From: an uncultured Lachnospiraceae bacterium
GTDB taxonomy: Bacteria > Bacillota > Clostridia > Lachnospirales > Lachnospiraceae
Length of the DNA stretch: 53,318 nt
Direction of reading: 5' to 3'
Assembly (NCBI GenBank): GCA_944381745.1
Contig: CALWMI010000077.1
Coordinates: 1 to 53,318, forward strand
Shown in pieces: positions 1-53,318 of the stretch (the stretch's first letter is position 1; each line of letters begins with the position of its first letter). The position numbers and the translations under genes were made by a program. The notes under the pieces were generated by a model, which saw nothing but the letters and a program-made list of their open reading frames with translations, had not been told where the DNA came from and did not search any database.

Positions 1-95
1 ATGGATGCCATCAACCTGTTCGGAACGCCCGAGCAGAAGGAGAAATATCTGCCGGGCATGTGCGCAGGGACAGATATCGGCTCCCTGGCCTTCAC
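1..95 (+). repeat. 95-bp perfect inverted copy of 1421-1515
   Basis: Bases 1-95 are exactly the reverse complement of 1421-1515, inside the intact acyl-CoA dehydrogenase gene (codons for residues 93-124). The copy begins at the window edge and so may continue beyond it. It joins the truncated second dehydrogenase near a GTGAAGGCC sequence that could be shared microhomology. An edge chimera is the likeliest explanation; a real inverted duplication is possible. Confidence 0.95.
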
Positions 96-518
96 TGCCG
101 TCGTCCTGGACGCGCCGGAGTCGGAGCCTGCTCCCGGCTCAGTCAGGCAAAAGGAGGCAAGGCCGCCCTCCTCAAAAATCTTCTTCTGCACCAACGCTTT
201 CTGGGCGTCCGTCCCGTATTTCATCACCGGCGCGATCGCCGTCCCCGTCACGGAAAAGGCGCAGGCCACGCCGGTATCATGCTTGGCCAGCTCCTCGAAG
301 GTTACGCAGGCGGTCTTGGTGGACAGCCCTGCCCCTCCCCACTCCTCCGGGAAGTCCAGGCTCTGAAGCCCCATCTCCAACCCCGTATTGACAATCTCCT
401 CCGGGAATTCTCCCTTCTCATCGTACCCGGCGATCACCGGGTCCACTGCCTGCTCCCCGAACTGCTTTGCCAGGGCGATCATATCCTGCTGTTCCTCTGT
501 GTATACATGAAATGCCAT
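1..518 (-). CDS. Acyl-CoA dehydrogenase, 3' end lost at contig edge (partial)
   Basis: Reading leftward from ATG at 516-518, after a GAAAGGAAGG ribosome site, gives an acyl-CoA dehydrogenase N-terminal region: MAFHVYTEEQQDMIALAK at the start, FPEEWGGAGLS near residue 65 and the FAD/substrate-loop motif CLTEPGAGSD near residue 128. The family-like sequence runs to about residue 141 (base 96). From base 95 to the edge the frame stays open, but the DNA is a 95-bp inverted copy of the neighbouring dehydrogenase gene, so residues 142 onward are not authentic. The full enzyme would be about 380 residues, would oxidise or, in reverse, reduce an acyl-CoA with electron-transfer flavoprotein, and would be the last visible gene of the catabolic cluster. 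No etf genes are visible; they could lie past the edge. The family call is firm; its substrate cannot be read. Confidence 0.85.
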   Translation of the reverse strand, partial: MAFHVYTEEQQDMIALAKQFGEQAVDPVIAGYDEKGEFPEEIVNTGLEMGLQSLDFPEEWGGAGLSTKTACVTFEELAKHDTGVACAFSVTGTAIAPVMKYGTDAQKALVQKKIFEEGGLASFCLTEPGAGSDSGASRTTAVKAREPISVPAHMPGRYFSFCSGVPNRLMAS

Positions 519-630
519 ACCAGCAGCACCTTCCTTTCTCTTATTTTTGATTATGTCTTTCCCTGCTGCCTCGTCTCTGCTGTCCTGCCTTGATTCTGTC
601 TTTCCCTGCTGTCACTCACCTGTATCCTTG

Positions 631-1791
631 TTAATCCGCAATCAGGCTGTCGTCCTTCTTCAGGATGTAGCTTCCCGAGATCAGCCTCTGTACATCCGCA
701 TTTCCCTCAATATTCGGGAAAATAACAGAATCCCTGAGATACCGTTCCACATGGTACTCCTCCATCCCGCCGTAGGCGCCGAAGGTGTTGACGCACATCT
801 GGATTGTCTGGTTGGACAGGTCTGCGATATAGCCCTTCGCCAGGGCGGTGGCCGCCTGCACCCGGCGCATATTTCCGGCGAACATCTCCGCGTCCTGGGC
901 TGCGCGGTAAAGCATCAGCTTCATAGACAGCGTGTTGGCCGCAATGACCGACGTGCGCAGCTGCACCGTCGGGAATTTGGCAATGGAGGTGCCCCTGTGC
1001 ATCTTGTTGCGGATGTAATCCTTGGACAGGCCGTAGGCTCCCTCCGCTGCCCCGGCAAACACAGCGGCAAAGGCCAGTTTTCCAATGGCTGTCGTGCCCA
1101 GCAGCAGGTCAAAGCCGCCTTTTTCTCCTCCAAGGATATCGCTCTCCTCCACCTCCACGTCATCCAGGAACACATCGTACACGTGAGAGCCGTGGAAGCC
1201 GATTTTCTCCCATTTGCTGGACAGGGAATAGCCCTTGCAGAATTTCTTCACCAGATACGCCGTGCACGTATCCTCCCCCTCATCCCGGGCCACCACCACA
1301 ATCGTGCCTTCAAGGGCGGCGTTGGAGATAAAGCGCTTCACCCCGTTGATGTAAATTTTCCCATCCCTTCTCTTGGCCGTGGTGGTCAGCTGCTTCGGGT
1401 CAGAGCCGGTGCCTGCCTCTGTGAAGGCCAGGGAGCCGATATCTGTCCCTGCGCACATGCCCGGCAGATATTTCTCCTTCTGCTCGGGCGTTCCGAACAG
1501 GTTGATGGCATCCATCGGCAGATAGCACACCGTCAGAAGCTTGGCCGCCGAAGGGGATACCTTGGCGATCTCCTCCAGGCAGATTGCCTCTGCCACAAGG
1601 CCCGCATCCAGCCCGCCGTATGCTTCCGGGTACGGGACGCCCATGAGCCCCAGCTCTCCCATCGTATCAATCAGATCCTGGGGAAACTTGTCGGCATGTT
1701 CAATCTCTTCAATCCTGGGAGCCAGTGCATTTTCTGCGAACTCCCTGGCAGTACTCCTGACTGCCTCCTGCATTTCTGTTAATTCAAACAT
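631..1791 (-). CDS. Acyl-CoA dehydrogenase (short/medium-chain type)
   Basis: This 386-residue protein has the full acyl-CoA dehydrogenase length. It oxidises acyl-CoA to trans-2-enoyl-CoA with FAD or, in anaerobes, reduces enoyl-CoA together with electron-transfer flavoprotein. Visible marks are the N-terminal helical domain (MFELTEMQEAVRSTAREFAE), FTEAGTGSD at 123-131 (FAD/substrate loop), and a C-terminal domain with YHVERYLRD and IEGNADVQR, where E362 sits at the usual catalytic-base position. I chose ATG at 1789-1791 because AAAGGA precedes it; the longer upstream extension is not family-like. It lies downstream of the dehydratase genes and upstream of a second dehydrogenase. Such a dehydrogenase could reduce the enoyl-CoA made by the dehydratase, as AcdB does in Clostridioides difficile leucine fermentation; the substrate here is unknown. 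Confidence 0.93.
   Translation of the reverse strand: MFELTEMQEAVRSTAREFAENALAPRIEEIEHADKFPQDLIDTMGELGLMGVPYPEAYGGLDAGLVAEAICLEEIAKVSPSAAKLLTVCYLPMDAINLFGTPEQKEKYLPGMCAGTDIGSLAFTEAGTGSDPKQLTTTAKRRDGKIYINGVKRFISNAALEGTIVVVARDEGEDTCTAYLVKKFCKGYSLSSKWEKIGFHGSHVYDVFLDDVEVEESDILGGEKGGFDLLLGTTAIGKLAFAAVFAGAAEGAYGLSKDYIRNKMHRGTSIAKFPTVQLRTSVIAANTLSMKLMLYRAAQDAEMFAGNMRRVQAATALAKGYIADLSNQTIQMCVNTFGAYGGMEEYHVERYLRDSVIFPNIEGNADVQRLISGSYILKKDDSLIAD
1421..1515 (-). repeat. Source copy of the 95-bp inverted repeat found at the left edge
   Basis: This segment of the acyl-CoA dehydrogenase gene encodes residues 93-124 and is repeated perfectly, inverted, at 1-95. The gene is uninterrupted here, so this is taken as the original copy. 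Confidence 0.95.
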
Positions 1792-1814
1792 AAACCTATT
1801 CCTTTCTTTCATGG

Positions 1815-1865
1815 TGTACAGCGCCGCCGTACAAGGGACAATACGCTCCCCACACACCGGCGCTG
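1815..1865 (-). repeat. Dispersed GC-rich palindromic repeat, copy in 1792-1890 gap
   Basis: On the minus strand this gap contains AGCGCCGGTGTGTGGGGA, then TCCCTTGTACGGCGGCGC, which fold into an imperfect hairpin. The element resembles one at 28382-28424 (AGCGCCGGTGTACAAGGA and TCCTTGTACGCCGCG) and a half copy at 35582-35600. All three lie between genes. Function is unknown; an intergenic REP-like repeat is the simplest reading. Confidence 0.6.
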
Positions 1866-1890
1866 GCAACAATGAGCAACCAATGCCTGG

Positions 1891-2658
1891 CTATTTTGCC
1901 GCCACCAAGGCGGCGCCCAGGGCGCCGATCGTCTGGGGATCCTCCGGGATTTGCACCTCCTGTCCCAAATTTCTCTCCAGCGCCTTCACAAGCCCCCGGT
2001 TCAGCCCGCCGCCGCCTGTCAGCGCCACCTGGGGCTTCACCCCCACCCTTCTGGCCAGGCCGCAGATCTTTCTTGCCACGGAGTCGTGGATGCCTGCCAC
2101 AATGTCCTCCCGGGCATAGCCCTGGGCCAGCTTGGAGATCACCTCAGACTCCGCGAACACGGTGCAGGTGTTACTGATCTGGCACATTTCCTTGGCGTTG
2201 GCGTCGTACTCTTCCAGCTCCTCCAAAGAGAGGTTCATCACCCGGCACATCACCTCCAGGAACCTGCCGGTTCCCGCAGCGCACTTGTCATTCATCACAA
2301 ACTGCTCGATCATCCCGTTTTCATCGATGCGGATCACCTTCAGATCCTGCCCTCCCACGTCGATGACGGTCCTGGCCTCCGGCAGCATGCGGTGCAGCCC
2401 CTTGGCGTGGCAGGTGATCTCGCTGACCTGCTCGTCTGCCCCTTGGTGGAGCATCCGGCCGTACCCAGTGGCCACCGTCCTCCTGCACTCTTCCTTCGTC
2501 CCCCGGAAGCTGGCGTACAGAAGCCCAATTGCCTGCTCATCCGCCCGAGTCCCGGCGCCGGAAGGCACCACCACCCGGGCCAGGATATTTCCTTCCTTGT
2601 CCACCGCCACACACTTGGTCGCAGTGGAACCGATGTCGATTCCTATGTAGTGTTCCAT
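1891..2658 (-). CDS. 2-hydroxyacyl-CoA dehydratase activator ATPase (HgdC/HadI/FldI type)
   Basis: This 255-residue BadF/BadG/HgdC-family ATPase has the usual length for the activator. The family forms a homodimer around one [4Fe-4S] cluster and uses ATP hydrolysis to push a low-potential electron into the dehydratase, starting its radical cycle. Visible features are the actin-fold phosphate loop IGIDIGSTATK (5-15), VIDVGGQD (98-105), C126 in DKCAAGTGRF and C165 in ISNTCTVFAESE (the expected cluster ligands), and LTGGGGLNRGLV near the C-terminus. It follows the two putative dehydratase subunits, with 21 bases between it and the nearer one. The paired cysteines and the neighbours make this a dehydratase activator rather than a benzoyl-CoA reductase subunit. 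It implies strictly anaerobic metabolism. Confidence 0.95.
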   Translation of the reverse strand: MEHYIGIDIGSTATKCVAVDKEGNILARVVVPSGAGTRADEQAIGLLYASFRGTKEECRRTVATGYGRMLHQGADEQVSEITCHAKGLHRMLPEARTVIDVGGQDLKVIRIDENGMIEQFVMNDKCAAGTGRFLEVMCRVMNLSLEELEEYDANAKEMCQISNTCTVFAESEVISKLAQGYAREDIVAGIHDSVARKICGLARRVGVKPQVALTGGGGLNRGLVKALERNLGQEVQIPEDPQTIGALGAALVAAK

Positions 2659-2679
2659 ATAGCCCGCAGCACCCCCCTC

Positions 2680-3822
2680 CTATGCCCTGCGCCGGCTCTC
2701 TATCTGTTCGGCGTAAGCCTGCAGGCGGGTTCTTGCCCCCTCAAAGGACTGCATAATCTGCTCGATCTCCAGGTTCAAGATCGGAAGCCCCGCCGCCTGT
2801 ACTGCGTCCCGCACCCACGGATAGTCATACTCGTCTGTATCGCAGAATTTCATCAGCGCGAACAAAACAGCCTCTGCCCCGCATGCCCTGCACTCCTCTG
2901 CCACCACGTCGTCCCGCTCCTTCTGCGGGTCGTATAGGAAAGCCTCCCCCCGGATATTCTGGACCTGGCGGGCAAGCCTCTCCAGCTGGCCCAGCCCCTC
3001 CGGCACCCGGTAGCGGAACTGGCGGGATTCCTGGAGCAGCTCGTCCCCCACAATGGCGTAGCCCAGCTCATCTAAAATATCCAGAAGCTCCACTGGTTCC
3101 AGCATCACGCCGCATACATAGAGCCGGATCCCGTGAAATTCCGGCGCAGCTTCCGCCTCCAGTATCCCATTGAGCTCCCGCATCAGCTCCAGGTGCCTGG
3201 AACGCTCCATGTAAAGCCGGGACTTGATCACGTCATGGCGCTGATGGTTTGTGAGGATCCCCGGCTTCTGCGCCAGGATGCGGGTAAACCGCATCAGCTC
3301 CTCCCGGTCCCGGTTGCAGAGGCTGATGGCTTCCCTCAGCGCCTCCTCGGTGATTCTCGCGCCAGTCACCTCCTCCAGCTCCTCCTTCACCCGGGCGAGC
3401 TCCTTCACCATATATTCCACCGCGCACTCCAGCCGGTAATTCTGCGGGTGCTTCACAAAGATCGGGCGCAGCTTCGGCGCAGACAGCTGGATTGTCTGGC
3501 TCATGCATTTCAGTGTGTCGCACAGGAAGGTCAAGAGCACAGCGTCCACCTCGTCGTAAACGCCTGCCACGGACAGCTCCGTGATGGACTGCACGACGGA
3601 GCAGGCAAACGGCGGAAAATATTCCTGTGACCGGGACAGGGATACCTTCTGCCCTCCCCAGATGCCCACCGGGAAGGCTCCCGACGCGATCACCAGCTCC
3701 TCCGGCACAAAGATCGGCGCACAGCCGACCACCTTCCTGCCCTCAGCTTTCTTCCTGTGTACCGTCTCGCTGATATGTGTCACTGCATCCTGCATCTCTC
3801 GAATGATTTCTGCCTTTTCCAT
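2680..3822 (-). CDS. 2-hydroxyacyl-CoA dehydratase subunit (HgdB/HadC/FldC-like)
   Basis: This 380-residue protein belongs to the 2-hydroxyglutaryl-CoA dehydratase D-component family. The heterodimer removes water from an (R)-2-hydroxyacyl-CoA through a ketyl radical. The N-terminus has GRKVVGCAPIFVPEELV, typical of this subunit. Cysteines that may bind its [4Fe-4S] cluster are visible in PPFACSVVQS, TFLCDTLKCMSQ, EECRACGAEAV and MKFCDTDEYDYP. It starts 4 bases after the stop of the partner subunit, so the two are translationally close, and it precedes the activator gene. Which subunit is alpha or beta is inferred from order and the length pair (406 and 380). The natural hydroxyacyl-CoA cannot be read from sequence. 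Confidence 0.9.
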   Translation of the reverse strand: MEKAEIIREMQDAVTHISETVHRKKAEGRKVVGCAPIFVPEELVIASGAFPVGIWGGQKVSLSRSQEYFPPFACSVVQSITELSVAGVYDEVDAVLLTFLCDTLKCMSQTIQLSAPKLRPIFVKHPQNYRLECAVEYMVKELARVKEELEEVTGARITEEALREAISLCNRDREELMRFTRILAQKPGILTNHQRHDVIKSRLYMERSRHLELMRELNGILEAEAAPEFHGIRLYVCGVMLEPVELLDILDELGYAIVGDELLQESRQFRYRVPEGLGQLERLARQVQNIRGEAFLYDPQKERDDVVAEECRACGAEAVLFALMKFCDTDEYDYPWVRDAVQAAGLPILNLEIEQIMQSFEGARTRLQAYAEQIESRRRA

Positions 3823-3826
3823 ACCT

Positions 3827-5047
3827 CTACACCCCTGCCTCTCTTGATACAGCCTCCAAATTTTCTCTCAGCGCCTGGACCCTTGTCTCAAACTGTGCAG
3901 GGCTGAAACCGTTGGGATCTGTCTGATCCCCGTCAAAGGTCGCATACGGCTTATGGTTTTTCTCGTATACCGCCTTGCGCACCGCCGGCTGCATAAAACT
4001 CAGGATCTTGCAGCTCCGGTTCACATGGTACAGCGCCCCGTCGCAGTTTGTGCACTTCATGATGTCGCACCGCACGTCGATCTGACGCTGCAGGCTTCCG
4101 ATGGGAGGGCGGTTGGCGTAGGCGCGGGCAATGGAGCGGATGTCATCCTGCTCGTAGTCCACATACCACTCGGAAGGGTAGAAGGAGCCCGCCAGAATCA
4201 TGTCGTTGGCCTTCATCGTCTTATAAGTCTTTCCCAGATAGGGCCACACCGCGATGCCCTCCCACATAATCCGATGCCTCTGCTCCCCCTTGAACTGGCT
4301 CTCTCCGTTTTTCAGCAGCTCCTCCATCTCCTCCGAAATCAAGTCGTAGTAATCGGCGGTGGATTCCTTTCCCCTGCAGCAGACGGCCAGGATCATGTAG
4401 TTGAACAGATTAAAGCCGTCCATGGGGCTTGGCATGCGCTGCACATAGTCTGTCGCCCGCTTCCACGAGGCGGCGACCCTTCTCGATGTCCTCATCACAC
4501 GGGAAAATTTCTCGTAGTCAAAGGGTTTCCCGCAGAATTCCTCCAGCCTGCGGATCATATCCTTGAACTGCCCCACGACATAGTCCACATCGTTTTCTGT
4601 GGCGTCATACTCCGGCTGGAAGGGGGTGTCGATGAGAATATAAGGGACATCCAGCCTCTTCGCCGTATTCTCAAACCACTTGACGCACAGCCCGCATATA
4701 TTCGTGCAGTTCAGTATGATATCCGGCCTGGGAATATTGCTGATGTCGCTCTCGAAGCTCTCCTCATACCCCAGCCCGAGCCGCGTATAGGAGCACAGGT
4801 CGCTGGAATAGCCCAGCGCCTCGCACGTATCCAGGTAGGGTGTCACCCCCTTCTTCGCCCCCAGCGTAGCCGCCAGATTCTCCGGGTAAGCCACCTGGAT
4901 ATCCATCGTCTCAAGAAATTCCTGCGGGAACAGGCCATTCACCCAGGCGATTTTCTGCCCGCGCTCATGAGCCTTGTACAGGTCGTCCATATATTCTGCC
5001 TGCAGCTTGGCAAGCAGCTGTTTGGAATTTAATTTTTCTTCCGCCAT
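3827..5047 (-). CDS. 2-hydroxyacyl-CoA dehydratase subunit (HgdA/HadB/FldB-like)
   Basis: This 406-residue protein is the first gene of the dehydratase block and the larger partner of the heterodimer. Cysteine-rich segments fit family [4Fe-4S] binding: DTCEALGYSSDLCSYTR (residues about 73-89), ILNCTNICGLCVKWF (about 111-125), and CDIMKCTNCDG near residue 330. The N-terminal IAWVNGLFPQEF matches the family's first Rossmann-like strand. It begins 26 bases after the stop of the sigma-54 regulator, with GGGGGATAAAA before ATG. No separate promoter was seen between them, so the regulator and dehydratase may be co-transcribed. Together with the next two genes it would convert 2-hydroxyacyl-CoA to 2-enoyl-CoA. 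Confidence 0.9.
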   Translation of the reverse strand: MAEEKLNSKQLLAKLQAEYMDDLYKAHERGQKIAWVNGLFPQEFLETMDIQVAYPENLAATLGAKKGVTPYLDTCEALGYSSDLCSYTRLGLGYEESFESDISNIPRPDIILNCTNICGLCVKWFENTAKRLDVPYILIDTPFQPEYDATENDVDYVVGQFKDMIRRLEEFCGKPFDYEKFSRVMRTSRRVAASWKRATDYVQRMPSPMDGFNLFNYMILAVCCRGKESTADYYDLISEEMEELLKNGESQFKGEQRHRIMWEGIAVWPYLGKTYKTMKANDMILAGSFYPSEWYVDYEQDDIRSIARAYANRPPIGSLQRQIDVRCDIMKCTNCDGALYHVNRSCKILSFMQPAVRKAVYEKNHKPYATFDGDQTDPNGFSPAQFETRVQALRENLEAVSREAGV

Positions 5048-5073
5048 TTTTATCCCCCATTTTCCAATACCCC

Positions 5074-7077
5074 TTATTGGATGTTATATTTGTGGAGCCA
5101 TTTATATAACGTCTTGCGGGATACTCCCAGCAAGGACGCCGCTCTCGATTTGTTCCCCCCTGCCCTGGCAAGCGCCTCTATAATTGCCTCCTCCCCCAGT
5201 CTGGCCTCCGCAGCTTCTGAAAGAGACGCGCCGCCTATCCTGCTTTTTCTTCCCGTCTCCTCTGTCCCGGCATACTTCGCCGAGGGGAGCTGTCCTGTAA
5301 CCACCAGATACCGCTCAATGTGCTCCAACGTGATCACCGAGGGGGAGAAAATCTGGACGATCCCCTCGATAAAATTCTGCAGCTCCCGCACATTCCCTCT
5401 CCACCGGAAGGTTTCCAGATATTCCAGCGCCTCCCTGGACAGCTTGGGCGGAGCCAGATGGATCCGGTTGGAGACCCCTTCGATGAAGTGGTTGGCCAAG
5501 AGCTCCACGTCCCCCTCCCGGTTCCGCAGCGGCGGCAGCGTCAGCACAAAGGAGGACAGCCGGAAGTAGAGATCCTCCCGGAACCCTCTCTTCTCCACCA
5601 GATCCAGGATATTTTCATTGGTGGCCGCGATAATCCGCACATCCACACAGATCTCCTTCGTCCCGCCCAGACGCGTAAACCGCTTCGTCTCAATCGCCCG
5701 CAGCAGGATTGCCTGTAGATCCAGGGGCAGCGTGCCAATCTCATCCAGGAAGAGCGTTCCATGGTTGGCCAGCTCCATCTTGCCGGTATTGCCGCCCTTC
5801 TTGGAACCGGTAAACGCCCCCGCCTCATAGCCGAACAGCTCGCTCACCATGAGATCCTTGGGAAAGGTGGCGCAGTTCACCGCGATAAACGGCCCTTCCC
5901 TGCGGGAGGAAGCATTGTGGATGGACTGGGCAAAGATGTCCTTGCCGCAGCCGGATTCCCCCAGGATCAGGATATTATTGTCAAACTCCGCATAGCGGTT
6001 GGCGATGACAATGGCCTCCTTGATTGCCTTGCTCTGTCCCACAATATTGTTGAAATTCAGAAGGGCGCTGTTTCCGATCTGCCGCGACACAAAGGTGCTG
6101 ATCTTCTCCTCGTTGGATATGAAAAATCGGATGCCCTCGTAGCCCAGCTTCGACTGCCGGTACACCTCTGTGGAGACAAAATACTGCCGCGTCACCCCGT
6201 TCACGGTGATCGGAATGCTCAGATTGCGCACATGCTTGCGGTTATTCACAATATCCCACAGCTGCTGGTTCGCCGGAATCGGGTCAAAAATCTCGTAGGC
6301 ACTCTGGAACACCACATCCCGATAGGGAATCCCCAGCACATTGAAAATATTGGAGTTGTGGTACAGGGTGTAGGGCTTCCCGGAGCCCCGGTCAATATCG
6401 ATGCATATATAACCGGTGGTATCCGTCAGGTAGAACCGGTAGAAGGTGTCCACCATGTCGATGTGCAGGCAGGCCTCCTTGGTAACCGAGAGGAGTGTCG
6501 GCAGATAATCGCCGATCGGCTCTGTCCGCGGCATAATAATGCCCACGCCGCCCAGGAGGTTCAGCTTCCCGAACTGTTCGTCCGAGTTGTCCTCCAGCAC
6601 ACAGGGCGAGAAATACATCGTGGTATCGATGAACATCTCCAGGTAGTGGTCTGCGCCGCTTGTGACATAGGGATCCATGATGCCAAGCCCGATAGAAAAG
6701 GCCGTGACCCCGGAGGATTCCTCGGACAGCACCGTCCCCTCCGCGATATCCTTGCAGGCAAGCCATTCCTTGAGCTCCTCCGAACAATACAGTCTCAGCA
6801 CAGTACCCCTGGCGTCCACCAGCACAAAGGCCAGCGGGTTCCTCGTGTAATGCCGCACCGCCCTGATCACCCGGTTGCAGTAGGCATACATTGTCCGCGT
6901 CTCCTGCTTGGCTGCCAGGAATTCCTCCTCGCTGGCATGCGCAAGCTCTCTGGACGCCGGATCCATCCCCTGCCGGATGCATTTCTCCCATCCGCTTTTC
7001 AGAAGCGGAGATTCAAAATTCTGATATCCTCCCCGCAGATTTTCCTGGTGTTCCATCCACACTTGTCTGTTATCCAT
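5074..7077 (-). CDS. Sigma-54-dependent enhancer-binding regulator (AcoR-like)
   Basis: This 667-residue activator has a sensor N-terminus, a sigma-54 AAA+ domain and a C-terminal Fis helix-turn-helix. The N-terminus begins LLKSGWEKCIRQGMDP, the signature of AcoR-type regulators, followed by a GAF-like region and a PAS-like region (about 205-320). AAA+ marks are Walker A GESGCGKD (373-380), GAFTG (420-424, the sigma-54 contact loop), Walker B TLFLDE (441-446) and R-finger region RGFREDLYFRL. The Fis helix-turn-helix is at 631-664. ATG at 7075-7077 is preceded by GGATGGGGAATCT. A sigma-A promoter lies just upstream. Two sigma-54 promoters at 13066-13080 and 13541-13555 are its likely targets. 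The effector is unknown, possibly the cluster substrate or a CoA ester. Confidence 0.95.
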   Translation of the reverse strand: MDNRQVWMEHQENLRGGYQNFESPLLKSGWEKCIRQGMDPASRELAHASEEEFLAAKQETRTMYAYCNRVIRAVRHYTRNPLAFVLVDARGTVLRLYCSEELKEWLACKDIAEGTVLSEESSGVTAFSIGLGIMDPYVTSGADHYLEMFIDTTMYFSPCVLEDNSDEQFGKLNLLGGVGIIMPRTEPIGDYLPTLLSVTKEACLHIDMVDTFYRFYLTDTTGYICIDIDRGSGKPYTLYHNSNIFNVLGIPYRDVVFQSAYEIFDPIPANQQLWDIVNNRKHVRNLSIPITVNGVTRQYFVSTEVYRQSKLGYEGIRFFISNEEKISTFVSRQIGNSALLNFNNIVGQSKAIKEAIVIANRYAEFDNNILILGESGCGKDIFAQSIHNASSRREGPFIAVNCATFPKDLMVSELFGYEAGAFTGSKKGGNTGKMELANHGTLFLDEIGTLPLDLQAILLRAIETKRFTRLGGTKEICVDVRIIAATNENILDLVEKRGFREDLYFRLSSFVLTLPPLRNREGDVELLANHFIEGVSNRIHLAPPKLSREALEYLETFRWRGNVRELQNFIEGIVQIFSPSVITLEHIERYLVVTGQLPSAKYAGTEETGRKSRIGGASLSEAAEARLGEEAIIEALARAGGNKSRAASLLGVSRKTLYKWLHKYNIQ

Positions 7078-7159
7078 AGATTCCCCATCCTTCGAAAAAA
7101 ATTTGAAATTGGCAGCTGTTCCCGTCTGGATTCTCAGGCCGGCAAAAGCTCCAGCCTTT

Positions 7160-7188
7160 ATTATACACAAACTTATGTCAACGTCCAA
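7160..7188 (-). promoter_or_regulatory. Sigma-A promoter of the regulator gene
   Basis: On the minus strand TTGGAC (7183-7188) and TATAAT (7160-7165) are separated by 17 bases. This would start transcription about 75 bases before the regulator ATG, giving it vegetative expression independent of the sigma-54 promoters. Confidence 0.75.
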
Positions 7189-7239
7189 CAACGCGGGACA
7201 GCCCGGGACAGGGATTGTGCGGAGGGTCACCGCCTCAGC

Positions 7240-8019
7240 TTAACGGTTGGCAAACACCGGTTTTCTCCTCTCGAGGAAGGCGTCTACGCCCTCCCTCAAA
7301 TCCTGGGTGGCAATACACAGGGCGGCCATATCCCGCTCCATCTCCCATGACTGCCGCGCGCTCATCTCCATTCCGTGGTCTACCAGGAGCTTGGAACAGC
7401 GGACGGCGATAGGCGCCATCCTGCAGATCTGCCCCATCATAGCCTCGGCCTCCTCCATCAGCCGCTCCGGCTCCACCACCTTGTTCACCAAACCCATCTC
7501 CTTCGCCTCCTGGGCCTTCACCCTGCGTCCGGTGAACAGCAGCTCCTTCGCAAGCCTCGGGCCCACCAGGCGCGTCAGCCTCTGGGAGCCGCCATAGCAA
7601 ATATTCACGCCCAGGCTCACCTCCGGCTGCCCGAACACCGCCGCCGTACTGGCGATGCACAGGTCGCAGGCCATGGCCAGCTCGTTCCCTCCGCCCAGGG
7701 CATACCCATTCACTGCCGCAATCGTAGGGATTTCCAGGGCTGCCACCCGGTTCGTCACATTCTGTGCCTCTATGACGCCCCGCCGCTCCGCCTCCGGGTC
7801 TCCCACCGGGATCTCCTTGATGTCGGCCCCGGCCACAAAGGCCTTGCCCGCCCCGGTAATGATCAGCCCCCGGATATCCGGCCTGCTCTCCAGATCGTCA
7901 AGCGCCGCCTGCATATCTGCCAGGATCGCGTGGTTTAAGGCGTTTCTCTCCTCCGGCCGGTTCATGGTGAGCACCGCATAATTTCCTCTCACTTCATAGA
8001 GAATATTCTGAAATTCCAT
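7240..8019 (-). CDS. Enoyl-CoA hydratase/isomerase (crotonase) family enzyme
   Basis: This 259-residue crotonase has typical family length. It probably adds water to, or removes it from, an acyl-CoA by way of an enolate. The CoA/oxyanion motif FVAGADIKE is at 61-69. E113 (GGGNELAMACD) and E133 (FGQPEVSLG) lie 20 residues apart, matching the catalytic pair of mammalian crotonase. After E133 the usual glycine-rich LGxxPGxGGxQRL is replaced by GVNICYGGSQRL, so substrate preference may be shifted. It sits between the CoA transferase (40 bases upstream) and the sigma-54 regulator. Next to a 2-hydroxyacyl-CoA dehydratase it might hydrate the enoyl-CoA in a parallel oxidative branch, or act on a different CoA ester. 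Confidence 0.92.
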   Translation of the reverse strand: MEFQNILYEVRGNYAVLTMNRPEERNALNHAILADMQAALDDLESRPDIRGLIITGAGKAFVAGADIKEIPVGDPEAERRGVIEAQNVTNRVAALEIPTIAAVNGYALGGGNELAMACDLCIASTAAVFGQPEVSLGVNICYGGSQRLTRLVGPRLAKELLFTGRRVKAQEAKEMGLVNKVVEPERLMEEAEAMMGQICRMAPIAVRCSKLLVDHGMEMSARQSWEMERDMAALCIATQDLREGVDAFLERRKPVFANR

Positions 8020-8059
8020 CCTTCTTCACCTTCCTGCGTCCAGCCTTTCTCAGCCTCTC

Positions 8060-9280
8060 TCATTCCGACTGGCTGACCGCTTTTCTGTCAATCATTTCCT
8101 GAATCTTCTCATCGGAGAACCCAATCTCCCTCAGGATCTCTGCCGAGTGCTCCCCCACCCGCGGATACGGGTAACGCACTTCCAGCTCATGCTTATCCCC
8201 GAACATCACCGGCGGCATGGGTATCATTGTCGTGGAACCGTCGCGGTGGGTATATTCCACCACCAGCCCGTTCTCCACCGCCTGGGGATCCCTGTGCACA
8301 TCCACGCTGTGCATCACCTGGTTGTAGGCGATGTCCTCCTCCTTTAAGCGCCTGCACACTTCCTCTGTGCTGTACCGCCCATACGCTTCCTCCAGCACCT
8401 CCACCAGCTCAAAGCGGTGTTCCAGCATCGTCTCGTAGTCGCAGAACCGCGGGTCGTCCACCAGATCCTCCCTCCCCAGCGCCTTCAGATAGTGGGGAAG
8501 CTTCTCGTTCTGGAACACGGAGGTCATAATCCAGTCTCCATCCTTCGTCCGGTAACTGTTCACCAGCGGGTCGCTGGGCCTCTTCCGGCTCTTCGGGTAC
8601 ATCTCCGGGTGGTACTGGGTCTGCATCACTGCGGACGTAGAGCACCAGATGCCTACGCCATATAAGGGTACGCAGATCTGGCATCCCTGCCCTGTCCTCT
8701 CCCTCTGGAAAAGGCCTGTCCCGATGGCTCCCGCCAGCACAGCTCCCGCCGTATCATCCCCTGCCCCGTAGAAGGGAATGGCCGGATACTCCCCGCCCTC
8801 CATCTGGTCAATCATAAAACCGGTCTTTGCCCAGAATGCGACGGTGTCATAACCGGCGTTGTCTTTCTCCGGTCCATAGTTGCCGAATCCACTGATGCCT
8901 CCCCATATCAGTTCCGGATATTTCTTATGTAAACTCTCATAATCCAGCCCCAGCTTGGCAAGGGCCCGCGGCCTCCAATTGGTCACAAAGACATCCGCAT
9001 CAGCCAGCAGCCTGTGCATCGCCTCCATCCCGTCCGGATCCTTCAGGTTGATGGCCAGAGACCGCTTATTGTAATTGATAAAACCGAAAAACGGATTGCA
9101 GTCCTCCGTGCACGGCATGCCAATCGTGGCGCCCACGCTGCGGTTCGGGTCTCCCGCAACCCCCTCCACCTTGATCACATCCGCCCCCCAGTCGGCAAGC
9201 ATCTTTCCACAGACTGGGCCGGACATAAACTGTGACAGGTCGATGACCTTGATTCCGGTTAAAGGTTTCGTGTTGTTCAT
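8060..9280 (-). CDS. Class III (CaiB/BaiF, HadA/FldA-like) CoA transferase
   Basis: This 406-residue family III CoA transferase moves CoA between carboxylic acids. It begins GIKVIDLSQFMSGPVCGKMLADWGADVIKVE, the N-terminal family signature, here split over residues 9-39. At the position where the plus-strand relative at 13672 has the racemase His (AGHD), it has AGYD (142-145). An Asp in GAGDDTAG (175 or 176) aligns with the acyl-carrying Asp of formyl-CoA transferase. This favours transferase over racemase activity. I prefer ATG at 9278-9280 to the upstream in-frame TTG; AAGGAGAGG lies 15 bases upstream. In known 2-hydroxyacid fermentations the same family activates the hydroxyacid, and that is its likely job here. 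Confidence 0.9.
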   Translation of the reverse strand: MNNTKPLTGIKVIDLSQFMSGPVCGKMLADWGADVIKVEGVAGDPNRSVGATIGMPCTEDCNPFFGFINYNKRSLAINLKDPDGMEAMHRLLADADVFVTNWRPRALAKLGLDYESLHKKYPELIWGGISGFGNYGPEKDNAGYDTVAFWAKTGFMIDQMEGGEYPAIPFYGAGDDTAGAVLAGAIGTGLFQRERTGQGCQICVPLYGVGIWCSTSAVMQTQYHPEMYPKSRKRPSDPLVNSYRTKDGDWIMTSVFQNEKLPHYLKALGREDLVDDPRFCDYETMLEHRFELVEVLEEAYGRYSTEEVCRRLKEEDIAYNQVMHSVDVHRDPQAVENGLVVEYTHRDGSTTMIPMPPVMFGDKHELEVRYPYPRVGEHSAEILREIGFSDEKIQEMIDRKAVSQSE

Positions 9281-9339
9281 ATTCCTATAAAGCCTCTCCT
9301 TCAAAAATCGTATTGCTGATTCCGCTTACATGCGGCTTA

Positions 9340-9369
9340 AGTGGGCGGACATTGGTACTTCCGCCCACT
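9340..9369. other. 10-bp perfect inverted repeat between symporter and CoA transferase
   Basis: AGTGGGCGGA (9340-9349) and TCCGCCCACT (9360-9369) pair perfectly around a 10-base loop in the 161-bp gap. No U-run follows on the minus strand, so it is not a standard terminator. It could be a processing or stability stem that sets the ratio of symporter to CoA transferase, or a protein-binding palindrome. Confidence 0.7.
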
Positions 9370-9441
9370 CGCCAATTTAGAACTTCTTTTTTCACTATGG
9401 GCTAATCGTCCTAAATAATCGCCGTCTTACATCTTCGCGCC

Positions 9442-10917
9442 TTACATCTCACAGAAGAATGTCTTGACCACTTCCTTGCTCGGTTTGGCCGTCATCTTGC
9501 TCACCACGATCATGATGATGAAGGTGAGCGGGATGGTGCACACCATCGGCGCCTGATGCAGGAATCCGACAATGTCGAAGGAATAGTTGATGATGTAGAA
9601 TACCATGCCGAACAGCATGCCCACGCTGATACCTTCCTTGGTTGCCCGCGGCCAGTAAAGAGCCAGCGTCAGAGCCGGGAGGATGGATGCCGCACAGCCG
9701 CCCTGACAGAAGTTCAGCAGAATATGCAGGGTGGCAGGCTCCGTCAGCGCGATCAGGATCGTGGCGATACCCAAGCAGACGGTTGTAATTCTCATAACCT
9801 TCTTCAGCTTCGCCTCGTCTGCCTGCGGATGGGTTCTCTTGTACACGTCGTTGACGATGGCGCTGGCTACACAGATGAAGATGGCGCCAATCGTGGACTG
9901 CCCGGCTCCTGCCGCTGCGGACAGGACGATGCCGGCCAGGCCGGAGGGCAGGATACCCATGGACAGCGTGGAGGTGGCGTAGTCGATCATCGTCTCATCC
10001 AGAGCCGGATCGAAAGCCCGGGCAGCCGCGCCGCCCATGATTGCCACGAGCGTGCCCCAGATCAGCAGCATGATCGTGCCGATAATCATACCTCTCTTCA
10101 TGGTCTTCGTGTTGTTATAGGTCAGGGAGCCCTGGGACACCCACGGCTGGCCGACGGCCATGATGGCGAACATCACCCAGAACTCGAAGATTCCCAGCAT
10201 GGGCATTGTCCCTCCGTCATTTGGCGTCAGAAGCGCCGGATCCACCGACTTCAGGGATTCGAAGATCGCCCCGAAGGAACCGAAATACTTCACATAGCCG
10301 ATCATCAGGATGACAGAGCCCAAGCACATCACGAAGCCCTGGATGATGGCCACGGTTGTCACGCCTGTCATGCCGCCCAGCGCCACGTACAGGGTGATGA
10401 TCGCCGCGAAGACAATCAGGGATACCCGGTAAGGGATTCCTGCGCTGGCCTCGATGGCCCTGGAGCCGCCCACGAACTCTCCCGCCGCAGAGGCAGTGGA
10501 GAATACGACCGTTGCGATAACCAGCAGGGCGACCACCATCTTGGAATTGTCAAAGCGGGCGCGGAACACATCCACCAGGGAGTTGGCATTTACCCTTCTC
10601 CCCACGATCGCCATGCGCTTGCCCGTCAGGATCAGCGCTGCAAAGGTAACCGGCGCGATGTACAGGAACAGGGTCATATAGCCGGGCCCGTAGGCTGCCG
10701 ACCGGCCCACACATGCGACGAAAGTACCGGTGGATACCGCTCCTGCGGATACCAGCACGGCGACGCCCACGGCACCGATGCGCCCGCCGCCCTTGAAGGT
10801 CTGGGACGCGAAATCCCCGCCCTCCTTGAGAGCCTTGTCATTCTTGCGCACGCCGTACCAGGTGGCGCCGATCACAACGATAAAGTAAATTAAAATAACT
10901 AACGACTGACCGTTCAT
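9442..10917 (-). CDS. Sodium:solute symporter (SSS family, PanF-like)
   Basis: This 491-residue protein is almost entirely hydrophobic, with about 13 membrane segments, the normal SSS size and topology. It should carry a small organic acid or amide into the cell with sodium. Family-like parts are TFKGGGRIGAVGVAVLVSAG near residue 44 (early unwound helix region), SLVDVFRARFDN after the third segment, and YVALGGMTGVTTVAIIQGF near residue 180. A DUF997/YhdT-like small protein lies 15 bases upstream, a pairing also seen for pantothenate permease in enterobacteria, which supports PanF-like classification. The substrate need not be pantothenate. Given the neighbours, it probably imports the amide degraded by this cluster. 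Confidence 0.93.
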   Translation of the reverse strand: MNGQSLVILIYFIVVIGATWYGVRKNDKALKEGGDFASQTFKGGGRIGAVGVAVLVSAGAVSTGTFVACVGRSAAYGPGYMTLFLYIAPVTFAALILTGKRMAIVGRRVNANSLVDVFRARFDNSKMVVALLVIATVVFSTASAAGEFVGGSRAIEASAGIPYRVSLIVFAAIITLYVALGGMTGVTTVAIIQGFVMCLGSVILMIGYVKYFGSFGAIFESLKSVDPALLTPNDGGTMPMLGIFEFWVMFAIMAVGQPWVSQGSLTYNNTKTMKRGMIIGTIMLLIWGTLVAIMGGAAARAFDPALDETMIDYATSTLSMGILPSGLAGIVLSAAAGAGQSTIGAIFICVASAIVNDVYKRTHPQADEAKLKKVMRITTVCLGIATILIALTEPATLHILLNFCQGGCAASILPALTLALYWPRATKEGISVGMLFGMVFYIINYSFDIVGFLHQAPMVCTIPLTFIIMIVVSKMTAKPSKEVVKTFFCEM

Positions 10918-10932
10918 ATGCTTCCCCCTCTC

Positions 10933-11232
10933 TTATTCTTCGTCTACTTCTTTTTTGCCGTCCGCACTCAGAGGGCAGTCCTTAATCATGAGAGCCTGGA
11001 CAATCATGCAGATCGGATAGATCACGACAGTTCCAATGGAAACCATGAACATCCACTTGGGAATCCCCATAATGTATGTATAGGTCAGCGGATCCTGATT
11101 CGCTCCCCAGAAGCCCCAATACCACACCCAAGCAGACAGAATCACAAAGGAAATAAGGAAAATAATTAGCTCCTTATTCGCCTGTTTCATGCGCTTGTCT
11201 TCTTTCAGGCCATACTCGTCAATAAGACTCAT
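10933..11232 (-). CDS. YhdT/DUF997-like small membrane protein, symporter partner
   Basis: This 99-residue protein has two membrane helices (IIFLISFVILSAWVWYWGFW, about 24-43, and MFMVSIGTVVIYPICMIVQAL, about 61-81) with GIPKWMF leading into the second. That layout and the position directly before a PanF-like symporter match the DUF997/YhdT family, thought to be an accessory subunit of such transporters. ATG at 11230-11232 follows a GGAGGAG ribosome site. The protein ends in a charged tail KKEVDEE. Sequence similarity was judged by eye, so the family name is likely but not certain; small symporter subunit is the safer functional statement. Confidence 0.75.
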   Translation of the reverse strand: MSLIDEYGLKEDKRMKQANKELIIFLISFVILSAWVWYWGFWGANQDPLTYTYIMGIPKWMFMVSIGTVVIYPICMIVQALMIKDCPLSADGKKEVDEE

Positions 11233-11278
11233 ATTCTCTCCTCCTTCTCTTCTTTTGAATAACGCCCATAATGTTTCT

Positions 11279-11302
11279 AAATAAAACTATCTTGCGATAG
11301 CT
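11279..11302 (-). terminator. Weak terminator-like hairpin after the amidase gene
   Basis: On the minus strand AGCTATC, loop GCAA, GATAGTT form a 7-bp stem with a GNRA loop, followed by TTTTATTT. The stem is AT-rich, so partial termination is more likely than complete; the symporter genes downstream could still be reached from the sigma-54 promoter. Confidence 0.45.
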
Positions 11303-11324
11303 ATTCAGTCTGTCCTCCCCTTCC

Positions 11325-12752
11325 TCAGTCCACCGGCGGCACCGCATGGTCAAGCTTCGGCGCCTTCTTGTGGTAGTCGGTGGCCTGCTGGAAAGCATTC
11401 CCTACCCGGAAGCACATCCCCTCCCGGAAGGAATCGCCGATGATCATGATCCCGATGGGCATGCCGTCCGAGTCAAATCCCGCCGGGATATCCAGCGCTG
11501 GTTTCCCGGTGACACTGGGAATTGCGGTATAGCACATATTGGCATGGAGCGGATCCTCCCGCACGCCGGGTGTAAACTCCACCACCGGGTTCTCGATGGA
11601 CAGGGCCGTGTACGGCACCGTGGGGGTGATAATCACGTCCACGTCCTTGAACGCCTCCTCCAGCTCCTGGGCAATCAGCGTCCGGTAGGCAAGCGCCTGG
11701 TAGTACTGGGTTCCAGTGAAGAAACAGCCCGCCTCCAGCTCAATGCGGATCTCGTCGGCGTACTCCTCCGGGCACTCCCGCAGCCATCCCAGGTGGTAGG
11801 CGCTGGGCTCCACGGCGTCCACAACCATGATCGCGCCGATCAGCGTATCCAGGTTGTCGATCGTAATCTCCTTCACCACCGCTCCCAGCTCCTCAAATTT
11901 CTTCAAAGCCTCCACATAGCATTTCTCCACGTCCGGCTGGTTGTGGTTGAAGCAGTAATCCTTGATGACGCCGATGCGGATGTCCTTGACGCCCTTGTTC
12001 AAATCCTTCGTGTAGTCCTCCACCGGCTTGAGCTGGGAATTCTTGTCGTGATAGTCATGCCCGGCAATCACTTCCAGCATGATCGCACAGTCCTCCACGG
12101 TACGGCACATCGGCCCTACCGTGTCCAAAGAGTAGGCCAGCGGCACCACGCCGTAATTGCTGACACGGCCGATGGATGGACGGATGCCTGTGATCCCGCT
12201 CACCGAGGAGGGCAGCCGCACCGAGCCGCCGGTATCCGTTCCCAGGCCGCCAAAAGCAGCCCTGGCCGCCACGGCGATGCCTGTCCCGCCCGAGGAACCC
12301 GACGGATTCTTCGTGAAATCCCACGGGTTGTGGGCGTACCCGTAATGCTCGTTGGAGGTGGAGCCTCCCCAGGCAAACTCGTGCATATTGGTCTTGCCGA
12401 TGATAATGGCTCCGGCCCCTTTCAGCTTCTTGACCGCCGTCGCGTCCTCCTCCGTCAGATTATCCTTGAAAAGCTTGGAGCCAGCCGTGGTCACCGTGCC
12501 TGCCATGGCAATGTTGTCCTTGATGACAATCGGCACGCCGTGCAGAGGCCCCAGCACATACCCGCACGCGATCATCTCGTCATAGGCCTTCGCCAGCTTC
12601 ATGCTCTCCTCTTCATAGAGGCTGATGAATGCATTGTAGTCTTTGATTGCCTTGCACACGTCCAGGCACTCCCTCACGACCTCCTGGCAGCTTACCTCCC
12701 TGTCCTTAATCTTCTTTGCGATTTCCGCCAAGCTCAATTCCTTGTACCCCAT
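11325..12752 (-). CDS. Amidase of the amidase-signature (GatA/AtzF) family
   Basis: This 475-residue amidohydrolase cleaves a carboxamide with a Ser-cisSer-Lys triad. All three are visible: K78 in VPIVIKDN, cis-Ser S153 in NPSGSSGG and nucleophile S177 in GTDTGGSVRLPSS; the 24-residue spacing of the last two matches the family. Length is typical of GatA-like and catabolic amidases. ATG at 12750-12752 follows AAAGGGGAGGTAACT, a strong site. It is the second gene from the minus-strand sigma-54 promoter, behind a 64-residue GatC/AtzG-like protein. There is no gatB nearby, so a role in tRNA amidation is unlikely. Hydrolysis of the imported amide to a carboxylic acid, possibly a 2-hydroxyacid, is the inferred first step. 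Confidence 0.93.
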   Translation of the reverse strand: MGYKELSLAEIAKKIKDREVSCQEVVRECLDVCKAIKDYNAFISLYEEESMKLAKAYDEMIACGYVLGPLHGVPIVIKDNIAMAGTVTTAGSKLFKDNLTEEDATAVKKLKGAGAIIIGKTNMHEFAWGGSTSNEHYGYAHNPWDFTKNPSGSSGGTGIAVAARAAFGGLGTDTGGSVRLPSSVSGITGIRPSIGRVSNYGVVPLAYSLDTVGPMCRTVEDCAIMLEVIAGHDYHDKNSQLKPVEDYTKDLNKGVKDIRIGVIKDYCFNHNQPDVEKCYVEALKKFEELGAVVKEITIDNLDTLIGAIMVVDAVEPSAYHLGWLRECPEEYADEIRIELEAGCFFTGTQYYQALAYRTLIAQELEEAFKDVDVIITPTVPYTALSIENPVVEFTPGVREDPLHANMCYTAIPSVTGKPALDIPAGFDSDGMPIGIMIIGDSFREGMCFRVGNAFQQATDYHKKAPKLDHAVPPVD

Positions 12753-12775
12753 AGTTACCTCCCCTTTGGTAATGT

Positions 12776-12970
12776 TTAATTTCCGTGTTTAAAAATGTTA
12801 CATGGAAGGATGTCGCGGAAGCCCTTCTGGCTCATCTTCTTATCCATCGCCTCCGCCCTGGTAATCCAGTCCTGGTAGGTAGGAAGAACCGCCTTCTTTC
12901 TCTCCTCGCTCATGTTCAAATCCAACAGCTTATTGAACATCTCGATGTCTTCTGGCGTGTACACTTTCAT
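12776..12970 (-). CDS. Small GatC/AtzG-like putative amidase partner
   Basis: This 64-residue protein starts at ATG 12968-12970 after AAAGGAGATTATGCC; an upstream in-frame start lacks a site and would cross the promoter leader. It is the first gene behind the minus-strand sigma-54 promoter, 23 bases before the amidase. The central segment LLDLNMSEERKKAVLPTY followed by a helix (WITRAEAMDKKMS) resembles the short helical GatC/AtzG-like proteins that wrap around amidase-signature enzymes. That match is by pattern only. A role as a stabilising subunit of the amidase is the best inference; it has no signal peptide or membrane segment. Confidence 0.65.
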   Translation of the reverse strand: MKVYTPEDIEMFNKLLDLNMSEERKKAVLPTYQDWITRAEAMDKKMSQKGFRDILPCNIFKHGN

Positions 12971-13065
12971 GGCATAATCTCCTTTCTTTGTGGAATGTTT
13001 TATCTTGAGGAAGCATGGCAGCAGCCAAAATCTTCCAACAGCAACCGTCTCCACTGACTATTTAA

Positions 13066-13080
13066 GCAAGCCCAGTGCCA
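13066..13080 (-). promoter_or_regulatory. Sigma-54 (-24/-12) promoter for the catabolic operon
   Basis: The minus strand reads TGGCAC (13075-13080), 5 bases, TTGC (13066-13069), extended to TTGGCACTGGGCTTGCTT. This matches the sigma-54 consensus in every conserved base. Transcription would start near 13055, about 85 bases before the 64-residue gene. The cluster encodes its own GAFTG-bearing activator, so this is probably the main inducible promoter. Confidence 0.9.
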
Positions 13081-13370
13081 ACATCTTTCCGGCCGTGTTT
13101 TGACTGAAAACAAAATCTATTTTCATCTCCTGGGATACACCAGTATGCAACACCCCCTTTTTGTCTGTTTTCTCCTTCCAAATTCACCAGGAATCCCGAA
13201 AATACGCCCTTCCTGGCTCTCCCATCATACAGCGGTTTGGAAATCATTTCCAGTTAAATCTTCTTAAAATTGCTTTATATTTTTTTTATATTTCTTTTAA
13301 AAAATGTTACCTTTGTAATAAATCCCCCTCTGAAAGTTACAGATTTTGTTTTCTTTTTGTTTCCTTAACC

Positions 13371-13440
13371 TGTCACCTGGTTACACTTTTGTTTACCCTT
13401 GTGCGCCCCGGTGACACTTGATTCCCACTCCTCTGTAACC
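13371..13440. promoter_or_regulatory. Candidate enhancer (upstream activator) sites
   Basis: Between the two outward sigma-54 promoters lies an almost palindromic 15-mer, TGTCACC-T-GGTTACA (13371-13385), followed by half sites GGTGACA (13410-13416) and TGTAACC (13434-13440). A related GTTACA is at 13335-13340. The spacing, about 290 bases from one promoter and 155 from the other, suits a Fis-type enhancer-binding protein acting by DNA looping. The rest of 12971-13671 is AT-rich with no convincing gene. Confidence 0.55.
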
Positions 13441-13540
13441 GCCTGTCCCTTCCTTGCCCTCTCCTTATAAAATTTCCTTTCCATTTCTGTCCTATTCGCT
13501 CAATGCTCCCCGAAAAACTCCCCCGTACACTTTTCCCGCA

Positions 13541-13555
13541 TGGCATACAAATTGC
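13541..13555 (+). promoter_or_regulatory. Divergent sigma-54 (-24/-12) promoter
   Basis: The plus strand reads TGGCAT (13541-13546), 5 bases, TTGC (13552-13555) then T. It differs from consensus TGGCAC-N5-TTGC at one base. Start would be near 13567, about 105 bases before the racemase-like gene at 13672. Confidence 0.8.
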
Positions 13556-13671
13556 TCTTATTTGTACACAGAGATATCCTGCCCGCCTGCAAACGTGCTA
13601 TAATGGCAGAAGAACTGCTGCGAGGCAAGGCAGCTTACAGCGATATCAAATCTTTCACAATGGAGGTAGCT

Positions 13672-14838
13672 ATGAGTGCATTAGATGGTGTAAAAATCCT
13701 GGATTTTTCCACGCTGCTCCCCGGCCCTTACGCGACGATGATGCTGGCAGATTTGGGTGCGGAGGTGCTGCGCGTGGGCAGCAAGGACAAGACCGACCTG
13801 GTGGCTGTGTGGCCGCCGATGCTTGAGGAGGCGGGCGTCTCCGCTCCCTGGGCATGGCTCAGCCGGAATAAGAAATCCATATTTTTGAATTTAAAAAAAG
13901 AAACCGCCGTACAGGCGGTGAAAGAGCTGGTCAAAGAATATGATATTGTGGTGGAACAGTTCCGCCCCGGGGTGATGGACAAGCTGGGCGTGGGATATGA
14001 GGAGCTGCGGCAGGCCAATCCCCGCCTGATCTACTGTTCCCTCACCGGCTACGGGCAGACCGGCCCCATGGCCATGAAAGCAGGGCACGACATCAATTAC
14101 CTCTCCCGGGCGGGCGTCATCTCTGCCGCCGGGCGGGCAAAGGAGGGGCCTTCCCTCTACAACTTCCAGATTGCGGACGTGGCCTCCGGAGCCATGAACG
14201 TGGTGGTGAGCATCCTGGCAGCCCTCCACTACCGGGACGTCACCGGCAAGGGCCAGTACATTGACGTGTCCATGACCGACGGGGTCATCCCTTTTAACTC
14301 CATGGACGGCGCCTGCTTCCTGGCCGGAGCTCCTGCTCCCCAGCGGGAATCCCAGCAGCTCAACGGCGGGGAGATCTATGACTTCTACCGCACAAAAGAC
14401 GGCCAATATATGAGCGTGGGTTCCCTGGAACCGAAATTCTTCGCCCAGCTGTGTATCGGCATGGAGCATCCGGAGTGGGCGGACGGCAAAATCCTCAAGA
14501 CGGACTTGAAAATGGTGAAGGAAACCTTTAAAGAGAAGTTCCTGACAAAGACGCGGGACGAATGGACGGAAATCTTCCAGAAGCTGGATGCCTGCGTGGA
14601 GCCTGTCCTCTCCCTTGAGGAGGCCGCCGCAGACGAGCACAACAACGCCCGGCAGATGTGGGTGGACGTGCCCCTTCCCACCGCTCCCGGCAAGACGGTC
14701 CGCCAGATGGGCTGCCCCATCAAGCTCTCCGACTGCCCGGCAGAGTACCGCCACGCGGGCTACCCGGCAGGCTTCCACACCCAGGAAATCCTTAAAAAAC
14801 TGGGGTATTCTGATATAGATATTAAAGAAATGATTTAA
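13672..14838 (+). CDS. Alpha-methylacyl-CoA racemase-like CaiB/BaiF-family enzyme
   Basis: This 388-residue class III CoA transferase-fold protein begins GVKILDFSTLLPGPYATMML. It carries AGHDINYL with H139 and a downstream D169 in IADVASG. The 30-residue gap equals the spacing of the catalytic His/Asp pair of alpha-methylacyl-CoA racemase, and GHDINYL is a hallmark of that branch. It may therefore epimerise a 2-methyl- or other 2-substituted acyl-CoA; CoA transfer cannot be excluded because D169 also occupies the transferase position. ATG at 13672 follows TGGAGGTAGCT. It is transcribed away from the operon from its own sigma-54 promoter and ends at a strong terminator, so it forms a single-gene unit of the same regulon. 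A racemase would let both enantiomers enter the pathway. Confidence 0.85.
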   Translation: MSALDGVKILDFSTLLPGPYATMMLADLGAEVLRVGSKDKTDLVAVWPPMLEEAGVSAPWAWLSRNKKSIFLNLKKETAVQAVKELVKEYDIVVEQFRPGVMDKLGVGYEELRQANPRLIYCSLTGYGQTGPMAMKAGHDINYLSRAGVISAAGRAKEGPSLYNFQIADVASGAMNVVVSILAALHYRDVTGKGQYIDVSMTDGVIPFNSMDGACFLAGAPAPQRESQQLNGGEIYDFYRTKDGQYMSVGSLEPKFFAQLCIGMEHPEWADGKILKTDLKMVKETFKEKFLTKTRDEWTEIFQKLDACVEPVLSLEEAAADEHNNARQMWVDVPLPTAPGKTVRQMGCPIKLSDCPAEYRHAGYPAGFHTQEILKKLGYSDIDIKEMI

Positions 14839-14871
14839 TAAAGATTAGTGCGTAAGCAATCAGAAAATCCA

Positions 14872-14926
14872 AACCGCCTGTCCCTACGGCCGAGCCAGTC
14901 GACCTGTAGGACAGGCGGTTTTCTTT
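14872..14926 (+). terminator. Strong rho-independent terminator
   Basis: AACCGCCTGTCCCTAC (14872-14887) pairs with GTAGGACAGGCGGTT (14906-14920) with one bulged base, then TTCTTTG. It ends the racemase-like gene. It also separates the catabolic cluster from the remnant region that follows. Confidence 0.85.
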
Positions 14927-14979
14927 GCCTTAAATAGGCGGATAGACAGGACGATTTACTGTCAGGATAAAGGTCGATT

Positions 14980-15201
14980 TTGGGCATTTTCTTTCGCTGC
15001 AAGCGGCTTTTGAAGGGCTTGCCATATCCCGGTATTCCTGCATGGGGAAATGCCGCTCAGAGGGCAAATGAGGTGTTTTCTGCTTCTCCGTATGGGCAAT
15101 ATCCGCGCAGGGAGAAGCCGTATACGGAAAGCCCGCATACGGATAATCCGTTCACGGGAAAACCGTACACGGAAAATCCCGCACAAATAAATACTAAATA
15201 A
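14980..15201 (+). pseudogene. C-terminal remnant of a RepA_N/HTH replication-initiator-like protein
   Basis: An open frame from a TTG ends at TAA 15199-15201 with ANEVFSASPYGQYPRREKPY, then PYTES, PHTDN, PFTGK, PYTEN and PAQINTK. Such proline-led pentapeptide tails ending in NPxQxNTK are familiar from RepA_N-type replication initiators and related helix-turn-helix proteins of Firmicutes plasmids and integrative elements. The DNA-binding N-terminus is missing and there is no ribosome site, so this is a decayed fragment. It suggests that an integrative element once sat here. Recognition is by eye from the tail alone; a chance repeat cannot be excluded. Confidence 0.55.
15088..15192 (+). repeat. 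Seven degenerate 15-bp tandem units
   Basis: Units of 15 bases close to CCGTATACGGAAAAT run head to tail from 15088 to 15192; the central four are best conserved. Each encodes one pentapeptide of the P-[YFH]-T-x-x type. Period 15 keeps the reading frame, and unit divergence is mostly at degenerate positions. Confidence 0.85.
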
Positions 15202-15269
15202 AAGAAATACCAAAGCAACAAGTAACAATCTAATTAAATATCAATCTATCAATCTTGAATGGCAGAACT

Positions 15270-15383
15270 CTATTCACCTGTGCTGATGGTTTTTCCCACT
15301 TTATCTAAATACTCTTCTAAGCAAAGGCCCTGTTCATACATTTCCGTTGCTGCTTCGACACCGACATATCGGTAGTGCCATTG
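15270..15383 (-). pseudogene. C-terminal fragment of a VanY-type D-Ala-D-Ala carboxypeptidase
   Basis: The minus strand encodes QWHYRYVGVEAATEMYEQGL followed by CLEEYLDKVGK and stops at 15270. The motif PWHxRYVG, with the last zinc-binding His of M15 peptidases, and the downstream LxLEEYL are typical of VanY/DacB-like enzymes. Everything upstream of the Trp is missing: the frame before it belongs to the AlbA_2 fragment read in another frame. It is therefore a broken gene. The complete enzyme would trim D-Ala from peptidoglycan stems. Confidence 0.7.
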
Positions 15384-15660
15384 TCTTTCCCTCAATCGTA
15401 TATGGCTCAATCTCCGGCACAATCTGCGGCTCGCAGGCATCGGACACCGCATTTGCAATGCGGTCCATCGTCTGGAAAAGAACTGCTTCCTCTATGCCCA
15501 CAATCTCCCTCGTCCCATCGGCCACGCCGAAGAGCAGCCTGCCTCCCTGGGTATTGGCATAAGCCACGACTGTCTTCGTATACTTCTCCGAATTGCGCGG
15601 GAGCATCTCCTTAAACTCCACATTTTTCGCTTCTCCCCGGAGGATTTCTTCCACTGTCAT
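15382..15660 (-). pseudogene. N-terminal fragment of an AlbA_2 (Schlafen-type) DNA-binding protein
   Basis: From ATG 15658-15660, after a good AAAGGAGGCGGCAAA site, the protein reads VEFKEMLPRNSEKYTKTVVA, then ANTQGGRLLFGVADGTREIV, the AlbA_2 (divergent AAA-4) start found in RecG-like and Schlafen-like regulators. Family sequence ends at TIEGKT, about residue 93; the frame then runs 15 unrelated residues to a stop at 15334-15336. The point of loss coincides with the start of the VanY fragment, so one deletion probably joined the two genes. The start site is intact, so a short peptide may still be made, but full function is not expected. Confidence 0.8.
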
Positions 15661-15684
15661 TTTGCCGCCTCCTTTCCCCCGCCG

Positions 15685-17070
15685 TCAGGCTCCGATCCCC
15701 ATCACCTTGCAGAACTCCTCCTCCAGGCTCCTGGCATCCTTGTACATCTCATACAGATAGAAATTTTCCCGGTTCCTGGCGTAGCGGGTGACTTCCTCCA
15801 TCAGGTACATCTGGGGCTCCTGGGCCGTCAGGTATTCCTCCACGAAGAAGTCGAAATCGTCCTCCTCCCGCAGCGGCGCAAAGCCGCACTCCGTCAGGAT
15901 CTCGTCCAGCCGTTCCCGGTGGATGCCGCCCCGCGCAGCACTCCGATTCTCCCCGGCGAAGAACAGCAGGAAGCAGATCAGGGTCGTGCGGTCGATGTCC
16001 ACCCTTCCCTTGATCATATCCCGCACCGCGTTCTCCCCGCTGCGGTTTCTCTGGTAGCCCCGGTTATCCCCGTCCAGGGAATAGATGGCGTCCAGCTCCT
16101 CCTCCCTGCGCTGCATCTCCTCGGCCTGGCGGCGGATAACCTCCTCGTCCCCCAGCCCTGCAAGGCTGGCATCAATTCCCCGCAGGGCGTCCGCCAGCTC
16201 CTTCTTCTGCCGGGCGGGAAGCAGCAGGATGTCCCCGGCGCTGTAGTACTCCAGCAGCACCTCCACCCAGTTGATGGACACGTACTCAAAATAAAAATAA
16301 TTGAAGGCGTCGAAAATTTCCCCGCTGGAGATGCCCGACTCCCGCAGAAGCTCCCGCACCTCCTGGGGCGTGCGCTTTTTCTTCTTCAGCTTCGTCACAT
16401 TTTTGAACGCCATCAGCTCCGACAGGGCGTCCTCCGTCCCCCGGCCCGTCTCCAGGGCGCGGATGTACTGTTCGGCCTTATCCTGGAGATAGCTGTACAG
16501 GTACTTGCAGAAATAGTAGCGCGCCTTCTCCCGTACCTGGCTGAACAGGCCCGTATTCTCCGACAGGAAACGGCGGAACGCCTCCTCGCCGCCGTGGATA
16601 TCCGCGATCTGCCGCTCGATCAGCATGGTCAGATGCCGGGTCACCAGCTGCCCGTTCTCCTCGTCCGAGCAGTCCCGCACATAGTCCTCCACATCCCGGA
16701 AGGTGATCTTGGCTTCTGTGAAATACCGGCTCTTGTCCCCGGCCTTCCGGCGGATATCCCTGCAGTCTTCTTCCAGCTTCCTCCACTCCTGGTAGGTGAG
16801 GCCGTTCAGGAAGGCGTAGACGAGCCCTGCCTCCCAGAAATTCCTGGCGTACAGGCGGTCGCAGCCCTTCTCCTCCAGCTTGGCGTTCACCTCCTCCAGG
16901 CTTAAGCCCTTCACAAAGCCCAGGGCGATCATCCGGTAGCGCATGGGAATCTTCTTCGTCTTCTTCACATCGAAGGTCATACATTCCTCCAGCATCTTAT
17001 CCCCGTCTGTCTCTCCCATCAAATGGTTCATCAGCGTGTCGAACACCGATTCCTTGTTCAGCTTTTTCAT
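15685..17070 (-). CDS. Uncharacterised protein co-transcribed with a Ser/Thr kinase
   Basis: I do not recognise this 461-residue protein. It starts at ATG 17068-17070 after GAAAGGAGAAA, 16 bases downstream of the kinase stop, so the two form an operon. It is soluble-looking, charged and mostly helical: no signal peptide or membrane segment, with acidic and basic stretches such as KLKKKKRTPQEVRELLRESG near residue 230 and RRQAEEMQRREEELD near 325. The middle has aromatic-rich FNYFYFEYVSINWVEVLLEY (about 263-282). A cytoplasmic substrate or partner of the kinase is the natural inference from position. No catalytic motif was found. Confidence 0.8.
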   Translation of the reverse strand: MKKLNKESVFDTLMNHLMGETDGDKMLEECMTFDVKKTKKIPMRYRMIALGFVKGLSLEEVNAKLEEKGCDRLYARNFWEAGLVYAFLNGLTYQEWRKLEEDCRDIRRKAGDKSRYFTEAKITFRDVEDYVRDCSDEENGQLVTRHLTMLIERQIADIHGGEEAFRRFLSENTGLFSQVREKARYYFCKYLYSYLQDKAEQYIRALETGRGTEDALSELMAFKNVTKLKKKKRTPQEVRELLRESGISSGEIFDAFNYFYFEYVSINWVEVLLEYYSAGDILLLPARQKKELADALRGIDASLAGLGDEEVIRRQAEEMQRREEELDAIYSLDGDNRGYQRNRSGENAVRDMIKGRVDIDRTTLICFLLFFAGENRSAARGGIHRERLDEILTECGFAPLREEDDFDFFVEEYLTAQEPQMYLMEEVTRYARNRENFYLYEMYKDARSLEEEFCKVMGIGA

Positions 17071-17086
17071 TTTCTCCTTTCCCTCC

Positions 17087-19987
17087 TCACGAGACAACCT
17101 GGAAATCATACTCCTCCAGCTCCGGCTGCGCATGCGCTTGCCAGAATGGATCCTCCTGCATCAGCGCCTCCAGCTGCTCCTCATACTGCTCGCTTGCCTC
17201 TCCCAGCACAAGCACCCAAGTCTCCATCCGGCGGTCGTACGCCCGCTTGTTGAAGCTCAGGCTGATGGCTCCGGTGCCACCCTCTTCTGTATCGCAGGAA
17301 AAATCCACATAGTCCACCTCGCCATTGTCAAAGCCGCACGCCTCATAGATCCTGCGGATATTCTCCAGCATCTCTCCCACGCTGTCCAGGCTGGCCGTCT
17401 CGCCCAGATGGATGTCCACGCTGTTGGAGTCCGCCCCATAGCTGGCCTCCACAGATGCCTGCGGATCCACTGCCCGGACAGCCTCCCGGTAGCCCTCGAA
17501 ATCCGGCTTGGCAAGCCACTCCCACTCTCCTCCTTGGGGCAGCTGCGTCCAATAGTCCGGCCTTCCCTCCTTATCCAGTGCCACGATCTGGCTCAGCATA
17601 TAATCGCTGAAGTCCGTCTCCCAGGAGCAGGCGAGGATATAGCCGTACACCCTGGACAACTGTCCCGCCTCCCCGCCATCTTGCGCCAGCAAAAGCTCTC
17701 CGAACACCACGGTCCCCTCCTGGCATTCCTCTGTGACGGGGCAGGCGGCCAGCCGGCCCTGGCCTGCCCACAGATACAGGGTGTCCTCCCCATATTCCCC
17801 CATCTCTTCCAAGAACTCCTGCCAGTCCTCCAGTGCGTCCGCCGCGCATTGGAGCGTGAGGGAGCCTACCGTTCCCCCGCCGTCCTCCGACACCTGTACG
17901 CTCTCCCAGATGGTTCCATCATTCAGCCCCCATCTTTTCCCCCACTGGTTTCCCACGCCGAAAAAGCTGCTGTCTTCCTGCAGGGCGGAGGCCCAGAACA
18001 GGCTCATATCCTCCAGGGCGGTCTTGACGGCCAAGTCGCTGGGCTCCTGCTCTCCATACCCGAAGGCGTAGGGGATCTGCAGGCTGTCCAGCCGCCGCTT
18101 CAGGTCGATGACCGCGCTGTCCAGCCCGATCTCATCCTCCATCTCCTCTGGCCACATCGCAACGTAGGTGACCACCGCTGCTGCGCCCTCGATCTCCTCC
18201 TCGCCGCACTGGAATTCTCCTGGCTGCTGCGCTTGGGAGGGATCCTCCCACACCGTCCTGGGCTGCGCGTACAGTTCCAGCACGCCGGGAATTCCCTCGT
18301 GGCTCAAGTTATCCGCCAGCGTCTCCAACAGTGCCCGGTCTCCCACATTGTCCCGCAGATAGAGGCATCCCTCCTCCGGCACGGCGGACAGGGAACCGTA
18401 GCTGAACATATCCGCCCCGTCGTACAGGTAGCCAGTCATCAGTTCCATGCACAGGAGGGCGTTTTCCGGCAGCGCCTCCAGAATCGTATCCGCATACTCC
18501 GGGACAAGGGTGATCTTCAGATAGTTGGCCTCCTCCTGCCCCGCCTCTGCGTTGCCCTGCCCTTTTGCTGCAGCAGGGATTTCTCCCACCACCTGCGCCT
18601 CCTCCACCATGTACGGCGCAAAGTCGATCACATAGTCTTCTCCGCCGCTTTCCAGGCCCACCGCCCCGGCCAGCCCTGTCTCCTCCTCCTTGCAGGGGTA
18701 CAGATACCACTCGGACATCCCCCACAGGTAGGCTTCCCCATAGTAGGGGATCTGGGCGGAGGGGAAGCGCTCCTCCGGTATGGTCAGGGCAAAGACTCCC
18801 TTCCCCTGGGACAGGAGGTATTGGTTCTCCCCGGCAGTCTGGGCAAGCCTCTCCTCCAGGATTCTTTCGATGTCGTAGTATTCCCGGGGCGTCAGCTCTG
18901 TTGCCGGGACGAGCACAGCCTCGTACACCGGCATATGGCTCATCTGGTACTCCGCCGTTCCCCGGCGCAGCAGCCACCGGGACAGAAGAAGCACGGCAGC
19001 CAGGCCAGCCACGCAGGCGGCCAGCCACAGAAAACTCCTCCCTCTCCCCTGCGCGCTGCCACGCGTCTTGCGAAAGCCTTCTTCCTCCCTCTCCTGCTCC
19101 CGGAGGCTTAGGCTATGCTCCATGGCCTCCTCCAGCTCCTCCATCGCCTGGAAACGCCCGGAGGGTTCCACCGCCAGCCCCTTAAGGAGCACAGCCTCCT
19201 CCTCCCCGGTGATATCTGCCCCCAGGGCAGACGGCGGCCTTAAGCCGTCCCGCAAGGCCCGGGCGGCGGACATCTCCGGCGCTGTCCCCGCCACACAGGC
19301 GTACATGGACGCACAGAGAGAGTAGACGTCTGTCCACGGCCCTTGGGCTGTCCCTGTCCGGTACTGCTCGATGGGGGCATAGCCGTCCTTCAGGATCATG
19401 GAGAGCCCCCTCTTCGCCTCCTCACCGTAGTCCCTGGCCGCCCCGAAATCCATGAGCCGCAGGCTCCCGTCTGTCAGCACCATGAGGTTGTCCGGGCTGA
19501 TATCCCGGTGGATGATCCCCCGCCGGTGGATTTTCCCCAGGGTGCGCACCACCGGCAGTATCCGGCGGAAGGCTTCCTCCGCAGGCATCCTGCCGTTCTC
19601 CCGGATCCACTCCTGCAGCGTCTCCCCCTCCAGGTATTCCATAACCAGGTAGGCGGTGCCGTTGCCCTCGAAGTAATCCGTCACCCGCACAACGCCCTCC
19701 TCCTGGGCGAACTCGCTCAAAATCTGCGCCTCCCGCAGGAATTTCTCCCTCTGCGCAGCAAAAAAGGCCTGGTATTCCTCCTCCACCTGGACTTCACAGC
19801 TCTTCTCGCAATCCCGGCGCATGCACTCCCCGATATACAGTTCCTTCACCGCCACCCGCAGACGGATCCTGGTATTCACGCCCTCATAGGTGATGCCGAA
19901 ACCGCCCTGCCCGATAACGCGGCGGATCTCATACCGCCCGTCCAGGAGCGTCCCTTCCCTCAGCCAGTGTTGTCTCTCCCCCTGCAT
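17087..19987 (-). CDS. Membrane-anchored Ser/Thr protein kinase with long ectodomain (kinase 1)
   Basis: This 966-residue protein has an N-terminal Hanks-type kinase, one membrane helix and a ~620-residue extracellular part. Kinase marks are GQGGFG (26-31), K48 in VAVKE, catalytic D162 in HRDISPDN, and DFGAAR (180-185), all intact. The membrane helix is about 319-340, preceded by basic residues, so the kinase is cytoplasmic. The ectodomain has no PASTA repeats. Instead it contains RRLDSLQIPYAFGYGE, shared nearly word for word with the second kinase at 24375, and ends in a DPFW...PELE tail also shared. ATG at 19985-19987 follows GGAGGAAGACAGGG. It heads an operon with the 461-residue unknown gene and is divergent from cardiolipin synthase. 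The ligand is unknown. Confidence 0.93.
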   Translation of the reverse strand: MQGERQHWLREGTLLDGRYEIRRVIGQGGFGITYEGVNTRIRLRVAVKELYIGECMRRDCEKSCEVQVEEEYQAFFAAQREKFLREAQILSEFAQEEGVVRVTDYFEGNGTAYLVMEYLEGETLQEWIRENGRMPAEEAFRRILPVVRTLGKIHRRGIIHRDISPDNLMVLTDGSLRLMDFGAARDYGEEAKRGLSMILKDGYAPIEQYRTGTAQGPWTDVYSLCASMYACVAGTAPEMSAARALRDGLRPPSALGADITGEEEAVLLKGLAVEPSGRFQAMEELEEAMEHSLSLREQEREEEGFRKTRGSAQGRGRSFLWLAACVAGLAAVLLLSRWLLRRGTAEYQMSHMPVYEAVLVPATELTPREYYDIERILEERLAQTAGENQYLLSQGKGVFALTIPEERFPSAQIPYYGEAYLWGMSEWYLYPCKEEETGLAGAVGLESGGEDYVIDFAPYMVEEAQVVGEIPAAAKGQGNAEAGQEEANYLKITLVPEYADTILEALPENALLCMELMTGYLYDGADMFSYGSLSAVPEEGCLYLRDNVGDRALLETLADNLSHEGIPGVLELYAQPRTVWEDPSQAQQPGEFQCGEEEIEGAAAVVTYVAMWPEEMEDEIGLDSAVIDLKRRLDSLQIPYAFGYGEQEPSDLAVKTALEDMSLFWASALQEDSSFFGVGNQWGKRWGLNDGTIWESVQVSEDGGGTVGSLTLQCAADALEDWQEFLEEMGEYGEDTLYLWAGQGRLAACPVTEECQEGTVVFGELLLAQDGGEAGQLSRVYGYILACSWETDFSDYMLSQIVALDKEGRPDYWTQLPQGGEWEWLAKPDFEGYREAVRAVDPQASVEASYGADSNSVDIHLGETASLDSVGEMLENIRRIYEACGFDNGEVDYVDFSCDTEEGGTGAISLSFNKRAYDRRMETWVLVLGEASEQYEEQLEALMQEDPFWQAHAQPELEEYDFQVVS

Positions 19988-20006
19988 CCCTGTCTTCCTC
20001 CATTTT

Positions 20007-20089
20007 ATGCACCCGGCCCTGAGCGGTAATCGCTCAGACCGGTATGCGCAGGTATAATAGCCGCTTTGCGGCTATTATACTATGCCCGC
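20007..20089. repeat. Paired intergenic repeat, copy 1 (hairpin-forming)
   Basis: This 83-bp unit, repeated at 20109-20190, holds CTGAGCG...CGCTCAG and a perfect 13-bp stem, GTATAATAGCCGC (20052-20064), loop TTT, GCGGCTATTATAC (20068-20080). It lies in the 332-bp gap between divergent kinase and cardiolipin synthase genes. The stem embeds TATAAT on one strand and ATTATA on the other. Confidence 0.9.
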
Positions 20090-20108
20090 CCGCGGGCATG
20101 GTATTTTT

Positions 20109-20190
20109 ATGCGCCCGGTTCTGAGCGGTACCGCTCAGCCCGGTATGCGCAGATATAATAGCCACTTTGTGGCTATTATATCATGCCCGC
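20109..20190. repeat. Paired intergenic repeat, copy 2 (hairpin-forming)
   Basis: This copy carries a perfect 14-bp stem, GATATAATAGCCAC (20152-20165), loop TTT, GTGGCTATTATATC (20169-20182). Compared with copy 1, the G-C pair near the loop has become A-T on both arms, a compensated change that keeps the fold. ATGCCCGCA (20183-20191) and a distal TGCGGGCAT (20211-20219) form a further stem. Confidence 0.9.
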
Positions 20191-20223
20191 AGGGGGATGC
20201 GCTAGAGCTATGCGGGCATGCGG

Positions 20224-20253
20224 TTGACATTTCCGGCCCTGGCAGGCTACAAT
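20224..20253 (+). promoter_or_regulatory. Sigma-A promoter of cardiolipin synthase
   Basis: TTGACA (20224-20229) and TACAAT (20248-20253) are 18 bases apart. The start point would be about 60 bases before the cls ATG. It lies just past the second hairpin repeat. Confidence 0.7.
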
Positions 20254-20319
20254 TTACCATAACACCCGGACGCCGTATGCTATCCGGGGAAATATCCACA
20301 GGAAAGGAGCTGCCGCACG

Positions 20320-21909
20320 ATGGCCGACAACAAATACAACAGCAATGAGGGCATGGGCCTATCCCTCCTGAAGAAGGGGCAGAAGGGATTCTTTCACTTT
20401 ATTTTCAGCCGCCTGGGCCTTATCCTCATCCTGCTGGCCCTACAGGTGTTCCTTCTGTTTGGCGTTTTCTTCTGGTTCCGGGAGATCATCCCCTATTTCT
20501 GGGGCGGGACAACGCTCTTCACGGTGGGGATGGTGCTCTACCTGCTGAACAGCCCCATGGACCCTTCGGCCAAAATCACCTGGCTGGTGGTGATCATGCT
20601 GCTGCCGGTGTTCGGCGTCCTCTTCTTCTGGTACACGAAGAGCGACCTGGGATACCGGGCAGAGCGCTTCCGGATGAGGCAGCTCCTGGCATCCACCAGG
20701 GAACAGCTCTCCCAGAACGCCTCCGGCATGGATGCCCTCCGGAAGGAGAATCCCGGCGCCGCCGCCCTCGCCCATTACCTTGCCAGCACGGGCTGCCATC
20801 CCGTGTTCCGCGGTACCAGCGCCGTCTACTTCCCCTCCGGCGAGGCAAAATGGGAGGAGATGCTCGTCCAGCTGCAGCAGGCCAAGCATTTCATCTTCCT
20901 GGAGTATTTTATTATCGACGAGGGGCTTATGTGGGGAAAAATCTTGGAAATCCTGGCGCAGAAGGCGGCGGAGGGCGTGGACGTGCGGGTCATGTACGAC
21001 GGGACCTGTGAATTTTCCACCCTGCCCCACGGCTACCCCGGGAAGCTTAGGAAGCTGGGGATCCAGTGCAAAATATTCGGCCGGGTGCTCCCCTTCGTCT
21101 CCACCAGCTACAACTACCGCGACCACCGGAAAATCCTGGTCATCGACGGCCATACAGCCTTCACCGGAGGCGTGAACCTGGCAGATGAATACATCAACCA
21201 TATCGAAAAATTTGGGCGCTGGAAGGACGCCGCTGTGATGCTCAAGGGAGAGGCGGCAAAGAGCTTTACCCTGATGTTCCTGCAGATGTGGGGCCTGGAT
21301 GAGAGGACGACGGATTTCGGCCATTTTCTCAGCTATCCTGCTTATCCGCCGCAGGATGCCTCCGGCTTCGCCATTCCCTACGGCGACTCGCCGCTGGACG
21401 GCTACAAGGTGGGGGAGCGGGTGTACATGGATATACTGAACCGGGCAGAGCGCTATGTCTATATCATCTCCCCCTACCTCATCCTGGACAGGGAGATGGA
21501 GACGGCGCTGAAATTTGCCGCCGAGCGGGGCGTGGATGTGCGCCTGATCCTGCCCGGCGTGCCGGACAAGGCCCTCCCCTACGCCCTTGCCAAGACCCAC
21601 TACGCCTCCCTGCTGGAGTCCGGGATCCAGATTTATGAGTACACCCCCGGCTTCGTCCACGCGAAGGTCTTTGTGAGCGACGGCCGGGAAGCCGTGGTGG
21701 GCACGATCAACCTGGATTACCGCAGCCTCTACCACCACTTTGAATGCGCGGTCTACCTGTACGGCGTAGCATGCATCCCTGCAATCCTCGCTGACTATGA
21801 GGCCACCCTGCAGCAGTGCCGCGCCGTCACGGATGAGACCATCCGCCATGAGAAGCTTCGCCTGAAGCTGATGGGCTATGTGTTCAAACCTTTCTCCCCG
21901 CTGATGTAG
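20320..21909 (+). CDS. cls: Cardiolipin synthase (phospholipase D family)
   Basis: This 529-residue membrane enzyme condenses phosphatidylglycerol molecules to cardiolipin. Two N-terminal membrane segments (about 31-53 and 62-105, the latter as a hairpin) precede two phospholipase D domains. Both HKD motifs are complete: H269-K271-D276 in YRDHRKILVIDG and H447-K449-D454 in FVHAKVFVSDG. Length is typical of the Firmicutes enzyme. ATG at 20320 follows AAAGGAG, 12 bases away. Its last 34 bases overlap the 3' end of the convergent TetR gene, so the two transcripts may interfere. A sigma-A promoter lies at 20224-20253. Confidence 0.95.
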   Translation: MADNKYNSNEGMGLSLLKKGQKGFFHFIFSRLGLILILLALQVFLLFGVFFWFREIIPYFWGGTTLFTVGMVLYLLNSPMDPSAKITWLVVIMLLPVFGVLFFWYTKSDLGYRAERFRMRQLLASTREQLSQNASGMDALRKENPGAAALAHYLASTGCHPVFRGTSAVYFPSGEAKWEEMLVQLQQAKHFIFLEYFIIDEGLMWGKILEILAQKAAEGVDVRVMYDGTCEFSTLPHGYPGKLRKLGIQCKIFGRVLPFVSTSYNYRDHRKILVIDGHTAFTGGVNLADEYINHIEKFGRWKDAAVMLKGEAAKSFTLMFLQMWGLDERTTDFGHFLSYPAYPPQDASGFAIPYGDSPLDGYKVGERVYMDILNRAERYVYIISPYLILDREMETALKFAAERGVDVRLILPGVPDKALPYALAKTHYASLLESGIQIYEYTPGFVHAKVFVSDGREAVVGTINLDYRSLYHHFECAVYLYGVACIPAILADYEATLQQCRAVTDETIRHEKLRLKLMGYVFKPFSPLM

Positions 21910-22688
21910 GCGGATATAGGCTCCAGCAGGCCTCCCATCCAGAGCGCTGCCTGTCCCTTTGCCGTCAGCAGGCAGTAGACGGTCCGCCACGCATGGCGGC
22001 GGTAGCCCGCTGTCTCCTTCCCGCCTGCCTCTGCATCCTGGGATGTCCTGCTCCCGCCGCCTGCCTCCGCATCCTGGGCTCCCCTGATCCCGCCGCCTGC
22101 TTCTGCGGCCTGGGATGTCCTGCTCCAGCCGCTGCCTCCTCTGCCCTTCTCCGCGCCCTGGGATGTCCTGCTCCCCTCAGGCACAGGAAGCTGGGGAGCC
22201 TTTAGCGCCTGGAAAGGCGCCCAGTAAACTGCCGACATGTACAGCAGGTCGATGATGTGCCGGTACTCGCCGTCAAAGGCCTCCTCCCGCAGAAGCCCGG
22301 CTTCCCGCAGGCTCTGGAAGGCCTCCTGGAACCGGCGCAGCAGCTCCTGGTACCTGGCCTGCTGCCTCCGGCAGATCTCCTGCGAGGTCTGGGACAGCTG
22401 GGCGTGGTAGCGGAAGAAATAGAGATTCCGCTGCACTGCCCCCTGCATGTCCGCAAAGTCCTCGTCCAGCTCCTCCAGCGTCCGCGGCGTCCGCACCGGG
22501 AAGGTGTCCTCCTCCCCCGCCACCAGGCTCTCCATAATCTCTTCTTTCCGGCGGAAATGATAGGTCAGGTTGCCTTTGCTGATTCCCAGGACATCCGCGA
22601 TATCCTGGAGGGAGACGCCGTTGTATCCCCGCTCATTGAACAGCTCCCGCGCGGCATCCAAAATTCTCTGTCTCGTATCCCTGCTCAT
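21876..22688 (-). CDS. TetR-family repressor with a repetitive insert
   Basis: This 270-residue repressor starts TRQRILDAARELFNERG with a TetR helix-turn-helix (VSLQDIADVLGISKGNLTYHF, split across residues 25-45). Residues about 171-224 are a low-complexity insert made of SRTSQ.AEAGGG-like units, coded by a 36-bp minisatellite; TetR proteins are usually 190-220 residues, so the insert explains the extra length. ATG at 22686-22688 overlaps the MATE stop by 4 bases (ATGA), so the two are one operon and it probably controls the operator at 24281-24321. The ligand is probably a drug exported by the MATE protein. The insert sits in or after the ligand domain and may be tolerated as a surface loop. 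Confidence 0.9.
   Translation of the reverse strand: MSRDTRQRILDAARELFNERGYNGVSLQDIADVLGISKGNLTYHFRRKEEIMESLVAGEEDTFPVRTPRTLEELDEDFADMQGAVQRNLYFFRYHAQLSQTSQEICRRQQARYQELLRRFQEAFQSLREAGLLREEAFDGEYRHIIDLLYMSAVYWAPFQALKAPQLPVPEGSRTSQGAEKGRGGSGWSRTSQAAEAGGGIRGAQDAEAGGGSRTSQDAEAGGKETAGYRRHAWRTVYCLLTAKGQAALWMGGLLEPISAYISGEKGLNT
22024..22180 (-). repeat. 36-bp minisatellite inside the tetR-like gene
   Basis: Three 36-bp units, at 22024-22059, 22060-22095 and 22096-22131, are close to CCTGCCTCTGCATCCTGGGA plus TGTCCTGCTCCCGCCG; a degenerate fourth runs to about 22180. Period 36 keeps the frame. Copy number could vary between strains. Confidence 0.85.
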
Positions 22689-24169
22689 TGAATAGCCTCC
22701 TCTTCCTCTGGCTCTTTCTCTGGCTCTTCTCCCGCCGGCGCCGCAGGCCTTTTTCCTGCCTCCTCTTCCTCCAGCCTGGCCAGTCTCCTGACCTCTCTTC
22801 TGGCCACCAGGATCACGATCACCGCTGCCGTCCCGTCGGACAGGGCTCCCGCCAGCAGCACCCCGTCCATTCCCATGGACAGGGGCAGCAGCAGGAGAAG
22901 GGGAATCAGCAGGAGTCCCTGGCGTATGACCGCCATCCAGAACCCTAAGTTTGCCTTGCCGATGGCTGTACAGAAGGTGGATGTGATGGGCTGGATTGCG
23001 TTCAGGAAGAGCACCGCCATGTAAATGTGGATGTACCTGGCCCCAAATTCATAGAACAGCGGGTTCTCCGAGTGGAACAGGAGGAGCAGCTGCCGGGGGA
23101 ACAGCTGCAGGACGAGGTAGGCTGCAATGGCCACCGCCGTGCCGTACCCCACGGCAGTCAGATACGTCTCCCGCACCCTCCCGTACTTTTTATTTCCCAG
23201 GTTGAAGCCCAGAATCGGCTGGCAGCCCAGGGAAATCCCGATCACGGTGGAGAGGAAGACGATGGAGAGCTTTCCCACCGCCCCGGAGGCTGCGATGGCC
23301 GTCTCGCTTCCGTAGACGGACAGCGCGCCGTAGTGCCGCAGGGAATTCATCTGCACAATCTGCACGAAGATGGCCAGGATATGGGTGGTAAAGATGGAGA
23401 ACCCCAAGGAAAAGATGGACAGGGCCGTCTTCCCCTGGATGCCCATCTGCCGGAGGGCAAAGGGCACCGACCGCAGCCGCCGCATAAGGTAGTACAAAGC
23501 CAGGACAGCCGACAAAAGCTGCCCGAGAATGGTGGCCAGGGCCACGCCTGCAATGCCCATATCCAGCACAAACAGGAAGACCGGGTCAAACACCATATTA
23601 AACACCGCCCCAGACAGCAGCACAAAGCTGGAATACCTGGGATCCCCGTCCGCGCGGATAAAGTAGGACATCCCCGTGGAGAAGATGCCGAAGAGGATGC
23701 CCAGGCAGATGATGCGCGCGTAGGGCTGGGCATAGGGCATCATCAGTTCCGTCGCCCCGAACAGGTACAGGAGGGGCTCCAGAAAAAACGAGGCTCCCAC
23801 CGTGACAGCAGCGCCGAACAACAGAAGCAGCGCCACCGCATTGCCCAGGATGGACGACGCCTCCTTCGTCTGGCCCTTCCCCAGATATATGCTGAACCGG
23901 GCGGCAGCCCCCATGCCGATCAGCGCCGACAGCGCCGTAATCACAGAGGTGACCGGGAACACAATGTTCGTGGCCGCCACCCCCAGGTCGCCGATCCCCC
24001 ACCCCACAAACACCTGATCCACAATATTGTGGATGGAATTCACCAGCTGCGTGATGATTCCCGGTATCGCAAATTTCCAGATCAGGCTCTTGACCGGGAG
24101 AATCCCCAGCGGATTCCCCTGCGCGTCCGCCCCTGCCATTCTCTTCTCCATTCCCTTTGTCTCTGCCAT
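22685..24169 (-). CDS. MATE-family multidrug efflux transporter
   Basis: This 494-residue protein has about 12 membrane helices in two homologous halves, the normal MATE layout. It should export drugs or metabolites with a sodium or proton gradient. Early signature IPGIITQLVNSIHNIVDQVF and the half-two QPILGFNLGNKKYGRV, both usual for bacterial MATE proteins, are visible. The C-terminal 30 residues are strongly acidic (EEPEKEPEEEE). I chose ATG at 24167-24169, preceded by AGGGGGTAGGCGAT, rather than the GTG 36 bases upstream. Its stop overlaps the tetR ATG. The promoter carries a two-arm operator, so expression is likely induced by a substrate. Confidence 0.93.
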   Translation of the reverse strand: MAETKGMEKRMAGADAQGNPLGILPVKSLIWKFAIPGIITQLVNSIHNIVDQVFVGWGIGDLGVAATNIVFPVTSVITALSALIGMGAAARFSIYLGKGQTKEASSILGNAVALLLLFGAAVTVGASFFLEPLLYLFGATELMMPYAQPYARIICLGILFGIFSTGMSYFIRADGDPRYSSFVLLSGAVFNMVFDPVFLFVLDMGIAGVALATILGQLLSAVLALYYLMRRLRSVPFALRQMGIQGKTALSIFSLGFSIFTTHILAIFVQIVQMNSLRHYGALSVYGSETAIAASGAVGKLSIVFLSTVIGISLGCQPILGFNLGNKKYGRVRETYLTAVGYGTAVAIAAYLVLQLFPRQLLLLFHSENPLFYEFGARYIHIYMAVLFLNAIQPITSTFCTAIGKANLGFWMAVIRQGLLLIPLLLLLPLSMGMDGVLLAGALSDGTAAVIVILVARREVRRLARLEEEEAGKRPAAPAGEEPEKEPEEEEAIQ

Positions 24170-24280
24170 ATCGCCTACCCCCTGATTGATCGCCTTGCTT
24201 TGCACAGCATACTGGTACGCCCTTCGGACAATGACCCTTCCTACAGGCAGGATGGCTGTTTTCCGGGCTTACCGTCAAAA

Positions 24281-24330
24281 TAGGACAGCCGTCCTATTTC
24301 CATTGTAGTACGGCTGTCCTAAAAAAGCAA
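24281..24330 (-). promoter_or_regulatory. MATE-tetR promoter overlapped by an operator
   Basis: On the minus strand TTGCTT (24325-24330), 17 bases, TACAAT (24302-24307) form the promoter. TAGGACAGCCGT (24281-24292) and ACGGCTGTCCTA (24310-24321) are perfect 12-base inverted arms 17 bases apart. One arm fills the -35/-10 spacer and the other lies just downstream of -10, the usual place for TetR repression. Confidence 0.8.
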
Positions 24331-24374
24331 GCTCTACCGGCTCCTGATCTTCTACATCGGTTTTGCAAGGGCGG

Positions 24375-27194
24375 CTACAGCTCCGGCTCCTCCAGGTACC
24401 GCCGGTAGAAGGGATCCGTCTCGATCAGCTCTGTAAATTCTTCCTGGTATGCCTCTGCTCGTCCTCCCTCCATAATATAGGACGCGTACATCCCCTGCGC
24501 CCGGCTCCCGTATTTGTAGAAAAAGACGCGGGCGCGCTCGTCGCCCTCCTCCTGGATAAGATAGAAGGCAACGGTGTCGCATTCCCCGCTGTCAAAATCA
24601 ATGGCCTCATAGATTTCCTGCACAGCCGCCAGCGCCCGCTGCGGGAATCCCTCTGACGGCTCCATATCCAGCAAAAAATAGACCTTCTTCTCATCCAGGC
24701 TATACTCGTAGTAAACTTCCGTCCCCAGGCCCAGGCTGTCCGCAGTCTCCACATAGGCAGACAGATCAAGCCCTTCCATCCAGTTCTCCGGCCACGCCAG
24801 CTTCCCCGTCTCGTCCGGCAGCCCTTCCCTGTCCAGGAACACGATATTCCGGAGCATATAGCTGGCCTCCAGCTTGCTTCCGGCCGCCACAGCCTTCACC
24901 AGCGCAAAGAGCGGACGGTAATCCTCCCCCATCTCCTGGCTTTCCCGGAAGGCAAGCGTGTCAAAGGAGAGCGTCCCGTCCAGGCATTCCTCCGTAAGGG
25001 CGCAGGAGGCTATGTTCCACACGCCTGCCGTGAGGAACAGCTCCTCCTCCCCTTCTTCCATCTTCTGGTTCAAAATTTCCCGGGCTCCTTCCCGCTGGCT
25101 CTCCGGCAGCACAATCTTGATGGAGAAGCCGCCGTCCTCCTCCTTCCCGGCAATCTCAAAATTCTCTTCCCCAAGGCCCGAAAGCCCCGCAAAGCTTCCC
25201 CAGGAATCCCCCAGGCCAAACAGATTGGTATTGCCGCACAAGATCTCTCCCAGGAAACGGTTCATATCCTCTGCCGCCGTCTTGACGTACACGCTCTTGC
25301 CATCCGCCTCCCCCAGCCCGAAGGCATAGGGAATATCCAGGCAGTCCAGCCGGCTCTTGAACACCCGCTCTGTCCGCTGCCGCTCGCTCGCTGTCAAATC
25401 CTCCTCCTCCAGGCAGTCGTATTCCAGGATGACCGTCTCCCCGGAAAAGCTGTCCTCCCGGCACTGGTTCTCCCCGGGGTAGGCAGCCTCCCTCTCATCC
25501 TCCCAGAGGACAGAGGGCTCGCAGACCACCTGAAAAAGCGCCGCCGTCGCCGGATGCTCCAGGTTGTAAGCGATCACCGGGGCAAACCGCTCTTCCCCCT
25601 CCTCACAGCCCGCATAAAAGCTGTCCTTCGTCTCTCCCGGAAAGGCCGGCATATAATAATAGTAACCGCCAAGCCCCACATCCAGCGCCAGGCAGAGCTG
25701 GCCCTCCTCCTCCCAGAAGGCTTCCAGCACTTCCTCTGCACCGTCTCCCACCGTCACCTCCAGGAGGCAGGCGCCCTCCCGCTCCAGCACCTCCACCTCC
25801 TCGATATCCTCCCAGGAAAGCCCGGCGATCCTTCGCTTATCGTCCTGGGTCATGAGAAACCACTCTCCTGGCCTGGCAATGTAGCAGTTGTAGCTGCTCT
25901 TCAAATCCTTCCCCTCGAAAAGTTCCTCCGGCGTCGTCGCCGTCCAGATCCCATCTTCTTCTGTCAGCTGGTAATTGCCCTCCCCGGCAGCCAGCCGGAG
26001 CCTGGCCTCCAACGCCTCCCCAGCCTGGGCCAGCTCCTCCTGGGTCATTTCCCTGTCCGGCACCAGCACCACGGTGTCCGTCCCCTTGCTGCCAGGCCCA
26101 GCGCCGCCCGGCGCGAGGCTCCACAGCAGCGCCCCTGCGCCAGCCAGGAGCACAAGAACCGTCAAAATTCCGACTGTCCTCCAGCGTTTGCCCCTGTGCG
26201 CTTTTCCGGAATCCTTCCCAGCATCCTTTCCGGCGCCTCTCCCGGCATCCTTTCCGACGCCTCTCCCAGCATCCTTTCCGACGCCTCTCCCGGCACCCTT
26301 TCCGGCGCCTCTCCCGGCGTCTGTCCCGGCAGCCCCAGGCTCCCCGGGCGTCTCTCCCGGCAGGGCGCTGCCTCCCGCTCCGGCCCAGCCCCGGACGGCC
26401 TCCTCCAGCTCCTCCATGGAGGCGTACCGCTCCTCCGGCTCCAGGCTGAGCCCCTTCATCAGAACCTCGTCCACAGCCCCTGGAAGAAGGGGATTGTGTG
26501 CAGACGGAGGCTGCAGCTCATCGTCCAGCACCCGGGAGAGGGCATCCTCCGGCTCCCACCCGGCCAGGCAGGCGTACATCGTGGCGCACAGGCCATACAC
26601 ATCCGTCCAAGGCCCCTGCTCTCCATTGGCCTGGTACTGCTCCGGCGGGGCATAGCCGCCCTTCACAATGACCGAAGATGCCCCCTCCTGCTCTCCATAG
26701 TTCTTCGCCGCCCCGAAGTCGAACAGCTTCAGGCTCCCATCCGGAAGCTCCATGATGTTGTCCGGGCTGATATCCCGGTGGATGACCCCTGCCCGGTGGA
26801 TCTTCCCCAGTGTGTGGATCAGGGGGAGCATCTTGGCAGACAATTCTTCCGCCGGGAAGGAGCTGCGCTCCCTAAGCGCCTCCTTCAGCGTCCTTCCCTC
26901 CATATATTCCATGACGATGTAGGAGCTTCCGCCGTCCTCAAAGCTGTCCAGGATGCGCACAATGCCCGGCTCCCCCGCAAATTTGCACAGGATATCTGCC
27001 TCCTTTTGGAAGTCCTGTTCCTCTTTCCCGAGGGCTCTCCCCTCCTTCACCGCCACCCGCCGTCCATCCTCCAGACCCGTGGCCGCGTAGGTTACGCCAA
27101 AGCCTCCGCATCCCAGCACCTGCTCCAGCCGGTATCTTCCCGCAAGCACGGTTCCCGCCGCCTGCGGCACTCGCTTCTCCTCCATCTGTCCCAT
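24375..27194 (-). CDS. Membrane-anchored Ser/Thr protein kinase with long ectodomain (kinase 2)
   Basis: This 939-residue protein is a paralogue of the kinase at 17087. Kinase marks are GCGGFG (28-33), K50 in VAVKE, D141 in HRDISPDN and DFGAAK (159-164). A basic glycine-rich linker (about 292-335) made of AGRGVGKD units leads into one membrane helix (about 340-361). The extracellular part repeats the kinase-1 plan: RLDCLDIPYAFGLGEADGK, an FGLGDSWG segment, a TEECLDGTLSF segment, and the ending DPFYRRYLEEPEL. No PASTA domain is in this protein, but the gene just upstream encodes one. The start is ATG 27192-27194, after GAGGAAAGG; a later ATG at 27185 is also possible. The intact catalytic residues argue for activity. 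Confidence 0.93.
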   Translation of the reverse strand: MGQMEEKRVPQAAGTVLAGRYRLEQVLGCGGFGVTYAATGLEDGRRVAVKEGRALGKEEQDFQKEADILCKFAGEPGIVRILDSFEDGGSSYIVMEYMEGRTLKEALRERSSFPAEELSAKMLPLIHTLGKIHRAGVIHRDISPDNIMELPDGSLKLFDFGAAKNYGEQEGASSVIVKGGYAPPEQYQANGEQGPWTDVYGLCATMYACLAGWEPEDALSRVLDDELQPPSAHNPLLPGAVDEVLMKGLSLEPEERYASMEELEEAVRGWAGAGGSALPGETPGEPGAAGTDAGRGAGKGAGRGVGKDAGRGVGKDAGRGAGKDAGKDSGKAHRGKRWRTVGILTVLVLLAGAGALLWSLAPGGAGPGSKGTDTVVLVPDREMTQEELAQAGEALEARLRLAAGEGNYQLTEEDGIWTATTPEELFEGKDLKSSYNCYIARPGEWFLMTQDDKRRIAGLSWEDIEEVEVLEREGACLLEVTVGDGAEEVLEAFWEEEGQLCLALDVGLGGYYYYMPAFPGETKDSFYAGCEEGEERFAPVIAYNLEHPATAALFQVVCEPSVLWEDEREAAYPGENQCREDSFSGETVILEYDCLEEEDLTASERQRTERVFKSRLDCLDIPYAFGLGEADGKSVYVKTAAEDMNRFLGEILCGNTNLFGLGDSWGSFAGLSGLGEENFEIAGKEEDGGFSIKIVLPESQREGAREILNQKMEEGEEELFLTAGVWNIASCALTEECLDGTLSFDTLAFRESQEMGEDYRPLFALVKAVAAGSKLEASYMLRNIVFLDREGLPDETGKLAWPENWMEGLDLSAYVETADSLGLGTEVYYEYSLDEKKVYFLLDMEPSEGFPQRALAAVQEIYEAIDFDSGECDTVAFYLIQEEGDERARVFFYKYGSRAQGMYASYIMEGGRAEAYQEEFTELIETDPFYRRYLEEPEL
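26221..26316 (-). repeat. 24-bp tandem repeats encoding the kinase-2 linker
   Basis: Four 24-bp units run 26221-26244, 26245-26268, 26269-26292 and 26293-26316, each close to GCATCCTTTCCGACGCCTCT plus CCCG; partial units flank them. They encode octapeptides of the AGRGVGKD type, a flexible basic linker next to the membrane. Period 24 keeps the frame. Confidence 0.9.
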
Positions 27195-27204
27195 CCGCCT
27201 TTCC

Positions 27205-28278
27205 TCAGCCGAAATATTCCTCAAAGCTCAGCCGTCCGCCCTCTGCCCCGGAGAACGGGCAGCTCCGGTACAGGCAGTCTGTCAGGTATGCCCAGAAATC
27301 ATCCTCCTCGTCGCCGGACACCGGGTAAGTGACCTCCATCTCATAGAGCCTGCCCTCCTGTATGGAGCAGAGAAGATAGGTGGCATAGCCCTCCATCCCG
27401 CGGCGCTGCCCGGTCACAATACCGATCTGGCAGCCGGCCGGCCAGCAGCCTGGCTGACTGTCCTTCCAGCCCTCATAGCTGTAGGAGATCTCCCCGAACG
27501 CCTTCTTCCACCCGTCCATATGCTGCGCCATCTGCTCCTCCGCCGGAAGCGCTGCGTCCGCCTGCTCAAGGCTGTCTGTGCGGTATTGGAGCCTTCCTCC
27601 CCTCCCATAGAAGGAGATCGTCCAGTCTTCCCCGTCCTTCTCCTCCAGGCTGCGGTCAAAGACGCCCACTGGGTACACAAACTCCAGACCGTCCGCCCCG
27701 ACAAAACGATAGAATTCCAGATTCTCCATGCGCAGGACAACCCCTTCCTTATCGGGCTCTGACGCGGCGATATCCTTCATCTCCTCCGCCTTCTGTTCTG
27801 CCCGCTTCTCACTGGCAGCCAGGATTTGATAGCCGTCCTCGGGATCTGTCTTGCCTCCCTTCCCCAGGCTGACCACCAGCGTTATGTGATCGATCTTCAT
27901 CGCGTCCTCGCTGATCTGGGCGATCACATGTCCCTCGGGCACCGTGTCATCGTACCGGTAAGAGCCAGTCACCTTGCAGCCGTAGGGCTCCAGCTCCCTT
28001 TTCACAGATTCCTCATCCCGCCCGGTAAAATCCTGCCAGCCTGCCCAGCCCTGTCCCACCAGGCAGTCCTCGAACCCGGCCCAGGAGCCCGGCAAAAGCT
28101 GGGGCGCCGTCTCTTCCATCGGGGCAGCCGCCTGCACTTCCTCTCCCATTCCCGCTATACGGCCAGTCAGCCCGGCGTTCCCCAATAGCTCCAGTGCAAG
28201 CCCTGCCAACAGCGCCGCGCAGCCAATCCGTCTAATCCGTCCCTCATATCCTTCAAAAATCTTCCATTTCCCTGCCAT
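27205..28278 (-). CDS. Membrane-anchored protein with a single PASTA-like domain
   Basis: This 357-residue protein has a short basic N-terminus and one membrane segment (about 17-36), leaving the rest outside. Residues about 82-140 look like a PASTA domain: DFTGRDEESVKRELEPYG, then SYRYDDTVPEGHVIAQIS and HITLVVSLGKG. PASTA domains in kinase receptors bind peptidoglycan fragments. The C-terminal half is unfamiliar. ATG at 28276-28278 follows AAAGGAGGAAAAAGAG. It ends 10 bases before the kinase-2 ATG, so the two form an operon and may act as a split sensor: one protein binds the wall, the other phosphorylates. This is inference; the domain match was made by eye. Confidence 0.75.
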   Translation of the reverse strand: MAGKWKIFEGYEGRIRRIGCAALLAGLALELLGNAGLTGRIAGMGEEVQAAAPMEETAPQLLPGSWAGFEDCLVGQGWAGWQDFTGRDEESVKRELEPYGCKVTGSYRYDDTVPEGHVIAQISEDAMKIDHITLVVSLGKGGKTDPEDGYQILAASEKRAEQKAEEMKDIAASEPDKEGVVLRMENLEFYRFVGADGLEFVYPVGVFDRSLEEKDGEDWTISFYGRGGRLQYRTDSLEQADAALPAEEQMAQHMDGWKKAFGEISYSYEGWKDSQPGCWPAGCQIGIVTGQRRGMEGYATYLLCSIQEGRLYEMEVTYPVSGDEEDDFWAYLTDCLYRSCPFSGAEGGRLSFEEYFG

Positions 28279-28346
28279 CTCTTTTTCCTCCTTTGATTGT
28301 ATCATTTATCTATAGCCTAGCACAACCGTCCCGCCATTTTGTTTTC

Positions 28347-28375
28347 TTGAATTTTGGCCCGTATGGAAATATAAT
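28347..28375 (+). promoter_or_regulatory. Sigma-A promoter of the esterase gene
   Basis: TTGAAT (28347-28352), 17 bases, TATAAT (28370-28375) form a good promoter. A leader of about 70 bases then holds the palindrome at 28382-28424 before the lipoprotein gene. Confidence 0.75.
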
Positions 28376-28396
28376 GAAGGTAGCGCCGGTGTACAA
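28368..28396 (-). promoter_or_regulatory. Possible divergent promoter for the PASTA-kinase operon
   Basis: On the minus strand TTGTAC (28391-28396), 17 bases, TATATT (28368-28373). The -10 overlaps that of the plus-strand promoter, and the -35 is the left arm of the palindromic repeat. The two promoters would therefore compete. Confidence 0.45.
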
Positions 28397-28424
28397 GGAA
28401 TGCTACGCTCCTTGTACGCCGCGT
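28382..28424 (+). repeat. Dispersed palindromic repeat, best copy
   Basis: GTACAAGGA (28391-28399) pairs perfectly with TCCTTGTAC (28409-28417), extended by GGT/GCC on both sides. It is the fullest copy of the element also seen near 1815 and 35582. Placed in the esterase leader, it could fold in mRNA. Confidence 0.75.
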
Positions 28425-28449
28425 CCACCCCAGAAAGGAGGCTTCTCCC

Positions 28450-29436
28450 ATGAGATATCCGCAGCGCCGCACCCCATTTTTTCCCGCCCTGCTCCTTATG
28501 GCTCTCTTATTCTTCAACGCCCTATTCCTGGCATCCTGCTCTTCTAGGACGCCAGACACCCAGGAGCCAGCCACCCAGCAGCCAGCGCAGGGCAGCGTGT
28601 CTTCCGCCGGGAACGCGCAGGAGACAGACCCAGAGCTCCCCAGCGGAGAGTCTGGCGAGTCCCTGGAATCCGGGGACTCCCAGCCAGTATCCCAGCCAGC
28701 GCCGGACGGCCCTATCCAGTTGGTTTTCACAGACTCCCAAGGCTATAAGCTTCCCTACTGCCTCTATCTCCCGGCGGATATGGAGGAGGGTGTCTCCTAC
28801 CCCCTCGTCCTCTTCCTACACGGAGCCGGGGAGCGGGGCAGCGGCAATCTGGCCCAGACCAACGACACCGGGATCATCCCTTCCCTGACAGAGGCGGCCT
28901 TCTACGCGGAGCACCCCTGCATCATCCTGGCTCCCCAGTGCCCTGAGGGGGAGCAGTGGGTGGACACGCCCTGGGCAGAAGGCTCCTACTCGGTGGCGGA
29001 TACCCCGGTGAGCGCCGCGCTCTCTGCAGTGACCGAGCTTCTTGCCAAGACCTGCGAGGAATACCCGGCAGATCCCGCCCGCCTCTATGCGGCCGGTGTG
29101 TCCATGGGAGGCTACGGGGCGTGGGATATGCTCCTGCGCAATCCTGACGTGTTTGCCGCCGCAGTCATCCTCTGCGGCGCAGGCGACCCTTCGGCAGCGG
29201 AGAGCGTGAAACACATCCCTGTGTGGCTCTTCCACGGTTCCCTGGACGAGGAGGTGCCCCCCAGCGGCTCCCGGGAGATGGCCGCCGCACTCATCGCGGC
29301 AGGGGCATCCGACGTGCGCTACCGGGAATACCCGGAATACGGCCACTGGATCTGGCTGGGCGCCTACGAAGAGCCGGGGCTTCTTCCTTGGCTGTTCTCC
29401 CAGTCCAAGGAAAAAGCGCAGGCACGAGAAGAATAG
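28450..29436 (+). CDS. Secreted lipoprotein esterase (alpha/beta hydrolase, PHB-depolymerase-like)
   Basis: This 328-residue protein has a lipoprotein signal peptide ending in LFLASC, so the Cys near residue 31 is lipidated and the enzyme sits on the outer face of the membrane. A Ser/Thr/Pro/Gln-rich spacer (about 32-85) follows. The hydrolase domain has LVLFLHGAGERGSGN (oxyanion region), the nucleophile elbow GVSMGGYGAWD, an Asp in HGSLDEEVP and the His in YGHWIWLG, a complete triad. This pattern matches the LpqC/PHB-depolymerase and feruloyl-esterase-like branch. ATG at 28450 follows AAAGGAGGCTTCTCCC. The natural ester, perhaps an acetylated or feruloylated polysaccharide, is unknown. Confidence 0.9.
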   Translation: MRYPQRRTPFFPALLLMALLFFNALFLASCSSRTPDTQEPATQQPAQGSVSSAGNAQETDPELPSGESGESLESGDSQPVSQPAPDGPIQLVFTDSQGYKLPYCLYLPADMEEGVSYPLVLFLHGAGERGSGNLAQTNDTGIIPSLTEAAFYAEHPCIILAPQCPEGEQWVDTPWAEGSYSVADTPVSAALSAVTELLAKTCEEYPADPARLYAAGVSMGGYGAWDMLLRNPDVFAAAVILCGAGDPSAAESVKHIPVWLFHGSLDEEVPPSGSREMAAALIAAGASDVRYREYPEYGHWIWLGAYEEPGLLPWLFSQSKEKAQAREE

Positions 29437-29513
29437 CGCTGCACAGGCAGCTGTCTGCCGGTACGGCCCCATGGGAAACGAATACAGCAAAAGAAAGATA
29501 AAGGAGGATTTCG

Positions 29514-30023
29514 ATGATGAACGCAATTTTTCAGAGACGCAGCATCCGCAAGTACGAGGACAAGCCTGTGCCGGACGAGGCGGTCCGCCAGATCCTGCGG
29601 GCCGGCATGGCCGCCCCCAGCGCAGGCAACGCCCAGGAGTGGGAGTTTATCCTGTGCCGGGATAAGGAGAAGATGGCGAAGATTATGGAGATGCATGAGT
29701 ACGCCTTTGCCCTGAAGACGGCTCCCCTGGCCGTCCTCGTGTGCGGCAACGCCCAGCGGGAGGTCTACCCTGGCGAGGACTGGTGGGTACAGGACTGCGC
29801 GGCGGCTACCCAGAACATGCTGGTGGAGGCGGCGGATTTAGGGATCGGCAGCCTCTGGCTGGGCATCCACCCCATTGAGAAGCGGATCCGCATGATGCGG
29901 GAAATCTTCCGCCTGCCGGAGCACATCCACCCTTTCAGCCTGGTGGCCCTGGGCTACGCCTCCAAAGAAAAAGAACCCATCGACCGGTATGAGCCGGGAT
30001 GGGTTCACGAAGAACAGTTCTAA
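29514..30023 (+). CDS. Nitroreductase family FMN protein
   Basis: This 169-residue flavoprotein reduces nitro compounds, quinones or similar electrophiles with NAD(P)H. The N-terminal RRSIRKYEDKPVPDE and MAAPSAGNAQEWEF are the FMN-binding family motifs; ALGYASKEKEP near the end is also typical. Short length fits the minimal nitroreductase subfamily. ATG at 29514 follows AAAGGAGGATTTCG. It lies 77 bases after the esterase and may be co-transcribed with it. The last 4 bases overlap the end of the convergent rseP gene. The physiological substrate is unknown. Confidence 0.92.
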   Translation: MMNAIFQRRSIRKYEDKPVPDEAVRQILRAGMAAPSAGNAQEWEFILCRDKEKMAKIMEMHEYAFALKTAPLAVLVCGNAQREVYPGEDWWVQDCAAATQNMLVEAADLGIGSLWLGIHPIEKRIRMMREIFRLPEHIHPFSLVALGYASKEKEPIDRYEPGWVHEEQF

Positions 30024-31060
30024 AAAAATACATTTCTCACATCGTTGAACATAATCAGCACCATCAGCGCCATCAAAGCCATCAGCCCGATCATGTGCAC
30101 CATGCCTTCCTTCTCCGGGTCGATGGCTTTGCCGCGCAAAACCTCCAGAAATAGGAAGACCAGGCGGCCGCCGTCCAGGGCTGGAAGCGGCAGCAGGTTC
30201 ATCACGCCCAGGTTGGCAGACAGCAGGATGGAGATGTTCAGCATGTTCAGCCACACGTAGAAGGCCCCGTCCGGCCTGCTGGCCTCGTAGGTATCCCCGA
30301 TCATATCCACGATCCCCACCGGGCCTGCCACGTCGTCCGCCGTCACCTCTCCCTGGAACAGCATCCCCAGGCTCTTGATGGTGGTGGAGATCCAGTACTT
30401 CACCTCGTAAGCGCTGTACTTCAGCGTGGTCAGGGCGTTCCCCTTTGTGCGGATGCCGGAGCCTGTGAAGCCCAGGTAGTAGTAGCCGTTCTCATCCTGC
30501 TTCGGGGTCAGGGAAACCACGTGATGCTCCCCGTCCCGCACATACTCCACCTCCACCGGCTGGCCGCCGTTCTTCTGGTTCAGCTGCACGAACAGGGTGA
30601 CCTCCCGGTATACGTGGATGTCCGTGTCGTTCAGCCGCACAATCTCATCCCCGGCCTGCATCCCCGCCTCCTGAGCCGGATACCCTTCTGTAATCTTCCA
30701 CACCACCGGCGCGTCGTAGCCGATGCTGCCGATGATAAAAATCGCCAGGATAAAGGCGAGGACAAAGTTAAAAAACGGCCCGGCAAATACCACTGAGATC
30801 CGCGCCCACACGGACTTGTTGTTGAAGGCGTTCTCCTCGTCGCTCTCCTCGTCCTCCCCCACCATCAGGCAGGATCCGCCAAGGGGGAGAAGCTTCAGCG
30901 AATACCGCGTGCCCCCGCGCACCGTACTCAAAAGCCTGGGGCCCATCCCCACGGAGAATTCCGTCACCAATATCCCATTTTTCTTGGCCAGGAGAAAATG
31001 CCCCAGCTCATGGATAATCACGATCAGGCTGAATATCAAAATTGCTAAAATTATACTCAA
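30020..31060 (-). CDS. rseP: Site-2 zinc metalloprotease RseP (M50 family)
   Basis: This 346-residue intramembrane protease cleaves membrane-bound regulatory proteins after a first cut. The zinc motif HELGH lies in the first helix (IVIIHELGHFLLAKK), and the third ligand is in LLPLPALDGGRLVF. One PDZ domain (about 110-200, GYPAQEAGMQAGDEIVRLN) sits between. Length is typical of the Firmicutes RasP/YluC form. I chose TTG at 31058-31060, preceded by GCAGGTGG and 4 bases past the dxr stop; an ATG at 31090 would overlap dxr by 26 bases and adds a non-family extension. It closes the pyrH-to-rseP operon, as in many Firmicutes. Confidence 0.93.
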   Translation of the reverse strand: MSIILAILIFSLIVIIHELGHFLLAKKNGILVTEFSVGMGPRLLSTVRGGTRYSLKLLPLGGSCLMVGEDEESDEENAFNNKSVWARISVVFAGPFFNFVLAFILAIFIIGSIGYDAPVVWKITEGYPAQEAGMQAGDEIVRLNDTDIHVYREVTLFVQLNQKNGGQPVEVEYVRDGEHHVVSLTPKQDENGYYYLGFTGSGIRTKGNALTTLKYSAYEVKYWISTTIKSLGMLFQGEVTADDVAGPVGIVDMIGDTYEASRPDGAFYVWLNMLNISILLSANLGVMNLLPLPALDGGRLVFLFLEVLRGKAIDPEKEGMVHMIGLMALMALMVLIMFNDVRNVFF

Positions 31061-31064
31061 GCTG

Positions 31065-32264
31065 TCACCACCTGCCTTGAATCCTCTCATATACTTCCTG
31101 TTCCACGCCCAGTATCTCCTCCACGGTGGGATTCGGGATTACCCGGTGCTCCTCCATGCACTGCCTGATCACCTCCGGGATGTCCAGATATCCGATTTTC
31201 CTGTCCAGGAACAGGCTCACCGCCTTCTCGTTGGCCGCGTTGAATACGGTGGGCATGGAGCCCCCCGCCCCCATCGCCTGGTAGGCCAGCGCCAGCGCCG
31301 GGAACGTATCCGTGTCCGGCTTCTCGAAGGTGATCTCTGACAGCTTCCAGAAGTCCAGCCGCTCCCCGGCCAGGAAACGCCTCTCGGGATAGTAGAGGGC
31401 ATACTGGATCGGCAGCTTCATATCCGGCGTGCCCAGCTGCGCCAGCACCGCCCCGTCCTCATACTCTATCATAGAGTGTATGATGCTCTGTGGTTGTACT
31501 ACTACCTGTATTCTCTCCAAATCCACCTGGAATAACCACTTTGCCTCCATGACCTCCAGGCCCTTGTTGGCCAAGGTCGAGCTGTCAATGGTGACCTTCC
31601 TGCCCATCTTCCAGTTGGGATGCCGGAGGGCGTCCTCCACCTGGATGTGCTGAAGCTCCTCCCGCTTCTTTCCCCGGAACGGGCCTCCAGAGGCGGTCAG
31701 CAGGATTTTGGCGGGTTGATTCCCCCCTGCCCGCTCCCCCTGCAGGCACTGGAAAATTGCGCTGTGCTCGCTGTCCACCGGGAGGATAGACACCTGGCAG
31801 TCCCTCGCCAGCGGCATGATCAGATGCCCGGCGGTCACCAGCGTCTCCTTGTTGGCCAAGGCGATATCCTTCCCCGCCCGGATTGCCTCGATCGTGGGCC
31901 GGATGCCGATCATCCCCACGATGGCCGTGACCAGCATCTGGGCGTCCGGCTGGACAGCCACCTCCAGAAGCCCCTCCATGCCGCTGGCCACCCGCACGTC
32001 CAAATCCCGCACGGCGGCCCGCAGCTCTCTTGCCTTCTCCTCCGACCAGACAGCCGCGAGCTTGGGCCGAAATTCCCGTATCTGCTCCTCCAGAAGCCGG
32101 ATGTTGGAGCCTGCCGCCAGGGCCGTCACCGCAATATCCCGGTTCCTCCGCACAATCTCCAGTGTCTGGGTTCCGATGGAACCGGTGGAGCCCAGGATGG
32201 CAATTTTTCTCCGCTCTTCCGTATGCTTTCCCCTCAGTCCTTCCGTATCTGTAGGCGCCTGCAC
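31065..32264 (-). CDS. dxr: 1-deoxy-D-xylulose 5-phosphate reductoisomerase
   Basis: This enzyme converts DXP to 2-C-methylerythritol 4-phosphate with NADPH, the second MEP-pathway step. Visible are KIAILGSTGSIGTQTL (NADPH site), LANKETLVTAG, the metal-binding PVDSEHSAIFQ and the flexible-loop TASGGPFRGK. The family core starts near the KIAILGST sequence. Upstream the frame stays open through a minisatellite, so the start is unclear. I chose GTG at 32262-32264, with GGAAGGAGAGG before it, giving 399 residues and a ~20-residue extension; no in-frame ATG lies near. It follows cdsA by 195 bases. The pathway partner dxs is at 42352. Confidence 0.93.
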   Translation of the reverse strand: MQAPTDTEGLRGKHTEERRKIAILGSTGSIGTQTLEIVRRNRDIAVTALAAGSNIRLLEEQIREFRPKLAAVWSEEKARELRAAVRDLDVRVASGMEGLLEVAVQPDAQMLVTAIVGMIGIRPTIEAIRAGKDIALANKETLVTAGHLIMPLARDCQVSILPVDSEHSAIFQCLQGERAGGNQPAKILLTASGGPFRGKKREELQHIQVEDALRHPNWKMGRKVTIDSSTLANKGLEVMEAKWLFQVDLERIQVVVQPQSIIHSMIEYEDGAVLAQLGTPDMKLPIQYALYYPERRFLAGERLDFWKLSEITFEKPDTDTFPALALAYQAMGAGGSMPTVFNAANEKAVSLFLDRKIGYLDIPEVIRQCMEEHRVIPNPTVEEILGVEQEVYERIQGRW

Positions 32265-32319
32265 GCCGCATCCTCTCCTTCCTGTAAAGCAAAACCTCTC
32301 TCCGCCCCAATTCCGCCTG

Positions 32320-32453
32320 CGCTGCGCCCGGGTTCTCCTTCGCAGCGATGCTCCCTCCTGCGCCGCGCCCAGGTTCTCCTTCTCCGCAGTGATGCTCCCG
32401 TGCGCGCCGCGCCCGGGTTCTCCTTCTCCGCAGTGATGCTCCCGTGCGCCGCG
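32320..32453. repeat. 44-bp minisatellite between cdsA and dxr
   Basis: Two nearly identical 44-bp units, 32356-32399 and 32400-32443, share TTCTCCTTCTCCGCAGTGAT plus GCTCCC; a shorter copy (32320-32355) and a partial one (to 32453) flank them. They sit between the cdsA stop and the dxr start. The dxr frame remains open across them, which could mislead gene callers. Confidence 0.9.
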
Positions 32454-32458
32454 TCCGC

Positions 32459-33265
32459 TCACATCAGCAGCACGGCCAGCGTATAGATGATGGGCGCTGT
32501 GATAATCACGCTGTCGAACCGGTCCAGGATCCCCCCATGTCCCGGGATCAGGTGGCCATAGTCCTTGATGTCGTGGTTCCTCTTAATGGCTGAGGCAGCC
32601 AGGTCGCCGATCTGGGAGATCACAGCCCCCGCCGCGCAGCAGACGGCGAAGACCGCCGCGATATTTCCCTCGGCCTCCAGCAGGCCAAAGTGGGCTCCCA
32701 CCGCCCCGTAGGCGGCTCCCAAGAGGGCTGCCCCCACAATGCCGCCCACGCCGCCCTCCACGGATTTCTTCGGGCTCAGCACCGGCGCCATCTTATGCCT
32801 GCCAAACAGCATGCCGAACACATAGGCGCATGTATCGCAGCCCCAGGCGCAGAAGAACACAAGCCCGGTCAGGTATGCCCCGTCCGCAAGCTCCCGTATC
32901 TGATAGAGGTAGGACAGCATGAACACCACGTACACCATCCCGAACAGGGCGGTCATAATCTGCTCTGTCCGGTACTTCGGGTAGGCAAAGACGTAGCAGG
33001 CCAGCAGGCAGATGAGGAAACCCACCAGAAGCTCCGGTGCAAATTCCTTCTCCTCCCCGTGCAGGAGCGCATAGTACGCCACTGTGAACAGATAGCCCAG
33101 AATCCCCAGCAGATCCTTCTGCAGATGGAAGACCCGGTACAGCTCATACAGCCCCACAAGGGAGATGGCCAGCACAACGCCAAACCACACGTCCCCGCCC
33201 AGCATGATGGACGCCAGCGCGATTGCCACAAGCACGATCCCGCTGGCAAGCCTCGTAGCAAACAT
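32459..33265 (-). CDS. cdsA: Phosphatidate cytidylyltransferase
   Basis: This 268-residue membrane protein makes CDP-diacylglycerol from phosphatidate and CTP, the branch point for phospholipids. It has about eight membrane segments and the CdsA signature near the C-terminus: SQIGDLAASAIKRNHDIKDY and LIPGHGGILDRFDS. Length is typical. ATG at 33263-33265 begins 2 bases after the uppS stop, so translation is probably coupled. Together with uppS and dxr upstream and downstream it forms a lipid and isoprenoid block. Confidence 0.96.
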   Translation of the reverse strand: MFATRLASGIVLVAIALASIMLGGDVWFGVVLAISLVGLYELYRVFHLQKDLLGILGYLFTVAYYALLHGEEKEFAPELLVGFLICLLACYVFAYPKYRTEQIMTALFGMVYVVFMLSYLYQIRELADGAYLTGLVFFCAWGCDTCAYVFGMLFGRHKMAPVLSPKKSVEGGVGGIVGAALLGAAYGAVGAHFGLLEAEGNIAAVFAVCCAAGAVISQIGDLAASAIKRNHDIKDYGHLIPGHGGILDRFDSVIITAPIIYTLAVLLM

Positions 33266-33267
33266 TC

Positions 33268-33975
33268 CTACTCCTCCTTCACCCCTCCGTACCTGCGATC
33301 CCGCTCATTGTACTGCCGGATCGCCTTCTCCAGCTCTTCCTTCGTGAAATCCGGCCAGGGTACGTCGGTAAAATAGAACTCTGTGTAGGCCAGCTGCCAG
33401 AGCAGATAGTTGGACAGGCGCAGCTCGCCGCTGGTGCGGATCAGCAGATCCGGATCCGGGATCCCTTCCGTGTCCAGATATCCCCCGAACACCTCCTCCG
33501 TGATCTCCTCAGGCGCCAGCCGCCCCTCCTTCACATCCGCGGCCATCCGGCGCATGGCACGCACCATCTCGTCCCGGCTCCCGTAATTGATGGCAATGGT
33601 AAAATTCAGGCCGTCATTATTCTTGGACGCCTCCTCCAGCTCCGCAATCCTTGTGCGGATATCCTCGTCCAATCCACTCTTGTCCCCGATCACCCGCACC
33701 TTCATCCGGTTCTTCTCCGCTGTCTTCAGACAAGTCTTCATGTAGTTGCGCAGAAGCGTCATCAGCGCGTCCACCTCGGACTTTGGCCTTGACCAGTTCT
33801 CCGTGGAGAACGCGTAGACGGTCAGGTACTTGATCCCCATCTTGTATGCGTCCTCACAGATGCGCTCCACATTCTTGCTCCCCTGGGCATGGCCGTAATT
33901 TCGCGGCATCCCCCGCCTCTTGGCCCACCTGCCGTTGCCGTCCAAAATAATCGCCACATGCTGCGGTATATTCAT
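33268..33975 (-). CDS. uppS: Undecaprenyl diphosphate synthase
   Basis: This 235-residue cis-prenyltransferase extends farnesyl diphosphate with isopentenyl units to the C55 lipid carrier for peptidoglycan. It has VAIILDGNGRWAKRRG with the catalytic Asp, YAFSTENWSRP, and the C-terminal RTSGELRLSNYLLWQLAY substrate-binding motif. I chose ATG at 33973-33975 after AAGGAGGAAGATC rather than the in-frame start 42 bases upstream. It sits between frr and cdsA, the standard arrangement. Confidence 0.97.
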   Translation of the reverse strand: MNIPQHVAIILDGNGRWAKRRGMPRNYGHAQGSKNVERICEDAYKMGIKYLTVYAFSTENWSRPKSEVDALMTLLRNYMKTCLKTAEKNRMKVRVIGDKSGLDEDIRTRIAELEEASKNNDGLNFTIAINYGSRDEMVRAMRRMAADVKEGRLAPEEITEEVFGGYLDTEGIPDPDLLIRTSGELRLSNYLLWQLAYTEFYFTDVPWPDFTKEELEKAIRQYNERDRRYGGVKEE

Positions 33976-34068
33976 GATCTTCCTCCTTGATACCCGAACG
34001 GGGGCAGCCAGACCCACTCGTTGACTGCCCCCTGGATTTTATCGCCTCTGCAAGCCTGCAGCGCCCAA

Positions 34069-34620
34069 TTATACGGTCATGATCTCCTTGGCCTTCTTCT
34101 CCACCTCTTTGTCGATGTCAGCCACAAAGCGGTCGGTCAGCTTCTGGAGCTGCTCCTCCATATCCTTGATCTGATCCTCGGAAACCTCCGTGCCCTTCAG
34201 CTTCTTCAGCTGGTCGTTCCCATCCCTGCGGATGTTGCGGACAGCCACCTTCGCAGCCTCCCCCTTCTTCTTCACGTCCTTGACCAGATCCTTCCTGCGC
34301 TCCTCCGTGAGCTCCGGGAACACCAGGCGGATCACCTTGCCGTCGTCGTTGGGATTGATCCCGATGTCGGACGTCATGATCGCCTTGTTGATCGCCTTCA
34401 CCAGGCTAGGCTCCCAGGGCTGGATCTGGATCATCCTCGGCTCCGGGACTGTGACGTTGGCCAGCTGCTGGATCGGCGTCGGGCTCCCATAGTAATCGAT
34501 GCGCAGCTTATCCAGCACATGGGGGTTGGCTCTCCCTGCGCGGACGGCGTCAAACTCCCTGCACATCCCGTCAAAGGTCTTCGTCATCTTCGTCTCGTAG
34601 GTTTTCAGTCTCTCATCCAT
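34069..34620 (-). CDS. frr: Ribosome recycling factor
   Basis: This 183-residue two-domain factor splits post-termination ribosomes with EF-G. Family marks are DAVRAGRANPHVLDKL near residue 25, PEPRMIQIQPWEPS near 75 and LTEERRKDLVKDVKK near 115. ATG at 34618-34620 follows GGAGGAAGCAAT; a longer in-frame extension of 41 residues is GC-rich and not family-like. It is transcribed with pyrH, 169 bases upstream, and precedes uppS by 93 bases. Confidence 0.97.
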   Translation of the reverse strand: MDERLKTYETKMTKTFDGMCREFDAVRAGRANPHVLDKLRIDYYGSPTPIQQLANVTVPEPRMIQIQPWEPSLVKAINKAIMTSDIGINPNDDGKVIRLVFPELTEERRKDLVKDVKKKGEAAKVAVRNIRRDGNDQLKKLKGTEVSEDQIKDMEEQLQKLTDRFVADIDKEVEKKAKEIMTV

Positions 34621-34789
34621 ATTGCTTCCTCCTGTTATCTTGCAATGGCCAGCTCCCTCAGCGCCCTTGGCTTCCGCCGGGAGCCCGCCCCTCTCTGATC
34701 TCTCCGTCTTCCTGCATGCCCCTATGCCTGCAGGGGCTCTCATGTCCCTTATGTTCAGCCCTCGAAAGCCAGCCTCCTATCCCGCTGCC

Positions 34790-35485
34790 TCACACAAGGA
34801 CTCTCGTGCCGGTGAAAGGCCCCTTCACTGCCCGGACAATGCTGTCCTCCCCGTCAAGGCCGAAGACCAACATCGGCATATGATTCTCCATACACAGGAT
34901 CGACGCCGTCATGTCCACCACCTGCAGCTTCCGGTCGATAACCTCCTGGATCGTCACCTCATCATACTTCTTCGCCTGCGGGTTCTCCTTCGGGTCGCTG
35001 TCATACACGCCGTCCACCGCCTTGGCCAGCAGGATCATATCCGCCTCGATCTCCACCGCCCGCAGCACCGTGGCCGTGTCCGTGGAGAAATACGGATGCC
35101 CGGTTCCCCCCGCGAAAAAGGTCACAATCCCCTTCTCAAAATACTTCCTCACCCGGTCCTTGGAGAAGAGCTTGGTCATGGTGCCGCACTCAAACGGGGT
35201 GAGAATCTGCGTCTTCATCCCCACATAGCGGAAAATCTCAGACACATAGATGCAGTTCATCACCGTGGCCAGCATACCGATCTGATCCGCCTTCGTGCGG
35301 TCGATGGTGCTGCTGGAACGCCCTCTCCAGAAATTCCCGCCGCCGATCACCACCGAGATCTCCATCCCGCTGTCTGCCAGCTCCTTCACCTGCCTGGCCA
35401 CGCCAAGCACCGTCTCCTCGTCAAATCCCGTCTTCTTATCCCCTGCCAGCGCCTCTCCGCTGAGCTTCAATAAAATACGCTTCAT
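34790..35485 (-). CDS. pyrH: UMP kinase
   Basis: This 231-residue amino-acid-kinase-fold enzyme phosphorylates UMP to UDP. Visible are the N-terminal LKLSGEALAG, IGGGNFWRGR and the uridylate region STDTATVLRAVEIEAD. Full length. It is first in the pyrH-frr-uppS-cdsA-dxr-rseP unit behind a sigma-A promoter. The usual upstream neighbours rpsB and tsf are not next to it; a GH13 gene and the spoIVB region lie there instead. Confidence 0.97.
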   Translation of the reverse strand: MKRILLKLSGEALAGDKKTGFDEETVLGVARQVKELADSGMEISVVIGGGNFWRGRSSSTIDRTKADQIGMLATVMNCIYVSEIFRYVGMKTQILTPFECGTMTKLFSKDRVRKYFEKGIVTFFAGGTGHPYFSTDTATVLRAVEIEADMILLAKAVDGVYDSDPKENPQAKKYDEVTIQEVIDRKLQVVDMTASILCMENHMPMLVFGLDGEDSIVRAVKGPFTGTRVLV

Positions 35486-35542
35486 CTGCCTGTCTCCCTA
35501 GCTTCCAGTTGTTCTATTCTTCTTTTCCAATTTCTACTGTTT

Positions 35543-35570
35543 ATTCTACCATAATCCAGGAAAAATTCAA
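35543..35570 (-). promoter_or_regulatory. Sigma-A promoter of the pyrH operon
   Basis: On the minus strand TTGAAT (35565-35570), 16 bases, TAGAAT (35543-35548), placed about 55 bases before the pyrH ATG. It serves the six-gene lipid and translation operon. Confidence 0.7.
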
Positions 35571-35581
35571 GAAAAGAAGTT

Positions 35582-35600
35582 AGCGTCGGTGTACAAGGGG
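35582..35600 (+). repeat. Dispersed palindromic repeat, half copy
   Basis: AGCGTCGGTGTACAAGGGG matches the left half of the element at 28382. The right arm is not recognisable. It lies between the amylase 3' end and the pyrH promoter. Confidence 0.55.
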
Positions 35601-35650
35601 CAATCCGCCTGCCGCTGCCCTGGCCTGCGCTTCCCGCCCGGCAGCCGCCC

Positions 35651-36958
35651 TCATCCCGCCTTCCAGTAGGAGGCTGTGTAAGGGGGAAGAGCCAGCTCTC
35701 CTGCAGGAACCGCCTCCCCCTCTGCCAACAGGTTTTCCAGGCGGGCGCACCCCGCGTCAAACCTGGCCGTGTACGCCTCCCCGTCCGCGTTCACCGCCAC
35801 GAAAATCCTCTCCCCGCCTGCGCTGCGCTCGAACACGCACTGCCGGTTGGTCAGCACCACCGTGCGGTATCCGCCCCACAGGAGCGCGTTCTCCCGCTGG
35901 TGGATGTGGGACAGCTTAGCCACCCACGCACAGAGCTCGTTGTCAAGCGGTTCTCCAAAGCAGGGGCGAAGGGCCCAGTCTCCCTCCTCCTTCCTGCCCT
36001 TGGCTCCCCACTCGCTCCCGTAATAGATGCAGGGGATTCCCGGCATCCCGAACAAGACTGCGTACAGGAGGGGCAGGTGCCTCTCGTCCGCCAGGATGGA
36101 CGCAACCCGCGTCACATCGTGGTTGTCGGCGAAGCACAGCAGATGCTTGCCCTTGTACAGCGTCCAGTTTTCCGGCCCGAACTGCCGGTTGAGGGAGTGG
36201 CAGATCTCGAACAGGTTCCTGCTGTTGAAGCTGGAGTACAGCCCCTTATAGCACTCGTAATTGGTGCAGGAATGCAGCATGCCCTCATTCACAATCTGGT
36301 TGTAATCCCCGTGCAGCACCTCCCCCGCCAGCCAGAAGTCCTCCTTAAGCCCTGCGGTGAATTCCCGCAGGCGATGCATGAAGTTCCGGTCAAGGGAGTA
36401 GGCCACGTCCAGGCGCAGGCCGTCGATATCAAACGCCTCCACCCAGCTTTGCACGCAGCCCAGCAGATGGGACACCACCTCTTCGTTCCTTAAGTTCAGC
36501 TTCACCAGCTCATAGTGGCCCTCCCAGCCCTCGTACCAGAAGCCGTCCCCGTAGCCGGAATCTCCGCCGAAATTGATGTGGAACCAGTCCTTGTAGGGCG
36601 AATCCCATTTCCGCTCCTGCACATCCCGGAACGCCCAGAAGCCCCGCCCCACATGGTTGAAGACGCCGTCCAGCACCACCCGGATCCCCGCCTCATGAAG
36701 GGCGCGCACCACCTGGGCGAAATCCTCGTTGCTCCCCAGCCTTCCGTCAATTTCCCGGTAATCCCTCGTGTCGTAACCGTGGGAATCCGACTGGAACACC
36801 GGGGAAAAATAAACGGCTGTGATATGCAGCCGCTTCATATGGGGGATCCAGTCCATCACCTTGCGGATCCGGTTCACACAGTTCCCGTCGTTCTCCCTGG
36901 GCGCTCCCACAAAGCCCAGGGGATAGATCTGATAAAATACGCTCTCCTCTGCCCACAT
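35651..36958 (-). CDS. GH13 alpha-amylase/cyclomaltodextrinase-like glycosidase
   Basis: This 435-residue cytoplasmic enzyme hydrolyses alpha-1,4-glucans or maltodextrins. It has a (beta/alpha)8 barrel with GH13 conserved regions: I, LDGVFNHVG; II, DIDGLRLDVAYSL with the nucleophile Asp; III, WLAGEVLHGD with the acid Glu; IV, FADNHDVTR with the transition-state Asp. No signal peptide is present, and the N-terminal domain of larger neopullulanases is absent. ATG at 36956-36958 follows GGGAGG; TTG nine bases upstream is too close to that site. It is 70 bases downstream of spoIVB in the same direction. A role in glycogen or imported dextrin use is inferred. Confidence 0.92.
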   Translation of the reverse strand: MWAEESVFYQIYPLGFVGAPRENDGNCVNRIRKVMDWIPHMKRLHITAVYFSPVFQSDSHGYDTRDYREIDGRLGSNEDFAQVVRALHEAGIRVVLDGVFNHVGRGFWAFRDVQERKWDSPYKDWFHINFGGDSGYGDGFWYEGWEGHYELVKLNLRNEEVVSHLLGCVQSWVEAFDIDGLRLDVAYSLDRNFMHRLREFTAGLKEDFWLAGEVLHGDYNQIVNEGMLHSCTNYECYKGLYSSFNSRNLFEICHSLNRQFGPENWTLYKGKHLLCFADNHDVTRVASILADERHLPLLYAVLFGMPGIPCIYYGSEWGAKGRKEEGDWALRPCFGEPLDNELCAWVAKLSHIHQRENALLWGGYRTVVLTNRQCVFERSAGGERIFVAVNADGEAYTARFDAGCARLENLLAEGEAVPAGELALPPYTASYWKAG

Positions 36959-37028
36959 AGACAGCAATTCCTCCCTTTCTGCCGCTTTTCGTTCTATTAT
37001 ACCGGAAGAAGGGCCCTACGGCAACACC

Positions 37029-38300
37029 TCACATAGCGTTCAGCATGTTCTCGATAAAAATTCCAAACCCCTTGGCGGAATCCTGCACAAACACATGGGT
37101 CACCGCACCGATGATCTTCCCGTTCTGCAGGATCGGGCTGCCGCTCATCCCCTGCACAATCCCCCCGGTGAGGGCCAGAAGCCTCTCGTCGGTCACCCGC
37201 AGCACAATGCCCTTATTGATGTCGTCGCCGGACAGATGGATCTCCTCGATCTCCACCTCGTATTCCTGGAGCTCCCCCTCCATATAGCAGCGGATCACCG
37301 CCGGCCCAACCGCAATCTCCTGCTTCCACCCCACCTCCACCGGAGACGCCGCGCATTCCTGGCTCAGGGTGCTGCCCGCCTTGCCGAAAATTCCCGCCGG
37401 TGTGTTCTTTGTGATTTTTCCCCGCAGGTTGGCGCTGTCATAGGAGATCATGCCCATCAGCTCCCCGGGCGTCCCACTCTGCCCCTTCACAATGGAGAGG
37501 ATCTCCGCCTCATAGAGGCTGCCGCTGTCGATCTCCATTAAGGTGCTGGTGTCCACATCGTTGATGCCGTGGCCCAGCGCCCCAAAATTGCTCTCTCCGT
37601 CCACGTAGGTGAGGGTGCCGATGCCCTGGGTGTTGTCCCGCACCCAGATGCCCAGCCGGTAGACGCCGCCCGGCGCGGCCACCGGCTGAATCTTTACCTC
37701 TGTCGTCTCGCCGTTCCTGCGGATTCCCAGCACCACATCCTCCCCCTGGCAGTCTGCCACCTCCGCCAGCAGCTCCTCCTTCTCCTCCACTTCCCTCCCG
37801 TTCACTGACACGATATAATCCCCGGATTTTACAATGTTCCGGGCAGGCTCCTGCTCTGTCCCGTCCGCCGCTGTGATGGGGCTGGTGCCGATCACCAGGA
37901 TGCCCTCCGTTTTCAGGTAGATCCCCACCGGGTATCCCCCAGGCGTCACATACTCCTTCTCCTGTACGTTCACCTGCACGCTCTTGAGCGGGATAATCCC
38001 GAAGAGCTTACACTCCATGACGTAGCTCCCCTGGGTCTCTCCCACCACGGAAAAAGGCTTGGCCATATCCACATGGATCTCCATATCCTGGGCCTCCTCC
38101 GACGCATAGACGGAGGTTCCCGAGAAGCTTGCGCTCACCGGGATGTTCCAGTCAAACTGCTGCTCCTCTTCTATGTTCAGCCGCAGCTCGTCTGGTATGC
38201 AGCGGCTGTAAAAATAAAATACGTAAAAACAGAGTCCCAGTACGCCCGCAGCCAGCCATCCCACCAGCCAGCCCCGGTACCGTTTCAGCCTTTTGTCCAT
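37029..38300 (-). CDS. spoIVB: SpoIVB signalling serine peptidase
   Basis: This 423-residue protein is made in the forespore, crosses its membrane and triggers pro-sigma-K processing in the mother cell during sporulation. It has one N-terminal membrane anchor (about 11-31), a PDZ domain (about 130-210) and a SpoIVB peptidase domain with His in FGALGHGIND and the nucleophile Ser in VQGMSGSPILQNGKIIGA. Its presence implies that the organism forms endospores. It lies after recN, separated by a terminator, so it must have its own promoter, expected to be sigma-F or sigma-G dependent, though I could not assign one. Confidence 0.95.
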   Translation of the reverse strand: MDKRLKRYRGWLVGWLAAGVLGLCFYVFYFYSRCIPDELRLNIEEEQQFDWNIPVSASFSGTSVYASEEAQDMEIHVDMAKPFSVVGETQGSYVMECKLFGIIPLKSVQVNVQEKEYVTPGGYPVGIYLKTEGILVIGTSPITAADGTEQEPARNIVKSGDYIVSVNGREVEEKEELLAEVADCQGEDVVLGIRRNGETTEVKIQPVAAPGGVYRLGIWVRDNTQGIGTLTYVDGESNFGALGHGINDVDTSTLMEIDSGSLYEAEILSIVKGQSGTPGELMGMISYDSANLRGKITKNTPAGIFGKAGSTLSQECAASPVEVGWKQEIAVGPAVIRCYMEGELQEYEVEIEEIHLSGDDINKGIVLRVTDERLLALTGGIVQGMSGSPILQNGKIIGAVTHVFVQDSAKGFGIFIENMLNAM

Positions 38301-38389
38301 CGCGGGTCTTCCTTCCTATCAGCCATAATCTCACAAACGCGAAACAAAAGCTTTCCTGTCACAATGCAACCAGGGCCTCGCCCTGCAGC

Positions 38390-38422
38390 AAAAAAGAACA
38401 GGGCCGCCTTTGCTCCCTGTCC
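38390..38422 (-). terminator. Rho-independent terminator after recN
   Basis: On the minus strand GGACAGGG pairs with CCCTGTTC and is followed by six T (bases 38390-38395 as A on plus). It ends the asp23-to-recN operon. A second small stem, CAGGGC-GCCCTG, lies just beyond. Confidence 0.8.
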
Positions 38423-38443
38423 TTTATTATGGTTCATCCCCGC

Positions 38444-40138
38444 CTATTTCACTCTAGGTATTTTTGTACGGTCTGCCAATTCTTTCATCTCCCGCGCGTT
38501 CTCCAGCACAGCGCCGGTGATCTTCACGCCGCCCAGCATCCTGGCAAGCTCTTCCACTTCCTCTTCCCGGGACAGCTGCCGGATTGTGGTGGCAGTCCCA
38601 TCATTTTCCACATGTTTCTCGATGAGAAAATGGGTGTCCGCCATGGACGCGATCTGGGGCAGGTGGGTGATGCAGATCACCTGGTGCTCCCCGGCGATGA
38701 CGCTGAGCTTCTCCGACACCTTCTGCGCCGTCTGCCCGCTGATCCCCGCGTCGATCTCGTCGAAAATCAGCGTGTGCACCGCATCCCTGTCCGCCAGCAC
38801 CGACTTCACCGCCAGCATAATCCGGGACAGCTCCCCGCCGGACGCCACGTCCTTCATGGGCTTCACCGGCTCTCCCGGGTTTGTGGAGATATAGAATTCC
38901 GCCGCATCCATTCCGTCCGGCCCGCAGCTTTCCGTCCGCTCCAGGCGGATCTCGAATGCCACCCGCTCAAAATTCAGTTCCCGAAGCGCCTCCCCGATCT
39001 TCTCCGACAGCTGTCCCGCAGCCGAGGCCCGCAGGGCGGACAGCCGCCCGCAGAAGTCCGCAAGCCTGTCATTCAGCCCCGCCAGCTCCTCTTCCTTCTG
39101 CCGCCGGGACTCCTCGTAGGTGAGAAGGCTCTCCAGCCGCTCCTCCTTCTGGCTCTTATATTCCAGTATCTCCTCCACGGTGGAGCCATACTTGTCCTTC
39201 AGGCGGTTGATCTCGTTGAGACGCTCCTCCACCTCCGCGAACCTATCCCCGGCAAACTCCAGCTGCCTTGCATACTCCTGGAGCTCCCGGTTGAAATCAT
39301 TCAGCAGGCCGTCGATGGATGCCAGCTGCTCTGCCAGCCCCTCCAGCTGCCCGTCGTACTCCGCCGCTCCTGCCAGCTGGCGCACCGCCCGGCCTACCGA
39401 TTCCCCGGCTCCGGCCATGGAGCCGTAACCCGTCTCCTGGTAAACCGCCGAGACGGCCTCCAGGATCCTCCTGCTGTTGAGAAGCCTCCGGTACTGTGCC
39501 TCCAGCTCCTCATCCTCGCCGGGAGCCAGCCGGGCCTCCTCGATCTCCTGGATCTCAAACTGGGCGAAGGAAATCTCCCGGGCTCTCGCCTGGGCGTCCA
39601 TCGTCTCCTCCTCCAGCTCCCGCCTCAGCGCCGCGTATCTCCCGTAGAGCCCGGACACCTGCGCCTTCACGGCGGCCAGCTCCCCCCCGCCGTAGGCGTC
39701 CAGTATCTCCAGCTGGCGCTTCCGCTGGGTGAGCCCCTGGTGCTCGTGCTGCCCGCATATGTCCAGCAGGAGGGCGCCCGCCCTCTGGAGCACCGCCGCA
39801 GAGCAGGTCTCCCCGTTGATTTTGCAGATGCTCCTGCCTCCCGACAGCCTCCGGGAAAAGACGAACTGCCGCTCCCCGTCCAGAGGATAGAGCTCCATAG
39901 CTGCCAGCGCCTCCAGCGCCTCGTCCTCCGCCTCGAACACAAGCTCCGCGCAGGCGTAATCGCTCTGCGTGCGGATCATATCCTTCGACACCTTTCCGCC
40001 CAGCGCCATACCCACAGAGCCGATCAGGATGGACTTGCCCGCCCCGGTCTCACCAGTCAGGATGTTCATCCCCTCCTGGAAATATACCTCGGCCTCCTGG
40101 ATCAAGGCCAGATTTTTCACATGCAAACTGACTAACAT
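38444..40138 (-). CDS. recN: DNA repair protein RecN
   Basis: This 564-residue SMC-like ATPase acts early in double-strand-break repair. Walker A LTGETGAGKSILIGSVGMAL is at about 28-47. The C-terminal half has the ABC signature ASGGELSRIMLA and Walker B TLIFDEIDAGISG. A long coiled coil lies in between. Length is normal. ATG at 40136-40138. It follows argR by 43 bases, the usual neighbour in Clostridia and Bacillus, and ends at a terminator. Confidence 0.97.
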   Translation of the reverse strand: MLVSLHVKNLALIQEAEVYFQEGMNILTGETGAGKSILIGSVGMALGGKVSKDMIRTQSDYACAELVFEAEDEALEALAAMELYPLDGERQFVFSRRLSGGRSICKINGETCSAAVLQRAGALLLDICGQHEHQGLTQRKRQLEILDAYGGGELAAVKAQVSGLYGRYAALRRELEEETMDAQARAREISFAQFEIQEIEEARLAPGEDEELEAQYRRLLNSRRILEAVSAVYQETGYGSMAGAGESVGRAVRQLAGAAEYDGQLEGLAEQLASIDGLLNDFNRELQEYARQLEFAGDRFAEVEERLNEINRLKDKYGSTVEEILEYKSQKEERLESLLTYEESRRQKEEELAGLNDRLADFCGRLSALRASAAGQLSEKIGEALRELNFERVAFEIRLERTESCGPDGMDAAEFYISTNPGEPVKPMKDVASGGELSRIMLAVKSVLADRDAVHTLIFDEIDAGISGQTAQKVSEKLSVIAGEHQVICITHLPQIASMADTHFLIEKHVENDGTATTIRQLSREEEVEELARMLGGVKITGAVLENAREMKELADRTKIPRVK

Positions 40139-40181
40139 AGCTCTCCCCCGCCCTCAGGCTGCGGCCGCCCGCCGCAAAATG

Positions 40182-40631
40182 TCACTGCAGGATCTTACTC
40201 AGCTTATCCATGGCGATCAGCGTATCGTCCACGCTGCGCATCGCGCACATAACCGTGTCGTCCCCCGCAATGCAGCCGACGATCTCGTTCCAGTGCAGGG
40301 CGTCCAGCGCCGCCCCCACAGCCATGGCCATGCCGGACACCGTCTTGATGACCAGAATATTCTGTGCCATATCCATGGACAGGAAGCCGTCCCGCAGCAC
40401 CCGGATGTACTTCTCGCTCTCCCAGGTATCCTTGTTCTGGAATACCACGTACTTCTGCTTCTCCCCGTTCTCCGCGACCTTCATCAGCTTCAGCTCCCGG
40501 ATGTCCCGGGACACGGTGGCCTGGGTCACATTGAAGCCCTCCTGGTTCAGCCGCTCCGCCAGCTCCTCCTGCGTCTCGATGTTGTACCTGTTGATCAGCT
40601 CTATAATCTTGGCATGCCTGGCTGTCTTCAC
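40182..40631 (-). CDS. argR: Arginine repressor
   Basis: This 149-residue hexameric repressor binds ARG boxes with arginine. The N-terminal winged helix is TARHAKIIELINRYNIETQE, and the family DNA-contact motif is VTQATVSRDIRELKL. The C-terminal arginine-binding domain has VGCIAGDDTVM. I chose GTG at 40629-40631, after AGGGAGGGAAGAGCG; the GTG 27 bases upstream would add nine residues and overlap nadK. It sits between nadK and recN as in many Firmicutes. Confidence 0.95.
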   Translation of the reverse strand: MKTARHAKIIELINRYNIETQEELAERLNQEGFNVTQATVSRDIRELKLMKVAENGEKQKYVVFQNKDTWESEKYIRVLRDGFLSMDMAQNILVIKTVSGMAMAVGAALDALHWNEIVGCIAGDDTVMCAMRSVDDTLIAMDKLSKILQ

Positions 40632-40654
40632 CGCTCTTCCCTCCCTGCTTGCGC

Positions 40655-41512
40655 TCACTTTAGTTTCTTGCTCAAAATCTCTAAAAAGCTGCTGTCATTG
40701 ATCCTGATCAGCTTCGTGCTCCGCCTGGACTTCTTGACCACAATCCTCTCCCCCGTCACAAACTCCGAGAAGGTATCCCCGTCAAAAGTCACCGCCGCCT
40801 GCTCTCTGGCTATCTTGCGCCCGGGGCCGATCAGAACCTCCACCGTATCCTCCCCGGACAGGACGATGCTTCTCGTGTTCAGCGTGTGGGCGCAGATCGG
40901 CGTGATCAGCAGCATGTCCGCGCTGGGCTCCACGATAGGGCCGCCCGCCGACAGGTTATAGCCGGTGGAGCCGGTGGGAGTTGAGATAATCATACCATCC
41001 GCATGGTAGGAATTCAAGTGACGCCCGTTGACGTAAATGTTGAAATTGATGACCCGCAGCGCGCCGCTGCGGCTGATCACAATATCGTTCAGCGCCCGGC
41101 TGCGGAACACCTGGCCGTCGGCGTGTACAAGCTCCCCGTCCAGCATCATCCGCCGCTCCAGGTGGTAGCGCCCCTCCATCAGGCAGTCCAGCGCCTCCCG
41201 GTACCGGGCGGAGTCTGTCTCCGTCAGGTAGCCCAGGTTCCCCATGTTGATGCCCAGGAATGCCACGTCCTTGCGGGCCAGATCCCTGGCCGCCTGGATC
41301 ACAGTCCCGTCCCCGCCCAGCACAATGACCCCTTCCGTGTCGTCCGGCACCAGCGCGGGGTTGGTGTAGAGATAGCCCTCCTTCTCCCCGGTGCCGTCCG
41401 CCTCCTGGTACAGGCAGCGCCTGCCGCGCTCTTCCAGATACCGGACAATGGTGTCCCGCATCTTCCGCGTCTCTTCCTTCTGGCTGTTGGCGATGATGTA
41501 AAATCTGTCCAT
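40655..41512 (-). CDS. nadK: NAD kinase
   Basis: This 285-residue enzyme makes NADP from NAD. Visible are the GGDGT motif (VIVLGGDGTVIQAARD), the family NMGNLGYLTE, and STPTGSTGYNLSAGGPIV, which contacts NAD. Length is normal for the Firmicutes PpnK. I chose ATG at 41510-41512; a GTG 12 bases upstream is also open. It is 24 bases before argR. Confidence 0.95.
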   Translation of the reverse strand: MDRFYIIANSQKEETRKMRDTIVRYLEERGRRCLYQEADGTGEKEGYLYTNPALVPDDTEGVIVLGGDGTVIQAARDLARKDVAFLGINMGNLGYLTETDSARYREALDCLMEGRYHLERRMMLDGELVHADGQVFRSRALNDIVISRSGALRVINFNIYVNGRHLNSYHADGMIISTPTGSTGYNLSAGGPIVEPSADMLLITPICAHTLNTRSIVLSGEDTVEVLIGPGRKIAREQAAVTFDGDTFSEFVTGERIVVKKSRRSTKLIRINDSSFLEILSKKLK

Positions 41513-41545
41513 AACCCATCTCACTTTCCACGAAATATCCGGCGG

Positions 41546-42355
41546 CTACCGGTCCAGCTCCTGGTGCGCCGCCTCCACGACCTGCTCCACCGGCAGGGCC
41601 AGGGACGCAGCCTGGGCCTCCCCCGGAGAATTCTGCAGGTGCAGCAGATACTCGATATTTCCCTCCGGCCCCTTGACCGGGGAATACGTTAAATTCAGCA
41701 GGCCGAAGCCGATACTCCCGGCAAAGGACGCCACCCTCTCGATGACCTCCCTGTGCACAGCCTTGTCCCGGACGACCCCCTTCTTGCCCACCTTCTCCCT
41801 GCCCGCCTCGAACTGGGGCTTGATCAGGCAGACGGCCTGCCCGTCCGCTGCCATCAGGTTCTTGACCGGGGGGAGCACCTTCTCCAGGGAGATGAAGGAG
41901 ACGTCGATGGACACCACCTGGGGGGCTTCCTCCACCTGCTCCGGCAGGACGTAGCGGATATTGGTCCTCTCCATGCACACCACCCGGCTGTCCTGGCGAA
42001 GCTTCCAGTCCAGCTGTCCGTGGCCCACATCCACCGCGTACACCTTCACTGCCCCATTCTGCAGCATACAGTCGGTGAAGCCTCCGGTGGAGGCTCCCAC
42101 ATCCATGCACACCTTGCCTTCCACAGACACGTCAAAGCACTCCATCGCCTTCTCCAGCTTCAGCCCGCCGCGGCTCACATAGCGCAGGGACTGGGTGCGC
42201 ACCTCTATGGCGGCGTTCACGTCGAAGAGGGTGCCCGCCTTGTCCTCCCGCTGCCCGCTGACGAACACCTCCCCCGACATGATCACCGCCTTCGCCTTCT
42301 CCCTGGAGGGAGCAAGCCCCCGCTTCACCAGCAGCACATCCAACCGTTCCTTCAT
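41546..42355 (-). CDS. tlyA: TlyA-family rRNA methyltransferase
   Basis: This 269-residue protein has an N-terminal S4 RNA-binding domain (ERLDVLLVKRGLAPSREKAK) and a Rossmann methyltransferase with the SAM motif CMDVGASTGGFTDCM. The catalytic K-D-K-E type positions are compatible. TlyA methylates 2'-O of cytidines in 16S or 23S rRNA in mycobacteria; Firmicutes YqxC-like relatives are less studied. ATG at 42353-42355 overlaps the dxs stop in ATGA, showing translational coupling. Annotated elsewhere as hemolysin A; rRNA methylation is the better-supported role. Confidence 0.93.
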   Translation of the reverse strand: MKERLDVLLVKRGLAPSREKAKAVIMSGEVFVSGQREDKAGTLFDVNAAIEVRTQSLRYVSRGGLKLEKAMECFDVSVEGKVCMDVGASTGGFTDCMLQNGAVKVYAVDVGHGQLDWKLRQDSRVVCMERTNIRYVLPEQVEEAPQVVSIDVSFISLEKVLPPVKNLMAADGQAVCLIKPQFEAGREKVGKKGVVRDKAVHREVIERVASFAGSIGFGLLNLTYSPVKGPEGNIEYLLHLQNSPGEAQAASLALPVEQVVEAAHQELDR

Positions 42356-44316
42356 CCGTTCCCACACTTTCTATACTCTTGATCCAGCTCCGCCTGGCCG
42401 CGCCGACCAGCCGGGAGGCTTCCGGCGCCCTGCCGTGGGCTTCGCGCCTCCACGCCTATCATCTCCGTCACAATTCTCTTAAGGATCGTATCCTTGTCAA
42501 TCCCCACTTCCTGCTTAAGGATATCCACATTCCCATGCTCCACATACTCGTCGGGGATGGCGATGGAAAGGACATCCACATCCAGGTGGTTCTCCTGCAC
42601 ACAGCGCAGCACATGCTCGCCGAAGCCGCCGCTCTCCACATTCTCCTCCAACGTCACAAGCAGGCGGTGGTCTGCGGCCAGCTGCCAGATGCACGCCTCG
42701 TCCAGCGGCTTCGCCCACCTGGCGTTGACCAGGGAGCACTGGAAGCCCCTCTCCTTTAACTCCCGGCGCACCTCCTCCGCCGTCTTCACCATGCTGCCCA
42801 GGGCGTAGAGGGCGATCTCCGTCTCGTCGTAGAGGATCTCGCTCTTCCCATATTCGATGGGGCGGCGGAACTCCTGCAGCCCGTCGTAGGCCTCTCCCCT
42901 GGGATAGCGGATGGCCACCGGCCCGCCGTAATTCAGCGCGAATTTCAGCATATCCGACAGCTCCCACTTATTCTTGGGCGCCAGGACACTCATGTTGGGG
43001 ATGCTGCTCAGAAAGGAGATATCGAAGATCCCCTGGTGGGTCTCCCCGTCGCTCCCCACAAGCCCTGCCCGGTCTACGGCAAAGACCACCGGCAGGTTCT
43101 GGATACACACATCGTGGATGATCTGGTCGTAAGCCCGCTGGAGGAAGGAGGAATAGATGGCCACCACTGGCTTCATGCCCTCCGCCGCCAGCCCCGCCGC
43201 AAAGGTCACGGCATGTTCCTCCGCAATCCCCACGTCGTAGAAGCGGCCGGGGAACATATTGCGGAAGCGCTTGAGCCCGGTGCCGTCCGGCATGGCCGCT
43301 GTGATGGCCACCACCTTGTCGTCCCGGTCGCCCATCTTGCGCATGACCGTGGAAAAAATATCCGTGTAGCTGGCCTTCACCCGCTTCCTGGCCGGAAGCC
43401 CCGTCTCGATCTCAAAGGGCTCCGCCCCGTGGAACCTGGCGGGATGGCGCTCCGCCGGCAGGTACCCCTTCCCCTTCTTGGTGATCGCGTGGACAATCAC
43501 AGCGTTGTTGAGCCGCTTCGCCTCCTGGAGCACCCGGGTCAGCTGGCGGATGTCGTGGCCGTCCACCGGCCCCAGATAGGTGATCCCCATGTTCTCGAAG
43601 AGCATGCCCGGGATCACAAACTGCTTGAGCCCGTTCTTCGTCCGGCGGATCCCGTTGACCATCTTCTCCCCGTACACCGGGATGCTGTTGAGGGAGTTGT
43701 AGATCCCGTTCTTCAGCCCGGTGTACGCTGCAGCTGTACGGATCGCCCCCAGATATTTGGACATGCCGCCCACGTTCTCCGAGATCGACATGTTGTTGTC
43801 ATTCAGCACAATGATAAAATTTGTCTCCATGCGGGCGGCGTTGTTCAGCGCCTCGTAGGCCATGCCGCCGGTGAGGGCCCCGTCGCCGATGACAGACACC
43901 ACATAGTTGGATTTGCCCAGGTAATCCCTGGCCTTGGCAAGCCCCAGCCCTGCGGAGATGGACGTGGAGCTGTGCCCAGTGTTAAAGCAGTCGCAGTCGC
44001 TCTCCCTCGTCTTAGGAAAGCCGCTTAAGCCCCCAAATTTGCGCAGCCCGTCAAAGCCCTCCTTGCGCCCGGTGAGGATCTTGTGGGTGTAGGACTGGTG
44101 CCCCACATCCCAGACGATCTTGTCCTGGGGAAGGTCAAATACCAGGTGCAGCGCCATCGTGAGCTCCACCACGCCCAGATTGGACGCCAGGTGCCCTCCG
44201 GACACGCTGATCTTCTCTATCAGGAACTGCCGGATCTCCGCCGCCAGCTCGTCCAGCTCCTTCCTGGTCTTGAGCTGCTTGATATCATTTTCCTGATTGA
44301 TTTTCTCTAACTGCAC
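42352..44316 (-). CDS. dxs: 1-deoxy-D-xylulose 5-phosphate synthase
   Basis: This 654-residue thiamine diphosphate enzyme joins pyruvate and glyceraldehyde 3-phosphate, the first MEP-pathway step. Visible are the N-terminal VWDVGHQSYTHKILTGRK with catalytic His, the ThDP motif VIGDGALTGGMAYEALNNA, and the transketolase-like RFYDVGIAEEHAVTFAAG. It begins at GTG 44314-44316 after GGGGCGAGG. The C-terminus runs about 25 residues past the conserved end with a glycine/arginine-rich tail, possibly a strain-specific extension. It lies between ispA and tlyA. Confidence 0.96.
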   Translation of the reverse strand: MQLEKINQENDIKQLKTRKELDELAAEIRQFLIEKISVSGGHLASNLGVVELTMALHLVFDLPQDKIVWDVGHQSYTHKILTGRKEGFDGLRKFGGLSGFPKTRESDCDCFNTGHSSTSISAGLGLAKARDYLGKSNYVVSVIGDGALTGGMAYEALNNAARMETNFIIVLNDNNMSISENVGGMSKYLGAIRTAAAYTGLKNGIYNSLNSIPVYGEKMVNGIRRTKNGLKQFVIPGMLFENMGITYLGPVDGHDIRQLTRVLQEAKRLNNAVIVHAITKKGKGYLPAERHPARFHGAEPFEIETGLPARKRVKASYTDIFSTVMRKMGDRDDKVVAITAAMPDGTGLKRFRNMFPGRFYDVGIAEEHAVTFAAGLAAEGMKPVVAIYSSFLQRAYDQIIHDVCIQNLPVVFAVDRAGLVGSDGETHQGIFDISFLSSIPNMSVLAPKNKWELSDMLKFALNYGGPVAIRYPRGEAYDGLQEFRRPIEYGKSEILYDETEIALYALGSMVKTAEEVRRELKERGFQCSLVNARWAKPLDEACIWQLAADHRLLVTLEENVESGGFGEHVLRCVQENHLDVDVLSIAIPDEYVEHGNVDILKQEVGIDKDTILKRIVTEMIGVEARSPRQGAGSLPAGRRGQAELDQEYRKCGNG

Positions 44317-44329
44317 AGTCCTCGCCCCT

Positions 44330-45217
44330 TTATTTTTCCCTGGAGATCAGATAGCGGATCAGCTCCTCCAGGAAGGTGTTCTCTCTGCCGGTGCTGCCAA
44401 GGGTGCGAAGTGCCCGGGCAGAGATTTCCTCCACGTCCTGCGACGCCTTCTCCAGCCCTTCCAGCGTCACATAGGTCGTCTTGTTGTTCTTCTCGTCGCT
44501 GTGGATCGGCTTGCCCAGCACCTCCACCGTGCTGGTCACATCCAGGATATCGTCCTGTATCTGGAAGGCCAGCCCCACGTCTGAGGCCACCTGGCCGATC
44601 CTCTGCACGTCCTCCTCACTGGCTCCCGCCAGCACCGCCCCGATCATCATGGACGCCTCGATCAGCGCCCCGGTCTTCAGGCTGTAGATAAAATCCAGCT
44701 TCTCCCGGGAGAGGGGCTGCCCCTCCGACTCCACGTCCACCGACTGCCCGCCGACCATGCCCCAGATTCCCGCCTTGCGCGCCAGAATCTTCAATGCCCG
44801 GGGGATGCCCGCGTTGCCGGGAGCTGTGTCGAAGGCTGTGAGCGCCGTCTCATAGGCGTAATTCAGCAGGGCGTCCCCGGCCAGGATGCCCATCGCCTCC
44901 CCGTAGGCCACATGGGTCGTCTTGCGCCCCCGGCGGTACTCGTCGTTGTCCATCGCCGGCAGGTCGTCGTGCACAAGGGAATAGGTGTGGATCATCTCCA
45001 TCGCCGCCATAAACGGCTCCACCACCGGCCCGCTGCCGCCAAAGAGGCGGTAGCTCTCCGCCATCAGCATGGGGCGCAGCCGCTTGCCCCCGGCCCGTAC
45101 GCTGTAATTCATCGCCTCCAGCACCGTCCTCTGGAAGCCCTCCTCCCTGGGCAGGTACCTCTCCAGTATCCCCTCGATCTCCTCCGTCCGCTTCTTCAAT
45201 TCCTCGCTAAAATTCAT
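44330..45217 (-). CDS. ispA: Farnesyl/geranylgeranyl diphosphate synthase
   Basis: This 295-residue trans-prenyltransferase condenses IPP with allylic diphosphates, supplying uppS with primer. The first aspartate-rich motif is DDLPAMDND (about 84-92), and the second is QIQDDILDVTS. Basic residues in AGGKRLRPML bind diphosphate. ATG at 45215-45217 overlaps the xseB end by 11 bases. It precedes dxs by 13 bases, so the two MEP/isoprenoid genes are tightly coupled. The chain length made, C15 or C20, cannot be fixed by eye. Confidence 0.95.
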   Translation of the reverse strand: MNFSEELKKRTEEIEGILERYLPREEGFQRTVLEAMNYSVRAGGKRLRPMLMAESYRLFGGSGPVVEPFMAAMEMIHTYSLVHDDLPAMDNDEYRRGRKTTHVAYGEAMGILAGDALLNYAYETALTAFDTAPGNAGIPRALKILARKAGIWGMVGGQSVDVESEGQPLSREKLDFIYSLKTGALIEASMMIGAVLAGASEEDVQRIGQVASDVGLAFQIQDDILDVTSTVEVLGKPIHSDEKNNKTTYVTLEGLEKASQDVEEISARALRTLGSTGRENTFLEELIRYLISREK

Positions 45218-45434
45218 CGTAACCACCATTCTCATTCACCACAAGCATCTGCTTCTCCACTGTGTCAATCTTCTCATGGCAGGCCTTCAAATACTTCATC
45301 CCCTGCTCGTACGCCTGGAAGGAAGCCTCCAGCGTCGTCTCCCGGTTCTCCAGCACCGCAATCGCCTGCTCCAGCTTCGCAAACAGCCCCTCCAGGCTCT
45401 CCTTTGAAAAATCCTCTTCAGGCCTCTGTCCCAT
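45207..45434 (-). CDS. xseB: Exodeoxyribonuclease VII small subunit
   Basis: This 75-residue helical protein binds XseA to form exonuclease VII, which degrades single-stranded DNA. The pattern LEGLFAKLEQAIAVLENRET and the following ASFQAYEQGMKYLK match the family. Its start overlaps the xseA stop by 17 bases, the usual coupling. Confidence 0.95.
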   Translation of the reverse strand: MGQRPEEDFSKESLEGLFAKLEQAIAVLENRETTLEASFQAYEQGMKYLKACHEKIDTVEKQMLVVNENGGYDEF

Positions 45435-46659
45435 CGCGCCGTCCCTCCTCCTGGAAATCCCCTGTCAGCTCCGACGACTGGACTTCCGTATAAATTTTGC
45501 CATTCGATACATAGACGGTCAGCCGCTGTCCCGGCCGCACCGCCCCGGCGTCTGTCACCGGACGCCCTCTCTCGTCCGCCGTGTAGGAGAAGCCCTGGCT
45601 CAGCCTCTTCAGCGGGCTCAGGCCATCCAGCCGCCCGGCAAAGACCGCCAGGCGGGACCTGGCATCCTCCAGCCGGTGCGCCAGCGCCGCCTCCAGCTTC
45701 CCCTGCATGTCGATAAGGGCCTGCCTGCCCTCCCGGATCCTGGAGGCGGGGCTTGCCAGCGCAAGCCGCCTCTCATACTGCTCCAGCAGCTGGTTTTTCC
45801 AGACAATCCGATCCATCAGGAGGCGGTTCAGCCGCCGGTGGAAATCATCCATCTGATCCAGCAGGCTGCGCACATCGGCCACCGCCAGCTCCGCCGCCGC
45901 CGAGGGCGTGGGCGCCCGCAGGTCCGCCACATAATCCGCAATCGTCGTGTCTGTCTCGTGCCCCACCGCGGAGATCACCGGCGTCCGGCAGCTGAAAATC
46001 GCCCTGGCCACAATCTCCTCGTTGAACGCCCAAAGATCCTCGATGGAGCCGCCGCCCCTGCCGACGATCATCACATCCAGCCCCAGCTCGTCCAGCGCGC
46101 GGATGCCCGCGGCAATGCTCTCGGCTGCCCCCTCTCCCTGCACCTGGACAGGGTAGAGGATGATCTGGATATAGGGGTTGCGGCGGTACGCGATATTGCG
46201 GATATCCTGGATGGCCGCCCCGGTGGGCGCAGTCACCACGCCCAGCCGCCTGACATAGGCAGGGAGCGGCTGCTTGTAGCAGCTGTCAAACATCCCCATC
46301 TCCTCCAGCGACCGCTTGAGCTCCAAAAACCGCTGGTACAGAAGCCCCTCCCCGTCCAGCACAATCTCCCTGGCGTAGAGCTGGTACCTGCCGTCCCTCT
46401 CATAGACGCTCACGCTTCCCAGGACAATGACCTTCTGCCCTTCCGCCATACGAAAAGAGAGACCTTTCCGATTGCCTGCAAACATTACGCAGGACAGCGT
46501 CCCAGTCTCATCCTTCAACGAAAAATATATATGCCCGGACGTGTGGTACTTGCAGTTCGACACTTCTCCTTTGACATAGATGTGGTTCAGCATAAAGTCC
46601 TGGGCGAACATCTGCTTGATATAGCTGTTCACCTGCCCGACAGAATATGCCTTCCTCAT
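45418..46659 (-). CDS. xseA: Exodeoxyribonuclease VII large subunit
   Basis: This 413-residue catalytic subunit has an N-terminal OB fold (YSVGQVNSYIKQMFAQDFML, then IYVKGEVSNCKYHTSGHIYF) and a nuclease core with VIVGRGGGSIEDLWAFNEE, HETDTTIADYVADLRAPTPS and a long coiled coil. The length is normal. ATG at 46657-46659. It lies between nusB and xseB, as expected. Confidence 0.97.
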   Translation of the reverse strand: MRKAYSVGQVNSYIKQMFAQDFMLNHIYVKGEVSNCKYHTSGHIYFSLKDETGTLSCVMFAGNRKGLSFRMAEGQKVIVLGSVSVYERDGRYQLYAREIVLDGEGLLYQRFLELKRSLEEMGMFDSCYKQPLPAYVRRLGVVTAPTGAAIQDIRNIAYRRNPYIQIILYPVQVQGEGAAESIAAGIRALDELGLDVMIVGRGGGSIEDLWAFNEEIVARAIFSCRTPVISAVGHETDTTIADYVADLRAPTPSAAAELAVADVRSLLDQMDDFHRRLNRLLMDRIVWKNQLLEQYERRLALASPASRIREGRQALIDMQGKLEAALAHRLEDARSRLAVFAGRLDGLSPLKRLSQGFSYTADERGRPVTDAGAVRPGQRLTVYVSNGKIYTEVQSSELTGDFQEEGRRDGTEA

Positions 46660-46674
46660 ATGCCCTCACCCCAT

Positions 46675-47172
46675 TCAGCTGTCCGCACGCTTCGCCTCTT
46701 CCTGGGCATCGCTTCCGGCATGCTCTCCCTCCGGCCTGCTCCCGCTGTGCGCCGCGCTCTTGGAAGACTCCTGCTCCCTGGCCAGCTTGCCCAGGATGCC
46801 GTTGATAAAGGACGGCGCGTCGTCCCCTCCGTACAGCTTGCCCAGCTCTACCGCCTCATTGATGGCCACCCCGGTGGGCACGTCGCCGTCAAAACAGATC
46901 TCGTAGGCCGCCAAGCGCAGGATGGACAGCTCCACCTTGCCCATGCGCCGTACCTTCCAGCCCTGGGACAGCTCGTCAAGCTTCCCGTCTATGAAGCTGA
47001 GCCGGCTGATAACCCTCTGATACTTGTCCACGATATAGCTCCGGTCTCTCTCCTCCAGCATAGGGATGTCGTCCATATACATGGCAATCTGCTCGTCCAT
47101 CTGGTCTGCCTCATTGAACTCGCTCCTGAACAGCAGCTTGAAAATATGCTCCCTCTGTTCTCTCCTCTTCAT
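46675..47172 (-). CDS. nusB: Transcription antitermination factor NusB
   Basis: This 165-residue all-helical factor binds boxA RNA with S10 in rRNA antitermination. It has KRREQREHIFKLLFRSEF, ELSILRLAAYEICFDGDVPT and the C-terminal INEAVELGKLYGGDDAPSFI, INGILGKLA. I chose ATG at 47170-47172 after GGAGGGAGCGATT. The tail after residue 140 is Ser/Glu-rich and unconserved. It follows asp23 after a hairpin. Confidence 0.96.
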   Translation of the reverse strand: MKRREQREHIFKLLFRSEFNEADQMDEQIAMYMDDIPMLEERDRSYIVDKYQRVISRLSFIDGKLDELSQGWKVRRMGKVELSILRLAAYEICFDGDVPTGVAINEAVELGKLYGGDDAPSFINGILGKLAREQESSKSAAHSGSRPEGEHAGSDAQEEAKRADS

Positions 47173-47234
47173 AATCGCTCCCTCCGTCTGTGTGCCGCAC
47201 TTCCGCCATACCGCCGCGTCCATTCAGCAAATAA

Positions 47235-47256
47235 GGGTGTCCGCTTCCGGGCACCC
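47235..47256 (-). terminator. Hairpin with T-rich tail between asp23 and nusB
   Basis: On the minus strand GGGTGCCCG, loop GAAG, CGGACACCC form nine pairs including one G-U, followed by TTATTTG. It may attenuate transcription or protect the asp23 message; the operon probably continues through it. Confidence 0.45.
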
Positions 47257-47272
47257 ATCTGCGCAAGGCTCA

Positions 47273-47647
47273 TCACTGCTTCATATCCACCCCTGCGATG
47301 TGGATATTGACCTCCTCCACCGTCAGCCCTGTCATATTCTCGATTGCTCCCTTGACTCTCTCCTGCACCTTGGCCGATGTCTTCGGGATGCTGTAGCCGT
47401 AGCGCATGTTCAGGGAGACATCCACCCGCACCGTCCTGCCGGCCACGGTCACCTTCACGCCCTTGGACAGGTTCTTCATTCCCAGCTTGCCCACCAGCTC
47501 GTTGGTGATATTGCCCGCCATGGATGCCACGCCTTCCACCTCCGTGGCCGCAAGCCCGGCGATGATCGCCACCACCTCGTCTGCAATCTGTACCTCGCCC
47601 ATGCTGAGTTCTTCATGTATAGTATAAGAATTTCTCTCTTCCGACAT
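47273..47647 (-). CDS. Asp23/YloU-family envelope stress protein
   Basis: This 124-residue Asp23-fold protein is widespread in Firmicutes and linked to envelope homeostasis. Motifs are GEVQIADEVVAIIAGLAATE, GVKVTVAGRTVRVDVSLN and the C-terminal VEEVNIHIAGVDM. I chose ATG at 47645-47647 after AGGAGGTATATGAG. It is the first gene behind the sigma-A promoter at 47685-47713. Confidence 0.92.
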   Translation of the reverse strand: MSEERNSYTIHEELSMGEVQIADEVVAIIAGLAATEVEGVASMAGNITNELVGKLGMKNLSKGVKVTVAGRTVRVDVSLNMRYGYSIPKTSAKVQERVKGAIENMTGLTVEEVNIHIAGVDMKQ

Positions 47648-47684
47648 CTCATATACCTCCTGTATCGTCTGCATCTTATTCTTT

Positions 47685-47713
47685 ATTATAAACAGAACCG
47701 CCGGTGTTTGCAA
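47685..47713 (-). promoter_or_regulatory. Sigma-A promoter of the asp23-nusB-to-recN operon
   Basis: On the minus strand TTGCAA (47708-47713), 17 bases, TATAAT (47685-47690). Start near 47678, about 31 bases before the asp23 ATG. The operon extends from here to the terminator at 38390. Confidence 0.75.
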
Positions 47714-47739
47714 TTCTTTTTTGCTGCGCCCAGGCCCGG

Positions 47740-49026
47740 TCATTCCAGGGAAATCAGCAGCATCCGGCTGGACGGATCCGCAATGTAGGAGATCTGCCGG
47801 ATGGAAGTATCCGCCTGGAAAATCTCCTGCCTGTCAAACAGGTTCTCGATGTATGTCTCATAGGTCTGCTGGTCTGGGAATTTCATCGTCAGGTACTCCT
47901 GGCCGGCCGCCCTGGCTGCCTCCAGCCTCTTTGCCACCAGCTCCAGGTCGTACGCCTCATACCAGAGCCCCTCGTACCGGTAATAATTGTACGTCTCGGC
48001 TGTGCACTCCGGCAGCGGCACCGCCGCATTGGGAGTGTGGTCGGCGCCCATCTGCTCCGACGTGAGGTTCAGATAGTCATAGTTGACATAATCCTCATCC
48101 ACCAGGCCGCTGTCCACAGCCTCCTGCCCTGCCACCGGATCCCCCCATGTGGTGTCCACATAGTAGTATTCCCCGTCCAGCATCACCAGATTCCAGGCGT
48201 GGGCCACATTCTTCCCCTCCGGGTTCAGGGCAGTCCCGGTCACCGTCGTGCAGGGGATTCCCAGCTCCTTCAGGAGATACTGGGTGGCATAGGCGTAGCC
48301 CTGGCACACAGACGCCCCGTTGAGGAACACGCTGAGGATGTTCTGGTTGTCCGGCGCGCTCTCGTCGTACACCGTGTGCCGCACAAGGTAGTCATACACA
48401 TATTTCTCCTTCTCGTACGCCCCGCCGTCCGCAGGAGCCCCGCGCAAAATGTCCGCCACGGCCTCATCCACCAGGGCCTGCTTCTCGTCCCGCTCCTCGG
48501 GCGTATAGGAGTACTGCCCAGAAAAGGTGTAGAATTCCGTCTGCCCGCCCACCATATGCTCTGTGATCACATAGCCCTCCACATAGAATAGCTCTGGGTG
48601 ATCCATCATGATCGCCTGGTAGGCGCGGTCCACCTGCTCCGGATCCATGGAGCGAAGCTTCACCTCGCTGCGGTAGCCCTCCAGAGCGGACAGAAGCTCC
48701 AGGTAGAGCTTCTGATCCTCTGCCGGCAGCTGCCCGTAGGCATAGTCGCCCGCCGCAGCCTTCTCCCGGGCCGCCGCCAGCTCTTCCTCTGTCACTTCCT
48801 CGAACTGTCCGGCATAGATGTCCGCCTGCTTCTCGATCAGAGTCTCCCGGACTGCGTCCCGCACCGAGGCCACCGCCTGGCAGCCTGTGAGAAGCGCTGC
48901 GGCCAGGCAGGCAGCCAGGCAGGCCAGAGCCCGGCGGCCGCCTCTTGGCAGCCTGCCCGCGGCCCCCGCCGCTGCCCTCCTGCTGTCACGGCCCGCTCCT
49001 CTCATCCTTGTCTGCATTTCTCCCAT
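47740..49026 (-). CDS. Transglutaminase-like lipoprotein
   Basis: This 428-residue protein has a basic N-terminus, a hydrophobic stretch and a lipobox LLTGC near residue 48, so it is anchored outside the membrane. The transglutaminase-like triad is Cys in SVCQGYAYATQYLL, His in NVAHAWNLVMLD and Asp in YYYVDTTWGDP. Such proteins process peptides or cell-wall components rather than cross-link proteins; the substrate is unknown. I chose ATG at 49024-49026, preceded by GGAAG; GTG one codon upstream is also possible. It starts 3 bases after prfC, so the two are co-transcribed. Confidence 0.88.
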   Translation of the reverse strand: MGEMQTRMRGAGRDSRRAAAGAAGRLPRGGRRALACLAACLAAALLTGCQAVASVRDAVRETLIEKQADIYAGQFEEVTEEELAAAREKAAAGDYAYGQLPAEDQKLYLELLSALEGYRSEVKLRSMDPEQVDRAYQAIMMDHPELFYVEGYVITEHMVGGQTEFYTFSGQYSYTPEERDEKQALVDEAVADILRGAPADGGAYEKEKYVYDYLVRHTVYDESAPDNQNILSVFLNGASVCQGYAYATQYLLKELGIPCTTVTGTALNPEGKNVAHAWNLVMLDGEYYYVDTTWGDPVAGQEAVDSGLVDEDYVNYDYLNLTSEQMGADHTPNAAVPLPECTAETYNYYRYEGLWYEAYDLELVAKRLEAARAAGQEYLTMKFPDQQTYETYIENLFDRQEIFQADTSIRQISYIADPSSRMLLISLE

Positions 49027-49029
49027 CAC

Positions 49030-50619
49030 CTAATTTCTTCCGAACTCCTCCAGGACAAGCCCCTCGTTGCGCTCCAGCACCATGCCCACGCTCCAGCTGT
49101 TGACAAAGAGCAGGAGCGGGTTGCCCTTCAGGTCTTTGATCTTCTTCATGTCGGAGGTACCCACCAGCTTATTCAGATCCACATTGTCCCCCACAATCCA
49201 GCGGATATGCTCGTAGGGCAGGTTCTCCAGACGGATCTCCACGTTGTATTCATTCTCCAGCCGGTATTTCAGCACGTCAAACTGCAGCACGCCCACGACG
49301 CCCACGATGATCTCCTCCATCCCCGTGTTGAACTCCTGGAAAATCTGGATGGCGCCCTCCTGGGCAATCTCTGTGATCCCCTTCACGAACTGCTTGCGCT
49401 TCATCGTGTCCATCTGCCGCACCCGGGCAAAGTGCTCCGGGGCGAAGGTGGGGATCCCCTCATACCGGAAGTTCTCCCCCGGCATGCAGATCGTGTCCCC
49501 GATGGAAAAGATTCCCGGGTCGAACACACCGATGATATCCCCCGCGTACGCCTCTTCGATGACCTTCCGGTCAGAGGCCATCAGCTGCTGGGGCTGGGAC
49601 AGGCGCTGCTTCCGGCCTCCCTGCACATGGTAGACCTCCCGGGAGGCGTCAAACTTCCCGGAGCAGATGCGCATGAAGGCGATCCGGTCCCGGTGCGCCC
49701 TGTTCATGTTGGCCTGGATCTTGAAGACAAAGGCCGAGAAATCATTGTCCACCGGGTCGATGATCCCCTTGTCCGACATGCGCGGCAGAGGCGCGTAGGT
49801 CATCTTTAGGAAATGCTGCAGGAAGGTCTCCACGCCAAAATTGGTCAGAGCCGAGCCGAAGAATACCGGGGACAGCTCCCCCTTCGTCACCAGGTCAATG
49901 TCAAACTCTGCGGAGGCGCCGTCCAGAAGCTCAATCTCCTCCTCCAGCTTCTCTCTAAAGTCTTCCCCTATCTGCGCGGTTAATTCCGGGCTGTCGATGG
50001 AAATGACGTGGGCCTCCCCCTCCTTCGTCCCCTTCTCCGTCCCGGTGAAGGTGGTCACACAGCGGGTATTCCGGTCGTAGACGCCCTTGAAGTTCTTGCC
50101 GGAGCCGATGGGCCAGTTGACAGGGCAGGTGGCGATTCCCAGCTCCTTCTCGATGTCGTCCAGCAAGTCGAAGGTGTCGTTGGCGTCCCGGTCCAGCTTG
50201 TTGATAAAGGTAAAAATCGGAATGTGCCGCATGACGCACACCTTGAACAGCTTGCGCGTCTGGGCCTCCACGCCCTTGGAGGCATCAATGACCATGACTG
50301 CAGAATCCGCCGCCATCAGCGTCCGGTAGGTGTCCTCCGAGAAGTCCTGGTGCCCGGGGGTGTCCAGGATGTTGATGCAGTATCCGCCGTACTCAAACTG
50401 CATGACCGAGGAGGTGACGGAAATTCCCCTCTCCTTCTCGATCTCCATCCAATCCGACACCGCATGCCTGGCCGTCGCCTTGCCCTTCACCGAGCCCGCC
50501 AGATTGATCGCCCCGCCGTACAGCAGAAACTTCTCTGTCAGCGTCGTCTTTCCCGCGTCCGGGTGGGAAATAATCGCGAATGTCCTTCTTCTCTCAATTT
50601 CTTGCCTGTAATCTGCCAC
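49030..50619 (-). CDS. prfC: Peptide chain release factor 3
   Basis: This 529-residue GTPase releases RF1 and RF2 from ribosomes. G motifs are visible: G1 SHPDAGKTTLTEKFL, G2/G3 region RGISVTSSVMQF and DTPGHQDFSEDT, G4 INKLDRD. Full length. It starts at GTG 50617-50619 after GGAGGAATCAAC. It precedes the transglutaminase-like gene. The terminator of ilvE lies just upstream. Confidence 0.97.
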   Translation of the reverse strand: MADYRQEIERRRTFAIISHPDAGKTTLTEKFLLYGGAINLAGSVKGKATARHAVSDWMEIEKERGISVTSSVMQFEYGGYCINILDTPGHQDFSEDTYRTLMAADSAVMVIDASKGVEAQTRKLFKVCVMRHIPIFTFINKLDRDANDTFDLLDDIEKELGIATCPVNWPIGSGKNFKGVYDRNTRCVTTFTGTEKGTKEGEAHVISIDSPELTAQIGEDFREKLEEEIELLDGASAEFDIDLVTKGELSPVFFGSALTNFGVETFLQHFLKMTYAPLPRMSDKGIIDPVDNDFSAFVFKIQANMNRAHRDRIAFMRICSGKFDASREVYHVQGGRKQRLSQPQQLMASDRKVIEEAYAGDIIGVFDPGIFSIGDTICMPGENFRYEGIPTFAPEHFARVRQMDTMKRKQFVKGITEIAQEGAIQIFQEFNTGMEEIIVGVVGVLQFDVLKYRLENEYNVEIRLENLPYEHIRWIVGDNVDLNKLVGTSDMKKIKDLKGNPLLLFVNSWSVGMVLERNEGLVLEEFGRN

Positions 50620-50654
50620 GTTGATTCCTCCTGCGTAGTATTTGAAGCGCTATG

Positions 50655-50690
50655 GAAAAAAGAATCCTGCTTTGCCTGGCAGGATTCTCT
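50655..50690 (-). terminator. Rho-independent terminator after ilvE
   Basis: AGAATCCTGC (50661-50670) and GCAGGATTCT (50679-50688) form a perfect 10-bp stem, followed on the minus strand by TTTTTT. It ends the ilvE transcript before prfC. Confidence 0.9.
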
Positions 50691-50781
50691 TCTATACTCT
50701 CTCTTAAATTGCAGTTCTCCCGCTTCTGCCGGAAGTATTATAGCATCTGCGCCCCCGTATGGCAAGGGTAAGGCGCTTTTC

Positions 50782-51807
50782 TCACACGATGCGGCGGATC
50801 CACCCTTCCGGAGCCTTGATATGGCCCATCTGGATGCCGGTCAGCGTCTCGTAGAGCTTCTTGGTCACAGGGCCCATCTCCTCCATGCCGCTGGGCAGGC
50901 AGATCTCCTTCCCGTGATCCACGATCTTGCCCACCGGGGAGATCACAGCCGCCGTGCCGCACAGGCCGCACTCTGCGAAGTCCTTCACCTCATCGAAGGA
51001 TACCTCCCTCTCCTCAGCCTCCAGGCCCAGATACTCCTTCGCCACATAGATCAGGGAGCGGCGTGTGATGGACGGCAGGATGCTGGAGGACTTGGGCGTC
51101 ACCACCTTGTTGTCCTTCGTGACAAAGAGGAAGTTGGCCCCGCCGGTCTCCTCCACCTTCGTGCGGGTAGCCGGATCCAGGTACATATTCTCGTCGAAGC
51201 CATTGGCGTGGGCCGTCATGATGGCGTGCAGGCTCATGGCATAGTTGAGCCCGGCCTTGATATGGCCTGTCCCCCGGGGCGCGGCCCGGTCAAAATCGCT
51301 GACGCAGATGGTCAGCGGCTTGATGCCTCCCTTAAAGTAAGGGCCCACCGGAGTCACAAAGACGCGGAACTGGTACTCGTCCGCCGGCTTGACGCCGATC
51401 ACCGCATTGGTGCCAAATATATAGGGACGGATATACAGCGTCGCCCCGGAACCGTAGGGCGGGACATAGGCCGCGTTGGCAGCCACCACCTGGTCGATGG
51501 CCTCCAGGAACCTCTCCTCTGGGAACGCCGGCATCTCCAGCCTTCTGGCGGAGTCAGCCAGGCGGCTGGCATTCAAGTCCGGGCGGAACGTCACAATATG
51601 CCCGTCCTCCGTGGTATACGCCTTCAGCCCCTCAAAGCAGGTCTGCGCGTACTGAAGCACACCGGCGCACTCATTGATCACCACGTTGGCGTCGGAGGTC
51701 AGCTCCCCCTCGTCCCAGGCGCCATCCTTGTAATTGGACACATATCTCTTGTCTGTCTCCACATAGCTGAACCCCAGATTGGCCCAGTCAATGTTCTTCT
51801 TCTCCAT
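50782..51807 (-). CDS. ilvE: Branched-chain amino acid aminotransferase
   Basis: This 341-residue fold-IV PLP enzyme exchanges amino groups between Leu, Ile, Val and 2-oxoglutarate. Visible are QTCFEGLKAY, LYIRPYIFGTNAVIGV, the PLP-Lys segment RGTGHIKAGLNYAMSL and the C-terminal AECGLCGTAAVISPVG. The length is that of the larger bacterial form. ATG at 51805-51807. It has its own promoter and terminator and so is monocistronic. It could feed 2-oxoacids to a reductive branched-chain pathway, but its distance from the hydroxyacyl-CoA cluster suggests ordinary biosynthesis. Confidence 0.96.
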   Translation of the reverse strand: MEKKNIDWANLGFSYVETDKRYVSNYKDGAWDEGELTSDANVVINECAGVLQYAQTCFEGLKAYTTEDGHIVTFRPDLNASRLADSARRLEMPAFPEERFLEAIDQVVAANAAYVPPYGSGATLYIRPYIFGTNAVIGVKPADEYQFRVFVTPVGPYFKGGIKPLTICVSDFDRAAPRGTGHIKAGLNYAMSLHAIMTAHANGFDENMYLDPATRTKVEETGGANFLFVTKDNKVVTPKSSSILPSITRRSLIYVAKEYLGLEAEEREVSFDEVKDFAECGLCGTAAVISPVGKIVDHGKEICLPSGMEEMGPVTKKLYETLTGIQMGHIKAPEGWIRRIV

Positions 51808-51856
51808 ACTGCATATCCCCTTTCACCGATATTATCGGGATTTTTTCTCTGAGCAC

Positions 51857-51886
51857 ATTGTACCACCGTTCTTTACAATGGTAAAG
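51857..51886 (-). promoter_or_regulatory. Probable ilvE promoter with overlapping palindrome
   Basis: On the minus strand TTTACC (51880-51885), 17 bases, TACAAT (51857-51862). CTTTAC-AATG-GTAAAG (51871-51886) is a perfect palindrome across the -35 region and could be an operator. The -35 fits consensus at four of six bases. Confidence 0.5.
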
Positions 51887-51923
51887 TGTTTTTTGTCTCC
51901 CTGGCTGTCCCCCGGCCGCTCCC

Positions 51924-52415
51924 TCACCCTCTGCGCTCATAGCGCAGGAACCGGTACTCCAGGTCAAAATAAGTCTGCTCGTCGCTCTCCCCCGTGAGCT
52001 CCCAGTCCGGCAGCTCATCCAGGTTCGGGAAAAACGTGTCCGCCTCATAGGCGTGATCAACCTTCGTCACGTGGGCCACCGTGCACAGGGGCAGGAGGCT
52101 CCGGTAGACGCTCTCCCCGCCGATCACATAGATCTCCTTGTCCGGGTACCGCCCAAGCTCCTCCATGAGCTCCTCCTGGCTGTGGACGACCACGGCTCCC
52201 TTCACCTGGTAGTCCGGCCTGGAGGAGAGGACGATATTCACCCGGTCCTTCAGCGGCTGCCCGCCCGGAAAGCTCTCCAGCGTCCTGCGCCCCATCACCA
52301 CCACGTTGCCCGTGGTCATCGAGCGGAAAAACTTCATGTCGGACGGAATCCGCACCAGGAGCTTGTTGTCCTTGCCGATTGCCCAGTTCCTGTCCGCGTT
52401 TACAATCAGATTCAT
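51924..52415 (-). CDS. folA: Dihydrofolate reductase
   Basis: This 163-residue enzyme reduces dihydrofolate with NADPH. Marks are NLIVNADRNWAIGKDNKL, the folate region IPSDMKFFRSMTTGNVVVMG, the NADPH motif GRRTLESFPGG and IYVIGGESVYRSLLP. Length is normal. ATG at 52413-52415. It lies 45 bases downstream of thyA, whose reaction makes dihydrofolate, and is probably co-transcribed. Confidence 0.97.
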   Translation of the reverse strand: MNLIVNADRNWAIGKDNKLLVRIPSDMKFFRSMTTGNVVVMGRRTLESFPGGQPLKDRVNIVLSSRPDYQVKGAVVVHSQEELMEELGRYPDKEIYVIGGESVYRSLLPLCTVAHVTKVDHAYEADTFFPNLDELPDWELTGESDEQTYFDLEYRFLRYERRG

Positions 52416-52460
52416 CTCTCTGCCTGCCTTTCTGTATTGGCCTCCCGCCTCACTTCTGCC

Positions 52461-53309
52461 TTAGACGGCCACGGGGATGTTGGCGATCTGGGGGCCTGTC
52501 ACGTAATTGTCCACCCGCACATCGTTCCGGGTGAACTGATAGAAATCCTGCACCTCCGGGTTCAGCCAGAACGTGGGGGCCGGATGGGGCGTCCGCGCGA
52601 TCAGCTCCTCCACCAGCGGGATGTGCCGGTCATAGATGTGGGCGTCCGCGATCACATGCACCAGTTCTCCCGGAACCATCCCGCACACCTGGGCCAGCAT
52701 GTGCACCAGCACCGCGTACTGCACCACATTCCAATTGTTGGCGGTCAGCACATCCTGGGAGCGCTGGTTGAGCACCGCGTTCAGCTTCAGCTTGTCGCTG
52801 CCCGCCTCCTTCGTCACATTGAAGGTCATGCTGTAGGCGCAGGGATAGAGGTTCATCTCGCTGAGATCCTGGTGCACATACAGGTTGGTCAGGATCCGGC
52901 GGCTGTAGGGATTGTGCTTCAAATCATAGATCACACGGTCCACCTGGTCCATCATCCCCTCCCGGTACCGGTGCTTCACCCCCATCTGATAGCCGTAGGC
53001 CTTGCCGATGGAGCCGTCCCCGTCCGCCCACTCGTCCCAGATATGGCTGTGCAGGTCATGGATATTGTTGGACTTCCGCTGCCAGATCCAGAGGATTTCA
53101 TCAAAAGCGCTTTTGATTCCCGTCCGCCGCAGAGTGATAGCCGGAAATTCCTTCGTCAGGTCATACCGGTTCACCACTCCGAACTTCTTCACCGTATAGG
53201 CGTAACTGCCGTCCTCCCACTTGGGGCGCACCTTTTCTCCCTCCGTACTGCATCCGTTTTCCAGTATATCCCGGCACATGGCGATAAACACCTGATCCGC
53301 ATAGCTCAT
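52461..53309 (-). CDS. thyA: Thymidylate synthase
   Basis: This 282-residue enzyme methylates dUMP with methylenetetrahydrofolate, giving dTMP and dihydrofolate. The catalytic Cys is in LYPCAYSMTFN, where the common ThyA form is PPCH; RSQDVLTANNWNVVQYAVL holds the phosphate-binding Arg-Ser, Asp and the dUMP-binding Asn, with NNWN in place of the usual VPFN. HIYDRHIP carries the His-Tyr pair. The changed residues are of the type I associate with a clostridial ThyA branch. ATG at 53307-53309 is 9 bases from the window edge, so its ribosome site is not seen. It is followed by folA. Confidence 0.95.
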   Translation of the reverse strand: MSYADQVFIAMCRDILENGCSTEGEKVRPKWEDGSYAYTVKKFGVVNRYDLTKEFPAITLRRTGIKSAFDEILWIWQRKSNNIHDLHSHIWDEWADGDGSIGKAYGYQMGVKHRYREGMMDQVDRVIYDLKHNPYSRRILTNLYVHQDLSEMNLYPCAYSMTFNVTKEAGSDKLKLNAVLNQRSQDVLTANNWNVVQYAVLVHMLAQVCGMVPGELVHVIADAHIYDRHIPLVEELIARTPHPAPTFWLNPEVQDFYQFTRNDVRVDNYVTGPQIANIPVAV

Positions 53310-53318
53310 GGCACAAAA

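Follow-up and report, generated by a model that had tools for sequence, protein, structure and literature searches.

A divergent sigma-54-type regulon was found in three genomes, and we consider the chances about evenly balanced that its importer, amidase and dehydratase block form a single route that takes up and ferments the amide of a short 2-hydroxy acid. From the gene content one amide pathway may fairly be inferred, and the system is predicted to represent a known type of amino-acid fermentation in a variant that is fed by an amide. Radical 2-hydroxyacyl-CoA dehydratases have been described in the fermentation of amino acids and lactate, and N-lactoyl amino acids are host metabolites in which a hydroxy acid is amide-bound; the amidase, symporter and racemase-like gene, being inherited together with these dehydratases, would widen their range to amide-bound hydroxy acids. 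No description of this gene combination was found in the literature searched. The gene set is small enough for gene-by-gene expression and assay.

Gene content and order of the block

The block lies at the start of the window, i.e., the whole stretch of 53,318 nucleotides that was analysed, which stems from a likely member of the Lachnospiraceae, and comprises 13 genes, twelve on the reverse strand and one on the forward strand. The operon's first gene encodes a 64-residue orphan protein (12776..12970) and is followed by the genes for an amidase-signature amidase (11325..12752; PF01425, 380 bits), a DUF997 small membrane partner (10933..11232; 38.5 bits, cut-off 26.3) and a sodium:solute symporter (9442..10917; SSF, 184 bits). 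Next are a family III CoA-transferase (8060..9280; 305 bits, AGYD motif), the closest solved relative of which is succinate-hydroxymethylglutarate CoA-transferase, the enoyl-CoA hydratase ECH1 (7240..8019) and a sigma-54-dependent activator (5074..7077), the start of which was set from the alignment with locus L009 and an upstream purine-rich site; in the profile scans, the CoA-transferase and activator queries began some residues ahead of the likely start. The remaining genes encode a HadB-like dehydratase alpha subunit (3827..5047), a HadC-like beta subunit (2680..3822), a HadI-type dehydratase activator, which is an ASKHA ATPase of the BadF type (1891..2658; TIGR00241, 270.6 bits, cut-off 125.4), and two acyl-CoA dehydrogenases, the divergent ACD1 (631..1791) and ACD2 (96..518). 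On the forward strand, an alpha-methylacyl-CoA-racemase-like protein of the CaiB family is encoded (13672..14838).

According to the profile matches, all genes named in the initial annotation are present, open and collinear, and their order is conserved in L009; ECH1 and the 64-residue protein had been overlooked. The second dehydrogenase is genuine only at 96..518, being cut by the contig end after its first 141 residues. Bases 1..95, which are fused to the shortened ACD2, repeat 1421-1515 exactly in inverted orientation and are best read as an assembly artefact. The route, proposed earlier as possibly complete, is incomplete in the window: a second crotonase, ECH2, which lacks both ECH1 glutamates, a point against the proposed route, follows the block in L007 and L009, and in L007 etfB and etfA are located further downstream, beyond ECH2 and a nitroreductase. 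The window's contig ends before that point. In L009, no etf genes were seen in the approximately 5 kb beyond the second crotonase. As read from the genes, the predicted route is longer than drawn earlier by the two crotonases, the racemase under a like promoter and the orphan partner.

All 13 genes could be assigned to families, and a 2-hydroxyacid dehydrogenase was not among them, which also applies to the same genes in L009; genes outside the block were inspected by eye only. A dehydrogenase of this kind would not be needed for a hydroxy acid that is supplied preformed, and its absence from the block agrees with the earlier interpretation. Two strong matches to 3HCDH_N occur elsewhere in the window's genome, a weak pointer given family matches in all 14 control genomes.

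Proposed route and comparison with known fermentations

In the proposed route, the sodium symporter and DUF997 protein would import a small carboxylate-bearing amide, from which the amidase, probably together with the 64-residue partner, would release a 2-hydroxy acid. The CoA-transferase would then place CoA from the product acyl-CoA onto this acid, and the racemase-like enzyme may epimerise the alpha carbon, making either enantiomer usable by an (R)-specific dehydratase. HadI would inject one electron at the expense of ATP, HadBC would remove water via a ketyl radical, and the acyl-CoA dehydrogenases would reduce the enoyl-CoA as an electron sink, while ECH1 may hydrate part of the enoyl-CoA to 3-hydroxyacyl-CoA for oxidation. 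Both promoters would be turned on by the regulator upon substrate sensing. With regard to the substrate, the weakly favored candidates are N-(2-hydroxyacyl) amino acids, N-lactoyl amino acids among them, and primary 2-hydroxyamides.

The had operon of Clostridioides difficile and the fld operon of Clostridium sporogenes represent the Stickland reductive branch and contain a 2-hydroxyacid dehydrogenase and acd with etfBA. The block shares with them the HadBC-like dehydratase, the HadI-type activator, the family III CoA-transferase and an acyl-CoA dehydrogenase, but it lacks the hydroxyacid dehydrogenase, has a HadB of the NG subclass and adds the amidase, the orphan partner, the symporter pair, two crotonases, a second dehydrogenase and the divergent racemase-like gene. 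An alternative that we regard as rather unlikely is that the amidase cleaves an N-acyl amino acid and that the had block serves as an ordinary Stickland reductive branch for the amino acid set free, with transaminase and 2-hydroxyacid dehydrogenase encoded elsewhere. The absence of both enzymes from the block speaks against this, as does the racemase-like gene with its like promoter, which would be unnecessary for an acid made in the (R) form by the organism's own dehydrogenase. In its favor, a plainer had block consisting of sigma-54 activator, dehydrogenase, HadI, HadB, HadC and CoA-transferase, with no amidase seen, occurs in L035, and 2-hydroxyacyl-CoA dehydratases act in the reductive branch of amino-acid fermentation according to the available part of an earlier study (PMC11574389).

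The lactoyl-CoA/acryloyl-CoA route of Clostridium propionicum, which in the accessible portion of PMC8473912 starts from lactate, or from amino acids via pyruvate, resembles the proposed amide route in that dehydration of a 2-hydroxyacyl-CoA is followed by enoyl-CoA reduction. As described there it has no amide step, unlike the block with its amidase. In addition, ACD2 is nearest to AcrC, but its intact relative in L007 misses the AcrC cut-off (432.5 bits of 640; 355 bits to 1buc).

The amidase and its putative partner

The Lys78, Ser153/154 and Ser177 motifs of the amidase, which we take to be catalytic, are intact. The family is very broad and also occurs in aerobes. Aligned to 2df4_A, Glu338 of the amidase falls at GatA Arg358 and Met406 at GatA Asp425, the two positions presumably binding glutamine in Staphylococcus aureus GatA. 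A housekeeping role as GatA was rejected, as these residues are changed and neither GatB nor GatC is encoded among the neighbours. Glu338 together with His403 is found in the four closest relatives, and Glu338 also in one row beyond these (P0008), whereas most others have Leu338.

The position of a very small gene immediately upstream of a GatA-like amidase-signature enzyme is reminiscent of AtzG-AtzE and GatCA, in which, in the available excerpt of PMC6219798, the amidase has a small non-catalytic partner. However, the 64-residue protein is not recognisably related in sequence to GatC or AtzG, as no such match occurred up to an E value of 10 in PDB or Pfam. The AlphaFold model of this protein (three sequences) is a helical hairpin of low confidence (mean pLDDT 68).

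The HadBC-like dehydratase and the NG subclass of HadB

Two adjacent HGD-D subunits of the alpha and beta types (245 and 218 bits in the domain profile search) are accompanied by the ASKHA activator. The closest solved relative of HadB is 2-hydroxyisocaproyl-CoA dehydratase (364 bits), and the same holds for HadC (3o3m_B, 307 bits). A function like that of benzoyl-CoA reductases is not our first choice, as the score of HadB to these enzymes is far lower (112 bits). Both subunits also remain far under the NCBIfam equivalog cut-offs for HadBC (439.7 of 750 and 372.6 of 700 bits). In an alignment of 120 HadB rows, including that of the window (P0122), C84, C117 and E55 are present in all rows and C346 in 119, with one gap. 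We take the three cysteines to be the Fe-S cluster ligands of the alpha subunit, and functional roles of these cysteines and Glu55 are assumed.

At the position of Ser37 in 3o3m the window's HadB has Gly. This region is common in HadB rather than defining: Ser occurs in 107 rows, Gly in nine, the window among them, Ala in three and a gap in one. The replacement by Asn-Gly is clean and of single origin, being confined to a small clade of nine of the 120 rows (SH-aLRT 100). Among eight amidase-free loci, Ser is found in six and Ala in L012; in L013 (24% identity) the residue is doubtful, as a Gly is aligned at the motif but Glu55 is misaligned as well. A search for the role of Ser37 yielded nothing useful in the literature. 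With respect to the ketyl mechanism, NG-type HadB offers an active-site variant that occurs in nature.

Low equivalog scores together with Gly for Ser imply that the reaction could differ. NG-type HadBC might accordingly be another ketyl-radical enzyme, with a different leaving group or a reduction, for which the amidase prepares that other acid. The single origin of the Asn-Gly swap, the differing pocket region of the amidase and the presence of two crotonases and two dehydrogenases, more than a plain had route requires, would fit this explanation; the proximity to 2-hydroxyisocaproyl-CoA dehydratase and the conserved Glu55 and cluster cysteines argue against it, and we consider it unlikely.

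Transport, CoA transfer and auxiliary enzymes

The divergent CaiB-family gene has its best solved relatives among alpha-methylacyl-CoA racemases. In the alignment to 1x74, equivalents of His126, Asp156 and Glu241, presumably the active residues, are kept, in line with the earlier assignment of a racemase-like enzyme on the other strand. The Glu of the IEGN motif in ACD1 and the glutamates of the GGGNEL and GQPEV motifs in ECH1, which we likewise assume to be catalytic, are present. The nearest NCBIfam model is AcrC for ACD1 (query without its first three residues), ACD2 (query carrying artefact residues) and ACD3 of L007, and AcrA for EtfA, all under the cut-off.

For the symporter, the nearest NCBIfam model is PanF, the cut-off of which is missed (240.8 of 328 bits). 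This raises the very unlikely case that pantothenate or a close analogue is imported and hydrolysed to pantoate and beta-alanine, the latter being converted via acryloyl-CoA to propionate. Pantothenate combines an amide bond with a carboxylate and a 2-hydroxyacyl moiety, and the Acr-like dehydrogenases and EtfA would suit such a route. However, by general chemistry pantoate has no beta hydrogen for dehydration by HadBC. Pantoate ligase was not found in any of four genomes of the genus, so that an apparent auxotroph would be degrading its own vitamin. In favor of this case, the protein behind bacterial pantothenase is termed unknown in the available part of PMC10393543.

Regulatory sites

The strict -24/-12 pattern occurs exactly twice in the 53 kb, against 0.05 expected, and none of 100 shuffles had two sites. 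Both are located in a single divergent intergenic region, one upstream of the operon (13065..13080, reverse strand, TGGCACTGGGCTTGCT) and one upstream of the racemase-like gene (13541..13556, forward strand, TGGCATACAAATTGCT), and sites at both places are also present in L027 and L009. The activator carries the GAFTGS loop. The sigma-54 control proposed earlier is therefore upheld, and a single predicted regulon that takes in the racemase-like gene is well supported. A search of the window's draft genome (94.9% complete) revealed no rpoN, a gene that is present in three congeners (G001, G002 and G003). The nearest NCBIfam model of the activator is PrdR (346.6 of 795 bits, AAA+/Fis part), a sigma-54-type regulator. 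As in PrdR-type regulation, the gene of the enhancer-binding activator lies within the operon and the promoters are of the -24/-12 type, but here two divergent promoters exist, one serving the racemase-like gene.

At 7187-7160, upstream of the activator gene, there is a site resembling a sigma-70 promoter (10 of 12), and the CoA-transferase and activator genes are set off from their upstream neighbours by 161 and 162 bases, respectively, indicating that the had genes may not rely on the amidase promoter alone. Within positions 1-15000, however, sigma-70-like sites (10 versus 7.0 in shuffles) and terminator-like sites (15 versus 11.7) are near chance. Of an enhancer-like inverted repeat, TGTNACC-NN-GGTNACA, L009 has one perfect copy (0/300 single-base shuffles), the window a copy matching at 10 of 12 positions (14/300) and L027 one matching at 9 of 12 (71/300); the repeat is convincing in L009 only and is no more than a lead.

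Conservation and distribution

Locus L009, labelled Ruminococcaceae, has the identical order and orientation of the 13 genes at 69-88% protein identity, plus the second crotonase. For two genes flanking the L009 block, the best matches in the window's genus reach only 33-41% (three of four genomes) and 21-29% (four of four); given the much higher identity in the block, it likely moved as a unit, and transfer in one piece is probable. Amidase, symporter and dehydratase are co-inherited, as the initial annotation had joined them. What such co-transfer demonstrates is that the genes were selected together, rather than that they form a single linear pathway. That amide use and hydroxyacid reduction are unrelated modules sharing a regulator and travelling together by chance is nevertheless extremely unlikely, as the 13-gene order is fixed in two lineages with a sigma-54 site conserved upstream of the end that carries the orphan and amidase genes, even though sigma-54-like sites also adjoin an amidase-free had block in L008, so that this control is not special to the pairing, and the sigma-70-like site precedes the activator.

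The amidase is present in all three genomes with a HadB of at least 86% identity; in G001 the gene set is split into two halves at two contig ends, and the amidase is at a different contig end from HadB. No amidase was seen in the stretches examined of eight other HadBC loci, L013 included, all with HadB of at most 53% identity. A dehydratase block of this type routinely occurring without the amidase, which would have countered the initial annotation, was therefore not seen. On the fullest reading, which we put forward tentatively and with some doubt, the block would be a mobile operon for 2-hydroxy-acid amides, with a new HadB subclass of remodelled active site (Ser to Asn-Gly), an alpha-epimerase supplying both enantiomers to the ketyl-radical enzyme and a fermentation that has an amide rather than an amino acid as its starting point.

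At an E value of 1e-110 the amidase was found in 2/397 genomes of the family, 1/391 of the class and 1/348 of the phylum, in overlapping sets that each count the window's genome, and none was found in viral contigs. HadB occurred in 3/397 family genomes at 1e-105 and 2/378 phylum genomes at 1e-120, own genome included. On plasmids, two amidase records with 39-42% identity were obtained (E limit 1e-90).

Gene order and conservation of the amidase-dehydratase block

From position 13080 downward, the minus strand carries a 64-aa orphan (12776-12970), the amidase, a DUF997 protein, an SSF symporter, a CoA-transferase III, the crotonase ECH1, a sigma-54 activator, the dehydratase subunits HadB and HadC, their activator HadI, and the acyl-CoA dehydrogenases ACD1 and ACD2, with intergenic gaps of 4 to 162 bases across the block. 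The racemase-like CaiB-family gene (13672-14838, plus strand) is divergent from this operon and adjoins a short ORF of 108 aa with a Schlafen AlbA_2 domain, perhaps a fragment (15334-15660). The contig is one of 114 in the draft assembly, and its first 95 bases are an exact inverted duplicate of 1421-1515 that makes a false fusion ORF with the end of ACD2. The copy is most plausibly an artefact at the end of the contig, which would explain why ACD2 stops at residue 141.

A HadB search of genome contigs returned seven loci. Two were close, L007 from an uncultured Lachnospiraceae bacterium (HadB identity 92%) and L009 from Ruminococcaceae CU972 (86%); HadB identity was 24-51% in the remaining loci, L008 and L010-L013. 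The whole set was found in identical order in L009, at protein identities of 69-88% (orphan 75%, amidase 85%, DUF997 77%, symporter 79%, CoA-transferase 75%, ECH1 and sigma-54 activator 69% each, HadC 71%, HadI 72%, ACD1 88%, ACD2 84% over the part present in the window, racemase-like gene 81%). There, a second crotonase, ECH2, comes after ACD2. In the congener G001, the racemase-like gene (89%), orphan (94%) and amidase (96%) lie together at one contig end, and the contig taken to be L007 runs from the end of the activator gene through ACD2 to ECH2. Downstream of ECH2, L007 encodes a nitroreductase-family protein, EtfB, EtfA and a third dehydrogenase, ACD3 (7228-11168); the etf genes, raised earlier as possible followers of ACD2, are in this locus separated from it by ECH2 and the nitroreductase-family gene. 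The metagenome proteins P0004 (amidase, 84%) and P0124 (HadB, 82%) come from assemblies that agree in their number of contigs (3) and in the length of the longest one (28,406), and therefore a fourth copy of the block is likely.

Four genomes of the window's genus were searched for two genes that adjoin the block in L009. The first gave top matches of 41, 37 and 33% in three genomes and none in G001; the second matched in all four, at 29, 28, 28 and 21%. Since these flanks match at 21-41% versus 69-88% inside the block, the comparison, a small sample of two possibly non-orthologous genes, suggests that the block was transferred as a unit. The amidase was found at E 1e-110 or better in 2 of 397 family, 1 of 391 class and 1 of 348 phylum genomes, each set counting the window's own. 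Among congeners, G002 gave no amidase match at 1e-80 and G003 a match of 37% only. A plainer block in L035 (4677-12707) consists of a sigma-54 activator, a dehydrogenase, HadI, HadB, HadC and a CoA-transferase; an amidase or symporter of the window's kind was not seen there. Two further contigs of the window's draft genome, C73 and C68, hold more HGD-D and BadF-type genes, distant from the window's set.

Residues of the encoded enzymes

Lys78, Ser153, Ser154 and Ser177 of the amidase were conserved in all of the best 120 of 3,713 relatives. Within the same 120, Glu338 was confined to 5 of the 18 nearest relatives, namely P0008 and the four closest (P0002-P0005); the other 102 all lack it. As this position aligns with Arg358 of S. 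aureus GatA, a glutamine ligand, GatA was ruled out as the identity of the amidase. A profile search with the orphan in a set of 5.8 billion sequences yielded six entries, the window's own among them. For P0245 and amidase P0005 the longest contig has the same length, 2,806, so the two may be encoded side by side.

HadB and HadC scored 364 and 307 bits against chains A and B of 3o3m, respectively; benzoyl-CoA reductase subunits reached at best 112 and 84 bits. HadB retains Glu55 and the three alpha-subunit cysteines, and Ser37 of the 3o3m chain is replaced by Gly38. In a listing of 120 out of 332 HadB relatives, with the row of the window itself among them, this position held Ser in 107, Gly in 9, Ala in 3 and a gap in 1. 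All nine Gly-bearing rows, which include P0125-P0128, P0130 and P0131, read Asn-Gly and formed a single clade (SH-aLRT 100), corresponding to one change on the tree among the rows listed. HadB of L007 and L009 likewise has Gly; eight amidase-free had loci showed Ser in six, Ala in one and an ambiguous residue in one. The radical mechanism of 2-hydroxyacyl-CoA dehydratases is reviewed in PMC11574389 and PMC8473912.

In the racemase-like protein the residues expected of a racemase (AGHD, Asp and Glu) are intact; the CoA-transferase of the operon has AGYD in place of AGHD. Both hydratase Glu motifs are retained in ECH1; ECH2 passes the PRK08260 cut-off (353 versus 320) and lacks both. AcrC was the nearest NCBIfam model for ACD1 (221 bits), ACD2 (432.5) and ACD3 (548.6), all under the cut-off of 640. 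The nearest model was AcrA for EtfA and the general EtfB model for EtfB, with AcrB second.

Putative pathway and substrate

The initial annotation had proposed a possible complete route, from import and amide hydrolysis through CoA transfer and dehydration to reduction, for an amide-linked or N-acyl substrate. The gene set, its order and conservation, the promoter sites and the residues are observed, and from them we infer a single pathway, an order of reactions and a class of substrate. Because the block encodes an importer, an amidase and a racemase-like protein and no 2-hydroxyacid dehydrogenase, the more likely substrate is a 2-hydroxy acid that arrives ready-made in amide linkage, with mixed or (S) stereochemistry. 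Among the papers listed when the dehydratase was paired with an amidase, a symporter, a racemase or gene clusters, none described the combination in its title or the opening of its abstract, subscription journals lying mostly outside the scope. Pantoate ligase was not found in any of the four genomes of the genus (G000-G003), which may be unable to make pantothenate.

Predicted sigma-54 promoters and regulation

The strict sigma-54 pattern TGGCAYNNNNNTTGCT occurred at two sites in the window versus 0.05 expected, and none of 100 shuffles reached two. The site ahead of the orphan-amidase operon has 11 of 11 consensus positions and that ahead of the racemase-like gene 10 of 11; both are kept in the compared loci L027 and L009 (10/11 and 11/11 in each). 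Conserved candidate promoters at both divergent starts thus support the sigma-54 control predicted for the cluster. The operon itself includes the activator gene, whose product is nearest to the NCBIfam model PrdR, with the match confined to the AAA+/Fis part (346.6 of 795). Because this gene is preceded by a sigma-70-like site, it and the genes downstream may have a separate start besides the operon promoter. A search for rpoN in the window's draft genome (G000) did not find the gene, which is present in G001, G002 and G003; the simplest reading is a draft gap.

Sigma-54 control does not appear peculiar to the amidase block, since L008, a had locus in which no amidase was seen, carries three strict sigma-54-like sites. 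Its HadBC block (51% identity; 5160-9894) has HadI on the opposite strand and an activator nearby. The loci around rpoN in the congeners (L036, L037 and L038) contain one strict sigma-54-like site each.
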